64,000 bases of DNA from positions 310,001 to 374,000 of the forward strand of contig NZ_SETE01000004.1 of the NCBI RefSeq assembly GCF_004152935.1. Reading direction: 5' to 3'. Shown here piece by piece: positions 1 through 64,000 of this stretch (its first letter is position 1; each line of letters starts with the position of its first letter). Under the pieces are notes generated by a model, which ran no database searches, was not told the origin of the DNA, and saw only the letters and a list, made by a program, of their open reading frames with translations. Both the position numbers and the translations under genes were made by a program. This DNA comes from Brumimicrobium glaciale. GTDB taxonomy: Bacteria > Bacteroidota > Bacteroidia > Flavobacteriales_D > Crocinitomicaceae.

Positions 1-2875
1 CGCCAGAGGAAGTGTTTTCGAAATTCACAATAAAGGGCGAACATCCAATGGAATTATCAGGTGTAATGTCGGCATCTAAAACGAGATTAATAACTTCTAC
101 ACTGTCCATGACGCTGCAGCCACCATTCGAGGCCATGAAGTAATAGTAACCATCTGCAGGATTTACAATTGTTACAGTAGAGTCAGCTATAGATAAATTC
201 AGGGTATCAGTAAAATTATTATTAGTTGACCAAACGAAAGATGTTGCAGTTCCATTGGCATCAGCCGTCATTGTTATAGATGTTGAATCACATACATTAA
301 TTTCAGGAATACTTTCTAAAATAACTTGAGGGAAAACTTCAATAGTAATATAAGCTGTATCAACAATTGAACAAATTGAATCCAGTACAGTGAGTATCAC
401 ATTATAAACTCCAGGAGTTGAATAAATAACCGTGGGTTCAAAGGTTGTTGAATCTACATCTCCATTTCCAAAATCCCATAAATAGGAATCTGAATCGGAT
501 GAAAAGTTTTCGAAATTGACCTCAAAAGGCGCACATCCTGTCTCTGACGCTATTGAAAACTCGGCATTTGGAATAAGATTGAAATCAAATTTGAATGTTA
601 AAGCATTGCAATTAGTAGATAAATTTTGATTTGACCAAGCTCCTGGTGTGGTTGGGAAATTACTAAATCCACCACATCCACCACAAACTCCTTGGTAAAC
701 GACACCATTTTTATCAAAGCGACTTGTTCCACCATCCACATGTTCTGGCGAAGAAGTACTGCCCAAATACGACCCATAAAGTAGACCATTAAAATCTTGT
801 TCTACCACCATTAAGTAAAAATCAAATCCGCTGGGCGGCGTACTTTGAAATGCATTTTGAGTTACTGGCATTCCACTCATCGGACTAGCTTGCAGAATAT
901 TAGCTCCCCAACCTGAAACATACATATTTCCACAGATATCCACTAAAAAGGCAGATGGAGAAATATCAAATATTGGGTTTCCACTTCCAAAAACTGTTGA
1001 CCCTTCAATAATTGATAAATCAGGATCGAATCTAGCGATAAACTGACTAGAATTTGGATTTGAATAAGCGGCATTAATAACTGGAAAAAGTCCTCCATTA
1101 CTCTGACCTAAAACAAAAATATTATCTAATCGGTCTATTTCCACAAAAAATACCTGATCATAATTTAGCGTTCCAACATAAGTTGAATGTGTCAAAGTCA
1201 ACCCGTCAGGTGATAATTTCCCAATAAATCCATCTGCTTCTCCTCCGGCATTTGTAGATTGGTATGCACCAGGAGTACTGTTTAAATCCAAGGAAGTTGT
1301 TCCACCTCCAAAGACAATATTGTAGCTTGAATCTATTTTCACAGAATAAATAGCATCTGCTTGTGATCCGCCATAATAACTAGAAAATAATAACGTAGAG
1401 AAATCATTTTTCAATTTAAAAATCACTCCATCTTGTTGTCCAGCTAAAGCAGGCTGAAAGGCATTTTGTGTTGGGAAATTCGCCGAACGTGAGCAGGATC
1501 CTATGATTATATTATTCAAAGAATCCAACATGATTTCACCACGAAATTGATCTCCATAATTTGTGGTTAAACTATCATAAGCGCCTGCAGAAGTATAATT
1601 CCCAGCACTAATCATATAATTTATTCCATCATTCTTATTTCCTCCAACATAAGTTGAACCTAATAAATTATGACCGTCTGTACTGAATTTAACAACATAA
1701 ATATCTGTTCCGTCTATTCCGAAATTTGTTCCGTTTGATGTAATTGCAAAAGGAACTCCTCCCCCATGATTAGACTGAAAACCATTAACAATTGGAAAAT
1801 CTAAAGAGGAAGTTGAGCCAAAAGCATACAAGTTATCGGCTGCATCGCAAATTAAGGAATGTGGAACATCTGTACCATTTGTATTGGTTCCTCCACCATA
1901 AAAAGTAGCCCACAACATTGTTGTTCCATCAGCAGAATACTTTACAACAAAAGCATCTGTAGTAACACCTCCAACATTTGTCACTGTCATATTTGAGGAA
2001 ATGTCATACGCATTTGGATCTGGCATAGGATGAGAATTTCCGTAAATTGTTCCTCCAGTAAATGCAGAACCATCGTGCCCATAAGTTGCAGTCATTCCAA
2101 AATTATCTGAAAGCGCTCCGTTATATGTTGCAAAAACGAGTGTTGGATCGATCACCAAAGCGACTCTTTTATTGTATTCACCTAATTTAAAAGTCACTAC
2201 ATTGTCTATCAATTCGTATTCACATGAAATTTCAACAATATTTCCATTTACAATTTGATAAGCGTAAGGCTTTTCTTCGATGATATTTCCTAGTTCAGTC
2301 TTAATGATTAAGTTTCCACCTTTGTCAATTTTCAATTCATCTTGATAGGAATATTTTAATTTGATTTGATTTGTTTCGATTCCTGGCGCAACAATAAACT
2401 CATATTTAATTTGCTTTTCTTGTTCTATAAATCTTATGTCAATTCCTGCGTAGATTTCTTTTAGGGTAAACTCTTCAAAACCTCTAACATCAGAAGCCCA
2501 TTTAGATTCATCATTTCCTAAGAAGTAATTGTAGTAATGCGCTGTTGCTCCTTTCTTTTCAACTTTTCGAATTTCAAGCGCATCCACAAATTCTAATTCA
2601 ATTAACTTCTCTTTAAAAGTAATATCTTCTTTAATTTCCTTTTTAGAAAAATGTGCTTCTTGTAGTTTTGAATAATCTTGTAATTGAAATAAGATTCTTC
2701 CTTGTTCCACCCACATATTTCCTCCTTCAACTTTATTCTTGAAGAAAACATGATCTCCCCATTGTCCTTTATTCTCAATGAAAGCATGATGAACGGAATG
2801 AGCATGGGTTATTTCTTGCGTATTTCCAGTAAATACGAGGAGAAAGATGTACAGTAATAGTGAAAATCGATACAT
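1..2875 (-). CDS. Secreted SBBP-repeat and PKD-domain protein, 3' end outside window
   Basis: An open frame of 958 codons begins at ATG 2875-2873 and runs off the left edge, so the C-terminus is missing. The N-terminus (MYRFSLLLYIFLLVFTGNTQ) is a signal peptide. Next comes an N-terminal region of the kind seen before SBBP repeats in Bacteroidota, with repeats of the form 'FATYNGALSDNFG' and 'LLFSSYYGGSQADAIY', each followed by an FPT- or DLNSTPGAYQS-like segment; this pattern is typical of SBBP beta-propeller repeats. From about 595 leftward the protein changes to PKD domains: one with GCAPFEVNFENFSSDS and YLWDFGNGD, and a second beginning near position 60 with GCSPFIVNFENTSSG. Established knowledge: such proteins are usually T9SS cargo with a C-terminal CHU_C or Por tail; the tail is not visible here. 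Surface or secreted structural role inferred. Confidence 0.85.
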   Translation of the reverse strand, partial: MYRFSLLLYIFLLVFTGNTQEITHAHSVHHAFIENKGQWGDHVFFKNKVEGGNMWVEQGRILFQLQDYSKLQEAHFSKKEIKEDITFKEKLIELEFVDALEIRKVEKKGATAHYYNYFLGNDESKWASDVRGFEEFTLKEIYAGIDIRFIEQEKQIKYEFIVAPGIETNQIKLKYSYQDELKIDKGGNLIIKTELGNIIEEKPYAYQIVNGNIVEISCEYELIDNVVTFKLGEYNKRVALVIDPTLVFATYNGALSDNFGMTATYGHDGSAFTGGTIYGNSHPMPDPNAYDISSNMTVTNVGGVTTDAFVVKYSADGTTMLWATFYGGGTNTNGTDVPHSLICDAADNLYAFGSTSSLDFPIVNGFQSNHGGGVPFAITSNGTNFGIDGTDIYVVKFSTDGHNLLGSTYVGGNKNDGINYMISAGNYTSAGAYDSLTTNYGDQFRGEIMLDSLNNIIIGSCSRSANFPTQNAFQPALAGQQDGVIFKLKNDFSTLLFSSYYGGSQADAIYSVKIDSSYNIVFGGGTTSLDLNSTPGAYQSTNAGGEADGFIGKLSPDGLTLTHSTYVGTLNYDQVFFVEIDRLDNIFVLGQSNGGLFPVINAAYSNPNSSQFIARFDPDLSIIEGSTVFGSGNPIFDISPSAFLVDICGNMYVSGWGANILQASPMSGMPVTQNAFQSTPPSGFDFYLMVVEQDFNGLLYGSYLGSTSSPEHVDGGTSRFDKNGVVYQGVCGGCGGFSNFPTTPGAWSNQNLSTNCNALTFKFDFNLIPNAEFSIASETGCAPFEVNFENFSSDSDSYLWDFGNGDVDSTTFEPTVIYSTPGVYNVILTVLDSICSIVDTAYITIEVFPQVILESIPEINVCDSTSITMTADANGTATSFVWSTNNNFTDTLNLSIADSTVTIVNPADGYYYFMASNGGCSVMDSVEVINLVLDADITPDNSIGCSPFIVNFENTSSG

Positions 2876-3229
2876 AAAGTTAAAGGTAAGTAATTCTATA
2901 TAATCTTTGCATGAAAACGTCAATTACTGTTCTGCACATTTTATAATTGGATTCATCCTGACTTTAATAGGCGGAAATCCTGATAATTATAACCTCAGCT
3001 AATCTTGACTTTGACGTATTCTTATCAATGAATCAGGATATTGCGTTTTCATTCAGTCACTAAACATACTACAATATTGACAGTTTTAGGACAAGATGTC
3101 AGTCATTAGACGCACGAAAGAATGAAAAGATGTCAAAATGAATGAATATTTGCGTATTTATTCAGTGGCACAAGAATTGAGAATAGGGAGGAGAGTTAAA
3201 ATTTAAAAATAGAATAAACAAAAATTGAT
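2876..3229. promoter_or_regulatory. Divergent intergenic region upstream of dnaK with repeated motifs
   Basis: This 354-bp region lies between two divergent genes. It holds an imperfect direct repeat of about 32 bp (3027-3060 and 3137-3171; shared core AATGAAT..ATATTGCGT or ATTTGCGT, then ATTCAGT). Between them is a short inverted repeat, TGACA at 3078-3082 and TGTCA at 3097-3101. AATATTTG at 3145-3152 is a near match to the Bacteroidota -7 box TAnnTTTG. No strong ribosome binding site precedes dnaK. A regulatory role, for example in heat-shock control, is inference. Confidence 0.4.
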
Positions 3230-5140
3230 ATGGGAAAAATAATTGGAATTGACTTAGGTACTACCAACTCTTGTGTTTCAGTGATGGAAGGTAACGAGCC
3301 AGTAGTAATTACAAACGCAGAAGGAAAGCGTACAACACCTTCAATCGTTGCATTTGTAGAAGGAGGAGAACGTAAAGTTGGAGATCCAGCTAAACGTCAA
3401 GCCATTACAAATCCAACAAAGACTATTTCGTCTATTAAAAGATACATGGGTGTAACTTATGATGAAGTTAATAACGAAGACGGAAGAATGTCTTACGAAG
3501 TAGTTAGAGGAGACAACAACACACCACGTGTTAAAATAGATGACCGTACATATACACCACAAGAAATTTCTGCAATGATTCTTCAAAAAATGAAGAAAAC
3601 TGCTGAAGATTACTTAGGTCAAGAAGTTACAGAAGCAGTTGTTACTGTTCCTGCATACTTTAATGACTCTCAACGTCAAGCGACGAAAGAGGCTGGTGAG
3701 ATTGCTGGTTTAACAATCAAAAGAATTATCAACGAGCCAACAGCAGCAGCTTTAGCTTATGGATTAGATAAAAAGAACGTAGACCAAAAAGTTGCAGTAT
3801 TTGACTTTGGTGGAGGTACTTTTGACATGTCTATCTTAGAATTAGGAGACGGTGTTTTCGAAGTATTGTCTACAGATGGTGATACACAATTAGGAGGTGA
3901 CGATGTTGATGAGAGAATCATCAAATGGTTGGCTGACGAATTTAAAAGCGACGAAGGAATTGACTTGAGAAAAGACCCAATGGCACTTCAACGTTTGAAA
4001 GAAGCAGCTGAGAAAGCGAAAATTGAACTTTCTTCTTCTACAACAACGGAAATCAACTTGCCATACATTATGCCAGTTGACGGAATTCCTAAGCACTTAG
4101 TTAGAACTTTACCAAGAGCTAAATTTGAGCAATTGATCGCTGATATCGTTGAAAGAACTATCGTTCCTTGTCGTAAGGCATTAAAAAGCGCTGGTTTAAC
4201 AGTTGATGATATTGACGAAGTAATCTTAGTTGGTGGATCTACACGTATCCCGATGATTCAGGCTGCAGTGAAGAACTTATTCAAGAAAGATCCATCAAAA
4301 GGAGTTAATCCTGATGAAGTTGTTGCAATTGGAGCAGCTATTCAAGGTGGTGTTTTAACTGGAGAGGTGAAAGACGTATTGTTATTAGACGTTATTCCAC
4401 TTTCTTTAGGAATTGAAACAATGGGTGGTGTTTTAACGAAATTAATCGAAGCAAACACAACTATTCCAACGAAGAAATCACAAGTATTCTCTACAGCGGC
4501 AGACAATCAGCCATCAGTAGATATTCACGTACTTCAAGGTGAGCGTTCAATGGCAACGGATAACAAGACTTTAGGTCGTTTCCAGTTGACTGACATTCCA
4601 CCAGCAAGAAGAGGTGAACCACAAATTGAGGTGATCTTTGATATCGATGCAAACGGAATTATGAACATTTCTGCAAAAGATAAAGGAACTGGAAAAGAGC
4701 AATCAATTAAAATTGAAGCATCTTCAGGATTGAGCGAAGAAGAAATCGCAAAGATGAAAAGCGAAGCGCAAGCTAACGAAGCATCTGACAAGAAGAAATT
4801 AGAAGAAGTTGAAGCTATTAATAAAGCTGATTCTCAAATCTTCCAAACTGAACGTCAATTGACTGAATATGGAGACAAAATTCCAGCAGACAAGAAAAAA
4901 CCAATTGAAGATGCTTTAGCTGCATTAAAAACAGCATACGAAGCAAAAGATATTGAAAAAATCAATTATGCGTCTGAAAAACTAAACACTGTATTCCAAG
5001 CAGCATCTGAAGAGATGTACAAGCAAGGTGGTGAAGAAGGAGCAGCAGACCAAGGAGCAGCAGGTGCAGAAAACGCAGCTGGTGACGACGAGGTAACTGA
5101 TGTTGACTTCGAAGAAGTTGAAGAAGAAGATAAAAAATAA
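3230..5140 (+). CDS. dnaK: Molecular chaperone DnaK (Hsp70)
   Basis: A cytosolic ATP-dependent chaperone that binds exposed hydrophobic peptides, normally cycling with DnaJ and GrpE. Full length at 636 aa. The nucleotide-binding domain carries phosphate-1 [16 protein letters not shown] at the N-terminus, phosphate-2 [12 protein letters not shown] and the adenosine motif [11 protein letters not shown]. The linker [16 protein letters not shown] leads into the substrate-binding domain near residue 390. An alpha-helical lid follows, then a Gly/Ala-rich tail ending in an acidic stretch ([14 protein letters not shown]). The ATG at 3230 gives the standard [14 protein letters not shown] start. The gene stands alone, without grpE or dnaJ next to it, and is followed at once by a strong terminator, so it looks monocistronic. 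Confidence 0.98.
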
Positions 5141-5164
5141 GGTTAAATTCTTATAGGGTTAATG

Positions 5165-5197
5165 GAGGTCGTTCGAGAGAGCGGCCTCTTTTTTTTT
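5165..5197 (+). terminator. Rho-independent terminator of dnaK
   Basis: A 10-bp stem (GAGGTCGTTC / GAGCGGCCTC, including G-T pairs) with a GAGA loop is followed by nine T residues. It starts 25 bp after the dnaK stop codon. Confidence 0.9.
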
Positions 5198-5220
5198 GGG
5201 GTTCACCTGCGGTGGAAGGG

Positions 5221-5259
5221 TGACGCAGAGATACGCGGAGGAGCAGAGATTCGCAGAGG
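5221..5259 (+). repeat. Dispersed CGCAGAG-type intergenic repeat, copy 1
   Basis: This segment (TGACGCAGAGATACGCGGAG, then GAGCAGAGATTCGCAGAGG) recurs with small changes at 8939-8980 (reverse), 57324-57361, 57504-57544, 57684-57725 and 57803-57844 (reverse). All copies are intergenic. The rest of 5198-5703 is purine-rich DNA with further degenerate CACGGAGATGCACGGAGG-like sequence and no convincing gene. Confidence 0.75.
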
Positions 5260-5703
5260 TTTTTGGGTGGGGTATTTAGGGGAGGAAGAAAGAGAGAGGA
5301 GGCACCGTTGGCGCTTATTTTTACACGGAGAAAAAGGGAGGGTTTTCACGGAGATGCACGGAGGTTTGGTTTGGTTGCGGTGAATTGAGGAATGAAGAAG
5401 AGAAAAAGAAATCACTTTGGAATAGAGAGATGCAGAGATTTGTAATTCTTAATATGAAAACATAGGAATACATCCTATGGTAACGTACACCACCACGCTG
5501 TGGTTCAAAAGTAAGAAGGTTCACAGAAGTTATACAGAAAACAAAGAGGTTGCTAGGTAAATAAAGAATGCGGAAATTCGGAAAGATTTTCCTACCTCTG
5601 AAGATGACGGGATGGACAAAGGGCGCTTATTTCCTTTTTAAAATATTACTTCTATTTTTTATTAATCCTTTTTGAGGTAGATCTGAATTTTTATTTAGAT
5701 TAC

Positions 5704-5833
5704 AGCTAACGGTGCTAATAAGAAACGTTGGCCATTTTGAAGCGCATACCTATTAAGTTAACGTGTCATTTATTAAATACTATGTTGTTAAAAACAATGT
5801 TCTATGCCTTACATTTTTTAATGCGTGTTGGGC
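5704..5833 (-). other. attC-like recombination site 1 (candidate)
   Basis: Read on the minus strand, the site opens with GCCCAAC (a perfect RYYYAAC inverse core, plus-strand 5827-5833) just after the stop of the 5848-6582 gene and ends with CGTTAGCT (near match to GTTRRRY, 5704-5710). Its length of about 130 bp resembles Vibrio VCR-type attC sites. It shares the internal motif TTyGAAGCGCA (plus strand) with site 3. Identification is by pattern only. Confidence 0.4.
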
Positions 5834-5847
5834 AACATTATTTCTTA

Positions 5848-6582
5848 TCATATAATATACAGTGTTAACTTTAGGCCAAAATTTAGACTGTTTATTTTTA
5901 TTTGTTGTTCACTTTTCAAATTATTCCCGGAAGAATTTATAAACGGATATTTATTAAGTTTGAAATGGTAGCCAGCGTACATACCCAAAGTCCAATACTT
6001 TATGGGTATTTTTAAATAGCGGCCATTAATTTTAATAGCGGCATTTAAGCCAATAAATCCTGTCAATTGGTTAAATCGAATATCAAGGTCTCTGTTAACC
6101 AAATATTCTTCAATTGATACGTCTTCATCCTTTTCACTGTTAATCAGCTTATACCGGTTCATTTTCAATGAAAATACAGGCATTACTATTACTCTTTTTC
6201 GGTCAATTAACTTATAACCCAAATCAAGCCGTAACACATTTGAGTTAAAAGATAGATTCAAAGAATCATACTCGTTATTTTTTACACTTCCATTGCCATA
6301 ATTCAACCCTACTTGATACTTTTTATAAGTTGCTGCCAATCCCCAATTATGTGTTAAAGTTAATTCATTCATTAAGTTAGTGTTATGCTCACCTAATACA
6401 TTTGAAAACTGACTAAAATCATTTATAAAATGGTCAGAAAAATACGTGAAGGATAATCCCCAATTACCCCTAACAGAATCCTCATTTTCAGTCGGATTTA
6501 TTTCCTGAGTAGAGCTGTCTTCTTGTGAAAAGACTGGATTTGCAATAAAAATTCCTATCACTATTAAAATCGTATACCTCAT
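5848..6582 (-). CDS. Predicted outer-membrane beta-barrel-like protein
   Basis: Not assigned to a named family. The 244-aa product starts with a clear signal peptide (MRYTILIVIGIFIANPVFSQ) followed by a Ser/Thr/Glu-rich linker. The rest alternates hydrophobic and polar residues in amphipathic strands (WGLSFTYFSDHF, WGLAATYKKYQVGLNYG, LRLDLGYKL, YWTLGMYAGYHFKLNKYP) and ends in an aromatic/aliphatic strand, LNFGLKLTLYII. This is the usual look of a small outer-membrane barrel of the Bacteroidota. The gene sits between two attC-like sites on the strand expected for a cassette gene, so it may be a gene cassette. Function unknown; a periplasmic beta-rich protein is the main alternative. Confidence 0.65.
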   Translation of the reverse strand: MRYTILIVIGIFIANPVFSQEDSSTQEINPTENEDSVRGNWGLSFTYFSDHFINDFSQFSNVLGEHNTNLMNELTLTHNWGLAATYKKYQVGLNYGNGSVKNNEYDSLNLSFNSNVLRLDLGYKLIDRKRVIVMPVFSLKMNRYKLINSEKDEDVSIEEYLVNRDLDIRFNQLTGFIGLNAAIKINGRYLKIPIKYWTLGMYAGYHFKLNKYPFINSSGNNLKSEQQIKINSLNFGLKLTLYII

Positions 6583-6587
6583 ATATT

Positions 6588-6714
6588 GCCCATCGGTTGG
6601 GCCTTTGCTGCGGCCTGTTTGTTAAATGTTTTATCGAAGATACAAACTTTTAGATCTACATTAATGTAAAAATGGAAGGTTTTTAAAGGCTGACCGGCTA
6701 AGGCTGTGTTATGC
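6588..6714 (-). other. attC-like recombination site 2 (candidate)
   Basis: On the minus strand it opens with GCATAAC (plus 6708-6714), 12 bp after the stop of the DUF4145 gene, and closes with GATGGGC (plus 6588-6594), one mismatch from GTTRRRY, just before the next start codon. Internal segments GCCTTAGCCGGTC and GGCCGCAGCAAAGGCC are imperfectly complementary, as in the L''/L' boxes of attC. Weaker than site 3. Confidence 0.35.
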
Positions 6715-6725
6715 GCTTTTATTTT

Positions 6726-7616
6726 TTACCAGTCAAATGCAAATTCTGGTCCTTTTACAATTTTGTATATCGTTTCGTCAGGTTCTTTTGCAATCGAGAT
6801 ATATTCGATTTTCCCAACATTTATTTCCTTCTTTAACTCATCTTCCAATTTTTTGTAATCTTTTTTAGGAATAAGGCGGATGGACTTTCCAAGAATATCT
6901 TTCATTGTATATTCTTTTCCAATCATATCTTTTTCAATTTTATTTTGAATAAGCTTAATATATTCATCATATTTATCAACTATGGTATCCATTTTTCCTT
7001 TTAGCTTTTTATCATTTATAAATAAATTCGCTAACAAATGATTAATAATATCAAGTAAAATATATAAATGGTCTTTCTTAGGTTTTTCAATTTCATGTAA
7101 GGCATCATTGCCAAGAAATCTTATAGAATGTAAACGTTTCGATTCGCTTAATGTCAAATGACCCTTATTATGCAATAAGTCAATCCTATCTGCAAGGTTA
7201 CCCTTTTTAATTTTTAAATGATTACAAATAGCTTCAATTATTGCTCTTAATCCCCCTGCTGTCAATATGTATGAATCTGCCTTAAATGCAGAAATTGTTT
7301 CACCATAAATTAGTCTGATTGATTCTGGAATGAAATGCTGATAGTCAAGTTCCTCAGACTTATTAAGGTAAGAAGGATAAATTGTGCTGTCAAAGTAATA
7401 GTCTGGCTCTCCATTTTCATTATGTTCAATCATTTCTGTATCACCATAAATTTCAAGAAAAGAGATTGTCTCGCAACCAAGGCACTGAATGATTGAGAAA
7501 TTCCTCATCCATTGAAAATAACCCTCATAATCTCCACCTCTTGTTTTTTCTTGATGAATCTCCTTGTGATTTCTTATTCCTTTACAATTTCTACAAAAAA
7601 ACTTATCTTTCATCAT
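6726..7616 (-). CDS. DUF4145 domain-containing protein with zinc ribbon
   Basis: The 296-aa product has an N-terminal zinc-ribbon pattern (C8-x2-C11 and C45-x2-C48: FFCRNC and IQCLGC). A helical DUF4145-type core follows at about residues 95-195, with PESIRLIYGETISAFKADSY, GGLRAIIEAICNHL and the family signature RFLGNDALHE. The C-terminus is charged and Lys-rich. DUF4145 belongs to a HEPN-like helical group often found in restriction-modification and defence neighbourhoods; its biochemical role is unproven, so no activity is assigned. No partner nuclease or methylase is adjacent. The gene lies between attC-like sites 2 and 3, which suggests it arrived as a mobile cassette. Confidence 0.75.
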   Translation of the reverse strand: MMKDKFFCRNCKGIRNHKEIHQEKTRGGDYEGYFQWMRNFSIIQCLGCETISFLEIYGDTEMIEHNENGEPDYYFDSTIYPSYLNKSEELDYQHFIPESIRLIYGETISAFKADSYILTAGGLRAIIEAICNHLKIKKGNLADRIDLLHNKGHLTLSESKRLHSIRFLGNDALHEIEKPKKDHLYILLDIINHLLANLFINDKKLKGKMDTIVDKYDEYIKLIQNKIEKDMIGKEYTMKDILGKSIRLIPKKDYKKLEDELKKEINVGKIEYISIAKEPDETIYKIVKGPEFAFDW

Positions 7617-7662
7617 AATTACTTGATTTCACTTGTTTGCTTGGCATGCAACCTTAATTTGC

Positions 7663-7796
7663 GCATAACGTTTTGCAGCTATAAAATCGCTGCAATCCTT
7701 AAAAATAAGCAATAATTTGAAAGGAGCGTGATTGAGCTGAGGATGATTTATCATTCGAAGCGCAATCGTTGCATTGTTTTTTAGGTGTTGTTATGC
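7663..7796 (-). other. attC-like recombination site 3 (best candidate)
   Basis: Its ends are perfect inverted heptamers: GTTATGC at plus 7790-7796 and GCATAAC at 7663-7669. It is 134 bp long, close to Vibrio VCR length. It overlaps the 3' end of the upstream gene (stop at 7781-7783), as attC sites often do. It carries an internal hairpin, TTGCAGC / GCTGCAA, and shares TTyGAAGCGCA with site 1. The terminal heptamers deviate at one position from the GTTRRRY consensus. Confidence 0.5.
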
Positions 7797-8170
7797 AACG
7801 TCATCGCTATTTCGGGGTCGTCTGTGCTTAAAATTGATATACAATCATTTTCGCTCATAATTAAAAACTCTCGAATTTCACTGTCTTGTTTAGAGACGAT
7901 ACAATTGCCATTTACATATTCGGAATCTTGCCATCCTCCTTCTGTAATTTCGACTAACCATTTTCCTGACAAATCTTTCTTCCCCCAGTAACTAGTCAAG
8001 TCTCCCTCATCTAAACATCTAAATCCTGCGACATTCTTGAAGCGAATTTCAAATATCTGATTAGGGTTTGCAACATAATTAATAAATACTTCACTTAAAT
8101 TATAATACATCCCGATGATCTCAGGATGATTATATTCTTTAATTATTGTTTTTAATTCTTTAACTCTCAT
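7781..8170 (-). CDS. Hypothetical protein, possible immunity-type cassette gene
   Basis: A 129-aa soluble protein with no signal peptide or membrane segment. Its central part (FRCLDEGDLTSYW, then GWQDSEYVNG) and the segment FLIMSENDCISILSTDDPEI resemble a small uncharacterised family often seen in immunity or cassette contexts; that resemblance is from memory and not certain. The gene lies 20 bp downstream of the Imm27-like gene on the same strand, so the two are probably co-transcribed and may form a two-gene cassette. Its last codons overlap attC-like site 3. No toxin is adjacent. Confidence 0.55.
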   Translation of the reverse strand: MRVKELKTIIKEYNHPEIIGMYYNLSEVFINYVANPNQIFEIRFKNVAGFRCLDEGDLTSYWGKKDLSGKWLVEITEGGWQDSEYVNGNCIVSKQDSEIREFLIMSENDCISILSTDDPEIAMTLHNNT

Positions 8171-8190
8171 AATCGAATAAACAGTATTTT

Positions 8191-8424
8191 CTATTCATTA
8201 ATTAAAGTCAGTTTCGGGGGACCTCCACCTTGTAAATGACTCTGGGGATATGTTAATTTCCATATCTCGTTATTTTTTCCTTCTAACTTTTGCGTCCAGC
8301 CATCTTCACTAGATTCTATGACTTTTAGATCATTCTGAAGCATTTCTGCAATTAATTTACAGTTAGAGTCTGCCTTAAGAGCCCCATTAATTTCAATCCA
8401 TTTCCCATCAATTTCCATTATCAT
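8191..8424 (-). CDS. Imm27-like immunity protein
   Basis: A 77-aa cytosolic protein. The C-terminal half, GWTQKLEGKNNEIWKLTYPQ followed by SHLQGGGPPKL, matches the hallmark of Imm27-family immunity proteins (W-E-L-T-Y-P-Q-S-x-x-x-GGGPP). The N-terminal GKWIEINGALKADSNCKLIA also fits the family's opening (Gxw ... D..c.rI). Members are predicted to neutralise a polymorphic-toxin domain; here no toxin gene is seen nearby, so it would be an orphan immunity gene protecting against neighbours' toxins. Alternative: a diverged relative with another role. The ATG at 8424 gives MIMEIDGKW; starting at the second Met is equally possible. Confidence 0.7.
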   Translation of the reverse strand: MIMEIDGKWIEINGALKADSNCKLIAEMLQNDLKVIESSEDGWTQKLEGKNNEIWKLTYPQSHLQGGGPPKLTLINE

Positions 8425-9035
8425 TTAACTTATAAATTGAAAAGCAATTGTTCTATCCGACTTGTAGCCTTACGATGTTGCACAACTTATTTATACATCC
8501 AAATAAACCGTACATTATCTCTTTAAATGAATAACATTGTACAGTTTTATTGTTTAATACCCCATAAATCTAAACAATTATTCCTAACCTAAACCCTATC
8601 AATCAAACTTTTAATCAATTCAAATAAAAATTCCCTATCCTCCAATTTCAACGCTAATCCCCAACCGGCCCTGACAAAAACGAAAATCCTGTCACAGATG
8701 AAAACCCAGCTGTATGCACCAGAAGAGCGACCTTGGAAGCTCCTTTTGGGGCATTTTACAGCGTGGCTTTTCAGCAAGACAGATTGGAGGTGGAGACAGA
8801 AAAGGACGCAAAATTAATTACGAATTACGAATGTTATAATTACGAATTCAAAAATAAATAATTTAGCATCTCCTTAAACTCTATGAACTTTCCAATTAAT
8901 GTGACGTTATGCTTACCCCTCTCTTTTTCTTCTTTCCTTCTCCGCGTATCTCCGCTCCTCTGCGAAACTTTGCGTCACCCTTTTATTTTTACCCGATACT
9001 CTTAAAAAACCTTCCCCCCTCTCTTAAATTTTAAT
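8425..9035. other. Intergenic region with repeat fragments
   Basis: No convincing gene here. GCACAAC at 8480-8486 (GTTGTGC on the minus strand) could be the last core site of the attC-like array, upstream of the Imm27 gene. At 8814-8851 lies AATTACGAATTACGAAT-type sequence, the same dispersed repeat found near 11.35, 13.9-14.4 and 56.27 kb. At 8939-8980 lies a reverse-oriented copy of the CGCAGAG repeat. A 62-codon open frame at 8589-8777 has no recognisable features. Confidence 0.5.
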
Positions 9036-9043
9036 TATCTTTG
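9036..9043 (+). promoter_or_regulatory. Bacteroidota -7 box upstream of purM
   Basis: TATCTTTG fits TAnnTTTG exactly and is followed by C, as is usual. It lies about 25 bp before the ATG at 9068. No clear -33 TTG is seen at the expected distance. Its position rules out translation starting at the upstream TTG at 9041, which lies inside the box. Confidence 0.65.
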
Positions 9044-9067
9044 CACTTTCATAATTGTAAAAGAATC

Positions 9068-10234
9068 ATGGCAGATAATCGTTATAATCAAAGAGGTGTT
9101 TCCGCGGGGAAAGAGGATGTTCATAATGCAATTGCAAATATTGACAAGGGACTTTTTCCTCAGGCATTTTGTAAAATCGTTCCGGATTTATTGACTGGAA
9201 GTGAGGATCACTGTATTGTGATGCATGCTGATGGTGCGGGAACGAAGTCTGCTTTGGCTTATATGTACTGGAAAGAAACAGGTGATATCTCTGTTTGGAA
9301 AGGTATTGCGCAAGATGCTTTGATTATGAATGTTGACGATTTATTGTGTGTTGGAGCGACAGACAATATTCTGGTTTCTTCTACAATCGGTCGCAACAAA
9401 AACTTAATTACTGGAGAAGTTCTTTCTGCATTAATTAATGGTTCTGAAGAATTATTGGCTGATTTACGTGAAATGGGAATTGGAATTGACTCAACTGGTG
9501 GTGAAACTGCTGATGTTGGGGATTTGGTGCGTACAATTATTGTTGATTCAACTGTGGTTTGTAGAATGAAACGTGAAGATGTTATTTCCAATCACAATAT
9601 TCAACCTGGAGATGTAATTGTTGGACTTTCATCGTCTGGACAAGCGACTTACGAGAAGGAATACAATGGTGGAATGGGTTCAAATGGATTGACATCTGCT
9701 CGTCATGATGTTTTCCATAAATACTTGGCTGAGAAATATCCAGAGAGTTTTGACCCAAGTGTTCCTGAAGATTTAGTGTATAGTGGAAATTATAAATTAA
9801 CAGATGATGTTGAAGGAAGTCCGATTAACGCTGGAAAACTAGTACTTTCTCCAACACGAACTTACGCTCCAATTATTAAGAAAATTTTAGATCACCACCG
9901 TTCTGACATTCATGGAATGGTTCATTGCAGTGGTGGTGCACAAACCAAAGTATTACACTTTGTAAATAATTTACATATTGTTAAAGATAACCTCTTCCCT
10001 ATTCCACCGTTGTTTAGAGCGATTCATGAAGAATCTGGAACAGACTGGAAAGAGATGTATAAGGTTTTCAATATGGGACACCGAATGGAACTTTACGTAC
10101 CTAAAGAAATTGCACAAGACATTATTAAGATTTCAGAATCATTTAATGTGGATGCACAAATTGTTGGTCGCGTAAAAGAAAGTGATACAAAAAAACTTAC
10201 GATTACATCGGAATTCGGTACTTTTGAATATTAA
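9068..10234 (+). CDS. purM: Phosphoribosylformylglycinamidine cyclo-ligase (AIR synthase)
   Basis: Catalyses ATP-dependent ring closure of FGAM to AIR, step five of purine synthesis, in the cytosol. From ATG 9068 the product is 388 aa and begins MADNRYNQRGVSAGKEDVHN; the frame is open upstream to a TTG at 9041, but that overlaps the promoter box, so 9068 is preferred. The PurM-type N-terminal domain holds the conserved HADGAGTKSALAY and the metal/ATP residues in MNVDDLLCVGATD and GGETADVGDLV. The C-terminal half carries GLSSSGQATYEKEYNGGMG and the GMVHCSGGAQTKVLHF segment. It is longer than the E. coli enzyme (about 345 aa), as in other Bacteroidota. prfA follows after 8 bp, so the two probably form an operon. 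Confidence 0.95.
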   Translation: MADNRYNQRGVSAGKEDVHNAIANIDKGLFPQAFCKIVPDLLTGSEDHCIVMHADGAGTKSALAYMYWKETGDISVWKGIAQDALIMNVDDLLCVGATDNILVSSTIGRNKNLITGEVLSALINGSEELLADLREMGIGIDSTGGETADVGDLVRTIIVDSTVVCRMKREDVISNHNIQPGDVIVGLSSSGQATYEKEYNGGMGSNGLTSARHDVFHKYLAEKYPESFDPSVPEDLVYSGNYKLTDDVEGSPINAGKLVLSPTRTYAPIIKKILDHHRSDIHGMVHCSGGAQTKVLHFVNNLHIVKDNLFPIPPLFRAIHEESGTDWKEMYKVFNMGHRMELYVPKEIAQDIIKISESFNVDAQIVGRVKESDTKKLTITSEFGTFEY

Positions 10235-10242
10235 TCACATTT

Positions 10243-11319
10243 ATGGATAATACATTATTAAGCAAATTAGAAGCTATTCATTACCGCTTTAAGGAAGTTG
10301 GTCAATTGATTGTTGACCCTGACATTATTTCGGACATGACTCGCTACGTCAAGTTGAATAAAGAGTACAAAGATTTAGAGGAACTAGATAGAGTTTACGA
10401 AGAATATAAAAACGTCTTAGAAAACATCGCATCTTCACGTGCTTTACTTGCAGAGGAAAAAGACCCTGAAATGCGAGAAATGGCGAAGATGGAATTGGAT
10501 GATTTAGAGCATCAACGTCCAGAAATGGAAGAAGATATTAAATTCATGTTGATTCCTAAAGATCCTGAAGACGACAAAAACGTAATTATTGAATTGCGTT
10601 CTGGAACTGGTGGAGACGAAGCTTGTATTTTCGTTGAAGATATTTACAGAATGTACACAATGTACTTCAAGGAAAAAGGTTGGAAAGTTGAAATCATCAA
10701 CTCAAACCAAGGAACTACTGGATACAAAGAAGTTTCAATGAACGTTGAAGGAGAAGGTGTTTATGGAGGAATGAAATTTGAATCTGGTGTACACCGTGTT
10801 CAAAGAGTTCCAGAAACAGAATCTCAAGGACGTGTTCACACTTCAGCAATTACAGTTGCGGTTTTACCTGAAGCCGAAGAGGTTGATGTAGAATTAAATA
10901 TGGGTGATGTTCGCCGTGATACTTTCCGTGCTTCTGGAGCTGGTGGTCAGCACGTAAACAAAACGGATTCTGCAATTCGATTGACACACGCACCTTCTGG
11001 AATTGTGGTTGAATGTCAAGATGGACGTTCACAGCACAAAAACTACGACAAGGCACTTTCTGTTTTACGTTCAAGATTATACCAAGTTGAATTGGATAAA
11101 ATCATGAGCGAAAGAGCTGAAAAACGTAAATCTTTGGTTTCATCTGGAGATAGATCGGCAAAAATTAGAACATACAATTATCCACAAGGAAGAATTACAG
11201 ATCACAGAATCAATAAAACGATGTATAATCTTTCGTCATTTATGAATGGAGATATTCAAGAAATGATTGATGCTTTGAAAATGGCTGAGAATGCTGAGAA
11301 GTTGAAAGGAGAGAGTTAA
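10243..11319 (+). CDS. prfA: Peptide chain release factor 1
   Basis: Recognises UAA/UAG in the ribosomal A site and triggers peptide release. The 358-aa product has standard RF1 length. The stop-codon recognition PxT motif appears as PET in HRVQRVPETESQGRVHTSA, and the catalytic GGQ is at about residues 234-236 (ASGAGGQHVNKTDSAIRLTH). The N-terminal helical domain (residues 1-100) and the acidic GTGGDEACIFVEDIYRMY segment are typical. The GGQ glutamine would be methylated by PrmC, which is not in the window. Start ATG 10243 lies 8 bp after the purM stop. Confidence 0.97.
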   Translation: MDNTLLSKLEAIHYRFKEVGQLIVDPDIISDMTRYVKLNKEYKDLEELDRVYEEYKNVLENIASSRALLAEEKDPEMREMAKMELDDLEHQRPEMEEDIKFMLIPKDPEDDKNVIIELRSGTGGDEACIFVEDIYRMYTMYFKEKGWKVEIINSNQGTTGYKEVSMNVEGEGVYGGMKFESGVHRVQRVPETESQGRVHTSAITVAVLPEAEEVDVELNMGDVRRDTFRASGAGGQHVNKTDSAIRLTHAPSGIVVECQDGRSQHKNYDKALSVLRSRLYQVELDKIMSERAEKRKSLVSSGDRSAKIRTYNYPQGRITDHRINKTMYNLSSFMNGDIQEMIDALKMAENAEKLKGES

Positions 11320-11456
11320 TTATTAATGGTTAATGGTTAACGCTTAGACAATTACGAATTTTTAATTGTTAATTACGAATTTTGGTTGACTCGGAGTTAA
11401 TTGATAAATTCTGGATTATGGATTGAGAAATTTAATTTTTTGGAAATAAATTTTAT

Positions 11457-11519
11457 AAAATGCGTTACGCAAATTGCGTAACGCATTTTGCGTTATACAA
11501 TTTGCGTAATTTTTAATTT
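11457..11519. repeat. Palindrome-bearing repeat, 5' flank of the ATPase gene
   Basis: The first half is a perfect inverted repeat with 16-bp arms and a 1-bp spacer (AAAATGCGTTACGCAA, A, TTGCGTAACGCATTTT; 11457-11489). It continues with GCGTTATACAATTTGCG and TAATTTTTAATTT. The same sequence, lacking 14 bp of the palindrome, lies at 12770-12819. Just downstream, ATTTACTGTAAAT (11528-11540) is a 6-bp inverted repeat right before the ATPase start. Nearby 11341-11386 holds AATTACGAATT-type repeat. Confidence 0.85.
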
Positions 11520-11549
11520 ATTGTTACATTTACTGTAAATAAGTTTTAA

Positions 11550-12683
11550 ATGAAGAATAAGAACCCATTTTTAATTTCTGGATATGGTGGAAGTAAATAC
11601 TTCTGTGACCGAAAGGAAGAGACTGAGCAATTAATTCGGCTGATAAAGAATCAAGTAAATGTTAGTTTATTTGCCTACAGACGTTTGGGAAAAACAGGGC
11701 TAATAAAACATGTACACAACCAATTGAAAGATGATAAAGAAATTGTCTGTCTTTACATAGATATTCTTGGAACAACAGAGTTAGGTGAATTTACAAATAT
11801 GCTCGCTACTTGCGTTTATAACGAATTTCAAAAGAACAATACAATTGGCAAAAAGATAATAAAGGCCATTCAATCGCTTCGACCGAACATTTCATTTGAT
11901 GAATTTACAGGTTCACCAAGCATAAGTTTTAATATAAGCAGTAAGTCACAAAACGAAGCTACTTTACAACAATTATTTAAGTTTTTAGATGATCAGGAGA
12001 TACAAATCACATTGACGATTGACGAGTTTCAGCAGGTTTTAGAATATCCAGAAAACAATACAGAATCAATTCTTCGTACTCAAATGCAACAATTGAAAAA
12101 TATTCAATTTATTTTCTGCGGAAGTAATCAGAAAATAATGCATGAGATTTTCAATAACGCAAAGCGACCATTTTTTGCCAGTTGCACGCCAATGAGTTTA
12201 GGCTATATAGCGCAAGATGAATATTCAACATTCATTCGGAAAATGTTTGAAAGCGCAAATCGTGAAATTGACCAGACAACATTAGATTTCATTTGTTCAT
12301 GGACAATGAGACACACTTTCTACACTCAATATTTTTGTAATTTTTTATTTGCCTCAAAATATAAAAAGATAGATTTAAAGATTGCACAGAAGATAGCACT
12401 CGAGATTTTAGATACTCATGAAAGCACCTTTTTCCAGTATAGAAATCTGCTGACAACTCCACAATGGAAAACTTTAATGGCGGTTGCAAAAGAAGAAAGG
12501 CTTCTTCAACCCACAGCCACTTCTTTTATTCAAAAGTATAAGTTGGGAACTCCTTCAACAGTGAGCAGAAGTATTCATGCATTATTAGAAAAAGAAATGA
12601 TCCTTTATAATACTTCAGTTGAGCATCCGTATTATGAAGTATATGACAAGTTCTTATTGAGATGGTTGGAGAAAGGGAATTGA
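11550..12683 (+). CDS. AAA-type ATPase with C-terminal winged helix (ATPase_2-like)
   Basis: A 377-aa cytosolic ATP-binding protein of the archaeal-type ATPase_2 group of STAND/AAA+ proteins. The P-loop is the shortened form typical of the group (YRRLGKTGL, residues 43-51). Walker B is LTIDEFQQV at about 155-163, and a sensor-like strand IQFIFCGSNQ follows near 185-194. The C-terminal 60 residues, with LGTPSTVSRSIHALLEKEM, look like a winged helix that could bind DNA. The cellular role of the group is mostly unknown. The gene is isolated between prfA and pyrF, all on the plus strand, and is bracketed by direct copies of a palindromic repeat, which suggests acquisition or mobility as a unit. 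Confidence 0.85.
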   Translation: MKNKNPFLISGYGGSKYFCDRKEETEQLIRLIKNQVNVSLFAYRRLGKTGLIKHVHNQLKDDKEIVCLYIDILGTTELGEFTNMLATCVYNEFQKNNTIGKKIIKAIQSLRPNISFDEFTGSPSISFNISSKSQNEATLQQLFKFLDDQEIQITLTIDEFQQVLEYPENNTESILRTQMQQLKNIQFIFCGSNQKIMHEIFNNAKRPFFASCTPMSLGYIAQDEYSTFIRKMFESANREIDQTTLDFICSWTMRHTFYTQYFCNFLFASKYKKIDLKIAQKIALEILDTHESTFFQYRNLLTTPQWKTLMAVAKEERLLQPTATSFIQKYKLGTPSTVSRSIHALLEKEMILYNTSVEHPYYEVYDKFLLRWLEKGN

Positions 12684-12769
12684 TAATTAACACTTAAAAA
12701 ATGTGATTCAATAAACTCTCATTTTGACGGGAATTATTGATAATAAAATAACTTTAGCGCGATTTTCTT

Positions 12770-12819
12770 AAAATGCGTTACGCATTTTGCGTTATACAAT
12801 TTGCGTAATTTTTAATTTT
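12770..12819. repeat. Palindrome-bearing repeat, 3' flank of the ATPase gene
   Basis: The segment (AAAATGCGTTACGCATTTTG, then CGTTATACAATTTGCG and TAATTTTTAATTTT) is a direct copy of 11457-11519, minus the 14-bp AAATTGCGTAACGC. Its first 19 bp also form a palindrome with an 8-bp arm and a TTA centre. Confidence 0.85.
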
Positions 12820-12997
12820 CAAATGGATTGTATCTCATCAAATTCAAAAGGTAATTTAACCTCAATTTCCAGATAGTATAAAGTCAAACTTCAACTGTTG
12901 ACCAATGCCTTTGAGATTAGCGATACTATTTCTGTCAACTAAACGTTCTTATTGTAATCTAAAGTAGCTTTATACTATAAATCACCTAATAAATCAG

Positions 12998-13005
12998 TAT
13001 ATTTG
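12998..13005 (+). promoter_or_regulatory. Bacteroidota -7 box upstream of pyrF
   Basis: TATATTTG matches TAnnTTTG exactly, 37 bp before the pyrF start codon. No obvious TTG is present at the -33 distance. Confidence 0.55.
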
Positions 13006-13042
13006 TGTCTTTAAAAAATTTCAGCAACTAAACTGATCGACT

Positions 13043-13864
13043 ATGGACAAGGCAAAACTTATAGCAGAAATTAAATCAAAAAAATCCTTCCTTTGTGTTG
13101 GGTTAGATACTGATATGGATTTAATTCCAAAGCATTTGTTGGACACTGAAGATCCTATTTTTGAATTCAATAAAGCAATTATTGATGCAACAAAAGATTT
13201 TTGTGTTGCTTACAAACCAAATATTGCTTTTTACGAATGTCATGGTCCAAAAGGTTGGGAGTCTTTAAAGAAAACGTTAGACTACATTCCAAAGGATAAG
13301 TTTACTATTGCAGATGCAAAGCGCGGTGATATTGGGAATACTTCTCGTTATTACGCAAAGACTTTCTTTGAATATATGGATTTTGATGCAGTTACAATAG
13401 CTCCTTATATGGGAGAAGATTCCATAACTCCATTCTTAGAATATAAAGACAAATGGGTAATTGTTTTGGCATTGACTTCAAACAAAGGCGCATTAGATTT
13501 CCAATTTATGACAGACATGAATGGAGAGAAATTGTATGAACGTGTTTTGAAGAAAACAGCAAAATGGGGAACTCCAGAAAACTTAATGTATGTTGTTGGA
13601 GCAACTAGAGCTGAAAGTATTAAAACGGTACGTAAAATTGTTCCAAATCACTTCTTTTTAGTTCCTGGTTTTGGAGCGCAAGGCGGAAGTTTAATAGATA
13701 CTGCTCAGTATGGTTGGAATGACGATTGCGGATTGTTAGTGAATTCTTCTCGTGGTATTCTTTATGCTTCAAATGGTGAAGATTTCGCACAAAAAGCAGG
13801 TGAAAAAGCGCAGGAAATTCAAAAACAAATGGAGGTTATTTTAGTGGAGAAAGGGTTTATTTAA
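13043..13864 (+). CDS. pyrF: Orotidine 5'-phosphate decarboxylase
   Basis: Converts OMP to UMP, the last step of de novo pyrimidine synthesis. The 273-aa length and sequence fit the longer subtype-2 PyrF. The catalytic Lys/Asp motif is [10 protein letters not shown] at residues 91-100. Other landmarks are [15 protein letters not shown] at the N-terminus, [37 protein letters not shown] and the phosphate-binding VPGFGAQGG followed by [13 protein letters not shown]. It appears monocistronic, with its own promoter box and a repeat-filled 3' region. Confidence 0.96.
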
Positions 13865-14396
13865 TGGTTAATTATTAATGTTTAATTGTTAACGTTTTGG
13901 ATGTTTTGATTTTGAATTGCTTTACAATTTAAAATTCATAATTCGTAATTCGTAATTCAACTAACAACTACTCCAAACGTAAATAGAGAAGCCATACAGA
14001 TCAATCCTTTGGGAAAATCATGGTAATTCGAAAATTCATAATTCGTAATTCGTAATTCGTAATTCGTAATTCGCAATTCAACTAACAACTACTCCACACA
14101 AGTATTGAGAAGCCACACTGATCAATCCTTTGGGAAAATCATGGTAATTCGAAATTCATAATTCGAAATTCGTAATTCAACTAACTACTCCACACAAATA
14201 TTGAGAAGCGACACAGATCAATCCTTTGGGAAAATCATGGTAATTCGTAATTTCTAATTCGTAATTCATAATTCGAAATTCGTAATTCAACTAACAACTC
14301 CACACAAATATTAAGAAGCCACACAGGTCAAACCTTTGGGAAAATCATGGTAATTCGTAATTCATAACTCATAATTCATAATTCATAATTAAAAAA
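13865..14396. repeat. Four tandem copies of a 69-72-bp unit with AATTCGTA spacers
   Basis: The unit begins AACTAACAACTACTCCACAC and ends GGGAAAATCATGGTAATTCG. Copies lie at 13959-14030, 14080-14151, 14179-14247 and 14289-14357. They are separated by runs of AATTCGTAATTC of variable length. Copies 1-4 are nearly identical, so the array is young. It fills the space between the convergent pyrF and giant gene 1. No terminator hairpin or ORF was seen in it. Confidence 0.9.
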
Positions 14397-17300
14397 TTAC
14401 TTAATTATATTCACATTTCCTGACAGCTCCACTTTATTATTGTTTGTAGCTTCCTTAAATTCAATTTTCCAGATATAAACGCCGTCTTGAACTCTTTTTG
14501 CTCCATTTACTCCATAACTTCCATCCCAGCCGTAATTAGCATCATTACTTTCAAACAATAATTCTCCCCATCTATTGTAGATTCTTAATCTATAATCCAT
14601 TGGATCATATCCTGTGTGAAAAACAGGCTTAAAGGTTTCGTTGTACTTGTCACCATCTGGCGTAAAAGTATTCGGAATGTAATAGATTAAATCTGCAACA
14701 TACGGCAGGATTTTATAAACTGTGTCAGCACAACCATACTCGCTATAAGCAATCATCTGAATTGTGTATGAATCCACACCATCTTCTTCACCTGAATAAA
14801 GATGATTTGGATCTGTTAAAGTGCTAGATTCTCCGTCACCAAAGCTCCATTCATACGTTTCTGATCCTATTGATTCATTTGTAAATGACGCTTCATTTTT
14901 AAAGCTTGAAAGTTCGTCTGGATTAACTGAAAAGTCGGCTATTGGATATTCACCTACACAGATATAATCATTTTCTGTGAGATTATTAATACAGCCATAT
15001 TGCGATACCACCTCTAAATTTATATCATAGCATTCTACTGAATTGAATGTATAGTTGACATTAGTTCCTGGTAAAACTGTTGTTCCATTAATAGTGAAAG
15101 TACAGACATCCGTTGGAGTATGTAATAAACTACTAAAGTTCACTTCCAAAGGATAACAACCTGTTAGTGTATCGGCTACAAAATCAGCTAATGGCAATGA
15201 ATGAACTGTTACATCAACTTGATCTGTATTGTCGCAGCCATAAATTGAAGTTCCAGTTACAGTATATGTTTTTGTTCCTACACTTTGTATGAAACTTACG
15301 CCATCAGTTACACCGTTATCCCAAGTATAACTAGTAGCTCCACTTCCATTCAAAATAATTGGATCTCCAATACAAGCATCAATATCACTTCCAGCTAAAA
15401 CCGCTGGTAAAGGATGAATTAAAACAGCCAAAACATCTGAAGAGAAACAATTCGCTAATTCAGCAGTAACCGTATAATAAGTTGTCCCAACTGGCGGTAT
15501 AAATCCAACTCCGTCGGTAACTCCATTGTCCCAAGATATATTGGCACTTTCTGGATTATCAGCATTTAATGTTACAGTAGTTCCTTCACAATGTTCTTGA
15601 TCAAGTCCAGCGTTAATTACTGGTGCATTAGGATCAGATAAGTTGATTGAAATTATTTCTGTCGTACTACAAGATGGACAATCTTCATCATAAACAGTGA
15701 AATTAACGTATGAACTAGCTATTAATCCTGTTATAACATATTCACCTGCTGAGTTTGTTGTTATCGGATAGGAAGCACCTCCATCATAACTCATTTCATA
15801 ATTTGATGAAGGATTAAGCCCTGAAAGTGTAATTGTTCCATTAGCAGCCGCACAAGCTGTTGGATTAGTACTTGAAACTGAGAATGCAGGTGGCGTATAT
15901 GAATCAATAGTAATTGTATGCGTAACATCAATGCTATTTCCACAGTCATCAGTTACACTGTAAATTCGTGTAATTATTTCTCCATCGCATGCATTTCCAT
16001 CTGAACTTTCAGAAACAAATGCAACAGTTGGATTCACTGTACAATTATCTGCTTCATCCGTTACCAAGGCAATATCAGTTGCTGGAACATCGCTTAAACA
16101 TTCCACTGTTAAATCAGTTGGATTACTCGCCGTTGGTAGGATGTCATCGTTGATTGTAATCGTTTGAACTACATCAATGTTATTTCCACAGTCATCAGCG
16201 ATATTGTATGTTCTTGTGATCACTTCTGGACAAGTATTTCCATCTGAAACATCGCTAACATGAGTAACAGTCGGATTTACTGTACAATTATCACCCTCGT
16301 CAGTAATTGCAGTAATATCTACAACCGGAACATCTCCAATACATTGAACTGCGGCATCTGCTGGTGCTGTTCCTGTTGGTAGAATATCGTCGTTGATTGT
16401 AAACGTTTGAATAACATCGATGTTATTTCCACAGTCATCAGCAATATTGTAAGTTCTTGTGATCACTTCTGGACAAGTATTACCATCAGAAACATCACTT
16501 GTATGCGTAACTGTTGGATTTACTGTGCAATTGTCAGCTTCATCTGTGATTGAAGTAATATCCACAACTGGAATATCGCCAAGACATTGAACTGCTAAAT
16601 CTGCAGGTGCTGTTCCTGTTGGAAGAATGTCATCATTTATCGTTATCGTTTGCGTAAGATCAGTGTTATTTCCACAATCATCAGTAATAGTATAAGTTCT
16701 TGTAATTACCTCTGGACAAGTATTTCCATCTGAAACATCTCCAGTATGAACAACTGTTGGAGTTAAAGTACAATTATCTGCTTCATCTGTGATAAATGCG
16801 ATATCTGCCGCCGGAACATCACCAATACACTGAACTGCGATTGCTGCAGGTGCTGTTCCTGTTGGAGCGGTATCGTCATTGATTGTAATCGTTTGTATAA
16901 CATCCATATTATTTCCACAATCATCAGCGATATTGTATGTTCTTGTAATCACTTCTGGACAAGTATTTCCATCTGAAACATCACTAACATGAGTTACAAT
17001 TGGATTAACGGTGCAATTGTCCGCCTCATTGGTAATTGCATTAACATCAACCGCTGGAACATCTCCTATACATTGAACAGCAAGATCTGCTGGTGCATTT
17101 CCTGTTGGGAGAATATCATCATTAATTGTAATTGTTTGAATAACGTTAATGTTATTTCCACAGTCATCCGCAATATTGTATGTTCTTGTGATCACTTCTG
17201 GACAAGTATTTCCATCTGAAACATCTCCAACATGCGTAACAGTTGGGTTTACTGCACAATTATCTGCTTCATCAGTAATGTAATTAATGTCAGGCGCTGG

Positions 17301-20300
17301 AACATCTCCAATACATTGAACTGCTAATGGCGCTGCTGTTCCCGTTGGATCAATATCATCATTAACCGTAAATATCTGTGTAACATCAATGTTATTTCCA
17401 CAAGCATCAGCAATATTGTAAGTTCTTGTAATGACTTCTGGACAAGTATTTCCATCCGAAACATCACTAACATGTGTTACAATTGGGTTTACTGTACAAT
17501 TATCTGCTTCATCTATAATAACTGTAATGTCTGCTGCTGGAATATCTCCGACACATTGAAATGCTAAATCTGCTGGTGCCGTTCCTGTTGGAAGAATATC
17601 ATCATTAATTGTGAATAACTGATTTACATTAATGCTATTTCCACACGCATCGGCAATATTGTAAGTTCTTGTAATTACCTCAGGACAAGTATTCCCGTCT
17701 GACACATCCCCAACATGCGTAACCGTTGGAATAACAGTACAATTGTCAGCTTCATCTGTGATTAAAGTAACATCTGCAGCTGGAATATCTCCGATACATT
17801 GAAATGCTAAATCTGCAGGTGCCGTTCCTGTTGGGAGAATATCATCATTGATTGTTATTATTTGTGTTACGTTAATATTGTTTCCGCAATCATCAGCGAT
17901 ATTGTAAGTTCTTGTAATGATTTCTGGACAAGTGTTTCCGTTTGATACATCTCCAACATACGTTACTGTTGGATTAGTAGTACAATTATCGGCTTCATCA
18001 GTAATTAAAGTAATATCTGCTGCTGGAACATCTCCAATACATTGAACTAAAACTGCTGCTGGTGCAGTTCCGGTTGGGTTGGTGTCATCATCAATTGTAA
18101 TTATTTGAATCACATCAATGTTGTTTCCACAATCATCAGCGATATTGTATGTTCTTGTAATTATTTCTGGACAAGTATTTCCATCTGAAACATCACTAAC
18201 ATGAGTAACAATTGGATTTACTGTACAATTATCAGCTTCATTGGTAATTGCATTAACATCAACCGCTGGAACATCTCCTATACATTGAACTGCAATATCT
18301 GCTGGTGCATTTCCTGTTGGTAGAATATCATCATTAATTGTAAACGTTTGAATAACATCAATGTTATTTCCACAGTCATCAGCAATATTATATGTTCTTG
18401 TGAGCACTTCTGGACAAGTATTTCCATCAGAAACATCTCCAACATGAGTTACAGTTGGGTTTACTGTACAATTATCTGCTTCATCGGTGATTGCATTAAT
18501 ATTTACTGCTGGCACATCTCCAATACATTGAACTAAAACATCTGCTGGTGCAGTTCCTGTTGGAAGAATGTCATCATTGATTGTAAATACCTGTGCAACG
18601 TTAATATTATTTCCACAGTCATCAGCGATATTGTATGTTCTAGTGATTACTTCTGGACAAGTATTTCCATCTGAAACATCACTAACATGAGTAACAGTCG
18701 GGTTTACAGTACAATTATCAGCTTCATCGGTGATTGATGTGATATCTACAACTGGAATATCACCAACACATTGAAATGCTAAATCTGCAGGCGCTGTTCC
18801 TGTTGGATTAGTGTCATCATTAATTGTAAATAACTGAGTAACGTTAATGTTATTTCCGCAAGCATCTGCGATATTGTAAGTTCTAGTAACGATTTCAGGA
18901 CAAGTATTTCCATTTGAAACATCTCCAACATGTGTTACAATTGGATTCACAGTACAGTTATCGGCTTCATCTGTAATTAAAGTAACGTCTGCTGCTGGAA
19001 TATCACCGATACATTGAAATGCTAAATCTGCAGGTGCAGTTCCTGTTGGAAGAATGTCATCATTAACCGTTATGATTTGTGTAACATTAATATTATTCCC
19101 ACATGCATCTGCAATATTGTAAGTTCTAGTAATTATTTCTGGACAAGTATTTCCGTTTGAAACATCACTTACATGTGTAACTATTGGATTTGCTGTACAA
19201 TTATCAGCTTCATCAGTAATTGAAGTAATATCTACTGCCGGAACATCTCCAATACATTGAACTAAAACATCTGCTGGCGCTGTTCCTGTTGGGTTTATAA
19301 GATCATTGATCAGTATTTCTTGCGTACAACTTACTGTTACACCACAAGTATCTGCAATCTGATAAGTTCTTGTAATCGTTTTTGGACAAGTACTTCCATT
19401 TGATATTTCACTAAATAAAACGAATGAAGCTGAATCAATAACTCCTCCTGCTGGAATAGTAGCTGAACCTCCTGCAGCAATAAATTCATCAAAGTCGGCA
19501 TAAGCGGGTTGTTCAGAAATATCACAAGTTGCAGTCAGACCAGCTGGACAAGTAATATCTGTGATCGCTGGCGAAACTGTAATCATCATTTGATCTGAAG
19601 AAAAACAATTCGTTAAATCTGCTGTAACTGTGTAGAAAGTTATTCCAACTGGTGGAACAAAACCAACTCCGTCTGTAACTCCATTATCCCAAGAGAGAAT
19701 TGCTCCACTTGGATTATTAGCCGTTAATATTACCGTTGTTCCTTCACAATATTCTTGGTCAAGTCCTGCATCTATAAATCCGGAAGTTGGATCATTAATA
19801 TTTATAGAAACATTTTCTGTGGTGGTACACGCTGGACAATCTCCATCCGAAACAGTAAAATTAGTGAATGAACCAACGGATAATCCAGTTATGACATATT
19901 CGCCAGCTGCGTTAGTGGTAATAGCGTTGGTTCCACCACCATCATAACTCATTTCATAATTTGTATTTGGATCAAGTCCAGACAGTGTAATTGTTCCATC
20001 ATTACCTCCACAAGATCCTGTTCCTATTCCCGAAACAGTAAATGTTGGTGTGTAAGAATCAATAATAATTGATTGGCTAACATTAATACTGTTTCCACAA
20101 TCATCTGTTACACTATAAATTCGAGTAATTATTTCTCCATTACATGTGTTTGCATCTGTACTTTCTGAAACAAAAGCAACTGTTGGATTTACAGTACAAT
20201 TATCTGTTTCTCCGACAACTTCTGCAATATTTGCAGCTGGAACATCAGTTAAACATTGAACTGTAATTGCAGCTGGATTATTAGCTATTGGATTCGTATC

Positions 20301-23300
20301 GTCGTTGATTGTAAATACTTGCGAAACGTTAATATTATTTCCACAAGCATCTGCAATATTGTAAGTCCTTGTCACTACTTGTGGACAAGAATTTCCATTT
20401 GAAACATCACCTACGTGAGTAATTATAGGATTTACAGTGCAATTATCTGCTTCATCGGTAATCGAGTTTATATCAACAGCTGGAATATCTGCAAAACACT
20501 GTAAAGCTAAATCTGCTGGAGCGGATCCAGTTGGAAGAATATCATCATTAATTGTTATCGTTTGGGTTATATCAGTATTGTTTCCACAATCATCAGTAAT
20601 TCTGTAAGTTCTTGTAATGACTTCTGGACAAGTATTGCCATCCGAAATATCTCCAACATGCGTAACTGTTGGATTTACAGTACAATTATCAGCTTCATCA
20701 GTGATTAATGCTATATCTACTGCTGGAACATCTCCAATACACTGAACTGTAACATTTGCCGGTGCTGTACCTGTTGGATTAATGTCATCAAAAACTGTTA
20801 TTGTTTGCGTAACATTAATATTGTTTCCGCAATCATCAGCAATATTGTAAGTTCTTGTAATTATTTCCGGACAAGTGTTATTATTTGAAACATCTCCAAC
20901 ATGTGTAACTATTGGATTTACCGTACAATTGTCAGCTTCATCGGTAATCAAAGCAATATTTGCAGCTGGAACATTTCCAATACATTGAACCGTTATGTTT
21001 GCAGGAGCTGTTCCGGTTGGAAGAATGTTATCATTGATTGTTATCGTTTGAATGACATCAATGTTATTTCCACAATCATCAGCAATATTGTATGTTCTGG
21101 TGATAATTTCAGCACAGGTATTTCCATTCGACACATCACCGAGATGCGTTACCGTTGGATTTGTTGTACAATTATCAGCTTCGTTAGTAATTGAATTTAT
21201 ATCAGCTACTGGAACATCGCCAATACACTGAACTGTTATATTTGCAGGTGCAGTTCCGGTTGGAAGAATATCATCGTTAACAGTAATGATTTGAGCTACA
21301 TCTGTATTGTTTCCGCAGTCATCAGTAATTCTGTATGTTCTTGTAATAATTTCAGGACAAGTACTTCCATTTGAAACATCACCCACATGACTTACCGTTG
21401 GATTCACTGTACAATTGTCAGCTTCATCGGTAATTGAGTTAACATCAACTGCTGGAACATCGCCAATACATTGAACTGTTGTTGCTGCTGGAGCGGTTCC
21501 CGTTGGGAAAATATCATCGGCGATTGTAAAAACTTGTGTAAGGTCAGTAAAGTTTCCACAAACATCGGTAATTCTGTATGTTCTTGTAATCACTTCCGGA
21601 CAAGTATTGCCATTTGAAACATCACCTTCGTGCGTAACAATAGGGATTCCAGTACAATTATCTGCTTCATCTGTAATTAAAGTAATATCTGCTGCTGGAA
21701 CATCACCTAAACATTGAAGTGTCGCTGCTAAAGGTGCTGTTCCTGTTGGATTTGTATCATCATTAATTGTTATCGTTTGGGTGATGTCAGTATTGTTTCC
21801 ACAATCATCAGTAATTCTATAGGTTCTTGTGATAATTTCAGAACAAGTATTATTATTAGATACATCTCCAACATGTGTAACTGTTGGAATTACAGTACAA
21901 TTATCAGCTTCATCTGTGATTAATGCTATATCTACTGCTGGAACATCTCCAATACACTGAACTGTAACATTCGCTGGTGCTGTTCCTGTTGGATTAGTGT
22001 CATCAAAAACTGTTATTGTTTGCGTCACGTTAATATTGTTTCCGCAATCATCAGCAATATTGTAAGTTCTTGTGATAATTTCTGGACAAGTGTTATTATT
22101 TGAAACATCTCCAACATGCGTAACTATTGGATTTACAGTACAATTGTCAGCTTCATCGGTAATCAAAGCAATATTTGCAGCTGGAACATTCCCAATACAT
22201 TGAACCGTTATGTTTGCAGGAGCAGTTCCTGTTGGGAGAATATTATCATTGATTGTTATCGTTTGAATGACATCAATGTTATTTCCACAATCATCAGCAA
22301 TATTGTATGTTCTGGTGATAATTTCAGCACAGGTATTTCCATTCGACACATCACCGAGATGCGTTACCGCTGGATTTGTTGTACAATTATCCGCTTCATT
22401 TGTAATTGAATTTATATCAGCTACTGGAACATCGCCAATACACTGAACTGTTATATTTGCAGGTGCAGTTCCGGTTGGAAGAATATCATCGTTAACAGTA
22501 ATGATTTGAGTTACATCTGTATTGTTTCCGCAGTCATCAGAAATTCTGTATGTTCTTGTAATAATTTCAGAACAAGTACTTCCATTTGAAACATCACCCA
22601 CATGACTTACCGTTGGATTCACTGTACAATTGTCAGCTTCATCTGTGATTGAGTTAACATCAAATGCTGGAACATCACCAATACATTGAACTGTTGTTGC
22701 TGCTGGAGCGGTTCCCGTTGGGGAAATAACATCGTTGATTGTAAAAACTTGATTAAGGTCAGTAAAGTTTCCACAAGCATCAGTAATTCTGTATGTTCTT
22801 GTAATCACTTCCGGACAAGTATTTCCATTTGAAACATCTCCTTCATGCGTAACAATAGGATTTATAGTACAATTATCCGCTTCATCTGTAATTAAAGTAA
22901 TATCTGCTGCTGGAACATCTCCAACACATTGAAGTGTAGCTGCTACAGGTGCTGTTCCTGTTGGATTTGTGTTATCATTAATTGTTATCGTTTGGGTTAT
23001 ATCAGTATTGTTTCCACAGTCATCAGTAATTCTATAGGTTCTTGTGATAATTTCCGAACAAGTATTATTATTAGATACATCTCCAACATGAGTTACCGCG
23101 GGATTTACAGTACAATTATCAGCTTCATCTGTGATTAATGCTATATCTGCTGCCGGAACTTCTCCAACACATTGCACCGTTATTGCAGCTGGAGCGGTTC
23201 CTGTTGGATCAATATCATCCATAACTGTAATTGTTTGCAAAACATCCGTTGAATTTCCACAACCATCCGTAATTCGGTATGTTCTTGTGATAATTTCCGG

Positions 23301-25499
23301 ACAAGTACCTCCATCAGAAGATTCGCCGATATAAGTAACAATTGGAGTTGTTGTACAATTGTCAGCTTCATCCGTAATTATTGTAATATTTGGCAAAGGA
23401 AGAGCTCCGATACATTGGATCGCAAGAGCTGGTGCTGTACCCGTTGGATTTATAATATCATCAATCTCAATAATTTGAGTACAAGTTTGCGTACTTCCAC
23501 AATCATCTGTTATTTGATATGTTCTTGTGACAGTTTCTGGACACGAATCCCCATCTGAAACTTCAGATAGTAGAATAAATGAATTGGGTAATATTGCGGC
23601 TGTAAAATTAGTTGTCGCTGAACCTCCTGCATTTTGAAAAGCTGTAAAATTAGCATAAGGAGGTTGTTCTGAAATCGCACAATTTGCAGTTAAACTCGGA
23701 GGACAGCTCATCGTTATACTTGAACTGAATATAGTGATTACGATACCTATCGATTCATCACCGCAAAAAGATGGTGAAGAACCACTGTCATTTATATACA
23801 ACGTTTGAGTAGTTGAAATAACATCTCCTGCATTGTATTGGGTTCCAGTTCTGCCCATTCCAGTAAAATAAGCTTCATTTCCTGATAAGTTAGCACCAGT
23901 AATTACTGGAAGTGTGTAAGGTGTACATTGATCCACATTAGGAATCGCATTTACAACGGTATTGGGATTGACAGTTATACAAATTGTAGTATCATAATCA
24001 CAACCTAAATTATCTGTAACTTCATAAGTATAACATGAGTTTCCGAGTGCTGTTGGTAAAACGTTAATAGGATTCGTTCCTCCTAGAATAGTAGGATCAG
24101 GTTGCCAACCTTCTGAAACTATAGTTGGCGTAAAAATAACAGCTGGTGGAATAATAGCAGGATTAAAATTAAGGCTCCAATCAAAAACAAATCCATTATC
24201 TGAATAAAGTTCATCTTTAATAACTAAAGTCCATATTCCGTTTAAGTTACACCCTACCAATCCATTCAGTGGTTCATCAGACTCGTATGATCCTGCTGGA
24301 AGTGTGGTGTTCGAAACTGAGTTAGAAGTCCATGTTCCATTTGTAGCAGTGGGAGTCCAACAATAGTCAAAACCAGTACCTTGGGCATTAGGTAATGCAT
24401 CATTATCGACAGGGATACCCAAATAAGTACCAAAACCGCCAGAATAATCATGCAGTGTAACCATCTGACCATTAGGACAAATGATGTCAATATTTACATC
24501 TCCCATATAGGAGTGTTCCATATTCACACAAATTGAAAGCAAATTATTGATATTGTTTAGTTTTTGTCCAATACTAAAACATTCCAAATTAACTGAAGTT
24601 GAATAGGCTACTCCAGATCCATCAGGCAAAGCAACCGGCGGAAAAACGGGCTGATTACAAGATTTATCAAATGTTACAGGATCTACATCACCAGTTATAG
24701 AAGATGGATCACCTAAACAAATTGTATCGGGAATCGCTATTGATGCGCTAAAATTTGGTGTTGTTGAAACATGAACTTCCTGATTGATTCCATTTGAATT
24801 ATAACAGCCTTTTATATCTTTTAAGTCTAATTGAATAATATAACCTCCTTCATTATTATAGGTATGAGTAACAGTTTGCCCATAATTCGTTACACCATCT
24901 TGTGGTTTCCAAATAAAAGTTGAAGTAGCATCGGATTGGGTATAGAATGAATTGTTTTCTGGATAAGTACCCGTTGCACTCATAGTAATAGAAGCTCCTT
25001 TGCATATCCGAATAATTCCATCTGGATCAGGGGCTGGTGAAAAAGTAGGATTTGCTATAATATCCTGACAATGCAATACACAACCAATAGTTCCAATCCA
25101 CCCAGTGCTATTCACTCCTGTATCTGAAGTAAATACAAATGTTAAGCAACCTGAGGCGTTACTTGGAGTTGCTGTAACTAATCCTGGCCCTACTCCACCT
25201 GTATATACACCTATAACTGGTGCAGAAATATTTGCTCCATCATAAATTGTAAGAAAATCATAATTGTTCTCAATATTAAAACTGGTAAAGTCAACAGTGG
25301 AAGAAGTTCCATTATTTGGACAAATAGTATAGGTTAGGTTTAGATTATCTCCATAATTTCCTAATCCACCGCCTGAATCATAAAAAGTTCCTCCACAAGT
25401 TGAAACGTTGCCACCATTTGTCATGATATATGATTGTGCATGGCTTGAATTAACTCCTATAATTAAGAAAAGAAAAATAATAGAAATTATATGTTTCAT
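14397..25499 (-). CDS. Giant T9SS type B surface protein 1 (28 HYR-like repeats)
   Basis: A 3700-aa secreted protein. The signal peptide is residues 1-22. A CUB-like domain (about 30-140, NYDFLTIYDGANISAPVIG) precedes a PKD-like region (150-245) and a P-domain of the proprotein-convertase type (300-450: NMEHSYMGDVNIDIICPNG and GLVGCNLNGIWTLVIKDE). Then come two arrays of 81-residue HYR-like units, 14 in each (about 700-1815 and 2150-3200). Key residues of each unit are ADNC, NTCPE, RTYNIADDCGN, PTGTAP and VQCIGDVP, giving four cysteines per unit. An SprB/Ig-like segment separates the arrays, and more Ig-like modules follow. A PKD domain (YEWSFGDGESS) lies near 3500-3590. The last 95 residues are the CHU_C type B sorting domain (IPNTFTPDGDKYNETFKPVF, IYNRWGELLFES, GYGWDGSYG-like). 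Likely a cell-surface adhesin or matrix fibre. It follows a small secreted protein gene by 18 bp, probably in one operon. Confidence 0.9.
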   Translation of the reverse strand: MKHIISIIFLFLIIGVNSSHAQSYIMTNGGNVSTCGGTFYDSGGGLGNYGDNLNLTYTICPNNGTSSTVDFTSFNIENNYDFLTIYDGANISAPVIGVYTGGVGPGLVTATPSNASGCLTFVFTSDTGVNSTGWIGTIGCVLHCQDIIANPTFSPAPDPDGIIRICKGASITMSATGTYPENNSFYTQSDATSTFIWKPQDGVTNYGQTVTHTYNNEGGYIIQLDLKDIKGCYNSNGINQEVHVSTTPNFSASIAIPDTICLGDPSSITGDVDPVTFDKSCNQPVFPPVALPDGSGVAYSTSVNLECFSIGQKLNNINNLLSICVNMEHSYMGDVNIDIICPNGQMVTLHDYSGGFGTYLGIPVDNDALPNAQGTGFDYCWTPTATNGTWTSNSVSNTTLPAGSYESDEPLNGLVGCNLNGIWTLVIKDELYSDNGFVFDWSLNFNPAIIPPAVIFTPTIVSEGWQPDPTILGGTNPINVLPTALGNSCYTYEVTDNLGCDYDTTICITVNPNTVVNAIPNVDQCTPYTLPVITGANLSGNEAYFTGMGRTGTQYNAGDVISTTQTLYINDSGSSPSFCGDESIGIVITIFSSSITMSCPPSLTANCAISEQPPYANFTAFQNAGGSATTNFTAAILPNSFILLSEVSDGDSCPETVTRTYQITDDCGSTQTCTQIIEIDDIINPTGTAPALAIQCIGALPLPNITIITDEADNCTTTPIVTYIGESSDGGTCPEIITRTYRITDGCGNSTDVLQTITVMDDIDPTGTAPAAITVQCVGEVPAADIALITDEADNCTVNPAVTHVGDVSNNNTCSEIITRTYRITDDCGNNTDITQTITINDNTNPTGTAPVAATLQCVGDVPAADITLITDEADNCTINPIVTHEGDVSNGNTCPEVITRTYRITDACGNFTDLNQVFTINDVISPTGTAPAATTVQCIGDVPAFDVNSITDEADNCTVNPTVSHVGDVSNGSTCSEIITRTYRISDDCGNNTDVTQIITVNDDILPTGTAPANITVQCIGDVPVADINSITNEADNCTTNPAVTHLGDVSNGNTCAEIITRTYNIADDCGNNIDVIQTITINDNILPTGTAPANITVQCIGNVPAANIALITDEADNCTVNPIVTHVGDVSNNNTCPEIITRTYNIADDCGNNINVTQTITVFDDTNPTGTAPANVTVQCIGDVPAVDIALITDEADNCTVIPTVTHVGDVSNNNTCSEIITRTYRITDDCGNNTDITQTITINDDTNPTGTAPLAATLQCLGDVPAADITLITDEADNCTGIPIVTHEGDVSNGNTCPEVITRTYRITDVCGNFTDLTQVFTIADDIFPTGTAPAATTVQCIGDVPAVDVNSITDEADNCTVNPTVSHVGDVSNGSTCPEIITRTYRITDDCGNNTDVAQIITVNDDILPTGTAPANITVQCIGDVPVADINSITNEADNCTTNPTVTHLGDVSNGNTCAEIITRTYNIADDCGNNIDVIQTITINDNILPTGTAPANITVQCIGNVPAANIALITDEADNCTVNPIVTHVGDVSNNNTCPEIITRTYNIADDCGNNINVTQTITVFDDINPTGTAPANVTVQCIGDVPAVDIALITDEADNCTVNPTVTHVGDISDGNTCPEVITRTYRITDDCGNNTDITQTITINDDILPTGSAPADLALQCFADIPAVDINSITDEADNCTVNPIITHVGDVSNGNSCPQVVTRTYNIADACGNNINVSQVFTINDDTNPIANNPAAITVQCLTDVPAANIAEVVGETDNCTVNPTVAFVSESTDANTCNGEIITRIYSVTDDCGNSINVSQSIIIDSYTPTFTVSGIGTGSCGGNDGTITLSGLDPNTNYEMSYDGGGTNAITTNAAGEYVITGLSVGSFTNFTVSDGDCPACTTTENVSININDPTSGFIDAGLDQEYCEGTTVILTANNPSGAILSWDNGVTDGVGFVPPVGITFYTVTADLTNCFSSDQMMITVSPAITDITCPAGLTATCDISEQPAYADFDEFIAAGGSATIPAGGVIDSASFVLFSEISNGSTCPKTITRTYQIADTCGVTVSCTQEILINDLINPTGTAPADVLVQCIGDVPAVDITSITDEADNCTANPIVTHVSDVSNGNTCPEIITRTYNIADACGNNINVTQIITVNDDILPTGTAPADLAFQCIGDIPAADVTLITDEADNCTVNPIVTHVGDVSNGNTCPEIVTRTYNIADACGNNINVTQLFTINDDTNPTGTAPADLAFQCVGDIPVVDITSITDEADNCTVNPTVTHVSDVSDGNTCPEVITRTYNIADDCGNNINVAQVFTINDDILPTGTAPADVLVQCIGDVPAVNINAITDEADNCTVNPTVTHVGDVSDGNTCPEVLTRTYNIADDCGNNIDVIQTFTINDDILPTGNAPADIAVQCIGDVPAVDVNAITNEADNCTVNPIVTHVSDVSDGNTCPEIITRTYNIADDCGNNIDVIQIITIDDDTNPTGTAPAAVLVQCIGDVPAADITLITDEADNCTTNPTVTYVGDVSNGNTCPEIITRTYNIADDCGNNINVTQIITINDDILPTGTAPADLAFQCIGDIPAADVTLITDEADNCTVIPTVTHVGDVSDGNTCPEVITRTYNIADACGNSINVNQLFTINDDILPTGTAPADLAFQCVGDIPAADITVIIDEADNCTVNPIVTHVSDVSDGNTCPEVITRTYNIADACGNNIDVTQIFTVNDDIDPTGTAAPLAVQCIGDVPAPDINYITDEADNCAVNPTVTHVGDVSDGNTCPEVITRTYNIADDCGNNINVIQTITINDDILPTGNAPADLAVQCIGDVPAVDVNAITNEADNCTVNPIVTHVSDVSDGNTCPEVITRTYNIADDCGNNMDVIQTITINDDTAPTGTAPAAIAVQCIGDVPAADIAFITDEADNCTLTPTVVHTGDVSDGNTCPEVITRTYTITDDCGNNTDLTQTITINDDILPTGTAPADLAVQCLGDIPVVDITSITDEADNCTVNPTVTHTSDVSDGNTCPEVITRTYNIADDCGNNIDVIQTFTINDDILPTGTAPADAAVQCIGDVPVVDITAITDEGDNCTVNPTVTHVSDVSDGNTCPEVITRTYNIADDCGNNIDVVQTITINDDILPTASNPTDLTVECLSDVPATDIALVTDEADNCTVNPTVAFVSESSDGNACDGEIITRIYSVTDDCGNSIDVTHTITIDSYTPPAFSVSSTNPTACAAANGTITLSGLNPSSNYEMSYDGGASYPITTNSAGEYVITGLIASSYVNFTVYDEDCPSCSTTEIISINLSDPNAPVINAGLDQEHCEGTTVTLNADNPESANISWDNGVTDGVGFIPPVGTTYYTVTAELANCFSSDVLAVLIHPLPAVLAGSDIDACIGDPIILNGSGATSYTWDNGVTDGVSFIQSVGTKTYTVTGTSIYGCDNTDQVDVTVHSLPLADFVADTLTGCYPLEVNFSSLLHTPTDVCTFTINGTTVLPGTNVNYTFNSVECYDINLEVVSQYGCINNLTENDYICVGEYPIADFSVNPDELSSFKNEASFTNESIGSETYEWSFGDGESSTLTDPNHLYSGEEDGVDSYTIQMIAYSEYGCADTVYKILPYVADLIYYIPNTFTPDGDKYNETFKPVFHTGYDPMDYRLRIYNRWGELLFESNDANYGWDGSYGVNGAKRVQDGVYIWKIEFKEATNNNKVELSGNVNIIK
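20700..23130 (-). repeat. Tandem duplication of a five-repeat block inside giant gene 1
   Basis: Repeat units 2-6 and 7-11 of the first array correspond one to one, including private variants such as THLGDVSNGNTCAEI, THEGDVSNGN and TVFDD. The offset is 1215 bp, exactly five 81-codon units (for example positions 20901 and 22116 begin near-identical DNA). Boundaries are approximate. This indicates a recent in-frame duplication by unequal recombination. Confidence 0.8.
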
Positions 25500-25517
25500 A
25501 AAAGGATTTTTGTAGTA

Positions 25518-25964
25518 TTATTTGTTTGAAATAGACTTTATATTTCTCACTTTACGATTAATGTTTTGACTGGAATAGATTACTATAACAGATCTTTCGT
25601 TTTTACTTAAACGAAATGCTCCTTCCTCAATAGTTGGAAAAGAGTAATTTAAAAAATTGAAATCTGGACTTTTTGTAGCTTTTGAAAATTGATTCGCTGA
25701 AATTTCCTTTTTTAAATACAAAACTTTAGGTAATTCTTTATAAGATGAGAATTTTTCCTTTGAAACTGTTTCAATTTCATAACCTTCAGTAGATTTCATT
25801 TTAAGGTATTCAATCAAGCCTGGATTATCTATTATACAATTTTCATATTTTGAAGTCCCCAGAAATTCCTCAACGAGTTGATCTGTTGACTTATTTTGGG
25901 CGAATAGAAAAGTGGTTGATGAAAATGAAAATATTAGTAAAATCAATTGTATTAAGTACTTCAT
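25518..25964 (-). CDS. Small secreted protein paired with giant gene 1
   Basis: Family not recognised. The 148-aa product has a signal peptide (cleavage expected after TTFLFAQ, about residue 23) followed by NKSTDQLVEEFL, NPGLIEYLKMKS and LPKVLYLKKEISANQF. It is a paralogue of the protein at 32738-33085: both share FLFAQ-x-K-x-TDQ, GLI-x-Y and an LYL-K-x-IS-x-QF segment, and both lie directly upstream of a giant CUB/P-domain protein gene. The 18-bp gap to giant gene 1 suggests co-transcription. A role as partner, chaperone or anchor of the giant protein is inference. It has no CHU_C or Por tail, so it probably stays in the periplasm. Confidence 0.75.
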   Translation of the reverse strand: MKYLIQLILLIFSFSSTTFLFAQNKSTDQLVEEFLGTSKYENCIIDNPGLIEYLKMKSTEGYEIETVSKEKFSSYKELPKVLYLKKEISANQFSKATKSPDFNFLNYSFPTIEEGAFRLSKNERSVIVIYSSQNINRKVRNIKSISNK

Positions 25965-26493
25965 TCAAATAGTATTGTGTGTTATACAAACGGAAAAACT
26001 CATTAAAAAGTTGCGCTCAGTTCACTTTTATTTTTGTTCTAATTCTAGAGAATTACTTGCACATTCTAGAAAACAGCCTTTTAACATAATAATTCATAAG
26101 TAAATCGTTAATAACTGGACTGTTAATATAACGTTTAAAGTAAGAATGGAATTCTAATATTTGATTTTTTTTTGGATAATTCTTAAATAGTAGTAGGGAG
26201 CTTGCTTTTACAATCAACTAAAATACCCCATTGAATAATTCCTAATTGTCTATCCAACGCATCAAATTCACATTTCCAATACTCTGAACTCGATCATCGA
26301 AACTGGATTTTTTTTTTAAAAGAGAACTCTTTATTTTAAATTCCTAAATCTAATTATGCAATCTAAAAACTCACCATTCAACATTTTTAATTCTTCATTT
26401 TTCATTCTTTTTTTAAATCCATAAATCTCCTCATGAAATCCATAAAATTCACCATTTTTCATTCTTCATTCTTCATTTTTAATTTTTCATTAC
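25965..26493. other. Intergenic region between giant genes 1 and 2
   Basis: AT-rich, no gene seen. From about 26310 it resembles the 3' flanks of giant genes 3 and 4: an AAAAGAGAACTCTTTATT segment, then AAATCTCCTCATGAAATCCA and repeated TTTTTCATTCTTCATT pyrimidine tracts just before the gene-2 stop. No clear terminator hairpin. Confidence 0.5.
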
Positions 26494-29400
26494 TTACCTT
26501 AGTAAATTAACACTCCCCACAATCTCCACATTCTCCCCATCTCTTATTTTCTTGTAATAAACTTTATAAAGATAAGTTCCATCTGGAGCATAAATAGTCT
26601 GGCTTGAACCGTAAGAACCGTCCCAACCATAAGCTGGATTATTGCTTTCAAAAATCAATTCTCCCCAACGGTTATAAATCTGTAATTTGTATTCTAAGGG
26701 TTCAAATCCAGAAGTAAATTGCGGCTTAAATGATTCGTTGTACTGATTTCCATCTGGCGTAAATGTGTTGGGAATAAAGTAAATTAACTCCTCAAAAAAT
26801 GGTAAATCCAAATTGAAAGTATCCTTACAGCCTAAATTACTCGTTGCGACTAATTCCACATCAAAAATGAATTTTCGGCTAATCTCATCCACTGAATATT
26901 CATGGGTTGGATTTATTGCATTGCTAAAATCTCCATCTCCAAAATTCCATTCGTAATCAGTAGCTCCTATAGTCTCATTTGTGAAGTCTGCATTATTGTA
27001 AATGTTTGTCAATTCTTCTGGATTTACAGTGAAATCCGCAATTGGATAATCGTCGATACAGATGTAATCCGTAACAGTTAAATCATCGGTACAACCATTT
27101 GTTAATTCCACTTGTAGATTGATATCATAACAACCCGCTTCTGTGAAAATAGGATTTACGTTGCATCCTGAAAACTGTTCCCCACCATTAATTGTATAAA
27201 TACATTGATTTCCAATTCCAGGTGAAGTACTCAACAAGTTGATTTCTTGTGGAGCACAACCAATTGTTCTGTTTGCAGTAAATGAGATGTCTGGAGAAAT
27301 AATTACTTCTACATCAACTTGGTCTGTGTTCACACATCCAAAAACAGATATTCCGATTACGGTGTAAGTCAACAATCCTAATGTCGGAGTAAATGGAACG
27401 TTATCAGTAACTCCATTGTCCCAAACATAAGTATCTGCTCCACTTCCAGAGAGCGTAGTTTGATCTCCATCACAAACTGTAAAATCATTTCCTGCATTCA
27501 CAATCGGCAAAGGATTTATAGTAACTTGAACTTGGTCTGTTGTAAAACAATTGACCCTTTCGGCAGTTACTGTGTAAGTTGAGATTCCCACTGGAGGAAC
27601 AAAACCAACTCCGTCAGTAATTCCATTGTTCCAAGAAATATTCGCTGCATCTGGATTAAATGCAGTTAAAGTGATAATATCATTTTCACATGCTGTAATA
27701 TCAATTCCTGCATTTACAACAGGTGGAATTGGATCAGTTAAAGTCATGGTTACATTTTCTGTTGTGCTACAAGTTAAACATGTTCCTTCAGTGATTGTAA
27801 ATCCAGTATAAGCTCCTTGAACTAAACCTGTGACTGTGTATTCTCCATTGGCATCTGTTGTGATTGAAAAGGGATTTCCACCATCATAACTTAATTCATA
27901 ATTAAAATTAGGAGCTAATCCAGAAAGTGTAATAGTTCCTTCGTTTCCGTCGCAAGTTGTCGGATTTGTGCTTGAAACCGTGAAAACAGGATCAAATAAA
28001 TCAATAACTATTATTTGAGTCACGTTTATAAAGTTTCCACAATCATCTGTAACGCTATAAATACGCGTAATTTGTTCTCCATTACAAGTGTTTGCATCTG
28101 TACTTTCTGAAACAAATGCTACGGTAGGATTTACTGTACAATTATCGGCTTCGTCTGTCACCACTAAAATATCTGAAAGTGGAACATCAACCAAGCAAGC
28201 TACAAATATTGTATCTGGATTACTTGCTGTGGGAAGGATATCGTCATTGATCGTGATCGTTTGAATAACGTCAATGTTATTTCCACATTTATCTTCAATG
28301 TTGTAAGTTCTCGTTATGACTTCTGGACAAGTATTTCCATCTGAAACATCACTCACATGAGTAACTGTTGGAATGGCAGTACAGTTGTCGGCTTCGTCTG
28401 TAATTGAGTTAACGTCTACAATCGGGACATCACCAATACATTGCACTAACGTATCATTTGGCGCTGTTCCTGTTGGAAGAATTATTTCACTAATCACTAT
28501 ATTTTGCGTACACGTTAAAGTCACGCCACACGTATCCGCAATTTGGTAAGTTCTTGTAATTGTTTCTGGACAAGTTATTCCATCTGAAACTTCGCTAAAT
28601 AAAGAAAATGAAGTTGAGTCAATTACTCCTCCTAAGGGAATAGTTGCAGAACCTCCAGCGGTAATAAATTCTTCAAAATCAGCATAAGCAGCTTGTTCGG
28701 AAATATCGCATGAAGCGGTTAAATCTGCTGGACAAGTAATGTCCGTAATTGCAGGAGAAACGGTAATCATCATTTGATCTGAAGAATAACAGTTGACTCG
28801 AACTGAGGTCAAAGTATAAGAAGTTGTTCCAACTGGTGGCACAAATCCAACTCCATCCGATACTCCGTTATTCCATGAAATATTTGCATTTTCTGGATTA
28901 AAAGCGTTTAGAATAACAGTTGTTCCTTCACAATATTCGGCATCTGGTCCAGCATTTATAATAGCTGAATTTGGATCATTTAAATTTATCGAAACATTTT
29001 CTGTAGTGCTGCAAGAAATACAATCACCATCTGAAATTGTAAAACCAGTGTAAGTTCCTGCTATTAATCCCGTAATAACATATTCACCAGAAATGTTTGT
29101 GATTATTGGGTTTGCTCCTCCTCCATTGAAACTCAAATCATAATTATACGATGGTCTGAGCCCTGAAATAGTTATCATTCCATCATTTCCATCGCAAGTT
29201 GTTGTTCCTGTTCCTGCCACTGTGAAATTTGGAGTGTAAGAATCAACAGTAATTGTATGATTCACATTTATACTATTTCCACAATCATCTGTTACGCTAT
29301 AAATGCGTGTAATAATTTCTCCGTTACAAGTATTTCCATTTGTTGATTCTGAAACAAACGCTACTGTTGGATTTGTAGTACAGTTGTCCATTTCATCTGA

Positions 29401-32400
29401 AACTACAGAAATATCAGCAATTGGAACATCAGTTAAACACTGAACAGTTGTAATAATATCGCTTGCTGTTGGAAAGACATCATCATTGATTGTGAAGGTC
29501 TGAATGACATTGATATTATTCCCACAATCATCGGCAATATTATAAGTTCTTGTTATAACGGCCGGACAAGTATTTCCATTGGAAACATCTCCAACATGAG
29601 TAACAATTGGACTTACAGTACAATTATCTGCTTCGTCAGTTATGGAATTTATGTTCGCAATTGGAAGATCTGAAAAGCACTGCAAAACTAAATCCGCTGG
29701 TGCAGTTCCGGTTGGGTTAATATCATCATTGATTGTAATCGTTTGAATGAGATCGATATTATTTCCACAGTCATCGGCAATATTGTAAGTTCTTGTGATG
29801 ACTTCTGGACAAGTATTTCCAGTGGAAACATCTCCGACATGAGTTACAGTTGGGTTTACTGTACAATTATCAGCTTCGTCAGTAATTAAAGTAACATCTG
29901 CGACTGGAAAATCTCCAATACATTGAATAGCCAGATTTGCTGGAGCTGTTCCAGTTGGAAGAATATCATCATTGATTGTAATGGTTTGAACAACATCAAC
30001 ATTATTTCCGCAGTCATCGGCTATATTATAAGTCCTTGTAATGATTTCTGGACATGTATTTCCATTGGAAGATTCACTAACAAAAGTCACCAATGGATTA
30101 GCTGTACAATTGTCTGCTTCATCATTAATATAATTAACATCTGCTGCTGGAACATCACCAATACATTGTACAATTAAATCTGGCGCTGTTCCCGTTGGAA
30201 GAACATCGTCATTAATTGTAATGGTTTGAATGACATCAATATTATTTCCACAATTATCCGCAATGTTATAAATTCTAGTGATGACTTCTGGACAAGAATT
30301 CCCATCTGACAAATCACTAACTAAAGTAACAATTGGATTTACCGCACAATTATCTGCTTCATCTGTGATTGAGTTAATGTTTGCTACTGGAACATCTTCA
30401 ATACATTGAACCGTTAAATCGGGCGCTGTTCCTGTTGGAAGAACATCATCATTGATTGTAAAGATTTGAGTAACATTTATATTATTTCCACAATTGTCAG
30501 CAATGTTATAAGTTCTGGTGATAATTTCTGGACAAGTATTTCCATCCGAGACATCTCCCACATGCGTAACAATTGGGTTTATCGTACAATTATCTGCTTC
30601 ATCAGTTATAGAAGCGATATTTGCAACTGGAATAGCTGTAATACATTGAACTGCTAAGTCTGCTGGAGCTGTTCCTGTTGGATCGATATTATCGATTACA
30701 TTTATGGTTTGAGAACAGGACACATTATTTCCACAATTATCAGATACTTGATAAGTTCTTGTAATTGTTTTAGAACATGAATGACCAGTTGTCACCTCAC
30801 TTAATAAAGTAAAGGAACTTTCTATTATAGAAGTACCAATAGCCCATGAAGCTGAACCTCCACCATTTATAAAGCTTGTGAAATCAGCAAAAGGTGCTCC
30901 CACAGAAAGTGCGCAATTCTTTGTTGTAGGTGTAGGACAAGTAAGCATCGTATTAGCAACTGAAATATTTATGTCAAAGATTTCTTGATCCTTACACAAA
31001 GGTGAAGAAGCGCTAATGTCATAAATATATAGTGTTGTCGAAGCGCTAATAATATCTCCCGAATTAAATTGCGTTCCTGTTCCATTGGGTCCAGTATAAT
31101 AAGCTTGATTTCCAGTTAGATTACTCCCCGTAATAACTGGAAGCGTATAGGGAGAACATTGATTTACTTCTGCAATGGAATTTATTTCTGGATAAGGATT
31201 CACTGTTATACAAACCGTAGTATCATAGTTACATCCAAAATCATCTGTTACTTTGTAGATATAACAAGCATTCCCTGCAACTATTGGTTCAACGTTTATT
31301 GGGTTTGTTCCTGACAAAATAGTTGGGTCAGCTTGCCAATTTTGTGATACGATTGTTGGCGTAAAAGAAACTGAAGGTGGAATAATAGCTGGATCGAAAT
31401 TTATTCCCCAATCAAAAAGATAACCATTATCACCAGACCAATAGTCTGTAATTGTAAGTGTCCAAACACCATTTAGGTCGCATCCTACTAATCCACTCAT
31501 TAGATTATCTGATGCGTATGTTCCAGCAGCTAGAGTTGAATTCCCTCCTGCATTACCTACCCATGTACCATTTGTAGCATTTGGAGTCCAGCAATAATTA
31601 AAACCTATTCCTGCCGAAGATCCACCAATATTACCGGGGATTCCCAAGTTGGTTGAGCCCCCTCCAGGAAAACCTTTTAAAATAACTGTTTGACCTGAAG
31701 GACATTCGATATCGATCTCTAAATCACCCATATAAGAATGTTCCATGTTTACACAAATTGAAATCAGATCATTAATATTTGTCAGTGTTTGTCCTGTTGA
31801 AAAGCATTCCAAATCCACTGAAGTTTCATAAGAAACACCGCTACCATCAGGTAAAGCGATAGGCGGAAAAACAGGTTGAACACATGATTTATCGAAGGCC
31901 ACTGCTGAAACTGCACCATTAAAAGATGCCTGTTCTCCTAAGCAAATAGGATTTGGATTACCCACTGTACCACTGAAATTAGGAGTTGTTGAAACATGTA
32001 TTTCCTGTTCTACCACAACTGCATTGGTGCATCCCTGGATGTCTTCAATTTCTAATTGAACAAGAAATCCACCTTCGTTATTGAAAGTGTGTGACACGTT
32101 TTGTCCAACAGGATTCGCTCCATCATATGTGCTCCAATTAAATATCGAAGTAGCATCAGACTGCGCATAAGCAGCATTATTTTGAGGATAGGTTCCACTT
32201 CCGTTCATTGAAACAGTTGTTCCTTGACAAATTCTAATTATTCCATCCAAATCTGGTGCGGGTGAGAATGTAGTGTTCCCAACAATCTCTTGACAAGGTG
32301 GACTACAGCTAATTGTTGCAGCCCAACCAGAGGAGTTATTTGTAGCATTTGAAAAAAACACGAAAGTTAAGCAACCGGTGGTATTACTTGCTGTTGCTGC

Positions 32401-32727
32401 AATAAAACCTGGACTATTTGTGCCTGTAAATGTTCCCAAAGAGGGAGCCGTAGAAGTATTGCCATCATAGATTGTGAGAAAATCAAAACTATTTTCCACA
32501 CTAAAAGCTAAGAAATTGACCGAAACTCCACCAGCACCAGCTGGACAAATTGTATAAGTGAAACCTTGGTTATTCCCATAATTTCCTGAGGCACCTCCAG
32601 AATCATAAAAAGTTCCGCTACATGCTGGAACAGTTGCATTATTCACCATATTAAAATTTTGCGCATGAAGGGTTTTACCGACTATAGTCAGGCACAGAAT
32701 TAATAGTATTGTAATTAGGAATTTCAT
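26494..32727 (-). CDS. Giant T9SS type B surface protein 2 (8 HYR-like repeats)
   Basis: A 2077-aa secreted protein with the same plan as giant 1 but fewer repeats. Signal peptide 1-22 (ending KTLHAQ); CUB-like domain about 30-140 (NSFDFLTIYDGNTSTAP); PKD-like 150-245; P-domain 300-450 (NMEHSYMGDLEIDIECPSG). HYR-like array A has six units (about 650-1165). An SprB/Ig-like linker (AGPDAEYCEGTTV) and a Cys module (CPADLTASCDISEQ) follow, then two more HYR units (to about 1570), three Ig-like modules, a PKD domain (YEWNFGDGDFSN, near 1900-1985) and CHU_C (IPNTFTPDGNQYNESFKPQF; IYNRWGELIFES). Its last 500 or so residues are almost identical to giants 3 and 4, while the N-terminal 600 match giant 1, so it looks like a mosaic. 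A paired small gene precedes it by 10 bp. Confidence 0.9.
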   Translation of the reverse strand: MKFLITILLILCLTIVGKTLHAQNFNMVNNATVPACSGTFYDSGGASGNYGNNQGFTYTICPAGAGGVSVNFLAFSVENSFDFLTIYDGNTSTAPSLGTFTGTNSPGFIAATASNTTGCLTFVFFSNATNNSSGWAATISCSPPCQEIVGNTTFSPAPDLDGIIRICQGTTVSMNGSGTYPQNNAAYAQSDATSIFNWSTYDGANPVGQNVSHTFNNEGGFLVQLEIEDIQGCTNAVVVEQEIHVSTTPNFSGTVGNPNPICLGEQASFNGAVSAVAFDKSCVQPVFPPIALPDGSGVSYETSVDLECFSTGQTLTNINDLISICVNMEHSYMGDLEIDIECPSGQTVILKGFPGGGSTNLGIPGNIGGSSAGIGFNYCWTPNATNGTWVGNAGGNSTLAAGTYASDNLMSGLVGCDLNGVWTLTITDYWSGDNGYLFDWGINFDPAIIPPSVSFTPTIVSQNWQADPTILSGTNPINVEPIVAGNACYIYKVTDDFGCNYDTTVCITVNPYPEINSIAEVNQCSPYTLPVITGSNLTGNQAYYTGPNGTGTQFNSGDIISASTTLYIYDISASSPLCKDQEIFDINISVANTMLTCPTPTTKNCALSVGAPFADFTSFINGGGSASWAIGTSIIESSFTLLSEVTTGHSCSKTITRTYQVSDNCGNNVSCSQTINVIDNIDPTGTAPADLAVQCITAIPVANIASITDEADNCTINPIVTHVGDVSDGNTCPEIITRTYNIADNCGNNINVTQIFTINDDVLPTGTAPDLTVQCIEDVPVANINSITDEADNCAVNPIVTLVSDLSDGNSCPEVITRIYNIADNCGNNIDVIQTITINDDVLPTGTAPDLIVQCIGDVPAADVNYINDEADNCTANPLVTFVSESSNGNTCPEIITRTYNIADDCGNNVDVVQTITINDDILPTGTAPANLAIQCIGDFPVADVTLITDEADNCTVNPTVTHVGDVSTGNTCPEVITRTYNIADDCGNNIDLIQTITINDDINPTGTAPADLVLQCFSDLPIANINSITDEADNCTVSPIVTHVGDVSNGNTCPAVITRTYNIADDCGNNINVIQTFTINDDVFPTASDIITTVQCLTDVPIADISVVSDEMDNCTTNPTVAFVSESTNGNTCNGEIITRIYSVTDDCGNSINVNHTITVDSYTPNFTVAGTGTTTCDGNDGMITISGLRPSYNYDLSFNGGGANPIITNISGEYVITGLIAGTYTGFTISDGDCISCSTTENVSINLNDPNSAIINAGPDAEYCEGTTVILNAFNPENANISWNNGVSDGVGFVPPVGTTSYTLTSVRVNCYSSDQMMITVSPAITDITCPADLTASCDISEQAAYADFEEFITAGGSATIPLGGVIDSTSFSLFSEVSDGITCPETITRTYQIADTCGVTLTCTQNIVISEIILPTGTAPNDTLVQCIGDVPIVDVNSITDEADNCTAIPTVTHVSDVSDGNTCPEVITRTYNIEDKCGNNIDVIQTITINDDILPTASNPDTIFVACLVDVPLSDILVVTDEADNCTVNPTVAFVSESTDANTCNGEQITRIYSVTDDCGNFINVTQIIVIDLFDPVFTVSSTNPTTCDGNEGTITLSGLAPNFNYELSYDGGNPFSITTDANGEYTVTGLVQGAYTGFTITEGTCLTCSTTENVTMTLTDPIPPVVNAGIDITACENDIITLTAFNPDAANISWNNGITDGVGFVPPVGISTYTVTAERVNCFTTDQVQVTINPLPIVNAGNDFTVCDGDQTTLSGSGADTYVWDNGVTDNVPFTPTLGLLTYTVIGISVFGCVNTDQVDVEVIISPDISFTANRTIGCAPQEINLLSTSPGIGNQCIYTINGGEQFSGCNVNPIFTEAGCYDINLQVELTNGCTDDLTVTDYICIDDYPIADFTVNPEELTNIYNNADFTNETIGATDYEWNFGDGDFSNAINPTHEYSVDEISRKFIFDVELVATSNLGCKDTFNLDLPFFEELIYFIPNTFTPDGNQYNESFKPQFTSGFEPLEYKLQIYNRWGELIFESNNPAYGWDGSYGSSQTIYAPDGTYLYKVYYKKIRDGENVEIVGSVNLLR

Positions 32728-32737
32728 AAATTGGGCT

Positions 32738-33085
32738 TTATGGTTTTACTGTAGTTAGAAAAGAATTATTTGAAATCTTAAAATCGCCAGCATTATTATC
32801 AGTATCGAATTGATCTAATGATATTTTTTTATACAAATACAAAATGGAAAGAAGCTGTTGAATACAATGGAAATGACTAGCAGGGAAAGTTTCAATAAGG
32901 CGGTCATAAATAACTTTCACATTAGAGTACTTTATTAAACCTAGATTATTAGCCAAACTTCTTTCACTTCTTTCTGATCTTAAAAAATAATTTACAAATT
33001 GATCAGTATTTTTTATCTGAGCGAACAGAAAAAACATTGAAAAATTAAAAAATGAAAGCGGAATTATTTTTATAAAAAGCGTCAT
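32738..33085 (-). CDS. Small secreted protein paired with giant gene 2, shortened paralogue
   Basis: A 115-aa paralogue of the 148-aa protein at 25518-25964, with shared signal-peptide end FFLFAQIKNTDQFVNYFL, a GLIKYSNVK segment and ILYLYKKISLDQF. It stops at the position of the longer protein's PTIEEGA, so about 30 C-terminal residues (the NERSVIVIYSSQ part) are missing. This could be a truncation that damages function. The 10-bp gap to giant gene 2 suggests an operon. Function unknown. Confidence 0.65.
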   Translation of the reverse strand: MTLFIKIIPLSFFNFSMFFLFAQIKNTDQFVNYFLRSERSERSLANNLGLIKYSNVKVIYDRLIETFPASHFHCIQQLLSILYLYKKISLDQFDTDNNAGDFKISNNSFLTTVKP

Positions 33086-33523
33086 AGAAATAGTATTGTC
33101 TTAAACTATAGACGCTGAAAAAATCAAATAGTTAGTGCTTTAATAGATATTTAATTGTTTTGTCTCCAATTATCAGTAAATCTTATAATACAACAAGGGA
33201 TTCCAACACTTTTAAAGTGATGATTTCTAAAGAAGTGAAGGGAATCAATTCAAATGATTAAAAGATTCAAGGATTAGAGGATTCAAAAATTCAAGGATTC
33301 AATGATTCAATGATTCAATGATTCAATGATTTAGCATTACCTAACTGACCCAATTCCTTCTGCATCTCTGAAACTGAAAAGAGAATTCTTTTTTATGATT
33401 TCCTAATCCATCATTTTTCATTCTTCATTTTTTTTAAAAATCCCTAAATCACCTTATGAAATCCAAAAAACTCACCATCCACCATTTTTCACTTTTCATT
33501 TTTAATTCTTCATTTTTAATTAT
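33086..33523. other. Intergenic region between giant genes 2 and 3
   Basis: No gene seen. At 33263-33329 are imperfect tandem copies of GGATTCAA / TGATTCAA. From about 33330 to the gene-3 stop, the sequence is closely similar to 40828-40979 behind giant gene 4 (shared CTGCATCTCTGA, CTGAAAAGAGAATTCTTT, ATGAAATCC, then TTTTTCACTTTTCATT). Near 33148-33178 TATTTAATTGTTTTGTCTCC resembles 40690-40720. Confidence 0.6.
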
Positions 33524-36500
33524 TTACCTCAACAAATTAACACTCCCCACAATCTCCACATTCTCTCCATCCCTTATTTTCTTATAATATATTTTATAAA
33601 GATAAGTTCCTTCTGGCGCATAAATTGTTTGGCTTGAACCGTAAGAACCATCCCAACCATAAGCTGGATTATTGCTCTCGAAAATCAATTCTCCCCAGCG
33701 GTTATAGATCTGTAATTTGTATTCTAATGGTTCAAATCCAGAAGTAAATTGTGGCTTAAATGATTCATTGTACTGATTTCCATCTGGCGTAAATGTATTT
33801 GGAATGAAGTATATTAATTCCTCGAAAAATGGTAAATCCAAATTGAAAGTATCCTTACAACCTAAATTACTCGTTGCGACTAATTCCACATCAAAAATGA
33901 ATTTTCTATTGATCTCATCTACCGAATATTCATGGGTTGGATTGATTGAATTGCTAAAATCTCCATCTCCAAAATTCCATTCGTAGTCTGTCGCTCCAAT
34001 AGTTTCATTTGTGAAATCTGCAATGTTATAAATGTTTGTCAATTCTTCTGGATTTACAGTGAAATCAGCAATTGGGTAATCGTCGATACAGATGTAATCC
34101 GTAACAGTTAAATTATCGGTACAACCATTTGTTAATTCCACTTGCAGATTAACATCAAAACAACCCGCTTCGGTGAAAATAGGGTTTACGTTACAACCTG
34201 AAATTTGCTGACCACCATTTATGGTATAAACACATTGATTTCCAATTCCTGGCGAAGTACTAAATAAGTTGATTTCTTGTGGAGCACAACCAATTGTTCT
34301 GTTTGCTGTAAATGAGATATCTGGAGAAATAATTACTTCTACATCAACTTGGTCTGTGTTCACACATCCAAAAACAGATGTTCCGACTACGGTGTAAGTC
34401 AACAATCCTAAACTCGGAGTAAAAGGAACATTATCAACAACTCCATTGTCCCAAACATAATTATCTGCTCCACTTCCAGAGAGTGTAGTTTGATCTCCAT
34501 CACAAACAGTATAATCAATTCCTGCATCTACAATTGGTAAAGGATTTATCGTTACTTGAACTTGATCTGTTGTGAAACAATTCACTCTTTCGGCAGTTAC
34601 TGTGTAGGTTGAGATTCCGACTGGAGAAACAAAACCGACTCCATCCACGACTCCATTGTTCCATGAAATATTCGCACTTTCTGGATTAAAAGCTGTTAAA
34701 GTGATTATATCGTTTTCACATGCTGTAATATCGGTTCCCGCGTTTACAACTGGCGGAATTGGATCGGTTAAGGTCATGGTTACATTTTCTGTTGTACTAC
34801 ACGTTGAACATAATAATTCTGAGATTGTAAAATCAGTGTAAGTTCCTTGAACTAAACCAGTAATCGTATATTCTCCTGCTGCGTCCGTTGTAATTGAAAT
34901 TACTGCTCCGCCATCATAATTCAACTCAAAATTAGTAGAAGGCGCAAGTCCTGAAAGTGTGATTGTTCCTTCGTTTCCATCGCATGTTGTCGGATTTGTG
35001 CTTGAGACTGTGAATGTTGGTGCAATCAAATCAATTGTAATAATTTGCGTTACGTTAATTGTATTTCCACAATCATCCGTTACGCTATAAATCCTTGTCA
35101 ATTCCTCACTATTACATGTGTTTCCATCGGAAGTTTCTGACACGAAAGTAACCGTTGGATTTACCGTACAATTGTCTGCTTCGTCCGTTACCACCGCAAT
35201 ACTTTGTAATGGAACATCAGCTAAACAAGCTACTGTTATAGAATCTGGATTAGAAGCAGTTGGTAAAACATCATCGTTAATTGTAATCGTTTGAATAACA
35301 TCAATATCATTTCCGCAATCATCAGCAATATTGTATGTTCTAGTGATGACTTCTGGGCAAGTATTCCCATCGGAAATATCGCTAACGTGAGTCACCGTTG
35401 GATTAGCTGTACAATTATCAGTTTCATCTGTAATTTTAGTAACATCAACAATTGGCACATCTCCAATACATTGCACTAAAGTATCATTTGGCGCTGTTCC
35501 TGTTGGATTGGTATCGTCGTTAATTGTTATTGTTTGCGTAATATCTGTATTATTTCCGCAATCATCGGCAATATTGTAAGTTCTTGTAATCACTTCTGGA
35601 CAAGTATTTCCATCTGAAACATCACTCACAAAAGTAACTATTGGATTTGTTGTGCAGTTGTCCGCTTCGTCTGTAATATATGCAATATCAGAAGCTGGAA
35701 CATCTCCTATACATTGAACCAAAACTGGAGCTGCTGAACCTGTTGGAGCAATGTCATCATTGATCGTTATCGTTTGAGTAACATCAATATTATTTCCACA
35801 ATCATCGGCAATGTTGTAAGTTCTTGTGATGACTTCCGGACAGGTATTTCCATCTGAAACATCTGAAACAAAAGTTACTGTTGGAACCGCTGTACAATTA
35901 TCTGCTTCGTCAGTGATTAAAGCTATATCTGCTGCTGGAACATCTCCAATACATTGAACTGCTAAATCTGCTGGAGCGGTTCCTGTTGGATTAATGTCAT
36001 CGTTTATTGTAATGATTTGCGTGATATTGACATCATTTCCGCAATCATCTGCGACATTGTAAGTTCTTGTGATGATTTCTGGACAAGTATTTCCATCAGA
36101 AACATCTGAAACAAAATTTACAGTTGGATTGGCCGTACAGTTATCTGCTTCATCTAAAACTACAGTAATATCTGGCAACGGAACGTCTCCAATACATTGA
36201 ACTGCAATTGGCGCTGCCGTTCCTGTTGGGTCAGTATCATCATTGATTGTTATCGTTTGAACTACATTAATGTTATTTCCGCAATCGTCTGCAATATTGT
36301 AAGTTCTAGTGATCACTTCTGGACAAGTATTTCCATTGGAGACATCTGAAACATGAGTCACCGTTGGATTTACTGTACAATTATCTGCTTCATCGGTGAT
36401 TTCTAAAACGTTTGGTAATGGAACATCACCAATACATTGAACAGCGAGATCCATTGGCGCTGTGCCTGTTGGATTTGTATCATCGTTGATTGTAATTGTT

Positions 36501-39500
36501 TGGATTACATTAATGTTATTTCCACAAGCATCTGCAATGTTGTAAGTTCTTGTGATGACTTCAGGACAGGTATTCCCATCCGAAACATCAGATACGTGGG
36601 TAATAATTGGGTTTGTTGTGCAATTATCCGCTTCATCCGTAATTGCTGTGATATCAGGAACTGGAACATCTCCAATACATTGCACGGCTAAATCTGCTGG
36701 TGCAGTTCCTGTTGGCAGAATTAAATCATTAATAGTAATCGTTTGCGTTGAAGAAACTGTTACTCCACAAGTATCTGCTATCTGATAAGTTCTGGTAATG
36801 ATTTCAGGACAAGTATTTCCATCGGATATTTCACTAAATAGACTAAAAGAAGTAGAATCAATTTCTCCTCCTGTTGGAATAGTTGCTGAACCTCCTGCTA
36901 AAACAAAAGCATCAAAGTCAGCATAAACAGGTTGTTGTGAAATTCCACAAGTTGCTGTTAAATCTGCTGGAGCAGTCATTCCAGTGATTGCAGGTGAAAC
37001 GGTTATCATTACTTCATCTGAAGAAAAACAATTCGCACGTTCTGCAGTCACAGTGTAGAAAGAAATTCCAACAGGAGGAACAAAACCAACTCCATCTGTT
37101 ACTCCATTATTCCAAGAAATATTTGCACCATCTGGATTAAAAGCAGTTAATACTAAGGTAGTTCCTTCACAAAGTTCTTGGTCTGGCCCTGCATCTATTA
37201 AAGCAGAAGCTGGATCATTCAAATTTAGAGAAATATTATTTGTTGTAGTACAAGCTTGGCAATTCCCATCTGAAACAGTAAAACCAGTATATGTCCCTGC
37301 TGAAAGTCCGGTGATTAAATACTCACCAGCTGCGTTGGCAGTAATAGGATTAGTTGCGCCTCCATCATAATTCAACACATAATCTTCGAATGGAACAAGA
37401 CCTGAAAGAGTAATTACTCCATCGTTTCCATTACAGAAAGTTGGTCCATTACCTGAAACCGTAAATATTGGTGTGTAAGAATCAACTATGATTGCTTGAC
37501 TAACACTAATACTGTTCCCACAATCGTCTGTAACGCTATATATACGTGTAATAATTTCTCCATTACATGTGTTAGCATCTGTACTTTCTGATACAAAAGC
37601 AACTGTTGGATTTACCGTACAATTGTCTGCTTCATCAGTTACCACTGAAATATCAACAAGCGGGACATCAGTTAAACATTGAACCGTAATTGGGTTTGGA
37701 TTACTGGCTGCTGGATCAGTATCGTCATTAATTGTAATTGTTTGGTTAATGTTAATGTTATTTCCACAATTGTCAGCAATATTATAAGTTCTTGTAATCA
37801 CCTCTGGACAAGTATTTCCATCTGAAACATCTACAACGTGCGTAACAATTGGATTTACTGTACAATTATCGGCAATATTGGTAATCGTAGTAATATCTGG
37901 CACTGGCACATCTCCGATACATTGAACAGCTAATGACGACGTTGAACCCGTTGGCGCAATATCATCAAGAATTGTTATCGTTTGAAAAACATCAATGTTA
38001 TTTCCACAATTATCAGCGATATTGTAAGTTCTTGTGATGATTTCTGGACAAGTATTTCCATCTGATGCATCTCCCACATAAGTAACTGTAGGATTAATTG
38101 TACAATTATCTGCTTCATCTGTGACTACTAAAACATCAGCTATTGGAACATCTCCAATACACTGTACCGCTAACGCTGTTGGATTACTCGCTGTTGGCGC
38201 AATATCATCAATGATCGTGATTGTTTGAACAACGTCAATGTTATTTCCGCAGTTATCTTCTATATTGTAAGTTCTTGTGATGATCTCTGGACAAGAATTC
38301 CCATCTGAAACGTCTCCAAGGTGAGTAATAGTTGGGTTTACAGCACAATTATCCGCTTCATCTGTAATTGTTGTAATATCTGGTAAAGGAACATCTCCAA
38401 TACATTGAACGACCAAGTTTGTTATGCTTCCTATTGGATCAATATCATCATTAATAGTAAAAGCTTGAGTTACATCAATATTATTTCCGCAATCATCGGC
38501 GATGTTATAAGTCCTTGTGATGGTTTCTGGACAAGTATTTCCATCTGAAACATCCGAAACATGCGTGACAATAGGATTTACAGTACAGTTATCAGCTTCG
38601 TCAGTAATTAAAGTAATGTCTGGAACAGGAATATCCGTTACACATTGAAATGCAAAATCTAAAGGCGCTGTTCCTGTAGGAAGGATATCATCATTAATTG
38701 TAAACGCTTGTGTAATGTCGGTGTAATTTCCGCAAACATCTGTAATTCTATATGTTCTTGTGATAACTTCTGGACAGGTATTTCCATCTGAAGCATCTCC
38801 AACATAAGTAACTGTTGGAATTGTAATGCAGTTATCTGCTTCATCTGTTATTAAGGTAATATCCGCTGCTGGAATATCTCCTAAACATTGAAATGCCATT
38901 GCTGCTGGTGCAGTTCCTGTTGGATTAATATCATCAATAATAGTTATCGTTTGTGCAACATCAGTGCTATTTCCACATTCATCAGCAATATTGTAAGTTC
39001 TTGTGATGATTTCTGGACAAGTATTTCCATCAGATAAATCTCCAACGTAAGTAACTGTTGGAGTCAAAGTACAATTATCTGCTTCATCCGTAATTACTGT
39101 AACATCTGGTAATGGAACATCTCCAATACATTGAACTGTTATTGGAGGTGCTGTTCCTGTTGGAGCCGTATCGTCAATTATCGAAATTATTTGTGTGACA
39201 TCAATGTTGTTTCCACAATCATCAGCAATATTGTAAGTTCTTGTAATTATTTCTGGACAAGTGTTTCCATCTGACACCTCTCCTACATAAGTAACAATTG
39301 GGTTTGCAGTACAATTATCAGCTTCATCTGTAATGACTGTAACATCTGGCAATGGCAAATCACCAATACATTGAACTGTCATTGGTGGTGCTGTTCCAGT
39401 TGGATCTATATCGTCAATTATGGTTATTGTTTGGGTGACATCTATGCTATTTCCTGTATCATCGGCTATATTATAGGTTCGAGTAATGATTTCTGGACAT

Positions 39501-40444
39501 GTGTTTCCATCTGAAACATCACCAACATGAGTAACCGTTGGTATTGCTGTACAATTATCTGCTTCATCAGTAATGGTTGCGATATTTGGAATTGGAACAC
39601 CTCCAATACATTGAACTGTTATAGCTGCTGGAGCTGTTCCCGTTGGAGCTACACCGTCACTGATTGTAATTATTGCAGTACAAGTGTCATTCACTCCATT
39701 TGTATAAGTCACTTCGTAATTTTGAGGACTAGTCGCCATACAAAACGTTGTATCTGCACTATTGGCTATTCCATCAGAAAGCCAATCATAATAATAAAAC
39801 GTGCAATTAATAGCTGAAATATTTACGTTATCAATTCCCCAGTGATCATATAATGCTCCAGATCCTACATTTTGAAACCATCTAAACTTAGTATTTGTTG
39901 TCTCTGCAAAAGTCGGAATTGTCACACAATACGTATTCCATTGTGTTAATATAGGATCAAACCCACCATTTGGAGACCAATATTCAATAGTTACCCAAGT
40001 TGCACCTCCGTTAATAGAATATTGGAAAAACACTCCTTCATTAGCTTCGTTTGGACCTTCACAATTCCCAGCACCAGCAGCACCTCCCTGAGTTGCATAT
40101 TTCATTTCAAAACATACGTCACCTCCACAAGAAACATCAAAACCTACTGTTTCCATTTCTCTAGGTTGAGAACCTAATCCAAACCAAGCAGCAGCAGTTC
40201 CATCTGGTGGAGGTCCACAAGGGTTGTCATACATAATATTCACGTTTGAACTCCAACCTGGTCCCAAAGCTCCTCCATTAAAACTAGCATCTAAAGGGAC
40301 TGTAAATGAACTCCCTACCGCGGTAAGGGTAAAGCAATCGCCACAATCGATTGCATTGGTTGGTGGTGTTATTTCAATAGTACATTGCTGAGCCGTACTA
40401 AATTGTGCATAAAACAAAACCGTTAGTAGTAAAAATTTTCTCAT
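33524..40444 (-). CDS. Giant T9SS type B surface protein 3 (16 HYR-like repeats, reelin-like cap)
   Basis: A 2306-aa secreted protein. Signal peptide 1-18. The N-terminal cap (about 45-210) differs from giants 1 and 2: it resembles the jelly-roll part of reelin repeats, with GGDVCFEMKYATQGG, NEGVFFQYSINGGATWVTIE, TKFRWFQNVGSG and DHWGIDNVNIS. Nine HYR-like units follow (about 261-995), then an SprB/Ig linker, then seven more (1140-1808), three Ig-like modules, a PKD domain (YEWNFGDGDFSN) and CHU_C ending VEIVGSVNLLR. Units vary most at the strand after ADNC (TVTHVSDVS, TVTYVGDAS, TVNFVSDVS). No small partner gene is directly upstream. The reelin-like fold often binds carbohydrate or protein ligands; the ligand here is unknown. 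Confidence 0.9.
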   Translation of the reverse strand: MRKFLLLTVLFYAQFSTAQQCTIEITPPTNAIDCGDCFTLTAVGSSFTVPLDASFNGGALGPGWSSNVNIMYDNPCGPPPDGTAAAWFGLGSQPREMETVGFDVSCGGDVCFEMKYATQGGAAGAGNCEGPNEANEGVFFQYSINGGATWVTIEYWSPNGGFDPILTQWNTYCVTIPTFAETTNTKFRWFQNVGSGALYDHWGIDNVNISAINCTFYYYDWLSDGIANSADTTFCMATSPQNYEVTYTNGVNDTCTAIITISDGVAPTGTAPAAITVQCIGGVPIPNIATITDEADNCTAIPTVTHVGDVSDGNTCPEIITRTYNIADDTGNSIDVTQTITIIDDIDPTGTAPPMTVQCIGDLPLPDVTVITDEADNCTANPIVTYVGEVSDGNTCPEIITRTYNIADDCGNNIDVTQIISIIDDTAPTGTAPPITVQCIGDVPLPDVTVITDEADNCTLTPTVTYVGDLSDGNTCPEIITRTYNIADECGNSTDVAQTITIIDDINPTGTAPAAMAFQCLGDIPAADITLITDEADNCITIPTVTYVGDASDGNTCPEVITRTYRITDVCGNYTDITQAFTINDDILPTGTAPLDFAFQCVTDIPVPDITLITDEADNCTVNPIVTHVSDVSDGNTCPETITRTYNIADDCGNNIDVTQAFTINDDIDPIGSITNLVVQCIGDVPLPDITTITDEADNCAVNPTITHLGDVSDGNSCPEIITRTYNIEDNCGNNIDVVQTITIIDDIAPTASNPTALAVQCIGDVPIADVLVVTDEADNCTINPTVTYVGDASDGNTCPEIITRTYNIADNCGNNIDVFQTITILDDIAPTGSTSSLAVQCIGDVPVPDITTITNIADNCTVNPIVTHVVDVSDGNTCPEVITRTYNIADNCGNNININQTITINDDTDPAASNPNPITVQCLTDVPLVDISVVTDEADNCTVNPTVAFVSESTDANTCNGEIITRIYSVTDDCGNSISVSQAIIVDSYTPIFTVSGNGPTFCNGNDGVITLSGLVPFEDYVLNYDGGATNPITANAAGEYLITGLSAGTYTGFTVSDGNCQACTTTNNISLNLNDPASALIDAGPDQELCEGTTLVLTAFNPDGANISWNNGVTDGVGFVPPVGISFYTVTAERANCFSSDEVMITVSPAITGMTAPADLTATCGISQQPVYADFDAFVLAGGSATIPTGGEIDSTSFSLFSEISDGNTCPEIITRTYQIADTCGVTVSSTQTITINDLILPTGTAPADLAVQCIGDVPVPDITAITDEADNCTTNPIITHVSDVSDGNTCPEVITRTYNIADACGNNINVIQTITINDDTNPTGTAPMDLAVQCIGDVPLPNVLEITDEADNCTVNPTVTHVSDVSNGNTCPEVITRTYNIADDCGNNINVVQTITINDDTDPTGTAAPIAVQCIGDVPLPDITVVLDEADNCTANPTVNFVSDVSDGNTCPEIITRTYNVADDCGNDVNITQIITINDDINPTGTAPADLAVQCIGDVPAADIALITDEADNCTAVPTVTFVSDVSDGNTCPEVITRTYNIADDCGNNIDVTQTITINDDIAPTGSAAPVLVQCIGDVPASDIAYITDEADNCTTNPIVTFVSDVSDGNTCPEVITRTYNIADDCGNNTDITQTITINDDTNPTGTAPNDTLVQCIGDVPIVDVTKITDETDNCTANPTVTHVSDISDGNTCPEVITRTYNIADDCGNDIDVIQTITINDDVLPTASNPDSITVACLADVPLQSIAVVTDEADNCTVNPTVTFVSETSDGNTCNSEELTRIYSVTDDCGNTINVTQIITIDLIAPTFTVSSTNPTTCDGNEGTITLSGLAPSTNFELNYDGGAVISITTDAAGEYTITGLVQGTYTDFTISELLCSTCSTTENVTMTLTDPIPPVVNAGTDITACENDIITLTAFNPESANISWNNGVVDGVGFVSPVGISTYTVTAERVNCFTTDQVQVTINPLPIVDAGIDYTVCDGDQTTLSGSGADNYVWDNGVVDNVPFTPSLGLLTYTVVGTSVFGCVNTDQVDVEVIISPDISFTANRTIGCAPQEINLFSTSPGIGNQCVYTINGGQQISGCNVNPIFTEAGCFDVNLQVELTNGCTDNLTVTDYICIDDYPIADFTVNPEELTNIYNIADFTNETIGATDYEWNFGDGDFSNSINPTHEYSVDEINRKFIFDVELVATSNLGCKDTFNLDLPFFEELIYFIPNTFTPDGNQYNESFKPQFTSGFEPLEYKLQIYNRWGELIFESNNPAYGWDGSYGSSQTIYAPEGTYLYKIYYKKIRDGENVEIVGSVNLLR

Positions 40445-40979
40445 AAGTATTTTTCATAGATCCCATAAGTGTTCAAAAAAGAAATCAAACTGGACTATCC
40501 TTAGAGTTTCCGAATTCGTTTTGCTCCTTAATTTCTAATTAAAAAGAATCTTATCTGGAAGTAAAACTAACGATTTCAATGTAAAACCTATTATGAAATG
40601 GAATTTAAGTTAATAACTTAAGAAGAAATTCTTGTTAAACTAAAAAATTATAGTAAAGAGTTATTGCTTAAAAGCAAGGTAGTACTGATTATTTAATTAT
40701 TGTTCCGCCAGTTATCGGACAAGTCGGTTAAAGCCATGTCTATACCTAAATCAAATAGTGAAATCTCATTCCTGAAAATTCAAGGATTCAAGGATTCAAT
40801 GATTCAAGGATTCAAAAATTGAATGATTTAGCATGACCTAACTGACTCAACTCCTTCTGCATCTCTGACACTGAAAAGAGAATTCTTTATTATGAATCCC
40901 TAAATCTCCTCATGAAATCCATAAAACTCACCATTCAACATTTTTCACTTTTCACTTTTCATTTTTAATTCTTCATTAT
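40445..40979. other. Intergenic region between giant genes 3 and 4
   Basis: No gene seen. 40776-40828 carries AAGGATTCA / ATGATTCAA tandem copies, and 40828-40979 is the duplicated 3' flank described at 33330-33523. At 40704-40721 TTCCGCCAGTTATCGGAC can form a short hairpin and has a weaker relative at 55223-55241 and a diverged one near 33160. Confidence 0.55.
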
Positions 40980-43900
40980 TTACCTAAGTAAATTAACACT
41001 CCCCACAATCTCAACATTCTCTCCATCTCTTATTTTCTTGTAATATATTTTATAAAGATAAGTTCCTTCTTGTGCATAAATTGTTTGACTTGAACCGTAA
41101 GAACCGTCCCAACCATAAGCTGGATTATTGCTTTCAAAAATCAATTCTCCCCAACGGTTATAAATCTGTAATTTGTATTCTAGCGGTTCAAATCCAGAAG
41201 TAAATTGTGGCTTAAATGACTCATTGTATTGATTTCCATCTGGTGTAAATGTATTTGGAATGAAGTAAATCAATTCCTCAAAAAATGGTAAATCTAAATT
41301 GAAAGTATCTTTACAGCCTAAATTACTCGTTGCGACTAATTCCACATCAAAAATGAATTTTCTGCTAATCTCATCCACTGAATATTCATGCGTTGGATTT
41401 ATTGCATTGCTGAAATCTCCATCTCCGAAATTCCATTCGTAGTCTGTCGCTCCAGTAGTTTCATTTGTGAAATCTGCAATGTTATAAATGTTTGTCAATT
41501 CTTCTGGATTTACAGTGAAATCAGCAATTGGATAATCATCGATACATATGTAATCCGTAACTGTTAAGTCATCGGTACAACCATTTGTTAATTCCACTTG
41601 TAGATTGATATCATAACAACCCGCTTCTGTGAAAATAGGGTTTACGTTACATCCTGTAAACTGTTCCCCACCATTAATTGTGTAAATACATTGATTTCCA
41701 ATTCCAGGCGAAGTACTAAATAAGTTGATTTCTTGTGGAGCACAACCAATTGTTCTGTTCGCAGTAAAAGATACATCTGGAGAAATAATTACTTCAACAT
41801 CCACTTGGTCTGTGTTCACACATCCAAAAACAGATGTTCCGATTACAGTATAAGTAACTGTTCCTAATGTTGGAGTAAAAGGAACATTATCAGTAACTCC
41901 ATTGTCCCACAAATAAGTAGTTGCTCCACTTGCGGCCAAAGTTACCTCATCTCTATCACAAATTACTTTGTCAATTCCTGCATTCACAATCGGTAAAGGA
42001 TTTATAGTAACTTGAACTTGATCTGTTGTGAAACAATTGACCCTTTCGGCAGTTACTGTGTATGTCGAAATTCCGACTGGGGAAACAAAACCAACTCCGT
42101 CCACTACTCCATTGTTCCAAGAAATATTAGCTGCATCTGGATTAAAAGCTGTTAAAGTGATTATATCATTTTCACATGCTACAATGTCAGATCCTGCATT
42201 TACAACAGGTGGAATTGGATCAGTTAATGTCATGGTCACATTGTCTGTTGTACTGCAGGTTAAGCATGTTCCTTCAGTGATTGTAAATCCAGTATAAGCT
42301 CCTTGAACTAAACCTGTGATTGTGTATTCTCCAGCCGCATCAGTTGTGATAGAAAAAGCAGTTCCACCAGCATAACTTAATTCATAATTGAAACTTGGTG
42401 CTAATCCAGAAAGTGTAATTGTACCTTCGTTTCCATCGCAAGTTGTCGGATTTGTGCTTGAAACGGTAAAAACAGGATCAAATAAATCAATAACTATTAT
42501 TTGAGTCACGTTTCTAAAGTTCCCACAATCATCTGTAACGCTATAAATACGTGTAATTTGTTCTCCATTACAAGTGTTTGCATCCGTTGCTTCTGATAAA
42601 AATGCCACGGTAGGATTTACTGTACAATTATCAGCTTCGTCGGTTACTTCTGTAATATCTGTCAAAGGAACATCAGCCAAACAAGCTACAAATATTGTAT
42701 CTGGATTACTTGCTGTTGGTAGAATATCGTCATCAATTGTAATGGTTTGAATAACGTCAATGTTATTTCCACATTTATCTTCAATGTTATAGGTTCTTGT
42801 GATGACTTCCGGACAAGTATTTCCATCTGAAACATCACTCACATGAGTCACAGTTGGAATTGCAGAACAGTTGTCGGCTTCGTCAGTGATTGAGTTAACG
42901 TCTACAACTGGAACATCACCAATACATTGCACTAACGTATCATTTGGCGCTGTTCCTGTTGGTAAAATAATTTCGCTAATTACAATTTGTTGCGTACACG
43001 TTAAAGTCACGCCACACGTATCTGCAATTTGGTAAGTTCTTGTAATTGTTTCTGGACAAGTTATTCCATCAGAAACTTCACTGAATAAAGAAAATGAAGT
43101 TGAGTCAATTACTCCTCCTAAGGGAATAGTTGCAGAACCTCCAGCGGTAATAAATTCTTCAAAATCAGCATAAGCAGCTTGTTCGGAAATGTCACATGAA
43201 GCGGTTAAATCTGCTGGACAAGTAATGTCCGTAATTGCAGGAGAAACGGTAATCATCATTTGATCTGAAGAATAACAGTTCACACGAACAGAAGTCACGG
43301 TGTAAAAAGTTGTTCCAACAGGCGGAATAAATCCTACACCATCCGTTACACCATTATTCCATGAAATATTTGCATTTTCAGGATTAAAAGCATTTAAAAC
43401 TACAGTTGTTCCTTCACAATATTGAGCATCTGGCCCAGCATTTATAATAGCCGCCGTTGGGTCATTGATGTTTATGGAAACGTTTTCAGTAGTTGTACAA
43501 GAAGAACAATCACCATCTGAAACAGTGTAATTCGTATAAGAACCAGCTGGAAGTCCTGTAATAACATATTCACCCGCAGCGTTTGTTACAAATGGGATAA
43601 CTCCTCCTCCATCATAACTCAAGTCATAATTATAGTTAGGTATAAGCCCTGAAATAGTTATAAACCCATCACTTCCATCACAAGTTGTTGTCCCTGTTCC
43701 TGAAACTGTGAATGTCGGCGTATAAGAATCGACAGTAATTGTATGATTCACAGTTATGCTATTTCCACAATCATCTGTCACGCTGTAAACTCTTGTAATT
43801 TCTTGGCCATTACACGTATTTGCATCTGTACTTTCAGAAACAAAAGCAACCGTTGGATTTGTTGTGCAATTGTCCGCTTCGTCTGAAACTACAGAAATAT

Positions 43901-45965
43901 CAACAATTGGAACATCTGCTAAACACTCAACAGTTGTAATAATATCGCTTGCTGTTGGCAGGACATCATCGTTTATTGTAAATAGTTGTGTGACATCAGT
44001 GTTATTTCCACAATCATCGGTAATTCTATAAGTTCTTGTAACAAGTTCAGGACAGGTATTTCCATTTGAAGCATCACCAACATACGTCACAATGGGATTC
44101 ACTGTACAATTATCAGTTTCATCAGTAATCAAATTAACATCTGGAGCTGGAATATCTGTAAAACATTGAAATGTCAAATCTGCTGGAGCAGTTCCTGTTG
44201 GACTTATATCATCATCAATTGTAATGACATGATACACGTCTTTGAAATTTCCACAATCGTCAGTTATTCTGTATGTTCTCGTAATGATTTCTGGACAAGT
44301 ATTTCCATCAGATACTTCTCCGACATAAGTAACAACGGGATTTGCAGTACAGTTGTCTGCTTGGTCTGTTACCACTAAAATATCTGCAGCAGGTAAATCG
44401 CCAATGCATTGGACTGAAATAGGGGTTGGATTACTGGCAGTTGGTTTAATAGTATCGTTTATCGTAATTCTTTGTATTAAATCAATGCTGTTATTACACC
44501 CATCAGTTACTCTGTATTTTCTTTTGATTATAGCTGGACAGGTGAACCCACCAGAATTGGTAGAAACATGAATTACTGTTGGGGTTACAGAACAATTATC
44601 TGTCACTCCCGTAACTGCGCTTACATCAACTGGTGGCACTTCACTTATGCATTGAACAAATAAATCTACTACCGTTCCGGTTGGATCAATATCATCATAA
44701 ATTGTTATGGTTTGGGTTAGATCAGAAAAGTTTCCACAATCATCAGTAATTCTATAAGTTCTAGTTATAATTTGGGAACACCCACTACCAATTATAGCGT
44801 CAGAAACAAAGGTTACGATTGGGTTTGCTGTACAGTTATCAGCTGCATCTGTTATTAAAGTAACATCAGCCGCTGGAAAATCTTCAATACACTTAACCGT
44901 TGTATCTGCTGGAGCTGTTCCAGTTGGCGGAATAGTATCATTAATGGTGATAAACTGAACAACATCAATATTATTTCCTGTACTATCTGAAATATTGTAT
45001 GTTCTGTTGATTATTTGAGGGCAAGTATTTCCATTTGAAATATCCCCAACAAAAGTTACAGTAGGATTAACAGTACAGTTATCTGCTTCATCTGCAATTA
45101 AATTAACGTCTGGTAAAGGTACATCTCCTAAACATTGTACAAAAATTGCAGCAGGTGCTGTCCCGGTTGGGGGAATAGAGTCAATTACTGAAATCGTTAT
45201 TGAAGCTGTGCATGAATCGTTTATTCCATCAGTGTAAAGTACTGTATATGTTTCGTCAGAGTTTCCAAGACAAACGGTCGTATCAGCATTGTTAATCGAA
45301 CCATCCTCAAGCCAATCAAAATAATAAACCCCGATAAGTTGACTAGCAATTTCAATATTATCTAATCCCCATTGGTCAAATTGATTACCTGATCCTACAT
45401 TTTGATACCATCTAAATTGGGTATTCGGTCCCATGGCTCCTGGTGGAATGGTAACACAATACTGATTCCAAGTTGTTAACATCGGATCGTACCCGCCATT
45501 CGGAGGCCAATATTGAATTCCTATCCAATTTGCGCCACCATTTATAGAGTATTGAAAAGCAACACCTTCTGTTGGGGAATCTGGTCCATCACAACCACCT
45601 GGTGCACCTTGCTGACTAAATCTCATCTCCCAACAAACATCTCCACCACCTGATACATCAAAAACCTGGGTTTCTAAACTCCTAGGGTTTGCACCTGCGC
45701 CAAACCAACCTGAAGCACTTCCATCCAGTGGCGCTCCACAAGGGTTTGAATAATCCAGAAAAACATTTGAAGACCATCCAGGACCCAAACTCATAGAATT
45801 AAAATTCTCAACTAACGGATATGCAATGGCTGTTCCAACTGCGTTGAGTGTAATGCATTCCCCACAATTAACGTTTGTTGATGCTGAATTAATGGCAACA
45901 GTACATTGACCAAGAGTAACTTGCGCAAAACAAATTACCGTAAATAACAAAAGAAAGATTCTCAT
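40980..45965 (-). CDS. Giant T9SS type B surface protein 4 (8 HYR-like repeats, reelin-like cap)
   Basis: A 1661-aa secreted protein, the smallest of the set. Signal peptide 1-20 (ending VTLGQ). The reelin-like cap (about 45-210: GGDVCWEMRFSQQG, EGVAFQYSINGGANWIGIQY, TQFRWYQNVGSG, DQWGLDNIEI) is homologous to that of giant 3. Array A has six HYR-like units (about 258-745), some divergent (ITDAADNC, VTGVTDNC, VTDQADNC); unit 3 has lost the usual GDVSDGN part. An SprB/Ig linker, two more units (890-1165), three Ig-like modules, PKD and CHU_C follow. From about residue 745 onward it is very close to giant 2, so recombination or a shared duplication is likely. Confidence 0.9.
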   Translation of the reverse strand: MRIFLLLFTVICFAQVTLGQCTVAINSASTNVNCGECITLNAVGTAIAYPLVENFNSMSLGPGWSSNVFLDYSNPCGAPLDGSASGWFGAGANPRSLETQVFDVSGGGDVCWEMRFSQQGAPGGCDGPDSPTEGVAFQYSINGGANWIGIQYWPPNGGYDPMLTTWNQYCVTIPPGAMGPNTQFRWYQNVGSGNQFDQWGLDNIEIASQLIGVYYFDWLEDGSINNADTTVCLGNSDETYTVLYTDGINDSCTASITISVIDSIPPTGTAPAAIFVQCLGDVPLPDVNLIADEADNCTVNPTVTFVGDISNGNTCPQIINRTYNISDSTGNNIDVVQFITINDTIPPTGTAPADTTVKCIEDFPAADVTLITDAADNCTANPIVTFVSDAIIGSGCSQIITRTYRITDDCGNFSDLTQTITIYDDIDPTGTVVDLFVQCISEVPPVDVSAVTGVTDNCSVTPTVIHVSTNSGGFTCPAIIKRKYRVTDGCNNSIDLIQRITINDTIKPTASNPTPISVQCIGDLPAADILVVTDQADNCTANPVVTYVGEVSDGNTCPEIITRTYRITDDCGNFKDVYHVITIDDDISPTGTAPADLTFQCFTDIPAPDVNLITDETDNCTVNPIVTYVGDASNGNTCPELVTRTYRITDDCGNNTDVTQLFTINDDVLPTASDIITTVECLADVPIVDISVVSDEADNCTTNPTVAFVSESTDANTCNGQEITRVYSVTDDCGNSITVNHTITVDSYTPTFTVSGTGTTTCDGSDGFITISGLIPNYNYDLSYDGGGVIPFVTNAAGEYVITGLPAGSYTNYTVSDGDCSSCTTTENVSININDPTAAIINAGPDAQYCEGTTVVLNAFNPENANISWNNGVTDGVGFIPPVGTTFYTVTSVRVNCYSSDQMMITVSPAITDITCPADLTASCDISEQAAYADFEEFITAGGSATIPLGGVIDSTSFSLFSEVSDGITCPETITRTYQIADTCGVTLTCTQQIVISEIILPTGTAPNDTLVQCIGDVPVVDVNSITDEADNCSAIPTVTHVSDVSDGNTCPEVITRTYNIEDKCGNNIDVIQTITIDDDILPTASNPDTIFVACLADVPLTDITEVTDEADNCTVNPTVAFLSEATDANTCNGEQITRIYSVTDDCGNFRNVTQIIVIDLFDPVFTVSSTNPTTCDGNEGTITLSGLAPSFNYELSYAGGTAFSITTDAAGEYTITGLVQGAYTGFTITEGTCLTCSTTDNVTMTLTDPIPPVVNAGSDIVACENDIITLTAFNPDAANISWNNGVVDGVGFVSPVGISTYTVTAERVNCFTTDQVQVTINPLPIVNAGIDKVICDRDEVTLAASGATTYLWDNGVTDNVPFTPTLGTVTYTVIGTSVFGCVNTDQVDVEVIISPDVSFTANRTIGCAPQEINLFSTSPGIGNQCIYTINGGEQFTGCNVNPIFTEAGCYDINLQVELTNGCTDDLTVTDYICIDDYPIADFTVNPEELTNIYNIADFTNETTGATDYEWNFGDGDFSNAINPTHEYSVDEISRKFIFDVELVATSNLGCKDTFNLDLPFFEELIYFIPNTFTPDGNQYNESFKPQFTSGFEPLEYKLQIYNRWGELIFESNNPAYGWDGSYGSSQTIYAQEGTYLYKIYYKKIRDGENVEIVGSVNLLR

Positions 45966-46667
45966 AAATAATTTCGTTGAAATATATTAAGATTAGATAT
46001 AAATCTTAATAATGCCACGAATTTAGAGGAAAATATTTTATTTCCCGCTATCTCTCTACTCCTTTACTTAGAAAATTAAAATGAAATGTGGCATTACGAA
46101 ATCATTGGAAGATTTTATAGAATTAAAAACAACTGACTACCAATTGATTAAAAACGCTCAATTCTAATCATCGTCATCTTTTTTATTGATGATACTTGAA
46201 TTATAAAAACTTTAAAAAAAATAATAGTCCAATTTTGCAAGCTCTTTTCATACCTATAAAGAGTAAACTGTAAACCATTAATACCAGCAAGATCCCTCAT
46301 TAAAATTCATTTTCAACAAGTTCGAAAAATAATTTTAGTGATTGAAGGACTCTTCAGGTGGCGGAGAGCTTTTGTTGGAGAGCTAAGCCTGTGTGCGTTG
46401 TATTACGTCAAGAAATGTTGTGTAAAGGTTATGAAAGTGATAGTAAAACCATCAACATTGTGATGATTATTAGAACTGAGCCATAAAAGTTATCCAGAAA
46501 AATATGGTTATATATGATTTTGTGTGGGTAGTTTTAAAATCTATGGTTTTAATTGAAGCTAAACGATTGTTAATTTGGTTCTACTTTTATTTAAATGGAA
46601 ACTTTCTATTAAAATAAATTTCGACCAACCTTATAAAGCACTGTTAATTAATTATTTACCACTCTAA
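45966..46667. other. Intergenic region upstream of giant gene 4
   Basis: No gene recognised in about 700 bp. TAAATTCG on the minus strand (plus 46018-46025), about 53 bp from the giant-4 start, is a TAnnTTCG-type candidate -7 box. TAAGATT / AATCTTA (45988-46008) and TAATGCCAC / GTGGCATTA (46010-46018 and 46088-46096) are inverted repeats in the presumed leader and promoter area. Confidence 0.35.
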
Positions 46668-46860
46668 ATCCCAGAGGGACGGCATGTTAATAGGGATGGA
46701 CGTAAGTCCATCCGCCAAACGATACAAACCGAAACAAAACCCAACAAAATCGACCTAATTGCATGCAGTTAGGTCGATTTTGTTGGGTTTTGTATTACAT
46801 CTATTTGTTTTAAACCAAGGACTTTCGTCCTTGGCTATTAACATGCCGTCCCGACGGGAA
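46668..46860. mobile_element. REP/MITE-like palindromic element
   Basis: A nested inverted structure without a gene. The outer arms are an 18-bp perfect inverted repeat (GGGACGGCATGTTAATAG at 46676-46693; complement at 46835-46852), each bordered by a small CCC-GGG hairpin. Inside are two 8-bp hairpins (GGATGGAC-GTAA-GTCCATCC, 46694-46713; CCAAGGAC-TTTC-GTCCTTGG, 46815-46834). At the centre is a 25-bp perfect inverted repeat with a 10-nt loop (46734-46758 / 46769-46793). Paired hairpins in opposite orientation are typical of REP/BIME elements moved by RAYT (IS200-like) transposases; the transposase is not in the window. Confidence 0.7.
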
Positions 46861-47020
46861 TAACCAGCTGAAATACAGGACTCCATATGCTTTCTTGCAA
46901 GAATTAAATGATGATTTGGATAATTAATTTAAAAATACAACTCATGTAGGTTACAGTTAAATTCGTAGTAGAACTATTAATTTTTCAAAGGATTAATATT
47001 GATTACCCAAAGTATTTCAT
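46861..47020 (-). repeat. Left copy of a 160-bp imperfect inverted repeat around giant gene 5
   Basis: Its reverse complement aligns along its whole length with 55063-55222, including ATGAAATACT, GGGTAATCAAT, GAAAAATTAATAGT, GAATTTAACTGTAACC, GAGTTGTATTT and GGTTA, with scattered substitutions and small gaps. It abuts the REP-like element. Confidence 0.8.
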
Positions 47021-47044
47021 CTAGATCCAAAAATATTATGGAGC

Positions 47045-47083
47045 AAAAAAAAATCAAAGAAAACTAAAGTCTTCTTTGATTTT
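47045..47083 (-). terminator. Rho-independent terminator of giant gene 5
   Basis: On the minus strand a 12-bp perfect stem (AAAATCAAAGAA / TTCTTTGATTTT) with a 10-nt loop is followed by a run of T (plus 47045-47049 and beyond). It lies about 78 bp after the giant-5 stop. Confidence 0.85.
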
Positions 47084-47160
47084 ATATTTTGTTCTAATTA
47101 GACACAAAGGAAATATGTGTTTAATTGTATTGTACTTTAATAAGTCATTTATGTGAGAAC

Positions 47161-50100
47161 TTACCTCAACAAATTCACACTTCCGATGATTTCAACATTT
47201 TCATCATCTTTTAATTTCTTAAAGCTTACTTTCCAAAGATAAGTTCCTTCTGGAGCATAAATTGTTTGGCTTGAACCATAAGAACCGTCCCAACCATAAG
47301 CTGGATCATTACTTTCAAAAATCAATTCTCCCCAACGGTTATATATTTTTAGGTTATATTCTAAAGGATCGAACCCAGATGTGAATACAGGCTTAAATGT
47401 TTCATTATACAGATTTCCATCTGGCGTAAATGTATTTGGAATATTGTAAATTAAGTCTTCATAGAAAGGCAATTCACCAATAATTGAATCAGCACATCCT
47501 AAGTCGCTGTAAGCAATCAGTTTTACATCATAGATGAATTCAGCTGGATTTCCTAACACTGAATACTCATGAATTGGATTTATTGAGTTGCTATATGTAT
47601 TATCACCAAAACTCCAATCATAAGTAACCGCTCCAATCGACTCGTTTGTGAAATCTATCTCGTTGTTAAATGTTGAAAGTTCTTCAGGATCTATTGAGAA
47701 ATCAGCAATTGGATAATCATCAACACATATATAATCGATGATCGTTTCATTGGCAGAACATCCATTTGTCAATTCTACTTCCAAATTAACATCATAACAA
47801 CCTGCTTCCGTAAATATATTACTCACATTACAACCCGTTAAAACAACATTTCCACCGATAGTAAATGTACACTGATTAGATACTCCACCTGTTGTACTTA
47901 TGAAGTTAATTTCTTCTGGCGCACAACCTTCTCTCGTGTTTGAAGTAAAAGAGACAACAGGAACAGGAAGTACTCTTACTTGAACTTGAGCTGTAGCTAC
48001 ACATCCAAAGATTGATGTTCCTGTCACAGTGTATGTTTCAGTTCCAAGCGGCTGTGTAAAAGGTACACCATCTACAACACCGTTATCCCATACATAAGTA
48101 GCCGCTCCACTTCCAGATAAAGTAACTTGTTCTCCTTCACAAACTTCAGTAAACATACCACCAGAAACATTTGGAGTTGGTGCAACAACTACAATAACAT
48201 CATCAGTTGCAAAACAGTTGGCTAATTCTGCTGTTACTGTATAAGTTGTAGAACCAACTGGTTGAACAAATGCAACACCGTCAGTTACTCCATTATTCCA
48301 TGAGATATTCGCTGCATCTGGATTTAAAGCAGTTAAAGTTATTGACTCATTTTCGCACACTTGCATATCAGCTCCTGCATCTACAGCAGGTGGAAGTGGA
48401 TCCGTTAATGTAATGGTCACATTTTCTGTTGTACTACATTCTGAACATGTTGCTTCAGTTACAGTAAAATCTATATACGTTCCTTCTGCAAGTCCTGTTA
48501 TAGTATATTCACCTGCGGCATTTGTTGTAATTGAATTTGAAGCTCCACCTCCATAACTTACTTCATAGTTTGAAGAAGCATCAAGTCCTGCAATAACAAT
48601 TGTTCCATCAGTTCCTAAACAAGTTGTAGGATCAGTCCCAGAAACAGTAAACGCAGGTGCAACAGCATCAATCGTTATAGTTTGTGTCACTTCTGCAAAG
48701 TTTCCACAATCATCCGTAATTCTATATGTTCTTGTGATTTCCTCTCCATTACATGTATTTCCATCAGAAGCATCAGATTCAAATGTCACTGTTGGATTAA
48801 CTGTGCAATTATCTGCTTCATCTGTAATAGCGGCAGGATCTCCAACTGGAACATCTGCTAAACAAGCTACGTTTATATCAGCCGGAGCAGTTGCCGTTGG
48901 ATCAGTATCATCATTAATAGTAAATGTTTGAACGACATCTATATTGTTTCCACAATCATCAGCAATATTGTATGTTCTTGTAATCACCTCTGGACAAGTA
49001 TTTCCATCTGAAACATCTCCAGTGTGTGTAATTATCGGATTAACCGTACAGTTATCCGCTTCATCAGTAATTGAAGTAATATCTGCTGCTGGAACATCTG
49101 TAATACATTGAACCGCTAAATCTGCAGGCGCTGTTCCTGTTGGCAAAACATCATCAGTAATCGTTATTGTTTGAACAACATCAATGTTATTACCACAATC
49201 ATCTGCAATGTTGTATGTTCTTGTAATTACTTGTGGACAAGTGTTTCCATCTGACACATCTCCAACATGAGTAACGGTTGGAGCTACAGTACAATTGTCA
49301 GCTTCATCTGTAATTAATGCAACATCTGCTGCTGGAACGTCTGTAATACATTGTAATGCTAAATCTGCAGGAGCTGTTCCTGTTGGGAGAATATCATCAC
49401 TAACTGTAATTAATTGTGTTACATCAATACTATTTCCACAGTCGTCTGCAATGTTATAAGTTCTTGTAACAGTTAAAGGACAAGTATTTCCATCTAAAAC
49501 ATCTCCAGTATGTGTAACAATCGGGTTCACTGTACAGTTATCAGCTTCATCAGTAATTGAAGTAATGTCTACAGCTGGAATATCAGCAAAACACTGAACT
49601 GCGACTGCTGCAGGAGCTGTTCCTGTTGGGAAAACATCATCATTAATTGTGAATTCTTGCGTAACATCTATGCTATTTCCGCAATCATCAGCGATGTTGT
49701 AAGTTCTTGTAATTACCTGTGGACATGTATTCCCATCTGAAACATCGCCAGTATGTGTAACCGTTGGGCTAGCAGTACAGTTGTCAGCTTCATCTGTAAT
49801 TAAAGTTACATCTGCTGCTGGAATGTCTCCCATACATTGAAATGCCATTGCTGCAGGTGCTGTTCCTGTTGGATTAGTATCATCATTTATTGTAATGGTT
49901 TGCGTCACGATTGTATTATTTCCACAACCATCTGCAATAGCGTAAGATCTAGTAATTACTTCTGGACACGTATTTCCATCTGAAACATCTCCAGCAAAAG
50001 TAACAGTTGGAATTGCCGTACAATTGTCAGCTTCATCTGTAATTAATGTAGCATCTGGTAATGGAACATCTCCAATACATTGAAATACTAGTGGACCAGG

Positions 50101-53100
50101 TGCTGTTCCTGTCGGAGCAATATCATCGTTAATTGTAATCGTTTGAATAACGTCTACATTATTTCCACAATCATCTTCTATATTGTATGTTCTCGTGATT
50201 ATTTCTGGACAAGTATTTCCATCAGAAGCATCGCCAACATAAGTAACTATTGGATTAACGGTACAATTATCTGCTTCATCTGTGATATAAGCAACATCTG
50301 GTGCTGGAACATCTCCAGCACATTGTACAGTAATTGCCGCTGCTGTCCCTGTTGGTGCAGTGTTATCACTAATCGTTATTATTTGAACAACGTTAATGTC
50401 ATTTCCACAATCATCAGAAATGTTATAAGTTCTTGTAATGGTTTCTAAACATGCACTTCCAGTTAAGACATCACTAACATGAACAACCAATGGATTTGCA
50501 GTACAATTGTCTGCTTCATCAGTAATAGTAGTTGGATCAATTGCAGGTACATCCGCAGTACACTGAACAGTTATATCAGCGGGTGCAGTTCCTGTTGGAT
50601 TAATAAGGTCATTTACAGTAATTATTTGTGAACAAGAAACCTGAACACCACAAGCATCTGTAATTTGATAAGTTCTTGTAATCACCTCTGCACACGTATT
50701 TCCATCAGTAGTTTCACTTAATAATGTAAAAGAAGTAGAATCAATTACTCCTCCTGCAGGAATCGAAATAGAGCCTCCAGCTGCTAAAAACGCATCAAAA
50801 TCAGCATAAGCAGGTTGTTGAGAGATATTACAAGAAGCAGTTAAATCAGCTGGACAATTCAATCCAGTTATTGAACCTGGAACAGTAATAGTCACTTGAT
50901 CCGTACTGATACAATTTACTAAACTAGCAGTAACAGTATAAACTGTTACCCCAACAGGCGGCACAAAACTTACTCCATCAGTTACCCCATTGTCCCAACC
51001 AATAGCTGCTCCATCTGGATTAAAAGCGGTTAAAGTGACAGGATTTCCTGGGCAAATCACTTGATCGAATCCAGCGTCTATTGCTGCTGCATTTGGGTCA
51101 TCAAGAACAATACTGGAATTGTTAATTCCTTGGCATCCATTAAAAATTATTTCAAAATCAGAATAAGCACCAGCATTTAAACCTGTAAGCACAATATTTC
51201 CTGATGCATTGGAATTCATTACTGAAGGACCTACTGTTGCACCATTAAAATAAGATACATCATAAACATCACTAGGATCAAGACCTTCAAGGGTAATGGT
51301 TCCATCTACTCCATTACAAACTGTAGGTTCAGTAAAAGAAACTGTAAATACAATATTGGTATTGACTAAAACATTCGTTGAAGCATCGGCAGAACAACCA
51401 TTTCCATCAGTATAAGTGTAAGTAATAGTATGCGTTCCTAAACCTGCAATGCTAGGATCAAAATCGCCACCCACTACTCCAGGACCAGAGAAAACACCTC
51501 CAGCAGGATTACCAACTAAAGTTACAGTTGCTGCAAATTCACAGATGTCAGCAAGAGGATCAATTGTTGGTGTTGGGAGCGGGTTTACTGTAATATCAAT
51601 AGTTTGATTTGTTGCACATTCACCGGCATTAGGAGTAAAAGTATAAGTTGATGTTCCCAAAGTTGTTGCTACAACTGCTGGACTCCAAGTTCCATTAACA
51701 TTTTCATTTGAAATTGTTGGTAATGTCGGCGGTGGATTATTCACACAAAAATCTGTAGCTACATTAAAAGTAGGAACGGTTTGAATATTCACTGTAATTG
51801 TAACATCATCAATAGCAGTACAATTATTTAAACTAGCTGTTACTGTGTATGTTTGTGTAGTCGCTGGTGTAAAAGGAGTTCCATCTGTAACGCCATTGTC
51901 CCATGAAATAACTGCACCATTTGGATTTGTCGCTGTAAGCGTAACGGCAGTTCCTTCACAAACGGTTTGGGCATTTCCAGCATCCACAGTTGGTGCATTA
52001 GGATCAGATAAATTTATATTTGTGTTGTCTGTTCTAAAACATCCTCCAGCTTCAACATAAAAATCTGTATATGTTCCAGCATTTAAACCACTAATTACGA
52101 TTTCTCCAGAAGCACTTGAAATAAAAACCGATGGTCCAACCGTTACACTATTATCATCATAAGAAACAATGTGATTCGTATTATTTGAAAGGCCTCCAAT
52201 AGTAACAGTTCCATCACTTCCGCCACATACAGTTGGATTTGTAGAAGTAAGAGTGAAATCTAAATTTGTATTCACAACAATATCAACTGTTGAAGAACCA
52301 GTACAACCATTTCCATCTGTAAAAGTATAAGTAATGGTATGTGTACCAATTCCAGCTGTACTCGGATTAAAAGAATCACCTGTCATTCCTGCTCCTGAAA
52401 AAGTTCCACCAGCTGGATTACCGACAACGGTAACTGAAGCTGCACTAATACAAAGATCAGCTACTGGATTAATAGTAGGATTTGGTTCAGGATCAACGGT
52501 AACATCCAAGGTTACTGTTGCTGCACATAATCCTGCAGTTGGTGTAAAAGTATAAGTTGTTGTTCCAGCTGTATTCGCAATCACTGTTGGATTCCATGTT
52601 CCAGAAATATTTTCATTTGAAAGCACCTGTAAACTTGGTGCGGTTGTGTTTTCACAAAAGTTTGGAATAGCATTGAAAGTTGGAATGTCTTGCGGAGTTA
52701 ATGTAATTGTTACCACATCCGTTGCGCTACATCCATTCAATAAAACAGTTACAGTATAAGTTTGTGTTGCTAATGGAATAAAAGGCACTCCATCCGTTAC
52801 TCCATTATCCCAAGTTATAGTTGCACCTACTGGATATCCTGAAGCAGTTAAAGTTGCAGAACTTCCTGCACAAATAGTTTGAGGCGTTCCTGCATCAACA
52901 GTTGGTCCATTAGGATCTGAAAGTCCTATTGTTGAATTATCGTTTCCAGTACATCCATTCAATTCCGCAGAGAAATTGTTATAACTTCCTGCACTTAAAC
53001 CTGTAATTACAGCTTCTCCTGAACCATTCGACGTAATATTTATTGGTCCAACAGCTGCTCCACCATCATCATAAGAAATAGCATAAGTTGTATTATTATC

Positions 53101-54750
53101 CAATCCACTTAATGTAATTGTCCCGTCAGTTCCTGCACAAACAGTAGGGTTTGTTGAACTGAGTGTGAATGATGGTATGGGTATACCTGGGTCAATTGTG
53201 AAAGTTTCATCGCCTGCACAACTCCCATTTCCTGCTGAAACCGTGTAATTCCCTGCAGCACCGCTAATAATTCCCGTTCCACTAATTATAGGACCGGCTG
53301 GAACAAAAGTATAGGATAAAGAATTGTCAAAATTCGTTACCGCAACCGTACTGTTTAAATTACAAGCTGCTGCTGTTTCTAATATTAAAATTGGATCATC
53401 TGGAGTACAATTCGTGAAAGCAATAATTGAATCACTTGTACAAGTTAATCCAGCACCAATAGAGTCTTCAAATTCAACATCCAAAGTAGCAGAAATACTT
53501 CCACTCCATTCCATAGGATTTAAAGCTCCACAATTTGTTCCTGGAGAATAGGTTGTATTGTTACCTCCATTATCTAGAGTATTTGGATGAATATAAACTT
53601 CAATAGTACTGTTTGCATCGTACCATGGCATGAAAGTTAGGTCAAATCCGTAACTAAAAATAGGGGTACTAAAAGGGTAATTAGCAACTACAATATCATC
53701 TACATAAACGCTAACTATTCCACTAGGATCTGTATGATTAAAGCAATAACCATTAACAGCAACATTTAAACTTACTGAACTTGCGCTACCGCCTGTATTG
53801 TTTGGCGGAAAAGTAACGAATCCAGCATTATTGATTCCTCCAAATGGGGAGTTGACAACTGTTGCGCCTGATGATGTATTTAATAGAATAGGATCTTTCG
53901 GACCTGCTGTTGAGCAACAATCTGGACCTGCCGCAAAACCTGAATAGCTAACAGTAAAGGTCTGATTTCCATCAACACAAGCGTTCGCAGGCACAGTTGA
54001 AGGAGCAGGAGAAATATCGAAAATGGTTCCTATATCGTTATTGTCACAATCGAAATTTGCAGTTACATCCCATGTACAAGTTACTGGATCCCACACAATA
54101 TCAACTAAATCATTTGGATTTGTTGGAACTTCAGGATAAACTACAACATTATGAGTGCCCGAAGAAATTACCGCATTCGTCTGGTCACAAACGATTTCCC
54201 AAGGTAAAGCAACATTTAATGTATTACAAAATTGAGTATTTGAAAGTGTAACACCTATGCTGATGTCTTTACAATAATCTATTGTTTTTGTTAAATTCCC
54301 TGATGGAGTGGTAATAGTTAAAGTTGCAGAACTAATTAAAGGTTTTAAACTAAAAAATCTGGTTTGGTTTACTGCTACTGCAACCGAAACGCCATTTTGC
54401 GTTAGAGTATAAGTTCCATTCACCGTAGTTATTGTAAATTCAGTTCCATGCACTGTAGGATCCAATGGACCAACAGTTCCAGAGTATGCGCCAGTTCCCG
54501 TTTCAGAATAGACAGAAAGTCCAGAAAAATCACTGATAATATCAACACTTCCTCCAGCCAATAAATTCCCGTTATAGTTGAAATATATTTCACTGTTACA
54601 ACCATCATTTTCGAAAGTCATTGAATAGTTTTGTCCCGCGCAAGCTTCGCCAGTTGCAGAAACTACAGTTGAATAACTAGGGCAATTTTGAGTTTTACCT
54701 AAAAAGGCAAAGAAGATTAAGGTTATTCCAGTTAGTATTAAGTTTTTCAT
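47161..54750 (-). CDS. Giant T9SS type B surface protein 5 (Ig/SprB-rich, 8 HYR-like repeats)
   Basis: A 2529-aa secreted protein, the most distinct of the five. Signal peptide 1-21 (ending FLGKTQ). The first 480 residues are a beta-rich region of unknown family, with many Cys and a segment SVYVDDIVVANYPF. About 495-1300 holds repeated sets of SprB-like (TVCAGTDGTITLSGLDNNTT), Ig-like (DAGTPQTICAGSSATLTA; WDNGVTDGVPF) and 'TFSGAGMTGDSFNPSTAGIG'-type modules. A Cys module (CPADLTASCNISQQ) leads into eight HYR-like units (about 1320-2030), then three Ig-like modules, PKD (YDWSFGDNTYSNS, about 2350-2430) and CHU_C (IPNTFTPDGNLYNETFKPVF; IYNRWGELIFES). The gene is framed by a 160-bp inverted repeat and has its own terminator. 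No small partner gene. Confidence 0.9.
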   Translation of the reverse strand: MKNLILTGITLIFFAFLGKTQNCPSYSTVVSATGEACAGQNYSMTFENDGCNSEIYFNYNGNLLAGGSVDIISDFSGLSVYSETGTGAYSGTVGPLDPTVHGTEFTITTVNGTYTLTQNGVSVAVAVNQTRFFSLKPLISSATLTITTPSGNLTKTIDYCKDISIGVTLSNTQFCNTLNVALPWEIVCDQTNAVISSGTHNVVVYPEVPTNPNDLVDIVWDPVTCTWDVTANFDCDNNDIGTIFDISPAPSTVPANACVDGNQTFTVSYSGFAAGPDCCSTAGPKDPILLNTSSGATVVNSPFGGINNAGFVTFPPNNTGGSASSVSLNVAVNGYCFNHTDPSGIVSVYVDDIVVANYPFSTPIFSYGFDLTFMPWYDANSTIEVYIHPNTLDNGGNNTTYSPGTNCGALNPMEWSGSISATLDVEFEDSIGAGLTCTSDSIIAFTNCTPDDPILILETAAACNLNSTVAVTNFDNSLSYTFVPAGPIISGTGIISGAAGNYTVSAGNGSCAGDETFTIDPGIPIPSFTLSSTNPTVCAGTDGTITLSGLDNNTTYAISYDDGGAAVGPINITSNGSGEAVITGLSAGSYNNFSAELNGCTGNDNSTIGLSDPNGPTVDAGTPQTICAGSSATLTASGYPVGATITWDNGVTDGVPFIPLATQTYTVTVLLNGCSATDVVTITLTPQDIPTFNAIPNFCENTTAPSLQVLSNENISGTWNPTVIANTAGTTTYTFTPTAGLCAATVTLDVTVDPEPNPTINPVADLCISAASVTVVGNPAGGTFSGAGMTGDSFNPSTAGIGTHTITYTFTDGNGCTGSSTVDIVVNTNLDFTLTSTNPTVCGGSDGTVTIGGLSNNTNHIVSYDDNSVTVGPSVFISSASGEIVISGLNAGTYTDFYVEAGGCFRTDNTNINLSDPNAPTVDAGNAQTVCEGTAVTLTATNPNGAVISWDNGVTDGTPFTPATTQTYTVTASLNNCTAIDDVTITVNIQTVPTFNVATDFCVNNPPPTLPTISNENVNGTWSPAVVATTLGTSTYTFTPNAGECATNQTIDITVNPLPTPTIDPLADICEFAATVTLVGNPAGGVFSGPGVVGGDFDPSIAGLGTHTITYTYTDGNGCSADASTNVLVNTNIVFTVSFTEPTVCNGVDGTITLEGLDPSDVYDVSYFNGATVGPSVMNSNASGNIVLTGLNAGAYSDFEIIFNGCQGINNSSIVLDDPNAAAIDAGFDQVICPGNPVTLTAFNPDGAAIGWDNGVTDGVSFVPPVGVTVYTVTASLVNCISTDQVTITVPGSITGLNCPADLTASCNISQQPAYADFDAFLAAGGSISIPAGGVIDSTSFTLLSETTDGNTCAEVITRTYQITDACGVQVSCSQIITVNDLINPTGTAPADITVQCTADVPAIDPTTITDEADNCTANPLVVHVSDVLTGSACLETITRTYNISDDCGNDINVVQIITISDNTAPTGTAAAITVQCAGDVPAPDVAYITDEADNCTVNPIVTYVGDASDGNTCPEIITRTYNIEDDCGNNVDVIQTITINDDIAPTGTAPGPLVFQCIGDVPLPDATLITDEADNCTAIPTVTFAGDVSDGNTCPEVITRSYAIADGCGNNTIVTQTITINDDTNPTGTAPAAMAFQCMGDIPAADVTLITDEADNCTASPTVTHTGDVSDGNTCPQVITRTYNIADDCGNSIDVTQEFTINDDVFPTGTAPAAVAVQCFADIPAVDITSITDEADNCTVNPIVTHTGDVLDGNTCPLTVTRTYNIADDCGNSIDVTQLITVSDDILPTGTAPADLALQCITDVPAADVALITDEADNCTVAPTVTHVGDVSDGNTCPQVITRTYNIADDCGNNIDVVQTITITDDVLPTGTAPADLAVQCITDVPAADITSITDEADNCTVNPIITHTGDVSDGNTCPEVITRTYNIADDCGNNIDVVQTFTINDDTDPTATAPADINVACLADVPVGDPAAITDEADNCTVNPTVTFESDASDGNTCNGEEITRTYRITDDCGNFAEVTQTITIDAVAPAFTVSGTDPTTCLGTDGTIVIAGLDASSNYEVSYGGGASNSITTNAAGEYTITGLAEGTYIDFTVTEATCSECSTTENVTITLTDPLPPAVDAGADMQVCENESITLTALNPDAANISWNNGVTDGVAFVQPVGSTTYTVTAELANCFATDDVIVVVAPTPNVSGGMFTEVCEGEQVTLSGSGAATYVWDNGVVDGVPFTQPLGTETYTVTGTSIFGCVATAQVQVRVLPVPVVSFTSNTREGCAPEEINFISTTGGVSNQCTFTIGGNVVLTGCNVSNIFTEAGCYDVNLEVELTNGCSANETIIDYICVDDYPIADFSIDPEELSTFNNEIDFTNESIGAVTYDWSFGDNTYSNSINPIHEYSVLGNPAEFIYDVKLIAYSDLGCADSIIGELPFYEDLIYNIPNTFTPDGNLYNETFKPVFTSGFDPLEYNLKIYNRWGELIFESNDPAYGWDGSYGSSQTIYAPEGTYLWKVSFKKLKDDENVEIIGSVNLLR

Positions 54751-55355
54751 ACAATATTTTTAATAACGTTTTCGTTAAACAATTTATAGATTAATTAAGT
54801 TCTAAACTGTATTAACTAGATGATCTTTTGAATTAAAAAGCATAAGTTTTGGAAAATTGAAACTTTATAGTCACAAACCTACTCACTTAAATACGTTTTT
54901 TTTATCTAAAACAATAGCAACGAGCCATATAAGACAAGCGTTTAATAGAGGTTAAAATTAAAAAAATAAGTTACACAAATTCTGGTTATCAACAATTAAA
55001 GTTAAATTGTTAATAAATTATTTTTTAAATCAAAAATATGAAGAAGGAAGTTTCGGCTTTATATGAAATACTGTGGGTAATCAATTTTAATCCTTCGAAA
55101 AATTAATAGTCCTAACTAAGAATTTAACTGTAACCCAAACGAGTTGTATTTTAAAGTATTTATCAAAATTATCATTTCATTTTCGCAAGCAAGTATATGG
55201 TAGTCTGTATTCCAAATGGTTAGTCCTCCAGTTGGCGGACTTTGAATAATAAATACTTAAATAACAGTAATTTATAAAATTGAATTAGACTTTAGTTTAA
55301 ATGGTATTTCGATAATTAACCGAAAAATATTTTCAGTCTTAGTTTAGTAATCCCT
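54751..55355. other. Intergenic region upstream of giant gene 5
   Basis: AT-rich, no gene seen. The right copy of the inverted repeat is at 55063-55222. Near the start of giant gene 5, AACG-AAAA-CGTT (54765-54776) is a small palindrome. GTCCTCCAGTTGGCGGAC (55223-55240) is an imperfect hairpin next to the inverted repeat, in the place where the other copy meets the REP-like element. Confidence 0.5.
55063..55222 (+). repeat. Right copy of the 160-bp imperfect inverted repeat
   Basis: Aligns with the reverse complement of 46861-47020. The two copies enclose giant gene 5 and its terminator, 8.0 kb apart. Confidence 0.8.
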
Positions 55356-56228
55356 CTATTTAAAACTACAACTTTCATCATCCAGCTCCGTTTCAACTGT
55401 AAAATGACTAAAGTCTTTCTCTTCAAGCAATTGTTTTACAGCTGCTTTGGTGGATGTGATTTGACCAAATGAATCAATATTCTTCAAACACAAGTGCGTC
55501 GAAAAAACGTGGTGATCTCCATCCAATGACCAAACATGAGTATGGTGCATCGAATGAACATGTGGAACTGCAAGAATAGACTTTTGAATTTCATCCAAAT
55601 CAATTTCTTTTGGAACTCCTTGAAGGAAGAAATACAAGGTTTCTTTCAATCGGCCGATGACTCCATATAAAATGTAAGCAGTAATTCCCAAAGACAAAAT
55701 TGGATCAATGTAAGGGTTTGGGTAAAAGTAAATCACGATTGCAGCGATTAAGACAGCCACCCAACCTAAAACGTCTTCCAACATGTGCCAATAAACAACT
55801 TTTTCGTTTAGACTTTTTGAAGAACGCATTTTTAGGACAACAATTCCATTAACCGCTACTCCAATCACTGCGAAAACAATCATTCCAAGCGCATCAGATT
55901 CCTCTGGATTAATTAACCTTCCAACCGCTGCATAAATAACAATTCCAGAACCTACAATCAGAACAACACTGTTGATCAAAGCACCAAGTAAAGAATATCG
56001 GGCGTATCCAAATGAGAATTTTGAATCCGCTTTTTGTTTAGATTTCTTTTCTAAATACCAAGCCGAACCTAGAGAAATACTGTCACCTAAATCATGAATA
56101 GCATCAGAAATAATAGCTACACTGTTAACATAAATCCCTCCAATAATTTCAAAAATAGAGAAGCCTAGATTCATCCAAAATGCTAGTTTTAGATTCTTTG
56201 TAGAAGAATGATCGTGATTGTGTCCCAT
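55356..56228 (-). CDS. Cation diffusion facilitator (Zn/Co/Cd efflux) of the CzcD/ZitB type
   Basis: A 290-aa inner-membrane metal/proton antiporter. The N-terminus is His-rich (MGHNHDHSS). Six hydrophobic segments cover residues about 13-190. The transport-site motifs are HDLGD (H45, D49) in helix 2 and HMLED (H148, D152) in helix 5, the CDF His-Asp tetrad characteristic of zinc transport. The cytoplasmic C-terminal domain (200-290) holds VPHVHSMHHTHVWSLDGDHH, a metal-responsive segment. A metal other than zinc cannot be excluded. It stands alone; the closest upstream gene is divergent. Confidence 0.92.
   Translation of the reverse strand: MGHNHDHSSTKNLKLAFWMNLGFSIFEIIGGIYVNSVAIISDAIHDLGDSISLGSAWYLEKKSKQKADSKFSFGYARYSLLGALINSVVLIVGSGIVIYAAVGRLINPEESDALGMIVFAVIGVAVNGIVVLKMRSSKSLNEKVVYWHMLEDVLGWVAVLIAAIVIYFYPNPYIDPILSLGITAYILYGVIGRLKETLYFFLQGVPKEIDLDEIQKSILAVPHVHSMHHTHVWSLDGDHHVFSTHLCLKNIDSFGQITSTKAAVKQLLEEKDFSHFTVETELDDESCSFK
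55800..55801. other. No additional feature inside the CDF gene
   Basis: Placeholder note only: nothing beyond the CDF coding sequence was identified at this point. Confidence 0.05.
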
Positions 56229-56389
56229 TTATTATGTTTTAAAATGTAATTCATAAAATTAATCAATTACGAATTACGAATTGAAATATATGTACTTGTT
56301 AATTGATAAAAGAACGGAAAAACCAGAAATGTTAAAATTGAAAACATATTTCCTTTTGGAATCCACAAGACATTAACTAATTTTATACG

Positions 56390-57298
56390 GTGAAAAAACT
56401 TCTATTAATTCTTTTTTTGTTTTCAGCATTAAATGGCCAAACACAGCGTTTCTTTGAGAATGATACAACACTAAACATCAAAAGAACTGCTTGGACGAGC
56501 GGAGCAATCGCTGTTGGATGGACAGGAAGTATTCTCACTTTAAAAAACGTTTGGTACAAAGACTCTTGGACGAAGGACTTTCACTTTTTTGATGATTCTC
56601 GACAATGGTTAGGAATGGATAAAGCTGGACATGTTTTTACTGGACACTTAATCACTAGAAACATCTCCTCCTTTTATCGTTGGTCGGGAGTGGAAAGAAA
56701 GAAAAGTTTACTGATTGGTTCTTCCGTTGCTTTCGGATATTTGGCTAGTATGGAACTATTGGATGGTTATTCAAATAAATGGGGATTCTCATGGAGTGAT
56801 GTTGGAGCAAATACAATTGGAATTGCTTGGTACGCTTGGCAAGAATTACTTTGGAAAGAACAACGATTCAAACTTAAATTCAGCGCTCATTTAACTCCTT
56901 ATGCGCAATACAGACCAAATGTTTTAGGAAGTACTTATTCTGAAAGACTTTTAAAAGATTACAATGGTCAAACGTATTGGCTTTCGATTACTCCAGCTCA
57001 GTTTTTAAGCGCGTCAACCTCTTTTCCAAAATGGTTGAGCTTTAGTTTTGGGTACAGCATTGATGAAAAGATCCATGGTGATTATAATTTGTACGCAATA
57101 CTTGATGGCAAATCAGGAATTAAAACTTTCCAAGCCAAGAGTCAGTATTTGTTTTCTCTAGATATAGATTTTGAAGAATTTAATCCGAAGAAAAAATGGG
57201 TAAAGAGTTTGTTTAAAGTGATTAACCATGTGAAGATTCCTTTTCCGTCGGTTATTTTGAGTGGTGGGAAGTTGGAAGTGAGTCCGCTTTACTTCTAA
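56390..57298 (+). CDS. DUF2279 family protein
   Basis: A 302-aa exported protein starting at GTG 56390; this start gives a complete signal peptide (MKKLLLILFLFSALNGQTQ). The DUF2279 signature is WLGMDKAGHVFTGHLITRN at about residues 77-95, followed by a hydrophobic segment and ELLDGYSNKWGFSWSDVGAN. Function of the family is unknown; it is predicted to sit in the periplasm or membrane. The 5' spacer of 161 bp to the divergent CDF gene contains AATTACGAATTACGAATT (about 56266-56283), a dispersed repeat. Its last 27 codons are present again, twice, downstream. Confidence 0.85.
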   Translation: MKKLLLILFLFSALNGQTQRFFENDTTLNIKRTAWTSGAIAVGWTGSILTLKNVWYKDSWTKDFHFFDDSRQWLGMDKAGHVFTGHLITRNISSFYRWSGVERKKSLLIGSSVAFGYLASMELLDGYSNKWGFSWSDVGANTIGIAWYAWQELLWKEQRFKLKFSAHLTPYAQYRPNVLGSTYSERLLKDYNGQTYWLSITPAQFLSASTSFPKWLSFSFGYSIDEKIHGDYNLYAILDGKSGIKTFQAKSQYLFSLDIDFEEFNPKKKWVKSLFKVINHVKIPFPSVILSGGKLEVSPLYF

Positions 57299-57661
57299 GA
57301 TAAACAAGACCAATGATAAAAGTACCGCAAAGATGCGCGGAGGTGCAGAGATTCGCAGAGGAAAGTAAGTAAGTAAGAAGAGGTTTTATGTAGGGAAGTG
57401 ATTAACCATGTGAAGATTCCTTTTCCGGCGGTAATTTTGAGTGGTGGGAAATTGGGGATGAGTGCGCTTTACTTCTAAGACAAACAAGGCCAATGATAAA
57501 AGTACCGCAAAGATGCGCGGAGATTCTGCAGAGATTCGCAGAGGAAAGTAAGTAAGAAAGAAGAGGTTTTATGTAGGGAAGTGATTAACCATGTGAAGAC
57601 TCCTTTTCCGGCGGTAATTTTGAGTGGTGGGAAGTTGGAAGTGAGTCCGCTATATTTTTAG
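57218..57661 (+). repeat. Triplicated 3' end of the DUF2279 gene
   Basis: A unit of 180-183 bp, covering the last codons of the gene (VINHVKIPFPSVILSGGKLE...) plus its 3' trailer, occurs at 57218-57397, 57398-57580 and (incomplete) 57581-57661. Copies 2 and 3 still encode the same C-terminal peptide with few changes and end in stop codons. Each trailer in copies 1 and 2 carries a CGCAGAG repeat (57324-57361, 57504-57544) and AAGTAAGTAAG. A further CGCAGAG copy is at 57684-57725. Confidence 0.9.
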
Positions 57662-57761
57662 GGTGGTTGTGTAATTAGAAAAATGACGCAGAGATACGCA
57701 GAGTTTTCGCAAAGTTTCGCAGAGGAAGAAAGGAAGAAAGGAAGAAAGAAAAGTTTCGTAT

Positions 57762-57800
57762 AAAAAAAAGGAGAATAGAAAATTTCGCTCTCTATTCCCC
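57762..57800 (-). terminator. Rho-independent terminator of fabF
   Basis: On the minus strand GGGGAATAGA pairs with TCTATTCTCC (10 bp, one G-T pair) and is followed by eight T residues. It lies 52 bp after the fabF stop; a reverse CGCAGAG repeat (57803-57844) fills the gap. Confidence 0.8.
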
Positions 57801-57851
57801 TCAAAACTTTGCGAAACTCTGCACCTCAGCGCATCTTTGCGTAATTCCTTC

Positions 57852-59096
57852 TTATTCCTCGTATCTCTTCAACAGAACTGCCGCAATATGCCCTCCAAAC
57901 CCAAAGGTGTTGCTCAAAGCATAATCAACTTTTGCTGGAACTCCTTTTCCTACTGGGAAGATATAACTGTCTTGACATTCTGGTATAAAATTCTCAACGT
58001 TTATTGTTGGCGGAACCATTTGATGCATTATGGATTTTGCACAAAGAATTGCTTCAATTGCGCCTGCAGCACCCAATAAATGTCCGGTCATGGATTTTGT
58101 TCCACTTACCATCAACGATTTTCTCTTTTCAAATATAGCGTCTAGTGCGATGATTTCACTAATATCTCCATTTGGTGTTGAAGTCGCGTGCATGTTCACA
58201 TAATCAACTTGATCTGCTGTAATTCCAGCTTCCTCAATTGCTAAATTCATTCCTTTGATTGCTCCCAAACCTTCAGGATGTGTTCCTGTTAAATGATAAG
58301 CATCGGCAGCCATTCCTCCTCCAACTATTTCTGCTAAAATTGTCGCTCCACGTTTTTTGGCGTGTTCTAATTCTTCAACGATTAATGCTCCAGCACCTTC
58401 TCCCATTACAAATCCATCTCGATCAATATCAAATGGACGAGAAGCTGTTGCATAATCATCATTTTTTGTGGACAATGCTTTTAATGAATTAAATCCTCCA
58501 ATCGTTGCCGCTCCAATTGGAGACTCAGATCCTCCTGCAACAATCATATCTGCTTTGTTCCAACGCACATAGTTGAAGGCTTCAATAATAGCTGTTGTAG
58601 AAGTTGCACAAGCTGAAACTGGCGCGAAATTAATTCCACACAGACCATATTTCATTGAAATAACACCTGCTGCGATATCCACAAGAATTCTTGGTATAAA
58701 AAACGGAGAAAAACGTGGTGTTCCATCTCCATCATGGTATTCTTTCAATTGCTCTTCAAAGGTTTGGATTCCTCCGTTTCCAGATCCCCAAATCACTCCT
58801 ACTCTATCTAAATCGATATTTTCAAAATCGATATCGGCTTGTTTAACTGCCTCGTCTACTGCAACCAAAGAATATTGCGTAAACATATCATATTTCTTAC
58901 GTTCTTTTCTATCTAAATGATCTTCTGCATTAAAGTCTTTTAATTCACAAGCAAATTGCGTTTTAAAATTAGCCGTATCGAAAGTTTTAATTGGTCCCGC
59001 TCCACTTACTCCGGCAAGTGCATTTTCCCAAAAAGCATCTACAGAATTTCCAATTGGAGTTAGGGCTCCCATCCCTGTGATTACAACTCTACGCAT
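57852..59096 (-). CDS. fabF: 3-oxoacyl-[acyl-carrier-protein] synthase II
   Basis: Condenses malonyl-ACP with acyl-ACP in fatty acid elongation (cytosol). The 414-aa product has the full FabF/KAS II length. The Cys-His-His triad is visible: C163 in VSACATSTTAI, H303 in NMHATSTPNGD and H339 in GTKSMTGHLLGAAGA, with K334 before it. The N-terminus RRVVITGMGALTPIGNSVD and the C-terminal SNTFGFGGHIAAVLL are typical. In many Bacteroidota acpP precedes fabF and rnc follows; here neither is adjacent. A TATCTTCG box lies upstream. Confidence 0.96.
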   Translation of the reverse strand: MRRVVITGMGALTPIGNSVDAFWENALAGVSGAGPIKTFDTANFKTQFACELKDFNAEDHLDRKERKKYDMFTQYSLVAVDEAVKQADIDFENIDLDRVGVIWGSGNGGIQTFEEQLKEYHDGDGTPRFSPFFIPRILVDIAAGVISMKYGLCGINFAPVSACATSTTAIIEAFNYVRWNKADMIVAGGSESPIGAATIGGFNSLKALSTKNDDYATASRPFDIDRDGFVMGEGAGALIVEELEHAKKRGATILAEIVGGGMAADAYHLTGTHPEGLGAIKGMNLAIEEAGITADQVDYVNMHATSTPNGDISEIIALDAIFEKRKSLMVSGTKSMTGHLLGAAGAIEAILCAKSIMHQMVPPTINVENFIPECQDSYIFPVGKGVPAKVDYALSNTFGFGGHIAAVLLKRYEE

Positions 59097-59122
59097 AATA
59101 TTTTATTTTTTTTATTGCGTGG

Positions 59123-59130
59123 CGAAGATA
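59123..59130 (-). promoter_or_regulatory. Candidate -7 box of fabF
   Basis: TATCTTCG on the minus strand, followed by C, is a one-base variant of TAnnTTTG and lies 26 bp before the fabF start. No clear -33 element. Confidence 0.45.
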
Positions 59131-59289
59131 AGAAAATAAGGGTTAATTTCTTCTGTAAGCATAAACCAATTTGAAATATAAAATACATTCAACTATATTT
59201 TATTATATCTCAATACTCCAATATTTTGCATTTGAAATTCAATATACTTGGTATTTTATTGTTAGGTTCACTTTATAATTAAAGTTAAA

Positions 59290-61488
59290 CTACTCTACAA
59301 TCAATTTAAAAATTGCAAACTCACCTTTTTCTGTTTGAATATTTACGAAGTAAATGCCTTTGGATTCGTTTAGTTGTATCTTTACCTTATTCCCATTTTT
59401 AGTAGCAGTGTACACCGTTTTTCCTAAAACATTTTTTACTGTAAAATTTGTATTATTATGGTCTTCACCCAACTCAATCGTAAAACTTCCTTTACTTGGA
59501 TTTGGATAAATATTTGTAATAGTTAAATTATTGACTAGTTTAAGACCAACATTACTAATATTCACACAATCAGAAGTATCTATACAACTCCCAACAGTCA
59601 AGATCACTGCATAATCCCTATTAGAATTTGCCGTAAATGATTGATTTGTTTCTCCATTTATAGGAAAATTACCCTTATTGCAATCAATCCATTGATAGGA
59701 AGCAAATAAATCATTCGAAGTCAACACATTACCTACTTGACTTACATTTAAATCTAAATCTTGTATTTTATTAATGGATAGATTGAGTTTTACCAATGTA
59801 TCTATTGCTATCCCTTCTATTATTTGATAATAAATTCCTGTTTGAAAATACATTAATCCGTTGTAACCATATTCATCACATGCTTCATCCGTAATCTCTT
59901 TTTCTTCAGTCCATCCAGCAGTTTTTATTTGTCTATCAACTGTATGACTAGTGGTATCAGTTCGTATCGGTGAATTAAAGTCAAAATAAATATCTGCAAA
60001 ATTGTTGATTTCTGTGCCGTTAGACAGACCTTTCACTTGATTTACTGTAAAAGTTAAGAAACCATTACTTTCTGGCTCATTAGTGTTGCTGTCTGGAAGT
60101 AAAATGTTATTATAAGTCCATTCTAATACGCGAGAACCGTGTACTCGAAAGACATAATCGTGGCTACTGACTCCAGGGGTCACTGAAAAGATGTTCAGGT
60201 CCTGCTCAATAGTGTCAATTATCTTAACGGTAAAAGCCGTATCTGTTCCTGTATTTTGAAAACGTATTCTATATTGCAACTGGCCGTTGGGTTTAATCAA
60301 ATGGTCATTACCCAATCCAAATGGCAAGCCTCTTTTATCGTTGGGGTCATAGCTTCCTGTAACGGTTCCGCAAAAAATGTCTATATTTGGATCTGCATCA
60401 TCCATAGGGAAAATATTCACTAAATCTGGAGTCCAATTCCCAATATCTCCACATAGTTCGATAGTTGCATTTGGGGCAGATAAGCCAGGATGTTCAGGAT
60501 GTTGATCAACTTCTAGTCGCCAAGTACGCCCATCAGCTGAAAAGCCATAGGTAAAAGTCTCTCCTCCTACCAGCTGTAAAGAATCTAACCAAATGTAAGC
60601 TCCATCAATATATAATCGAACAGGAGAAAAACAGTCCATATCTCCATTTCCAAGAACACCCGTGTTGGTGACAGCAAAAAAGATAGAGTCACCAAGGCAT
60701 TTGCCTTCAACCACAATAGAAGATTCATCCCACGGCAAACTGCAAGGAGTAAAATCTGCCGGGGCGGCAGCTGGAAGAGAATCTAAAGTACATCCCTCTA
60801 TCGGAAATAAATTGGCTTCTAAACAAAGAGTTTGACCAAGCACTGCACTTGTACTTATGGTGTTAGAGATATTGAATTTTACGCAAGTTCCTGGATTTAG
60901 GGTACCAACATCAAATCTATAAATATTATTACCTAAATTAATATAGGGCAAAGAAGCATTATCAACAGTAATTAGGTTATCCAATTCTATATCTACATAG
61001 GCATTAGTCAAAGCTCCAGTAGCGATATTATCATTACAAGCTTGAACATAGACTCTCTGATCAGAAAAACCAGGACGAATAAAAGGCATTTCAATAGAAA
61101 CATCAGGATCAGGACAAAGTTGACTGCTGATCATACCGAAAGATGGTGCTTCTGTTAATAGTTCAGGGTCAGTAATAGTAAAGCTTTGTGTGATATTACA
61201 TGTTGGCTGCCAATGGCTATTTGTATCAATAGTAATAGTATAAGTCCCAGCAGGAAGTGAGTCTATGTACCAGTTGCCATTTACATTGGATTGTACAATT
61301 ATACTACCGGGCTGAATTACACCTTGCAATCCAAAAACAACCCCCATTTCATCCCGTATGCAGTTTACGTTCATATCATTATAAAAAGCTCCGTATACTC
61401 CTTTAAATTTATAAATTTCTACATGACCCGCTACGGTATTAATGTTAAAAAAAGGAACTCCAACGCCTACTGTGTTGGCATCTGGCAT
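59290..61488 (-). CDS. C-terminal part of frameshifted FG-GAP secreted protein, T9SS type A tail
   Basis: This is the second part of one gene whose first part is 61529-62617. The nominal start at 61488 (MPDANTVGVG) is inside a propeller repeat, not a real N-terminus; the frame is open back to the shift near 61531. After the last repeat come Ig-like/SdrD-like modules, then a conserved T9SS-protein domain of the DUF7619 kind (GSYDPNDKRGLPFG; FQNTGTDTAFTVKIIDTIEQ; INNFADIYFDFNSPIRTDT), an Ig-like segment, and the Por secretion tail type A (ITNIYPNPSKGSFTIELGED ... KGIYFVNIQTEKGEF). The type A tail normally gives export by T9SS and lipid anchoring or release. If the frameshift is real, this part would be made without a signal peptide and should not be secreted. 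Confidence 0.8.
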   Translation of the reverse strand: MPDANTVGVGVPFFNINTVAGHVEIYKFKGVYGAFYNDMNVNCIRDEMGVVFGLQGVIQPGSIIVQSNVNGNWYIDSLPAGTYTITIDTNSHWQPTCNITQSFTITDPELLTEAPSFGMISSQLCPDPDVSIEMPFIRPGFSDQRVYVQACNDNIATGALTNAYVDIELDNLITVDNASLPYINLGNNIYRFDVGTLNPGTCVKFNISNTISTSAVLGQTLCLEANLFPIEGCTLDSLPAAAPADFTPCSLPWDESSIVVEGKCLGDSIFFAVTNTGVLGNGDMDCFSPVRLYIDGAYIWLDSLQLVGGETFTYGFSADGRTWRLEVDQHPEHPGLSAPNATIELCGDIGNWTPDLVNIFPMDDADPNIDIFCGTVTGSYDPNDKRGLPFGLGNDHLIKPNGQLQYRIRFQNTGTDTAFTVKIIDTIEQDLNIFSVTPGVSSHDYVFRVHGSRVLEWTYNNILLPDSNTNEPESNGFLTFTVNQVKGLSNGTEINNFADIYFDFNSPIRTDTTSHTVDRQIKTAGWTEEKEITDEACDEYGYNGLMYFQTGIYYQIIEGIAIDTLVKLNLSINKIQDLDLNVSQVGNVLTSNDLFASYQWIDCNKGNFPINGETNQSFTANSNRDYAVILTVGSCIDTSDCVNISNVGLKLVNNLTITNIYPNPSKGSFTIELGEDHNNTNFTVKNVLGKTVYTATKNGNKVKIQLNESKGIYFVNIQTEKGEFAIFKLIVE

Positions 61489-61528
61489 ACTAACGCACCA
61501 GCCTACCCATTCATTAGCAGCTTCACCA

Positions 61529-62617
61529 TCAAATATCTATTCCTTTTTGAACCCATGATGCTCCATTCCAATGATAAACTCGTACATGACCAGCAAAAGT
61601 ACCGTTACCATTTCCATTATTAAGACGAGCACCTATGGCTATTGTATTTGCATCTGGCATACTAACACTTTCTCCAGATTGGTCCCCTGCTGATTCACCA
61701 TCAATATCCATTCCTTTTTGAGTCCAAGTTGTTCCATTCCATTCATAGATTCTAACGTGACCTGCAATATTTCCATTTTCACTATTGCGAGGTGCTCCAA
61801 TAGCTACTGTATTTTCGTTTGGCATACTAACGGATGCGCCTGACTGATCATTAGATGACTCACCATCAAGATCTTGACCTTTTTGCATCCACGCTGTTCC
61901 ATTCCATTCATAAATCCTAACATGACCAGAAGCAAATCCACCTCCATCATTATGGCGGGTTCCAATGGCTACAGTATTATTATTTGGCATACTAACAGAC
62001 ATCCGAAACCCGTCATTAGCGCCTTCTCCATCAATATCTATTCCTTTTTGTACCCATGATGATCCATTCCATTTATAGATTCTTACATGACCAGAAGAAA
62101 CACCGTTTACTCCATCATTGTTAGACGCAACAATAGCCACGGTATTTGCATCTGGCATACTAACAGACCAGCCTGACTCGTCTCCAGTCGCTTCTCCATC
62201 AATATCTTGACCTTTTTGTGTCCATGCTGTTACATTCCATTCATAGATTCTGACATGACCTGCATCCGCTCCATTCCCATCATTTAGATAAGCTCCAATT
62301 GCCACTGTATTTACATCTGGCATACTAACAGATCTCCCCGACTCATCTCCAGCTGCCTCTCCATCAATATCTTGTCCTTTTTGAGTCCATGTTGTTCCAT
62401 TCCATTTATGAATCCTAACATGACCAGAATAAGAACTATTACGGTAAGCTCCAATTGCCACAGTGTTTAAATCAGGCATACTTATAGACCATCCTGATTT
62501 ATCGTCGGGGAATTCACCGATAATATTTGATCCTTTTTGATCAAGTCCTAAATTCTGCGCATATTGTATTCCCGTGAAAAAAAAGGATGTAAAAAAAATT
62601 AAAAGAATTGTCTTCAT
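61529..62617 (-). CDS. N-terminal part of frameshifted FG-GAP secreted protein
   Basis: Signal peptide MKTILLIFFTSFFFTGIQYA(Q), then six repeats of about 55 residues of the form GHVRIYEWNG-x-x-W-x-QKGQDIDGE-x-x-x-D-x-SG-x-SVSMPD-x-NTVAIGA. These are beta-propeller-like FG-GAP/'T9SS WNGTTW' repeats. It ends at a TGA inside a seventh repeat: the coding strand has GATATTTGATGG where the other repeats have GATATTGATGG, so one extra T shifts the frame and the next frame continues the repeat at once. Read together with 59290-61488, the intact protein would be about 1110 aa. The break may be a real mutation, a phase-variable change or a sequencing error. Confidence 0.85.
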   Translation of the reverse strand: MKTILLIFFTSFFFTGIQYAQNLGLDQKGSNIIGEFPDDKSGWSISMPDLNTVAIGAYRNSSYSGHVRIHKWNGTTWTQKGQDIDGEAAGDESGRSVSMPDVNTVAIGAYLNDGNGADAGHVRIYEWNVTAWTQKGQDIDGEATGDESGWSVSMPDANTVAIVASNNDGVNGVSSGHVRIYKWNGSSWVQKGIDIDGEGANDGFRMSVSMPNNNTVAIGTRHNDGGGFASGHVRIYEWNGTAWMQKGQDLDGESSNDQSGASVSMPNENTVAIGAPRNSENGNIAGHVRIYEWNGTTWTQKGMDIDGESAGDQSGESVSMPDANTIAIGARLNNGNGNGTFAGHVRVYHWNGASWVQKGIDI

Positions 62618-62670
62618 ACCAAAAAATTAGTCTTTAGTTTACAATTATACTAAAAATATGCTGAAATATG

Positions 62671-62862
62671 CTGCCTTTTCAAGGCGCTGGATTGTTCAAG
62701 ATTACATTTTAACCCAAGGCGATGCCTTGATTTGAAATGTATTGCCTTTTCAAGGCGCACTGATACTAAGAATTTTTCACGGGCTGAAAGTCCAGATCAT
62801 ATCAGCTGGATACATCGTATCCAGCTGGTATGTGATTGTTATTTTAAGCGCACTGAAAGTGC
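62671..62862. repeat. Cluster of REP-like hairpins
   Basis: Six short palindromes in 190 bp: GCCTT-TTC-AAGGC at 62673-62685 and again at 62744-62756, CAAGGC-GAT-GCCTTG (62715-62729), GGGCTGAAAGTCC (62781-62793, one wobble), CAGCTGGATA-CATCG-TATCCAGCTG (62803-62827, 10-bp arms) and GCACT-GAA-AGTGC (62850-62862). Their TGAAA/TTC loops resemble the hairpins of Bacteroidota REP sequences. No gene of convincing quality overlaps. Confidence 0.6.
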
Positions 62863-63330
62863 AACTCAATTTTTTAAACCTCATTTACTGTGTGAAACAT
62901 ATCTGTTTTAAACTAGAGCCATTTTTTTTATAATCTCAAGATATTCAATTTGTTTTGAATTCATAATTGATAATTCTTGAGTTAAATTATCACAATCCAC
63001 TTTTGAGCGTTTTTGTCGCAAAAATTAAACAAAGTCAATTACTTCTTGCAAGGTATCTATCGATAATTCCTTAGTGTCTCACAATAACTCGTTTTACTAT
63101 TTTATTCCACTTTCAAAACTCCTTCTCCCGATTTTTGCCATTGAGAACTCTCTAGACAAATTAAAATATTTGACTAAACACTATTGTTTGAACTAGAAAT
63201 CAAAGCTTAACACTTATCTATTGCCTATGATTCAACCTCGCTCTCAAGACTAATTTAAATTGAAAATTTTAATTACTGTGACAGAATGGCGTTGAATAAT
63301 TCAAGGAACAGATTTTGACAAGCAACAAGC
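62863..63330. other. Intergenic region upstream of the rhomboid gene
   Basis: About 470 bp of AT-rich sequence. No gene, strong hairpin or clear promoter box was found. Confidence 0.4.
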
Positions 63331-64000
63331 ATGAAATTAATACAGACTGAAAAAGGCAGAACTTTAGAAGCCATATTGTATCCTTTATTGATAGTGATTG
63401 TAATGTGGGTTGTATTTTTAATCGACAGACATTTTCATTTGGACTTTTATAAATATGGAGTAAAACCTCAAACTGTTGAAGGAATCAAAGGAATCTTTTT
63501 AATGCCTTTTGTTCATGGTCAGCGGAACTTTTCTCATATCATCAACAATTCTGTTCCAACGTTTATTCTAATGGGTACATTGATTTACTTTTATCGAGAA
63601 ATTGCTGTATATGTTGTGCTTTTGGTTTGGTTGGGTACTGGATTTTTAGTTTGGTATTTGGCTGTCAATACTGGATCTTATCACATCGGAATGTCAGGTG
63701 TGGTTTATGGATTGTTTGGCTTTCTATTTATCAGTGGATTTTTTAAAAAGTATTTGCCACTTCAAGCGATTTCATTGATTGTTGCTTTCGTTTATGGTTC
63801 TATGATTTGGGGAATTTTCCCAATGGAACAAGGTGTTTCTTGGGAAGGTCACTTATCTGGATTTATGGTTGGGGCTTTAGTAGCCGTTACATTTCGCAAG
63901 AAAGGTCCTGTTCCACCTAAGTACCGTTATGAAATTGAAAAGGAAATGGGAATTGAGCCTCCAGATTTAGAAGGAGAATGGAAAGAACGCAGGAGAATTT
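63331..64000 (+). CDS. Rhomboid family intramembrane serine protease, 3' end outside window
   Basis: The frame opens at ATG 63331 (MKLIQTEKGRTLEAILYPLL) and continues past the window edge (223 codons seen). At least six hydrophobic segments are visible. The rhomboid catalytic motif is GMSGVVYGLFGF, with the nucleophile S122, and the general-base histidine is H174 in WEGHLSGFMVG. The oxyanion-side HxxNN of helix 2 appears as SHIINNS (H69, N72, N73). The C-terminal cytoplasmic part is charged (KKGPVPPKYRYEIEKEMG). Rhomboids cleave membrane-spanning segments of other proteins; the substrate is unknown. Confidence 0.9.
   Translation, partial: MKLIQTEKGRTLEAILYPLLIVIVMWVVFLIDRHFHLDFYKYGVKPQTVEGIKGIFLMPFVHGQRNFSHIINNSVPTFILMGTLIYFYREIAVYVVLLVWLGTGFLVWYLAVNTGSYHIGMSGVVYGLFGFLFISGFFKKYLPLQAISLIVAFVYGSMIWGIFPMEQGVSWEGHLSGFMVGALVAVTFRKKGPVPPKYRYEIEKEMGIEPPDLEGEWKERRRI

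Follow-up and report, generated by a model that had tools for sequence, protein, structure and literature searches.

A variable chromosomal array of giant HYR_4C-repeat genes in Brumimicrobium glaciale, probably encoding type IX-secreted fibrillar adhesins

Five giant genes that lie side by side in the genome of Brumimicrobium glaciale probably constitute an expandable array of fibrillar adhesins, secreted by the type B route of the type IX secretion system (T9SS), at a fixed chromosomal site. The architecture of the genes, their site and its variation in copy number, an exchange of tails, and the linkage of a small partner gene to one type of tip are all read from sequence. The window analysed here is the whole stretch of 64,000 nucleotides that contains the array (G000:C4:310001-374000, i.e., contig C4 of a 4.27-Mb, 12-contig genome); it includes no N, and coordinates refer to it unless a contig is named. 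An earlier note on this DNA had described the five repeat proteins; what the present analysis adds is the fixed but variable site, the exchange of tails, the grammar of the repeat arrays, and the small upstream partner gene.

In the mechanism that we infer, each giant would be exported by Sec and then through the T9SS (SprA) via its CHU_C end, and a shuttle of the PorP/SprF type, provided in trans, would retain it at the surface. The HYR_4C units, which stand in tandem and have four cysteines each, would form a stiff acidic stalk, and this stalk would present an interchangeable N-terminal tip (CUB-PKD-P-domain, Reelin-B-like, or that of P5) to a ligand. The array would have grown by tandem duplication, while recombination would keep the tails alike within a genome and let the tips differ, plausibly because several giants must dock on the same shuttle. 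Lastly, the gene directly upstream of the CUB-tipped P1 would supply it with a small secreted protein, which most likely helps the tip in the periplasm. The locus would thus offer a testable evolutionary and secretion system, with distinct tips and homogenised tails. In the open-access literature, outside of which most subscription papers lie, we found no mention of HYR_4C and no published account of HYR-domain proteins with type IX secretion; nor did we find, in the open-access literature, one of Brumimicrobium adhesins or type IX secretion, or one linking the CUB domain to T9SS CHU_C substrates.

Architecture of the giants and their stalks

The giants are numbered P1 to P5 from left to right, so that P5 is the furthest upstream in the direction of transcription. 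As the earlier note had stated, they are five consecutive open reading frames (ORFs) on one strand. This is the minus strand, and the frames encode 3700, 2077, 2306, 1661 and 2529 amino acids; every frame is open, the coding total is 36.8 kb, and the gaps between the genes measure 535-1195 nt. P1 (14397..25499) begins with a CUB-PKD-P-domain tip, followed by a first array of 14 HYR_4C units (20058..23459), an Ig-like linker, and a second array of 14 units (15903..19301); C-terminal to the latter are Ig-like modules, PKD, and CHU_C (14436..14678). P2 (26494..32727) also has a CUB-PKD-P-domain tip, with arrays of 6 and 2 units and a tail of the shared type that includes CHU_C (26548-26775). P3 (33524..40444; CHU_C at 33578-33805) and P4 (40980..45965; CHU_C at 41034-41261) carry a Reelin_subrepeat-B-like tip and a shared-type tail, and have arrays of 9 and 7 units and 8 units over two arrays, respectively. 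P5 (47161..54750; CHU_C at 47206-47445) has an unclassified N-terminal region of approximately 1380 residues and a single array of 8 units, and the last ~200 nt of its tail resemble the shared type. The common plan with two arrays drawn in the earlier note therefore does not extend to P5. Bordering on these genes, a unit of ~110-121 nt with many AATTC-type heptamers is repeated head to tail about four times and fills the gap between pyrF and the end of P1 (13933-14384); the P4-P5 gap contains nested inverted repeats (46669-46859), with 41-nt arms (83%) around a hairpin with 30-nt arms (97%), looking like a small non-autonomous mobile element. A Bacteroidota promoter pattern gave three scattered matches in the intergenic stretches of the array.

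The tips fall into dissimilar classes. Pfam matches to CUB, PKD and the proprotein-convertase P-domain, all of them domains that the earlier note had named, occur in the N-termini of P1 and P2, and matches to Reelin_subrepeat-B in those of P3 and P4; the first ~1380 residues of P5 gave only sub-threshold Ig-like matches. Tip identity is 58-59% between P1 and P2 and 56% between P3 and P4. The giants are modular, with dissimilar tips (CUB-PKD-P-domain, Reelin-B-like, and unclassified) on a common tail. Fibrillar adhesins likewise combine an N-terminal tip with tandem stalk domains and are subject to domain shuffling, as described in PMC8286594 and PMC10952558, and the main text of the former, a survey from 2021, contains neither 'HYR' nor 'CUB'. 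Set against their defining features, the giants have the stalk repeats, and the candidate tip domains are CUB and P-domain in P1 and P2, Reelin_subrepeat-B in P3 and P4, and none in P5; they differ from known fibrillar adhesins in being sorted by a T9SS signal and in having a tip-linked secreted partner. Matches to CUB and the P-domain do not suffice to establish adhesion, and the adhesive role of the tips is putative.

The stalk units belong to HYR_4C (PF23237). Whole-protein E-values in P1-P5 range from 3.2e-35 to 9.9e-140, so chance is excluded, and the whole-protein scores, 120.6-455.4 bits, exceed the curated cut-off of 27 bits in all five; the CHU_C and HYR models, on which the earlier note had staked its reading of the array, thus match in every giant, the latter in the form of HYR_4C. 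With hmmscan, and each stretch required to reach E <= 0.01 alone, P1-P5 contain 28, 9, 16, 8 and 7 HYR_4C stretches; a search of the whole genome gives 28, 9, 16, 8 and 8, i.e., 69 of its 97 matches. The approximate unit counts of the earlier note (28, 8, 16, 8 and 8) hold for P1, P3, P4 and P5, and P2 has 9, with one partial unit extra. Classic HYR (PF02494), by contrast, has no match in the window, and its sole match in the genome lies outside it; we therefore reject the classic HYR annotation of the giants, including the family name 'HYR' of the earlier note. Among solved structures, HYR_4C has no convincing relative. The family was present in 27 of the 40 genomes searched, that of B. glaciale included, and the stalk units of the giants match it by the curated cut-off, as other HYR_4C proteins of Bacteroidota do; what sets this locus apart from these is the concentration of 69 matches in five neighbouring genes, the copy-variable site, and the exchangeable tips and tails.

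Brumimicrobium includes cold-water species, and it could be imagined that the giants are adhesins for ice or sea-ice diatoms, akin to the giant RTX ice adhesin. Classic HYR has been described beside an ice-binding domain in proteins from Arctic metagenomes (PMC9957290); no ice-binding domain was reported by Pfam in the five giants, though, and their units are HYR_4C rather than classic HYR. We give this explanation almost no credence.

Within the stalks, units follow one another at a spacing of 80-81 residues. A unit pattern caught 66 of them, missing at least two diverged units of P4 as well as partial units. The assertion that each unit has four cysteines is correct for 65 of these 66; one has three. 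The cysteine spacing is 19-18-14 in 56 units and 19-18-15 in 9. The giants are in general strongly acidic, with 485 D/E versus 63 K/R in P1. It is fair to infer that tandem four-cysteine units of this kind would give rise to long, disulfide-stabilised fibres; with 28 units, a length on the order of 100 nm would be expected.

The arrays also have a grammar. Judged by eye from the list of units, all nine close with the same type of unit (CNGE..TRIYSVTDDCGN or a near variant). The units with a PTAS-like start form a group of 10, namely eight of the nine array-end units and two ordinary ones (P3 747 and P4 505); mean identity is 0.60 within this group and 0.43 to the other units, and the latter have 0.69 among themselves. 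In array 1 of P1, units five positions apart are the most alike, with a mean DNA identity of 0.83 and a maximum of 0.984, compared with means of 0.57-0.74 at the remaining offsets as far as 12 and of 0.47 at 13. Six consecutive pairs at offset 5 have DNA identities of 0.885-0.984, and we therefore conclude that a block of five units was duplicated (22002-23216 versus 20787-22001). The offset-5 signal is weaker in array 2 of P1 (0.80, versus 0.56-0.78 at other offsets). Between different giant genes, blastn detected no long near-identical stretches at the thresholds used, a screen of little informative value because blastn averages over long gapped alignments; fixed windows reach an identity of 0.94, and one pair of units reaches 0.984.

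Predicted secretion by the T9SS

Type B T9SS export of the giants, as the earlier note had proposed, is supported by their domains. CHU_C (PF13585) is C-terminal in all five, at 42.9-48.4 bits versus a cut-off of 27, in agreement with the tails read previously from the letters. TIGR04131 (cut-off, 35 bits) is matched above the cut-off by P1 (37.1), P2 (37.6), P3 (38.1) and P4 (37.2), and P5, with 34.4 bits, falls short by 0.6. The genome encodes SprA, in one 2501-residue frame with two SprA_N matches. By eye, each giant has a signal-peptide-like start followed by Q, which upholds the signal peptides noted before; a Q in this position fits the Q-rule described for Bacteroidetes (PMC5837995).

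Of 40 CHU_C matches in the genome, 38 are over the cut-off. PorP/SprF has 9 matches genome-wide, four of which directly adjoin a CHU_C match; none of the 9 is located in the array or elsewhere in the window, and a local PorP/SprF partner for the array is thus rejected. The nearest, 15.6 kb from P1, sits beside another CHU_C match. At its left edge, the window includes part of a DUF7948-PKD protein (2-2923), whose frame runs beyond it (G000:C4:307878-309080). By its length, this is the 1368-residue frame whose CHU_C match adjoins a PorP/SprF gene; that is, a conventional substrate-shuttle pair is found 15 kb from the shuttle-less array. For Flavobacterium johnsoniae, PMC12618676 describes type B C-terminal domains (CTDs) that rely on cognate PorP/SprF shuttles and in which conserved motifs are necessary, together with three orphan type B substrates that use one trans-encoded shuttle; SprF is reported to be bound by the CTD of SprB (PMC9143113). 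The mechanism proposed here predicts, likewise, that several giants use one PorP/SprF shuttle.

The SprB/SprF system of F. johnsoniae is among the closest known parallels, in that SprB also combines a signal peptide, a very long repetitive body, and a type B CTD (CHU_C). The giants might therefore be gliding-motility adhesins moved along the cell surface as SprB is, a view with which their size, the type B CTD, and the presence of SprA all agree. Unlike SprB, however, they have HYR_4C stalks, occur as several paralogues with different tips, and are not adjoined by an sprF-like gene in any of the five cases. The 'SprB linker' of the earlier note is likewise unsupported, because no SprB-repeat model matches P1-P5 at E <= 0.01. 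On balance, we regard a gliding function as unlikely and retain the fibrillar-adhesin reading.

Beyond the cation-efflux gene at the right-hand border of the array, a 180-nt tandem repeat (57216-57651; 2.4 copies at 92%) overlaps the end of an ORF for a DUF2279 lipoprotein. Further on, at 59290-62617, a Por_Secre_tail sorting signal and DUF7619 occur together in one protein, which adjoins an FG-GAP repeat protein with 165-nt tandem repeats.

A variable site and the exchange of tails

The array lies between pyrF (OMP decarboxylase; 13043..13864, plus strand) and a cation-efflux (CDF) gene (55356..56228, minus strand), which form the borders of a variable site. The comparison of the locus among relatives that the earlier note had suggested was made across ten genomes of the genus, namely that of B. 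glaciale and nine others; probable names are uncultured Brumimicrobium sp. 4-911 (G001), B. oceani C305 (G002), B. aurantiacum N62 (G003), B. mesophilum JCM 14063 (G004), and B. salinarum LHR20 (G005). pyrF was found in all ten. The efflux gene was also matched in all ten, over 62 residues only in G006 and at 49% in G008. Between the two genes are five giants in B. glaciale, three in B. oceani, two in B. aurantiacum, one in sp. 4-911, and at least one in B. salinarum, this last count being a lower bound as the two border genes were assembled on separate contigs, of which one ends in a CUB-tipped N-terminal piece and the other starts in a P1-type tail piece. No giant occupies the site in G004, G007 or G009, where the gap is ~0.44 kb, ~20 nt and ~1 kb, respectively. 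In G006 and G008 the efflux gene is apart from pyrF, and the sequence read on either side of pyrF, 8 kb and 6 kb in total, respectively, contains no giant. Closely related species thus carry from 0 to 5 giants at a single site. The giant-free gaps of G004, G009 and G007 have no blastn match to the flanks of the array at E <= 1e-3, and neither a target-site duplication nor a mobile element was found at the giant-free sites, the gap in G007 being too short to tell.

The edges of the site are the same in several relatives. A CUB-tipped gene adjoins pyrF in B. glaciale, G001, G002 and G003, and a P5-tipped gene adjoins the efflux gene in B. glaciale, G002 and G003; the middle giant of the B. oceani site has another tip, with Laminin_G_3. 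Because these edge positions are common to the relatives, the P1- and P5-type genes look older at the site, and P2-P4 would have been added later. With 97 HYR_4C matches, the B. glaciale genome has the highest number of the ten; the others have 2-53, numbers that may be too low because their assemblies are mostly more fragmented. Five further frames with HYR_4C and CHU_C are found elsewhere in the B. glaciale genome (C4 at ~96-102 kb, two on C5, and one each on C6 and C2). The two on C5, C5a and C5b, are on the same strand (L106:531-12739), separated by an opposite-strand ORF of 501 residues; both B. oceani relatives (L120, L121) are likewise adjoined by an ORF that has the same C-terminal end. 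The earlier note had also supposed that the five giants act as a combined system, and this is unsupported, because the ten genomes carry anything between 0 and 5 giants at the site, the genes are separated by 535-1195 nt, and five frames lie elsewhere.

The tips are conserved as separate classes across species: that of P5 shares 76% identity over 1382 residues with the corresponding tip in B. oceani, and that of P1 is 59-64% identical across four relatives. This bears on the possibility that the giants bind one another as structural proteins of a matrix or of cell-cell contacts, their stalks being functional as an extracellular mesh and the tips being of minor importance. Very long acidic repeats and several paralogues in one genome would be expected of such proteins. 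The conservation of the tip classes, and the fact that the CUB tip often has its own linked gene, argue instead for proteins in which the tips matter, and we consider the matrix explanation rather improbable, though less so than the other alternatives to an array of tip-presenting adhesins.

The tails have a different history from the tips. Over the last 560 residues, P2, P3 and P4 are 89-93% identical to one another, and the tails of P1 and P5 are 54-68% identical to these. Among P2-P4, tail dS is 0.36-0.60 and dN is 0.04-0.07; tip dS, in contrast, is ~1.5 for both P1-P2 and P3-P4, and we therefore reject the view that P1-P4 arose solely through recent duplication of whole genes. In a maximum-likelihood tree of 19 tails, P2, P3 and P4 form one clade (support, 99/97) with two unlinked paralogues in the same genome, C4d (contig C4, ~96-102 kb) and C5b (contig C5, ~113-119 kb). 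This clade spans four tip classes, among which blastp detects no tip similarity at E <= 1e-10. In AU tests on the tails, tip-class clades were rejected for three of the four classes, namely C4d paired with its tip relative from B. oceani (p-AU 1.2e-6), the C5 tip class (5.4e-5), and the CUB class (1.3e-6); a Reelin-tip clade of P3 and P4 was not rejected (p 0.236). A search with the tail alignment returned Brumimicrobium loci as the best, and many of the 74 loci are from Crocinitomicaceae or other Flavobacteriales.

Compared in ungapped 200-nt steps upstream from the stop codon, C5b is a mosaic. In its last 800 nt, it has an identity of 0.89-0.94 to P2 and of 0.66-0.79 to its tip sister C5a; from 1600 to 2800 nt upstream of the stop, the relationship is inverted, with 0.84-0.92 to C5a and 0.69-0.82 to P2. 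P5 has 0.82-0.83 to P2-P4 in the last 200 nt and 0.66-0.75 just before. At fourfold sites in the last 200 alignment columns, P2 and C5b agree at 38 of 50, and C5b agrees with the two tip relatives that it has in B. oceani at 15 of 36 and 22 of 39. For P2 and C4d the agreement is 34 of 51, and for C4d and the one tip relative that it has in B. oceani 16 of 38. These numbers are small, and their noise is visible in single blocks, e.g., in P1-G3 with 8 of 10. Beyond the stop codon, P2 drops to an identity of 0.33-0.38 with C4d and C5b; that of P3 to P4 is 0.81, and that of P2 to P3 and P4 is 0.53-0.58; the 3' flanks of P2-P4 yield blastn matches of 74-84%, partly of low complexity. Taken together, the tail clade across tip classes and the AU rejections indicate that tails have been exchanged between loci by recombination, for which gene conversion later than the separation of the species would be the simplest route; P2-P4 also have flanks in common, as tandem duplicates do. 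A homogenised tail may be favoured because the giants would have a PorP/SprF shuttle in common.

It might be objected that the array results mainly from unequal crossing-over, repeats and gene copies being gained and lost under little selection. The variation from 0 to 5 copies between close species is in line with this, as are the duplicated five-unit block and a truncated partner copy in front of P2. Genes under little selection would not, however, be expected to keep five frames open over 36.8 kb, to conserve four cysteines in 65 of 66 pattern-caught units, or to show purifying selection on the P2-P4 tails such as the above dN and dS values reveal, among them a dN of 0.043 against a dS of 0.355. 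We therefore judge this explanation very unlikely, and favour an array of adhesins that expands and remains under selection.

A small secreted partner of the CUB tip

Directly upstream of P1 is an ORF of 148 residues (25518..25964, minus strand), with a signal-peptide-like start followed by Q, whose stop codon lies 18 nt before the P1 start. A truncated and diverged copy of 115 residues (32738..33085, minus strand) precedes P2, with its stop 10 nt before the P2 start; no relatives are found upstream of P3, P4 or P5. The partner ORF also precedes the CUB-tipped giant in G001, G002, G003 and G005. A third copy in the B. glaciale genome is on contig C3, 2 nt upstream of a compact CHU_C frame of 924 residues.

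A profile of six partner sequences gave 28 matches in 25 of 150 genomes of the family. At 26 of these loci the downstream ORF is readable, i.e., on the same strand and of at least 200 residues, and all 26 match a CUB-tip profile (E <= 5.5e-77; gaps of -8 to +41 nt); since the profile was built from six of the 28 loci, the independent support is 20 of 20. Of the other two, L147 has a CUB tip by eye and L149 stops at a contig end. A wider partner profile gave 21 matches in 19 of 395 genomes of the class: 14 have a CUB-tip profile match downstream (two being the array copies in B. glaciale and one the C3 copy), L162 has a CUB tip by eye, L164 seems to be a genuine partner but is followed by no CUB frame and is counted as an exception, and five were set aside as chance signal-peptide or fragment matches (L168, L170, L171, L172, L174). 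The real class-wide partners fall under seven family codes (f1, f9, f16, f31, f39, f44, f46). A small gene family without a model in the libraries searched thus accompanies a single type of tip across several families of the class.

In the opposite direction, the CUB-tip profile itself matches in 126 of the 150 family genomes (E <= 1e-30). Of the 30 tip loci listed, 22 have a partner within 40 nt, and three more have one that the start-codon rule missed, namely L190 (gap of -8) and L185 and L186 (partner-adjacent ORF in frame with the tip match); the other five (L194, L198, L203, L206, L207) are counted neither with nor without a partner. No partner was detected upstream of the CUB-tipped giant on contig C6 of B. 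glaciale. A partner is thus a strong predictor of the tip; the tip predicts a partner less well, as this C6 giant shows. Nor is a partner needed beside every CUB tip, since C6 has none, the P2 copy is truncated, and partners occur in 25 of the 150 genomes, compared with 126 for the tip.

The close proximity of the two reading frames suggests that the partner may be a helper of the tip, and the mechanism proposed here predicts that a CUB-tipped substrate would need the partner to which it is linked. Because Pfam and NCBIfam scans reported no T9SS sorting model for it, a periplasmic location is the simplest guess. No member of the partner family matches Pfam convincingly, nor do six partner sequences match NCBIfam convincingly, and the partner has no convincing relative of solved structure. 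A more tentative proposal, which we consider possible though short of probable, is that the partner founds an uncharacterised family of tip-specific periplasmic helpers, i.e., a co-translated chaperone or assembly factor that would keep the CUB-P-domain tip competent until the CTD engages the translocon. If true, the handling of T9SS substrates would have a further layer, set by the N-terminus, besides the CTD-shuttle layer that is already known.

The compact C3 protein resembles the CUB-tipped giants in its CUB-tip profile match, adjoining partner, P-domain, PKD, and CHU_C. It differs from them in having no HYR_4C array, and its CUB assignment comes from the tip profile, Pfam having reported no CUB; it perhaps resembles the scaffold that received the arrays by insertion. 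Four CUB-tip matches stand in a row in a different genus of the family (G018:C3:248284-259551), and these perhaps form an independent tandem array of the CUB tip type.
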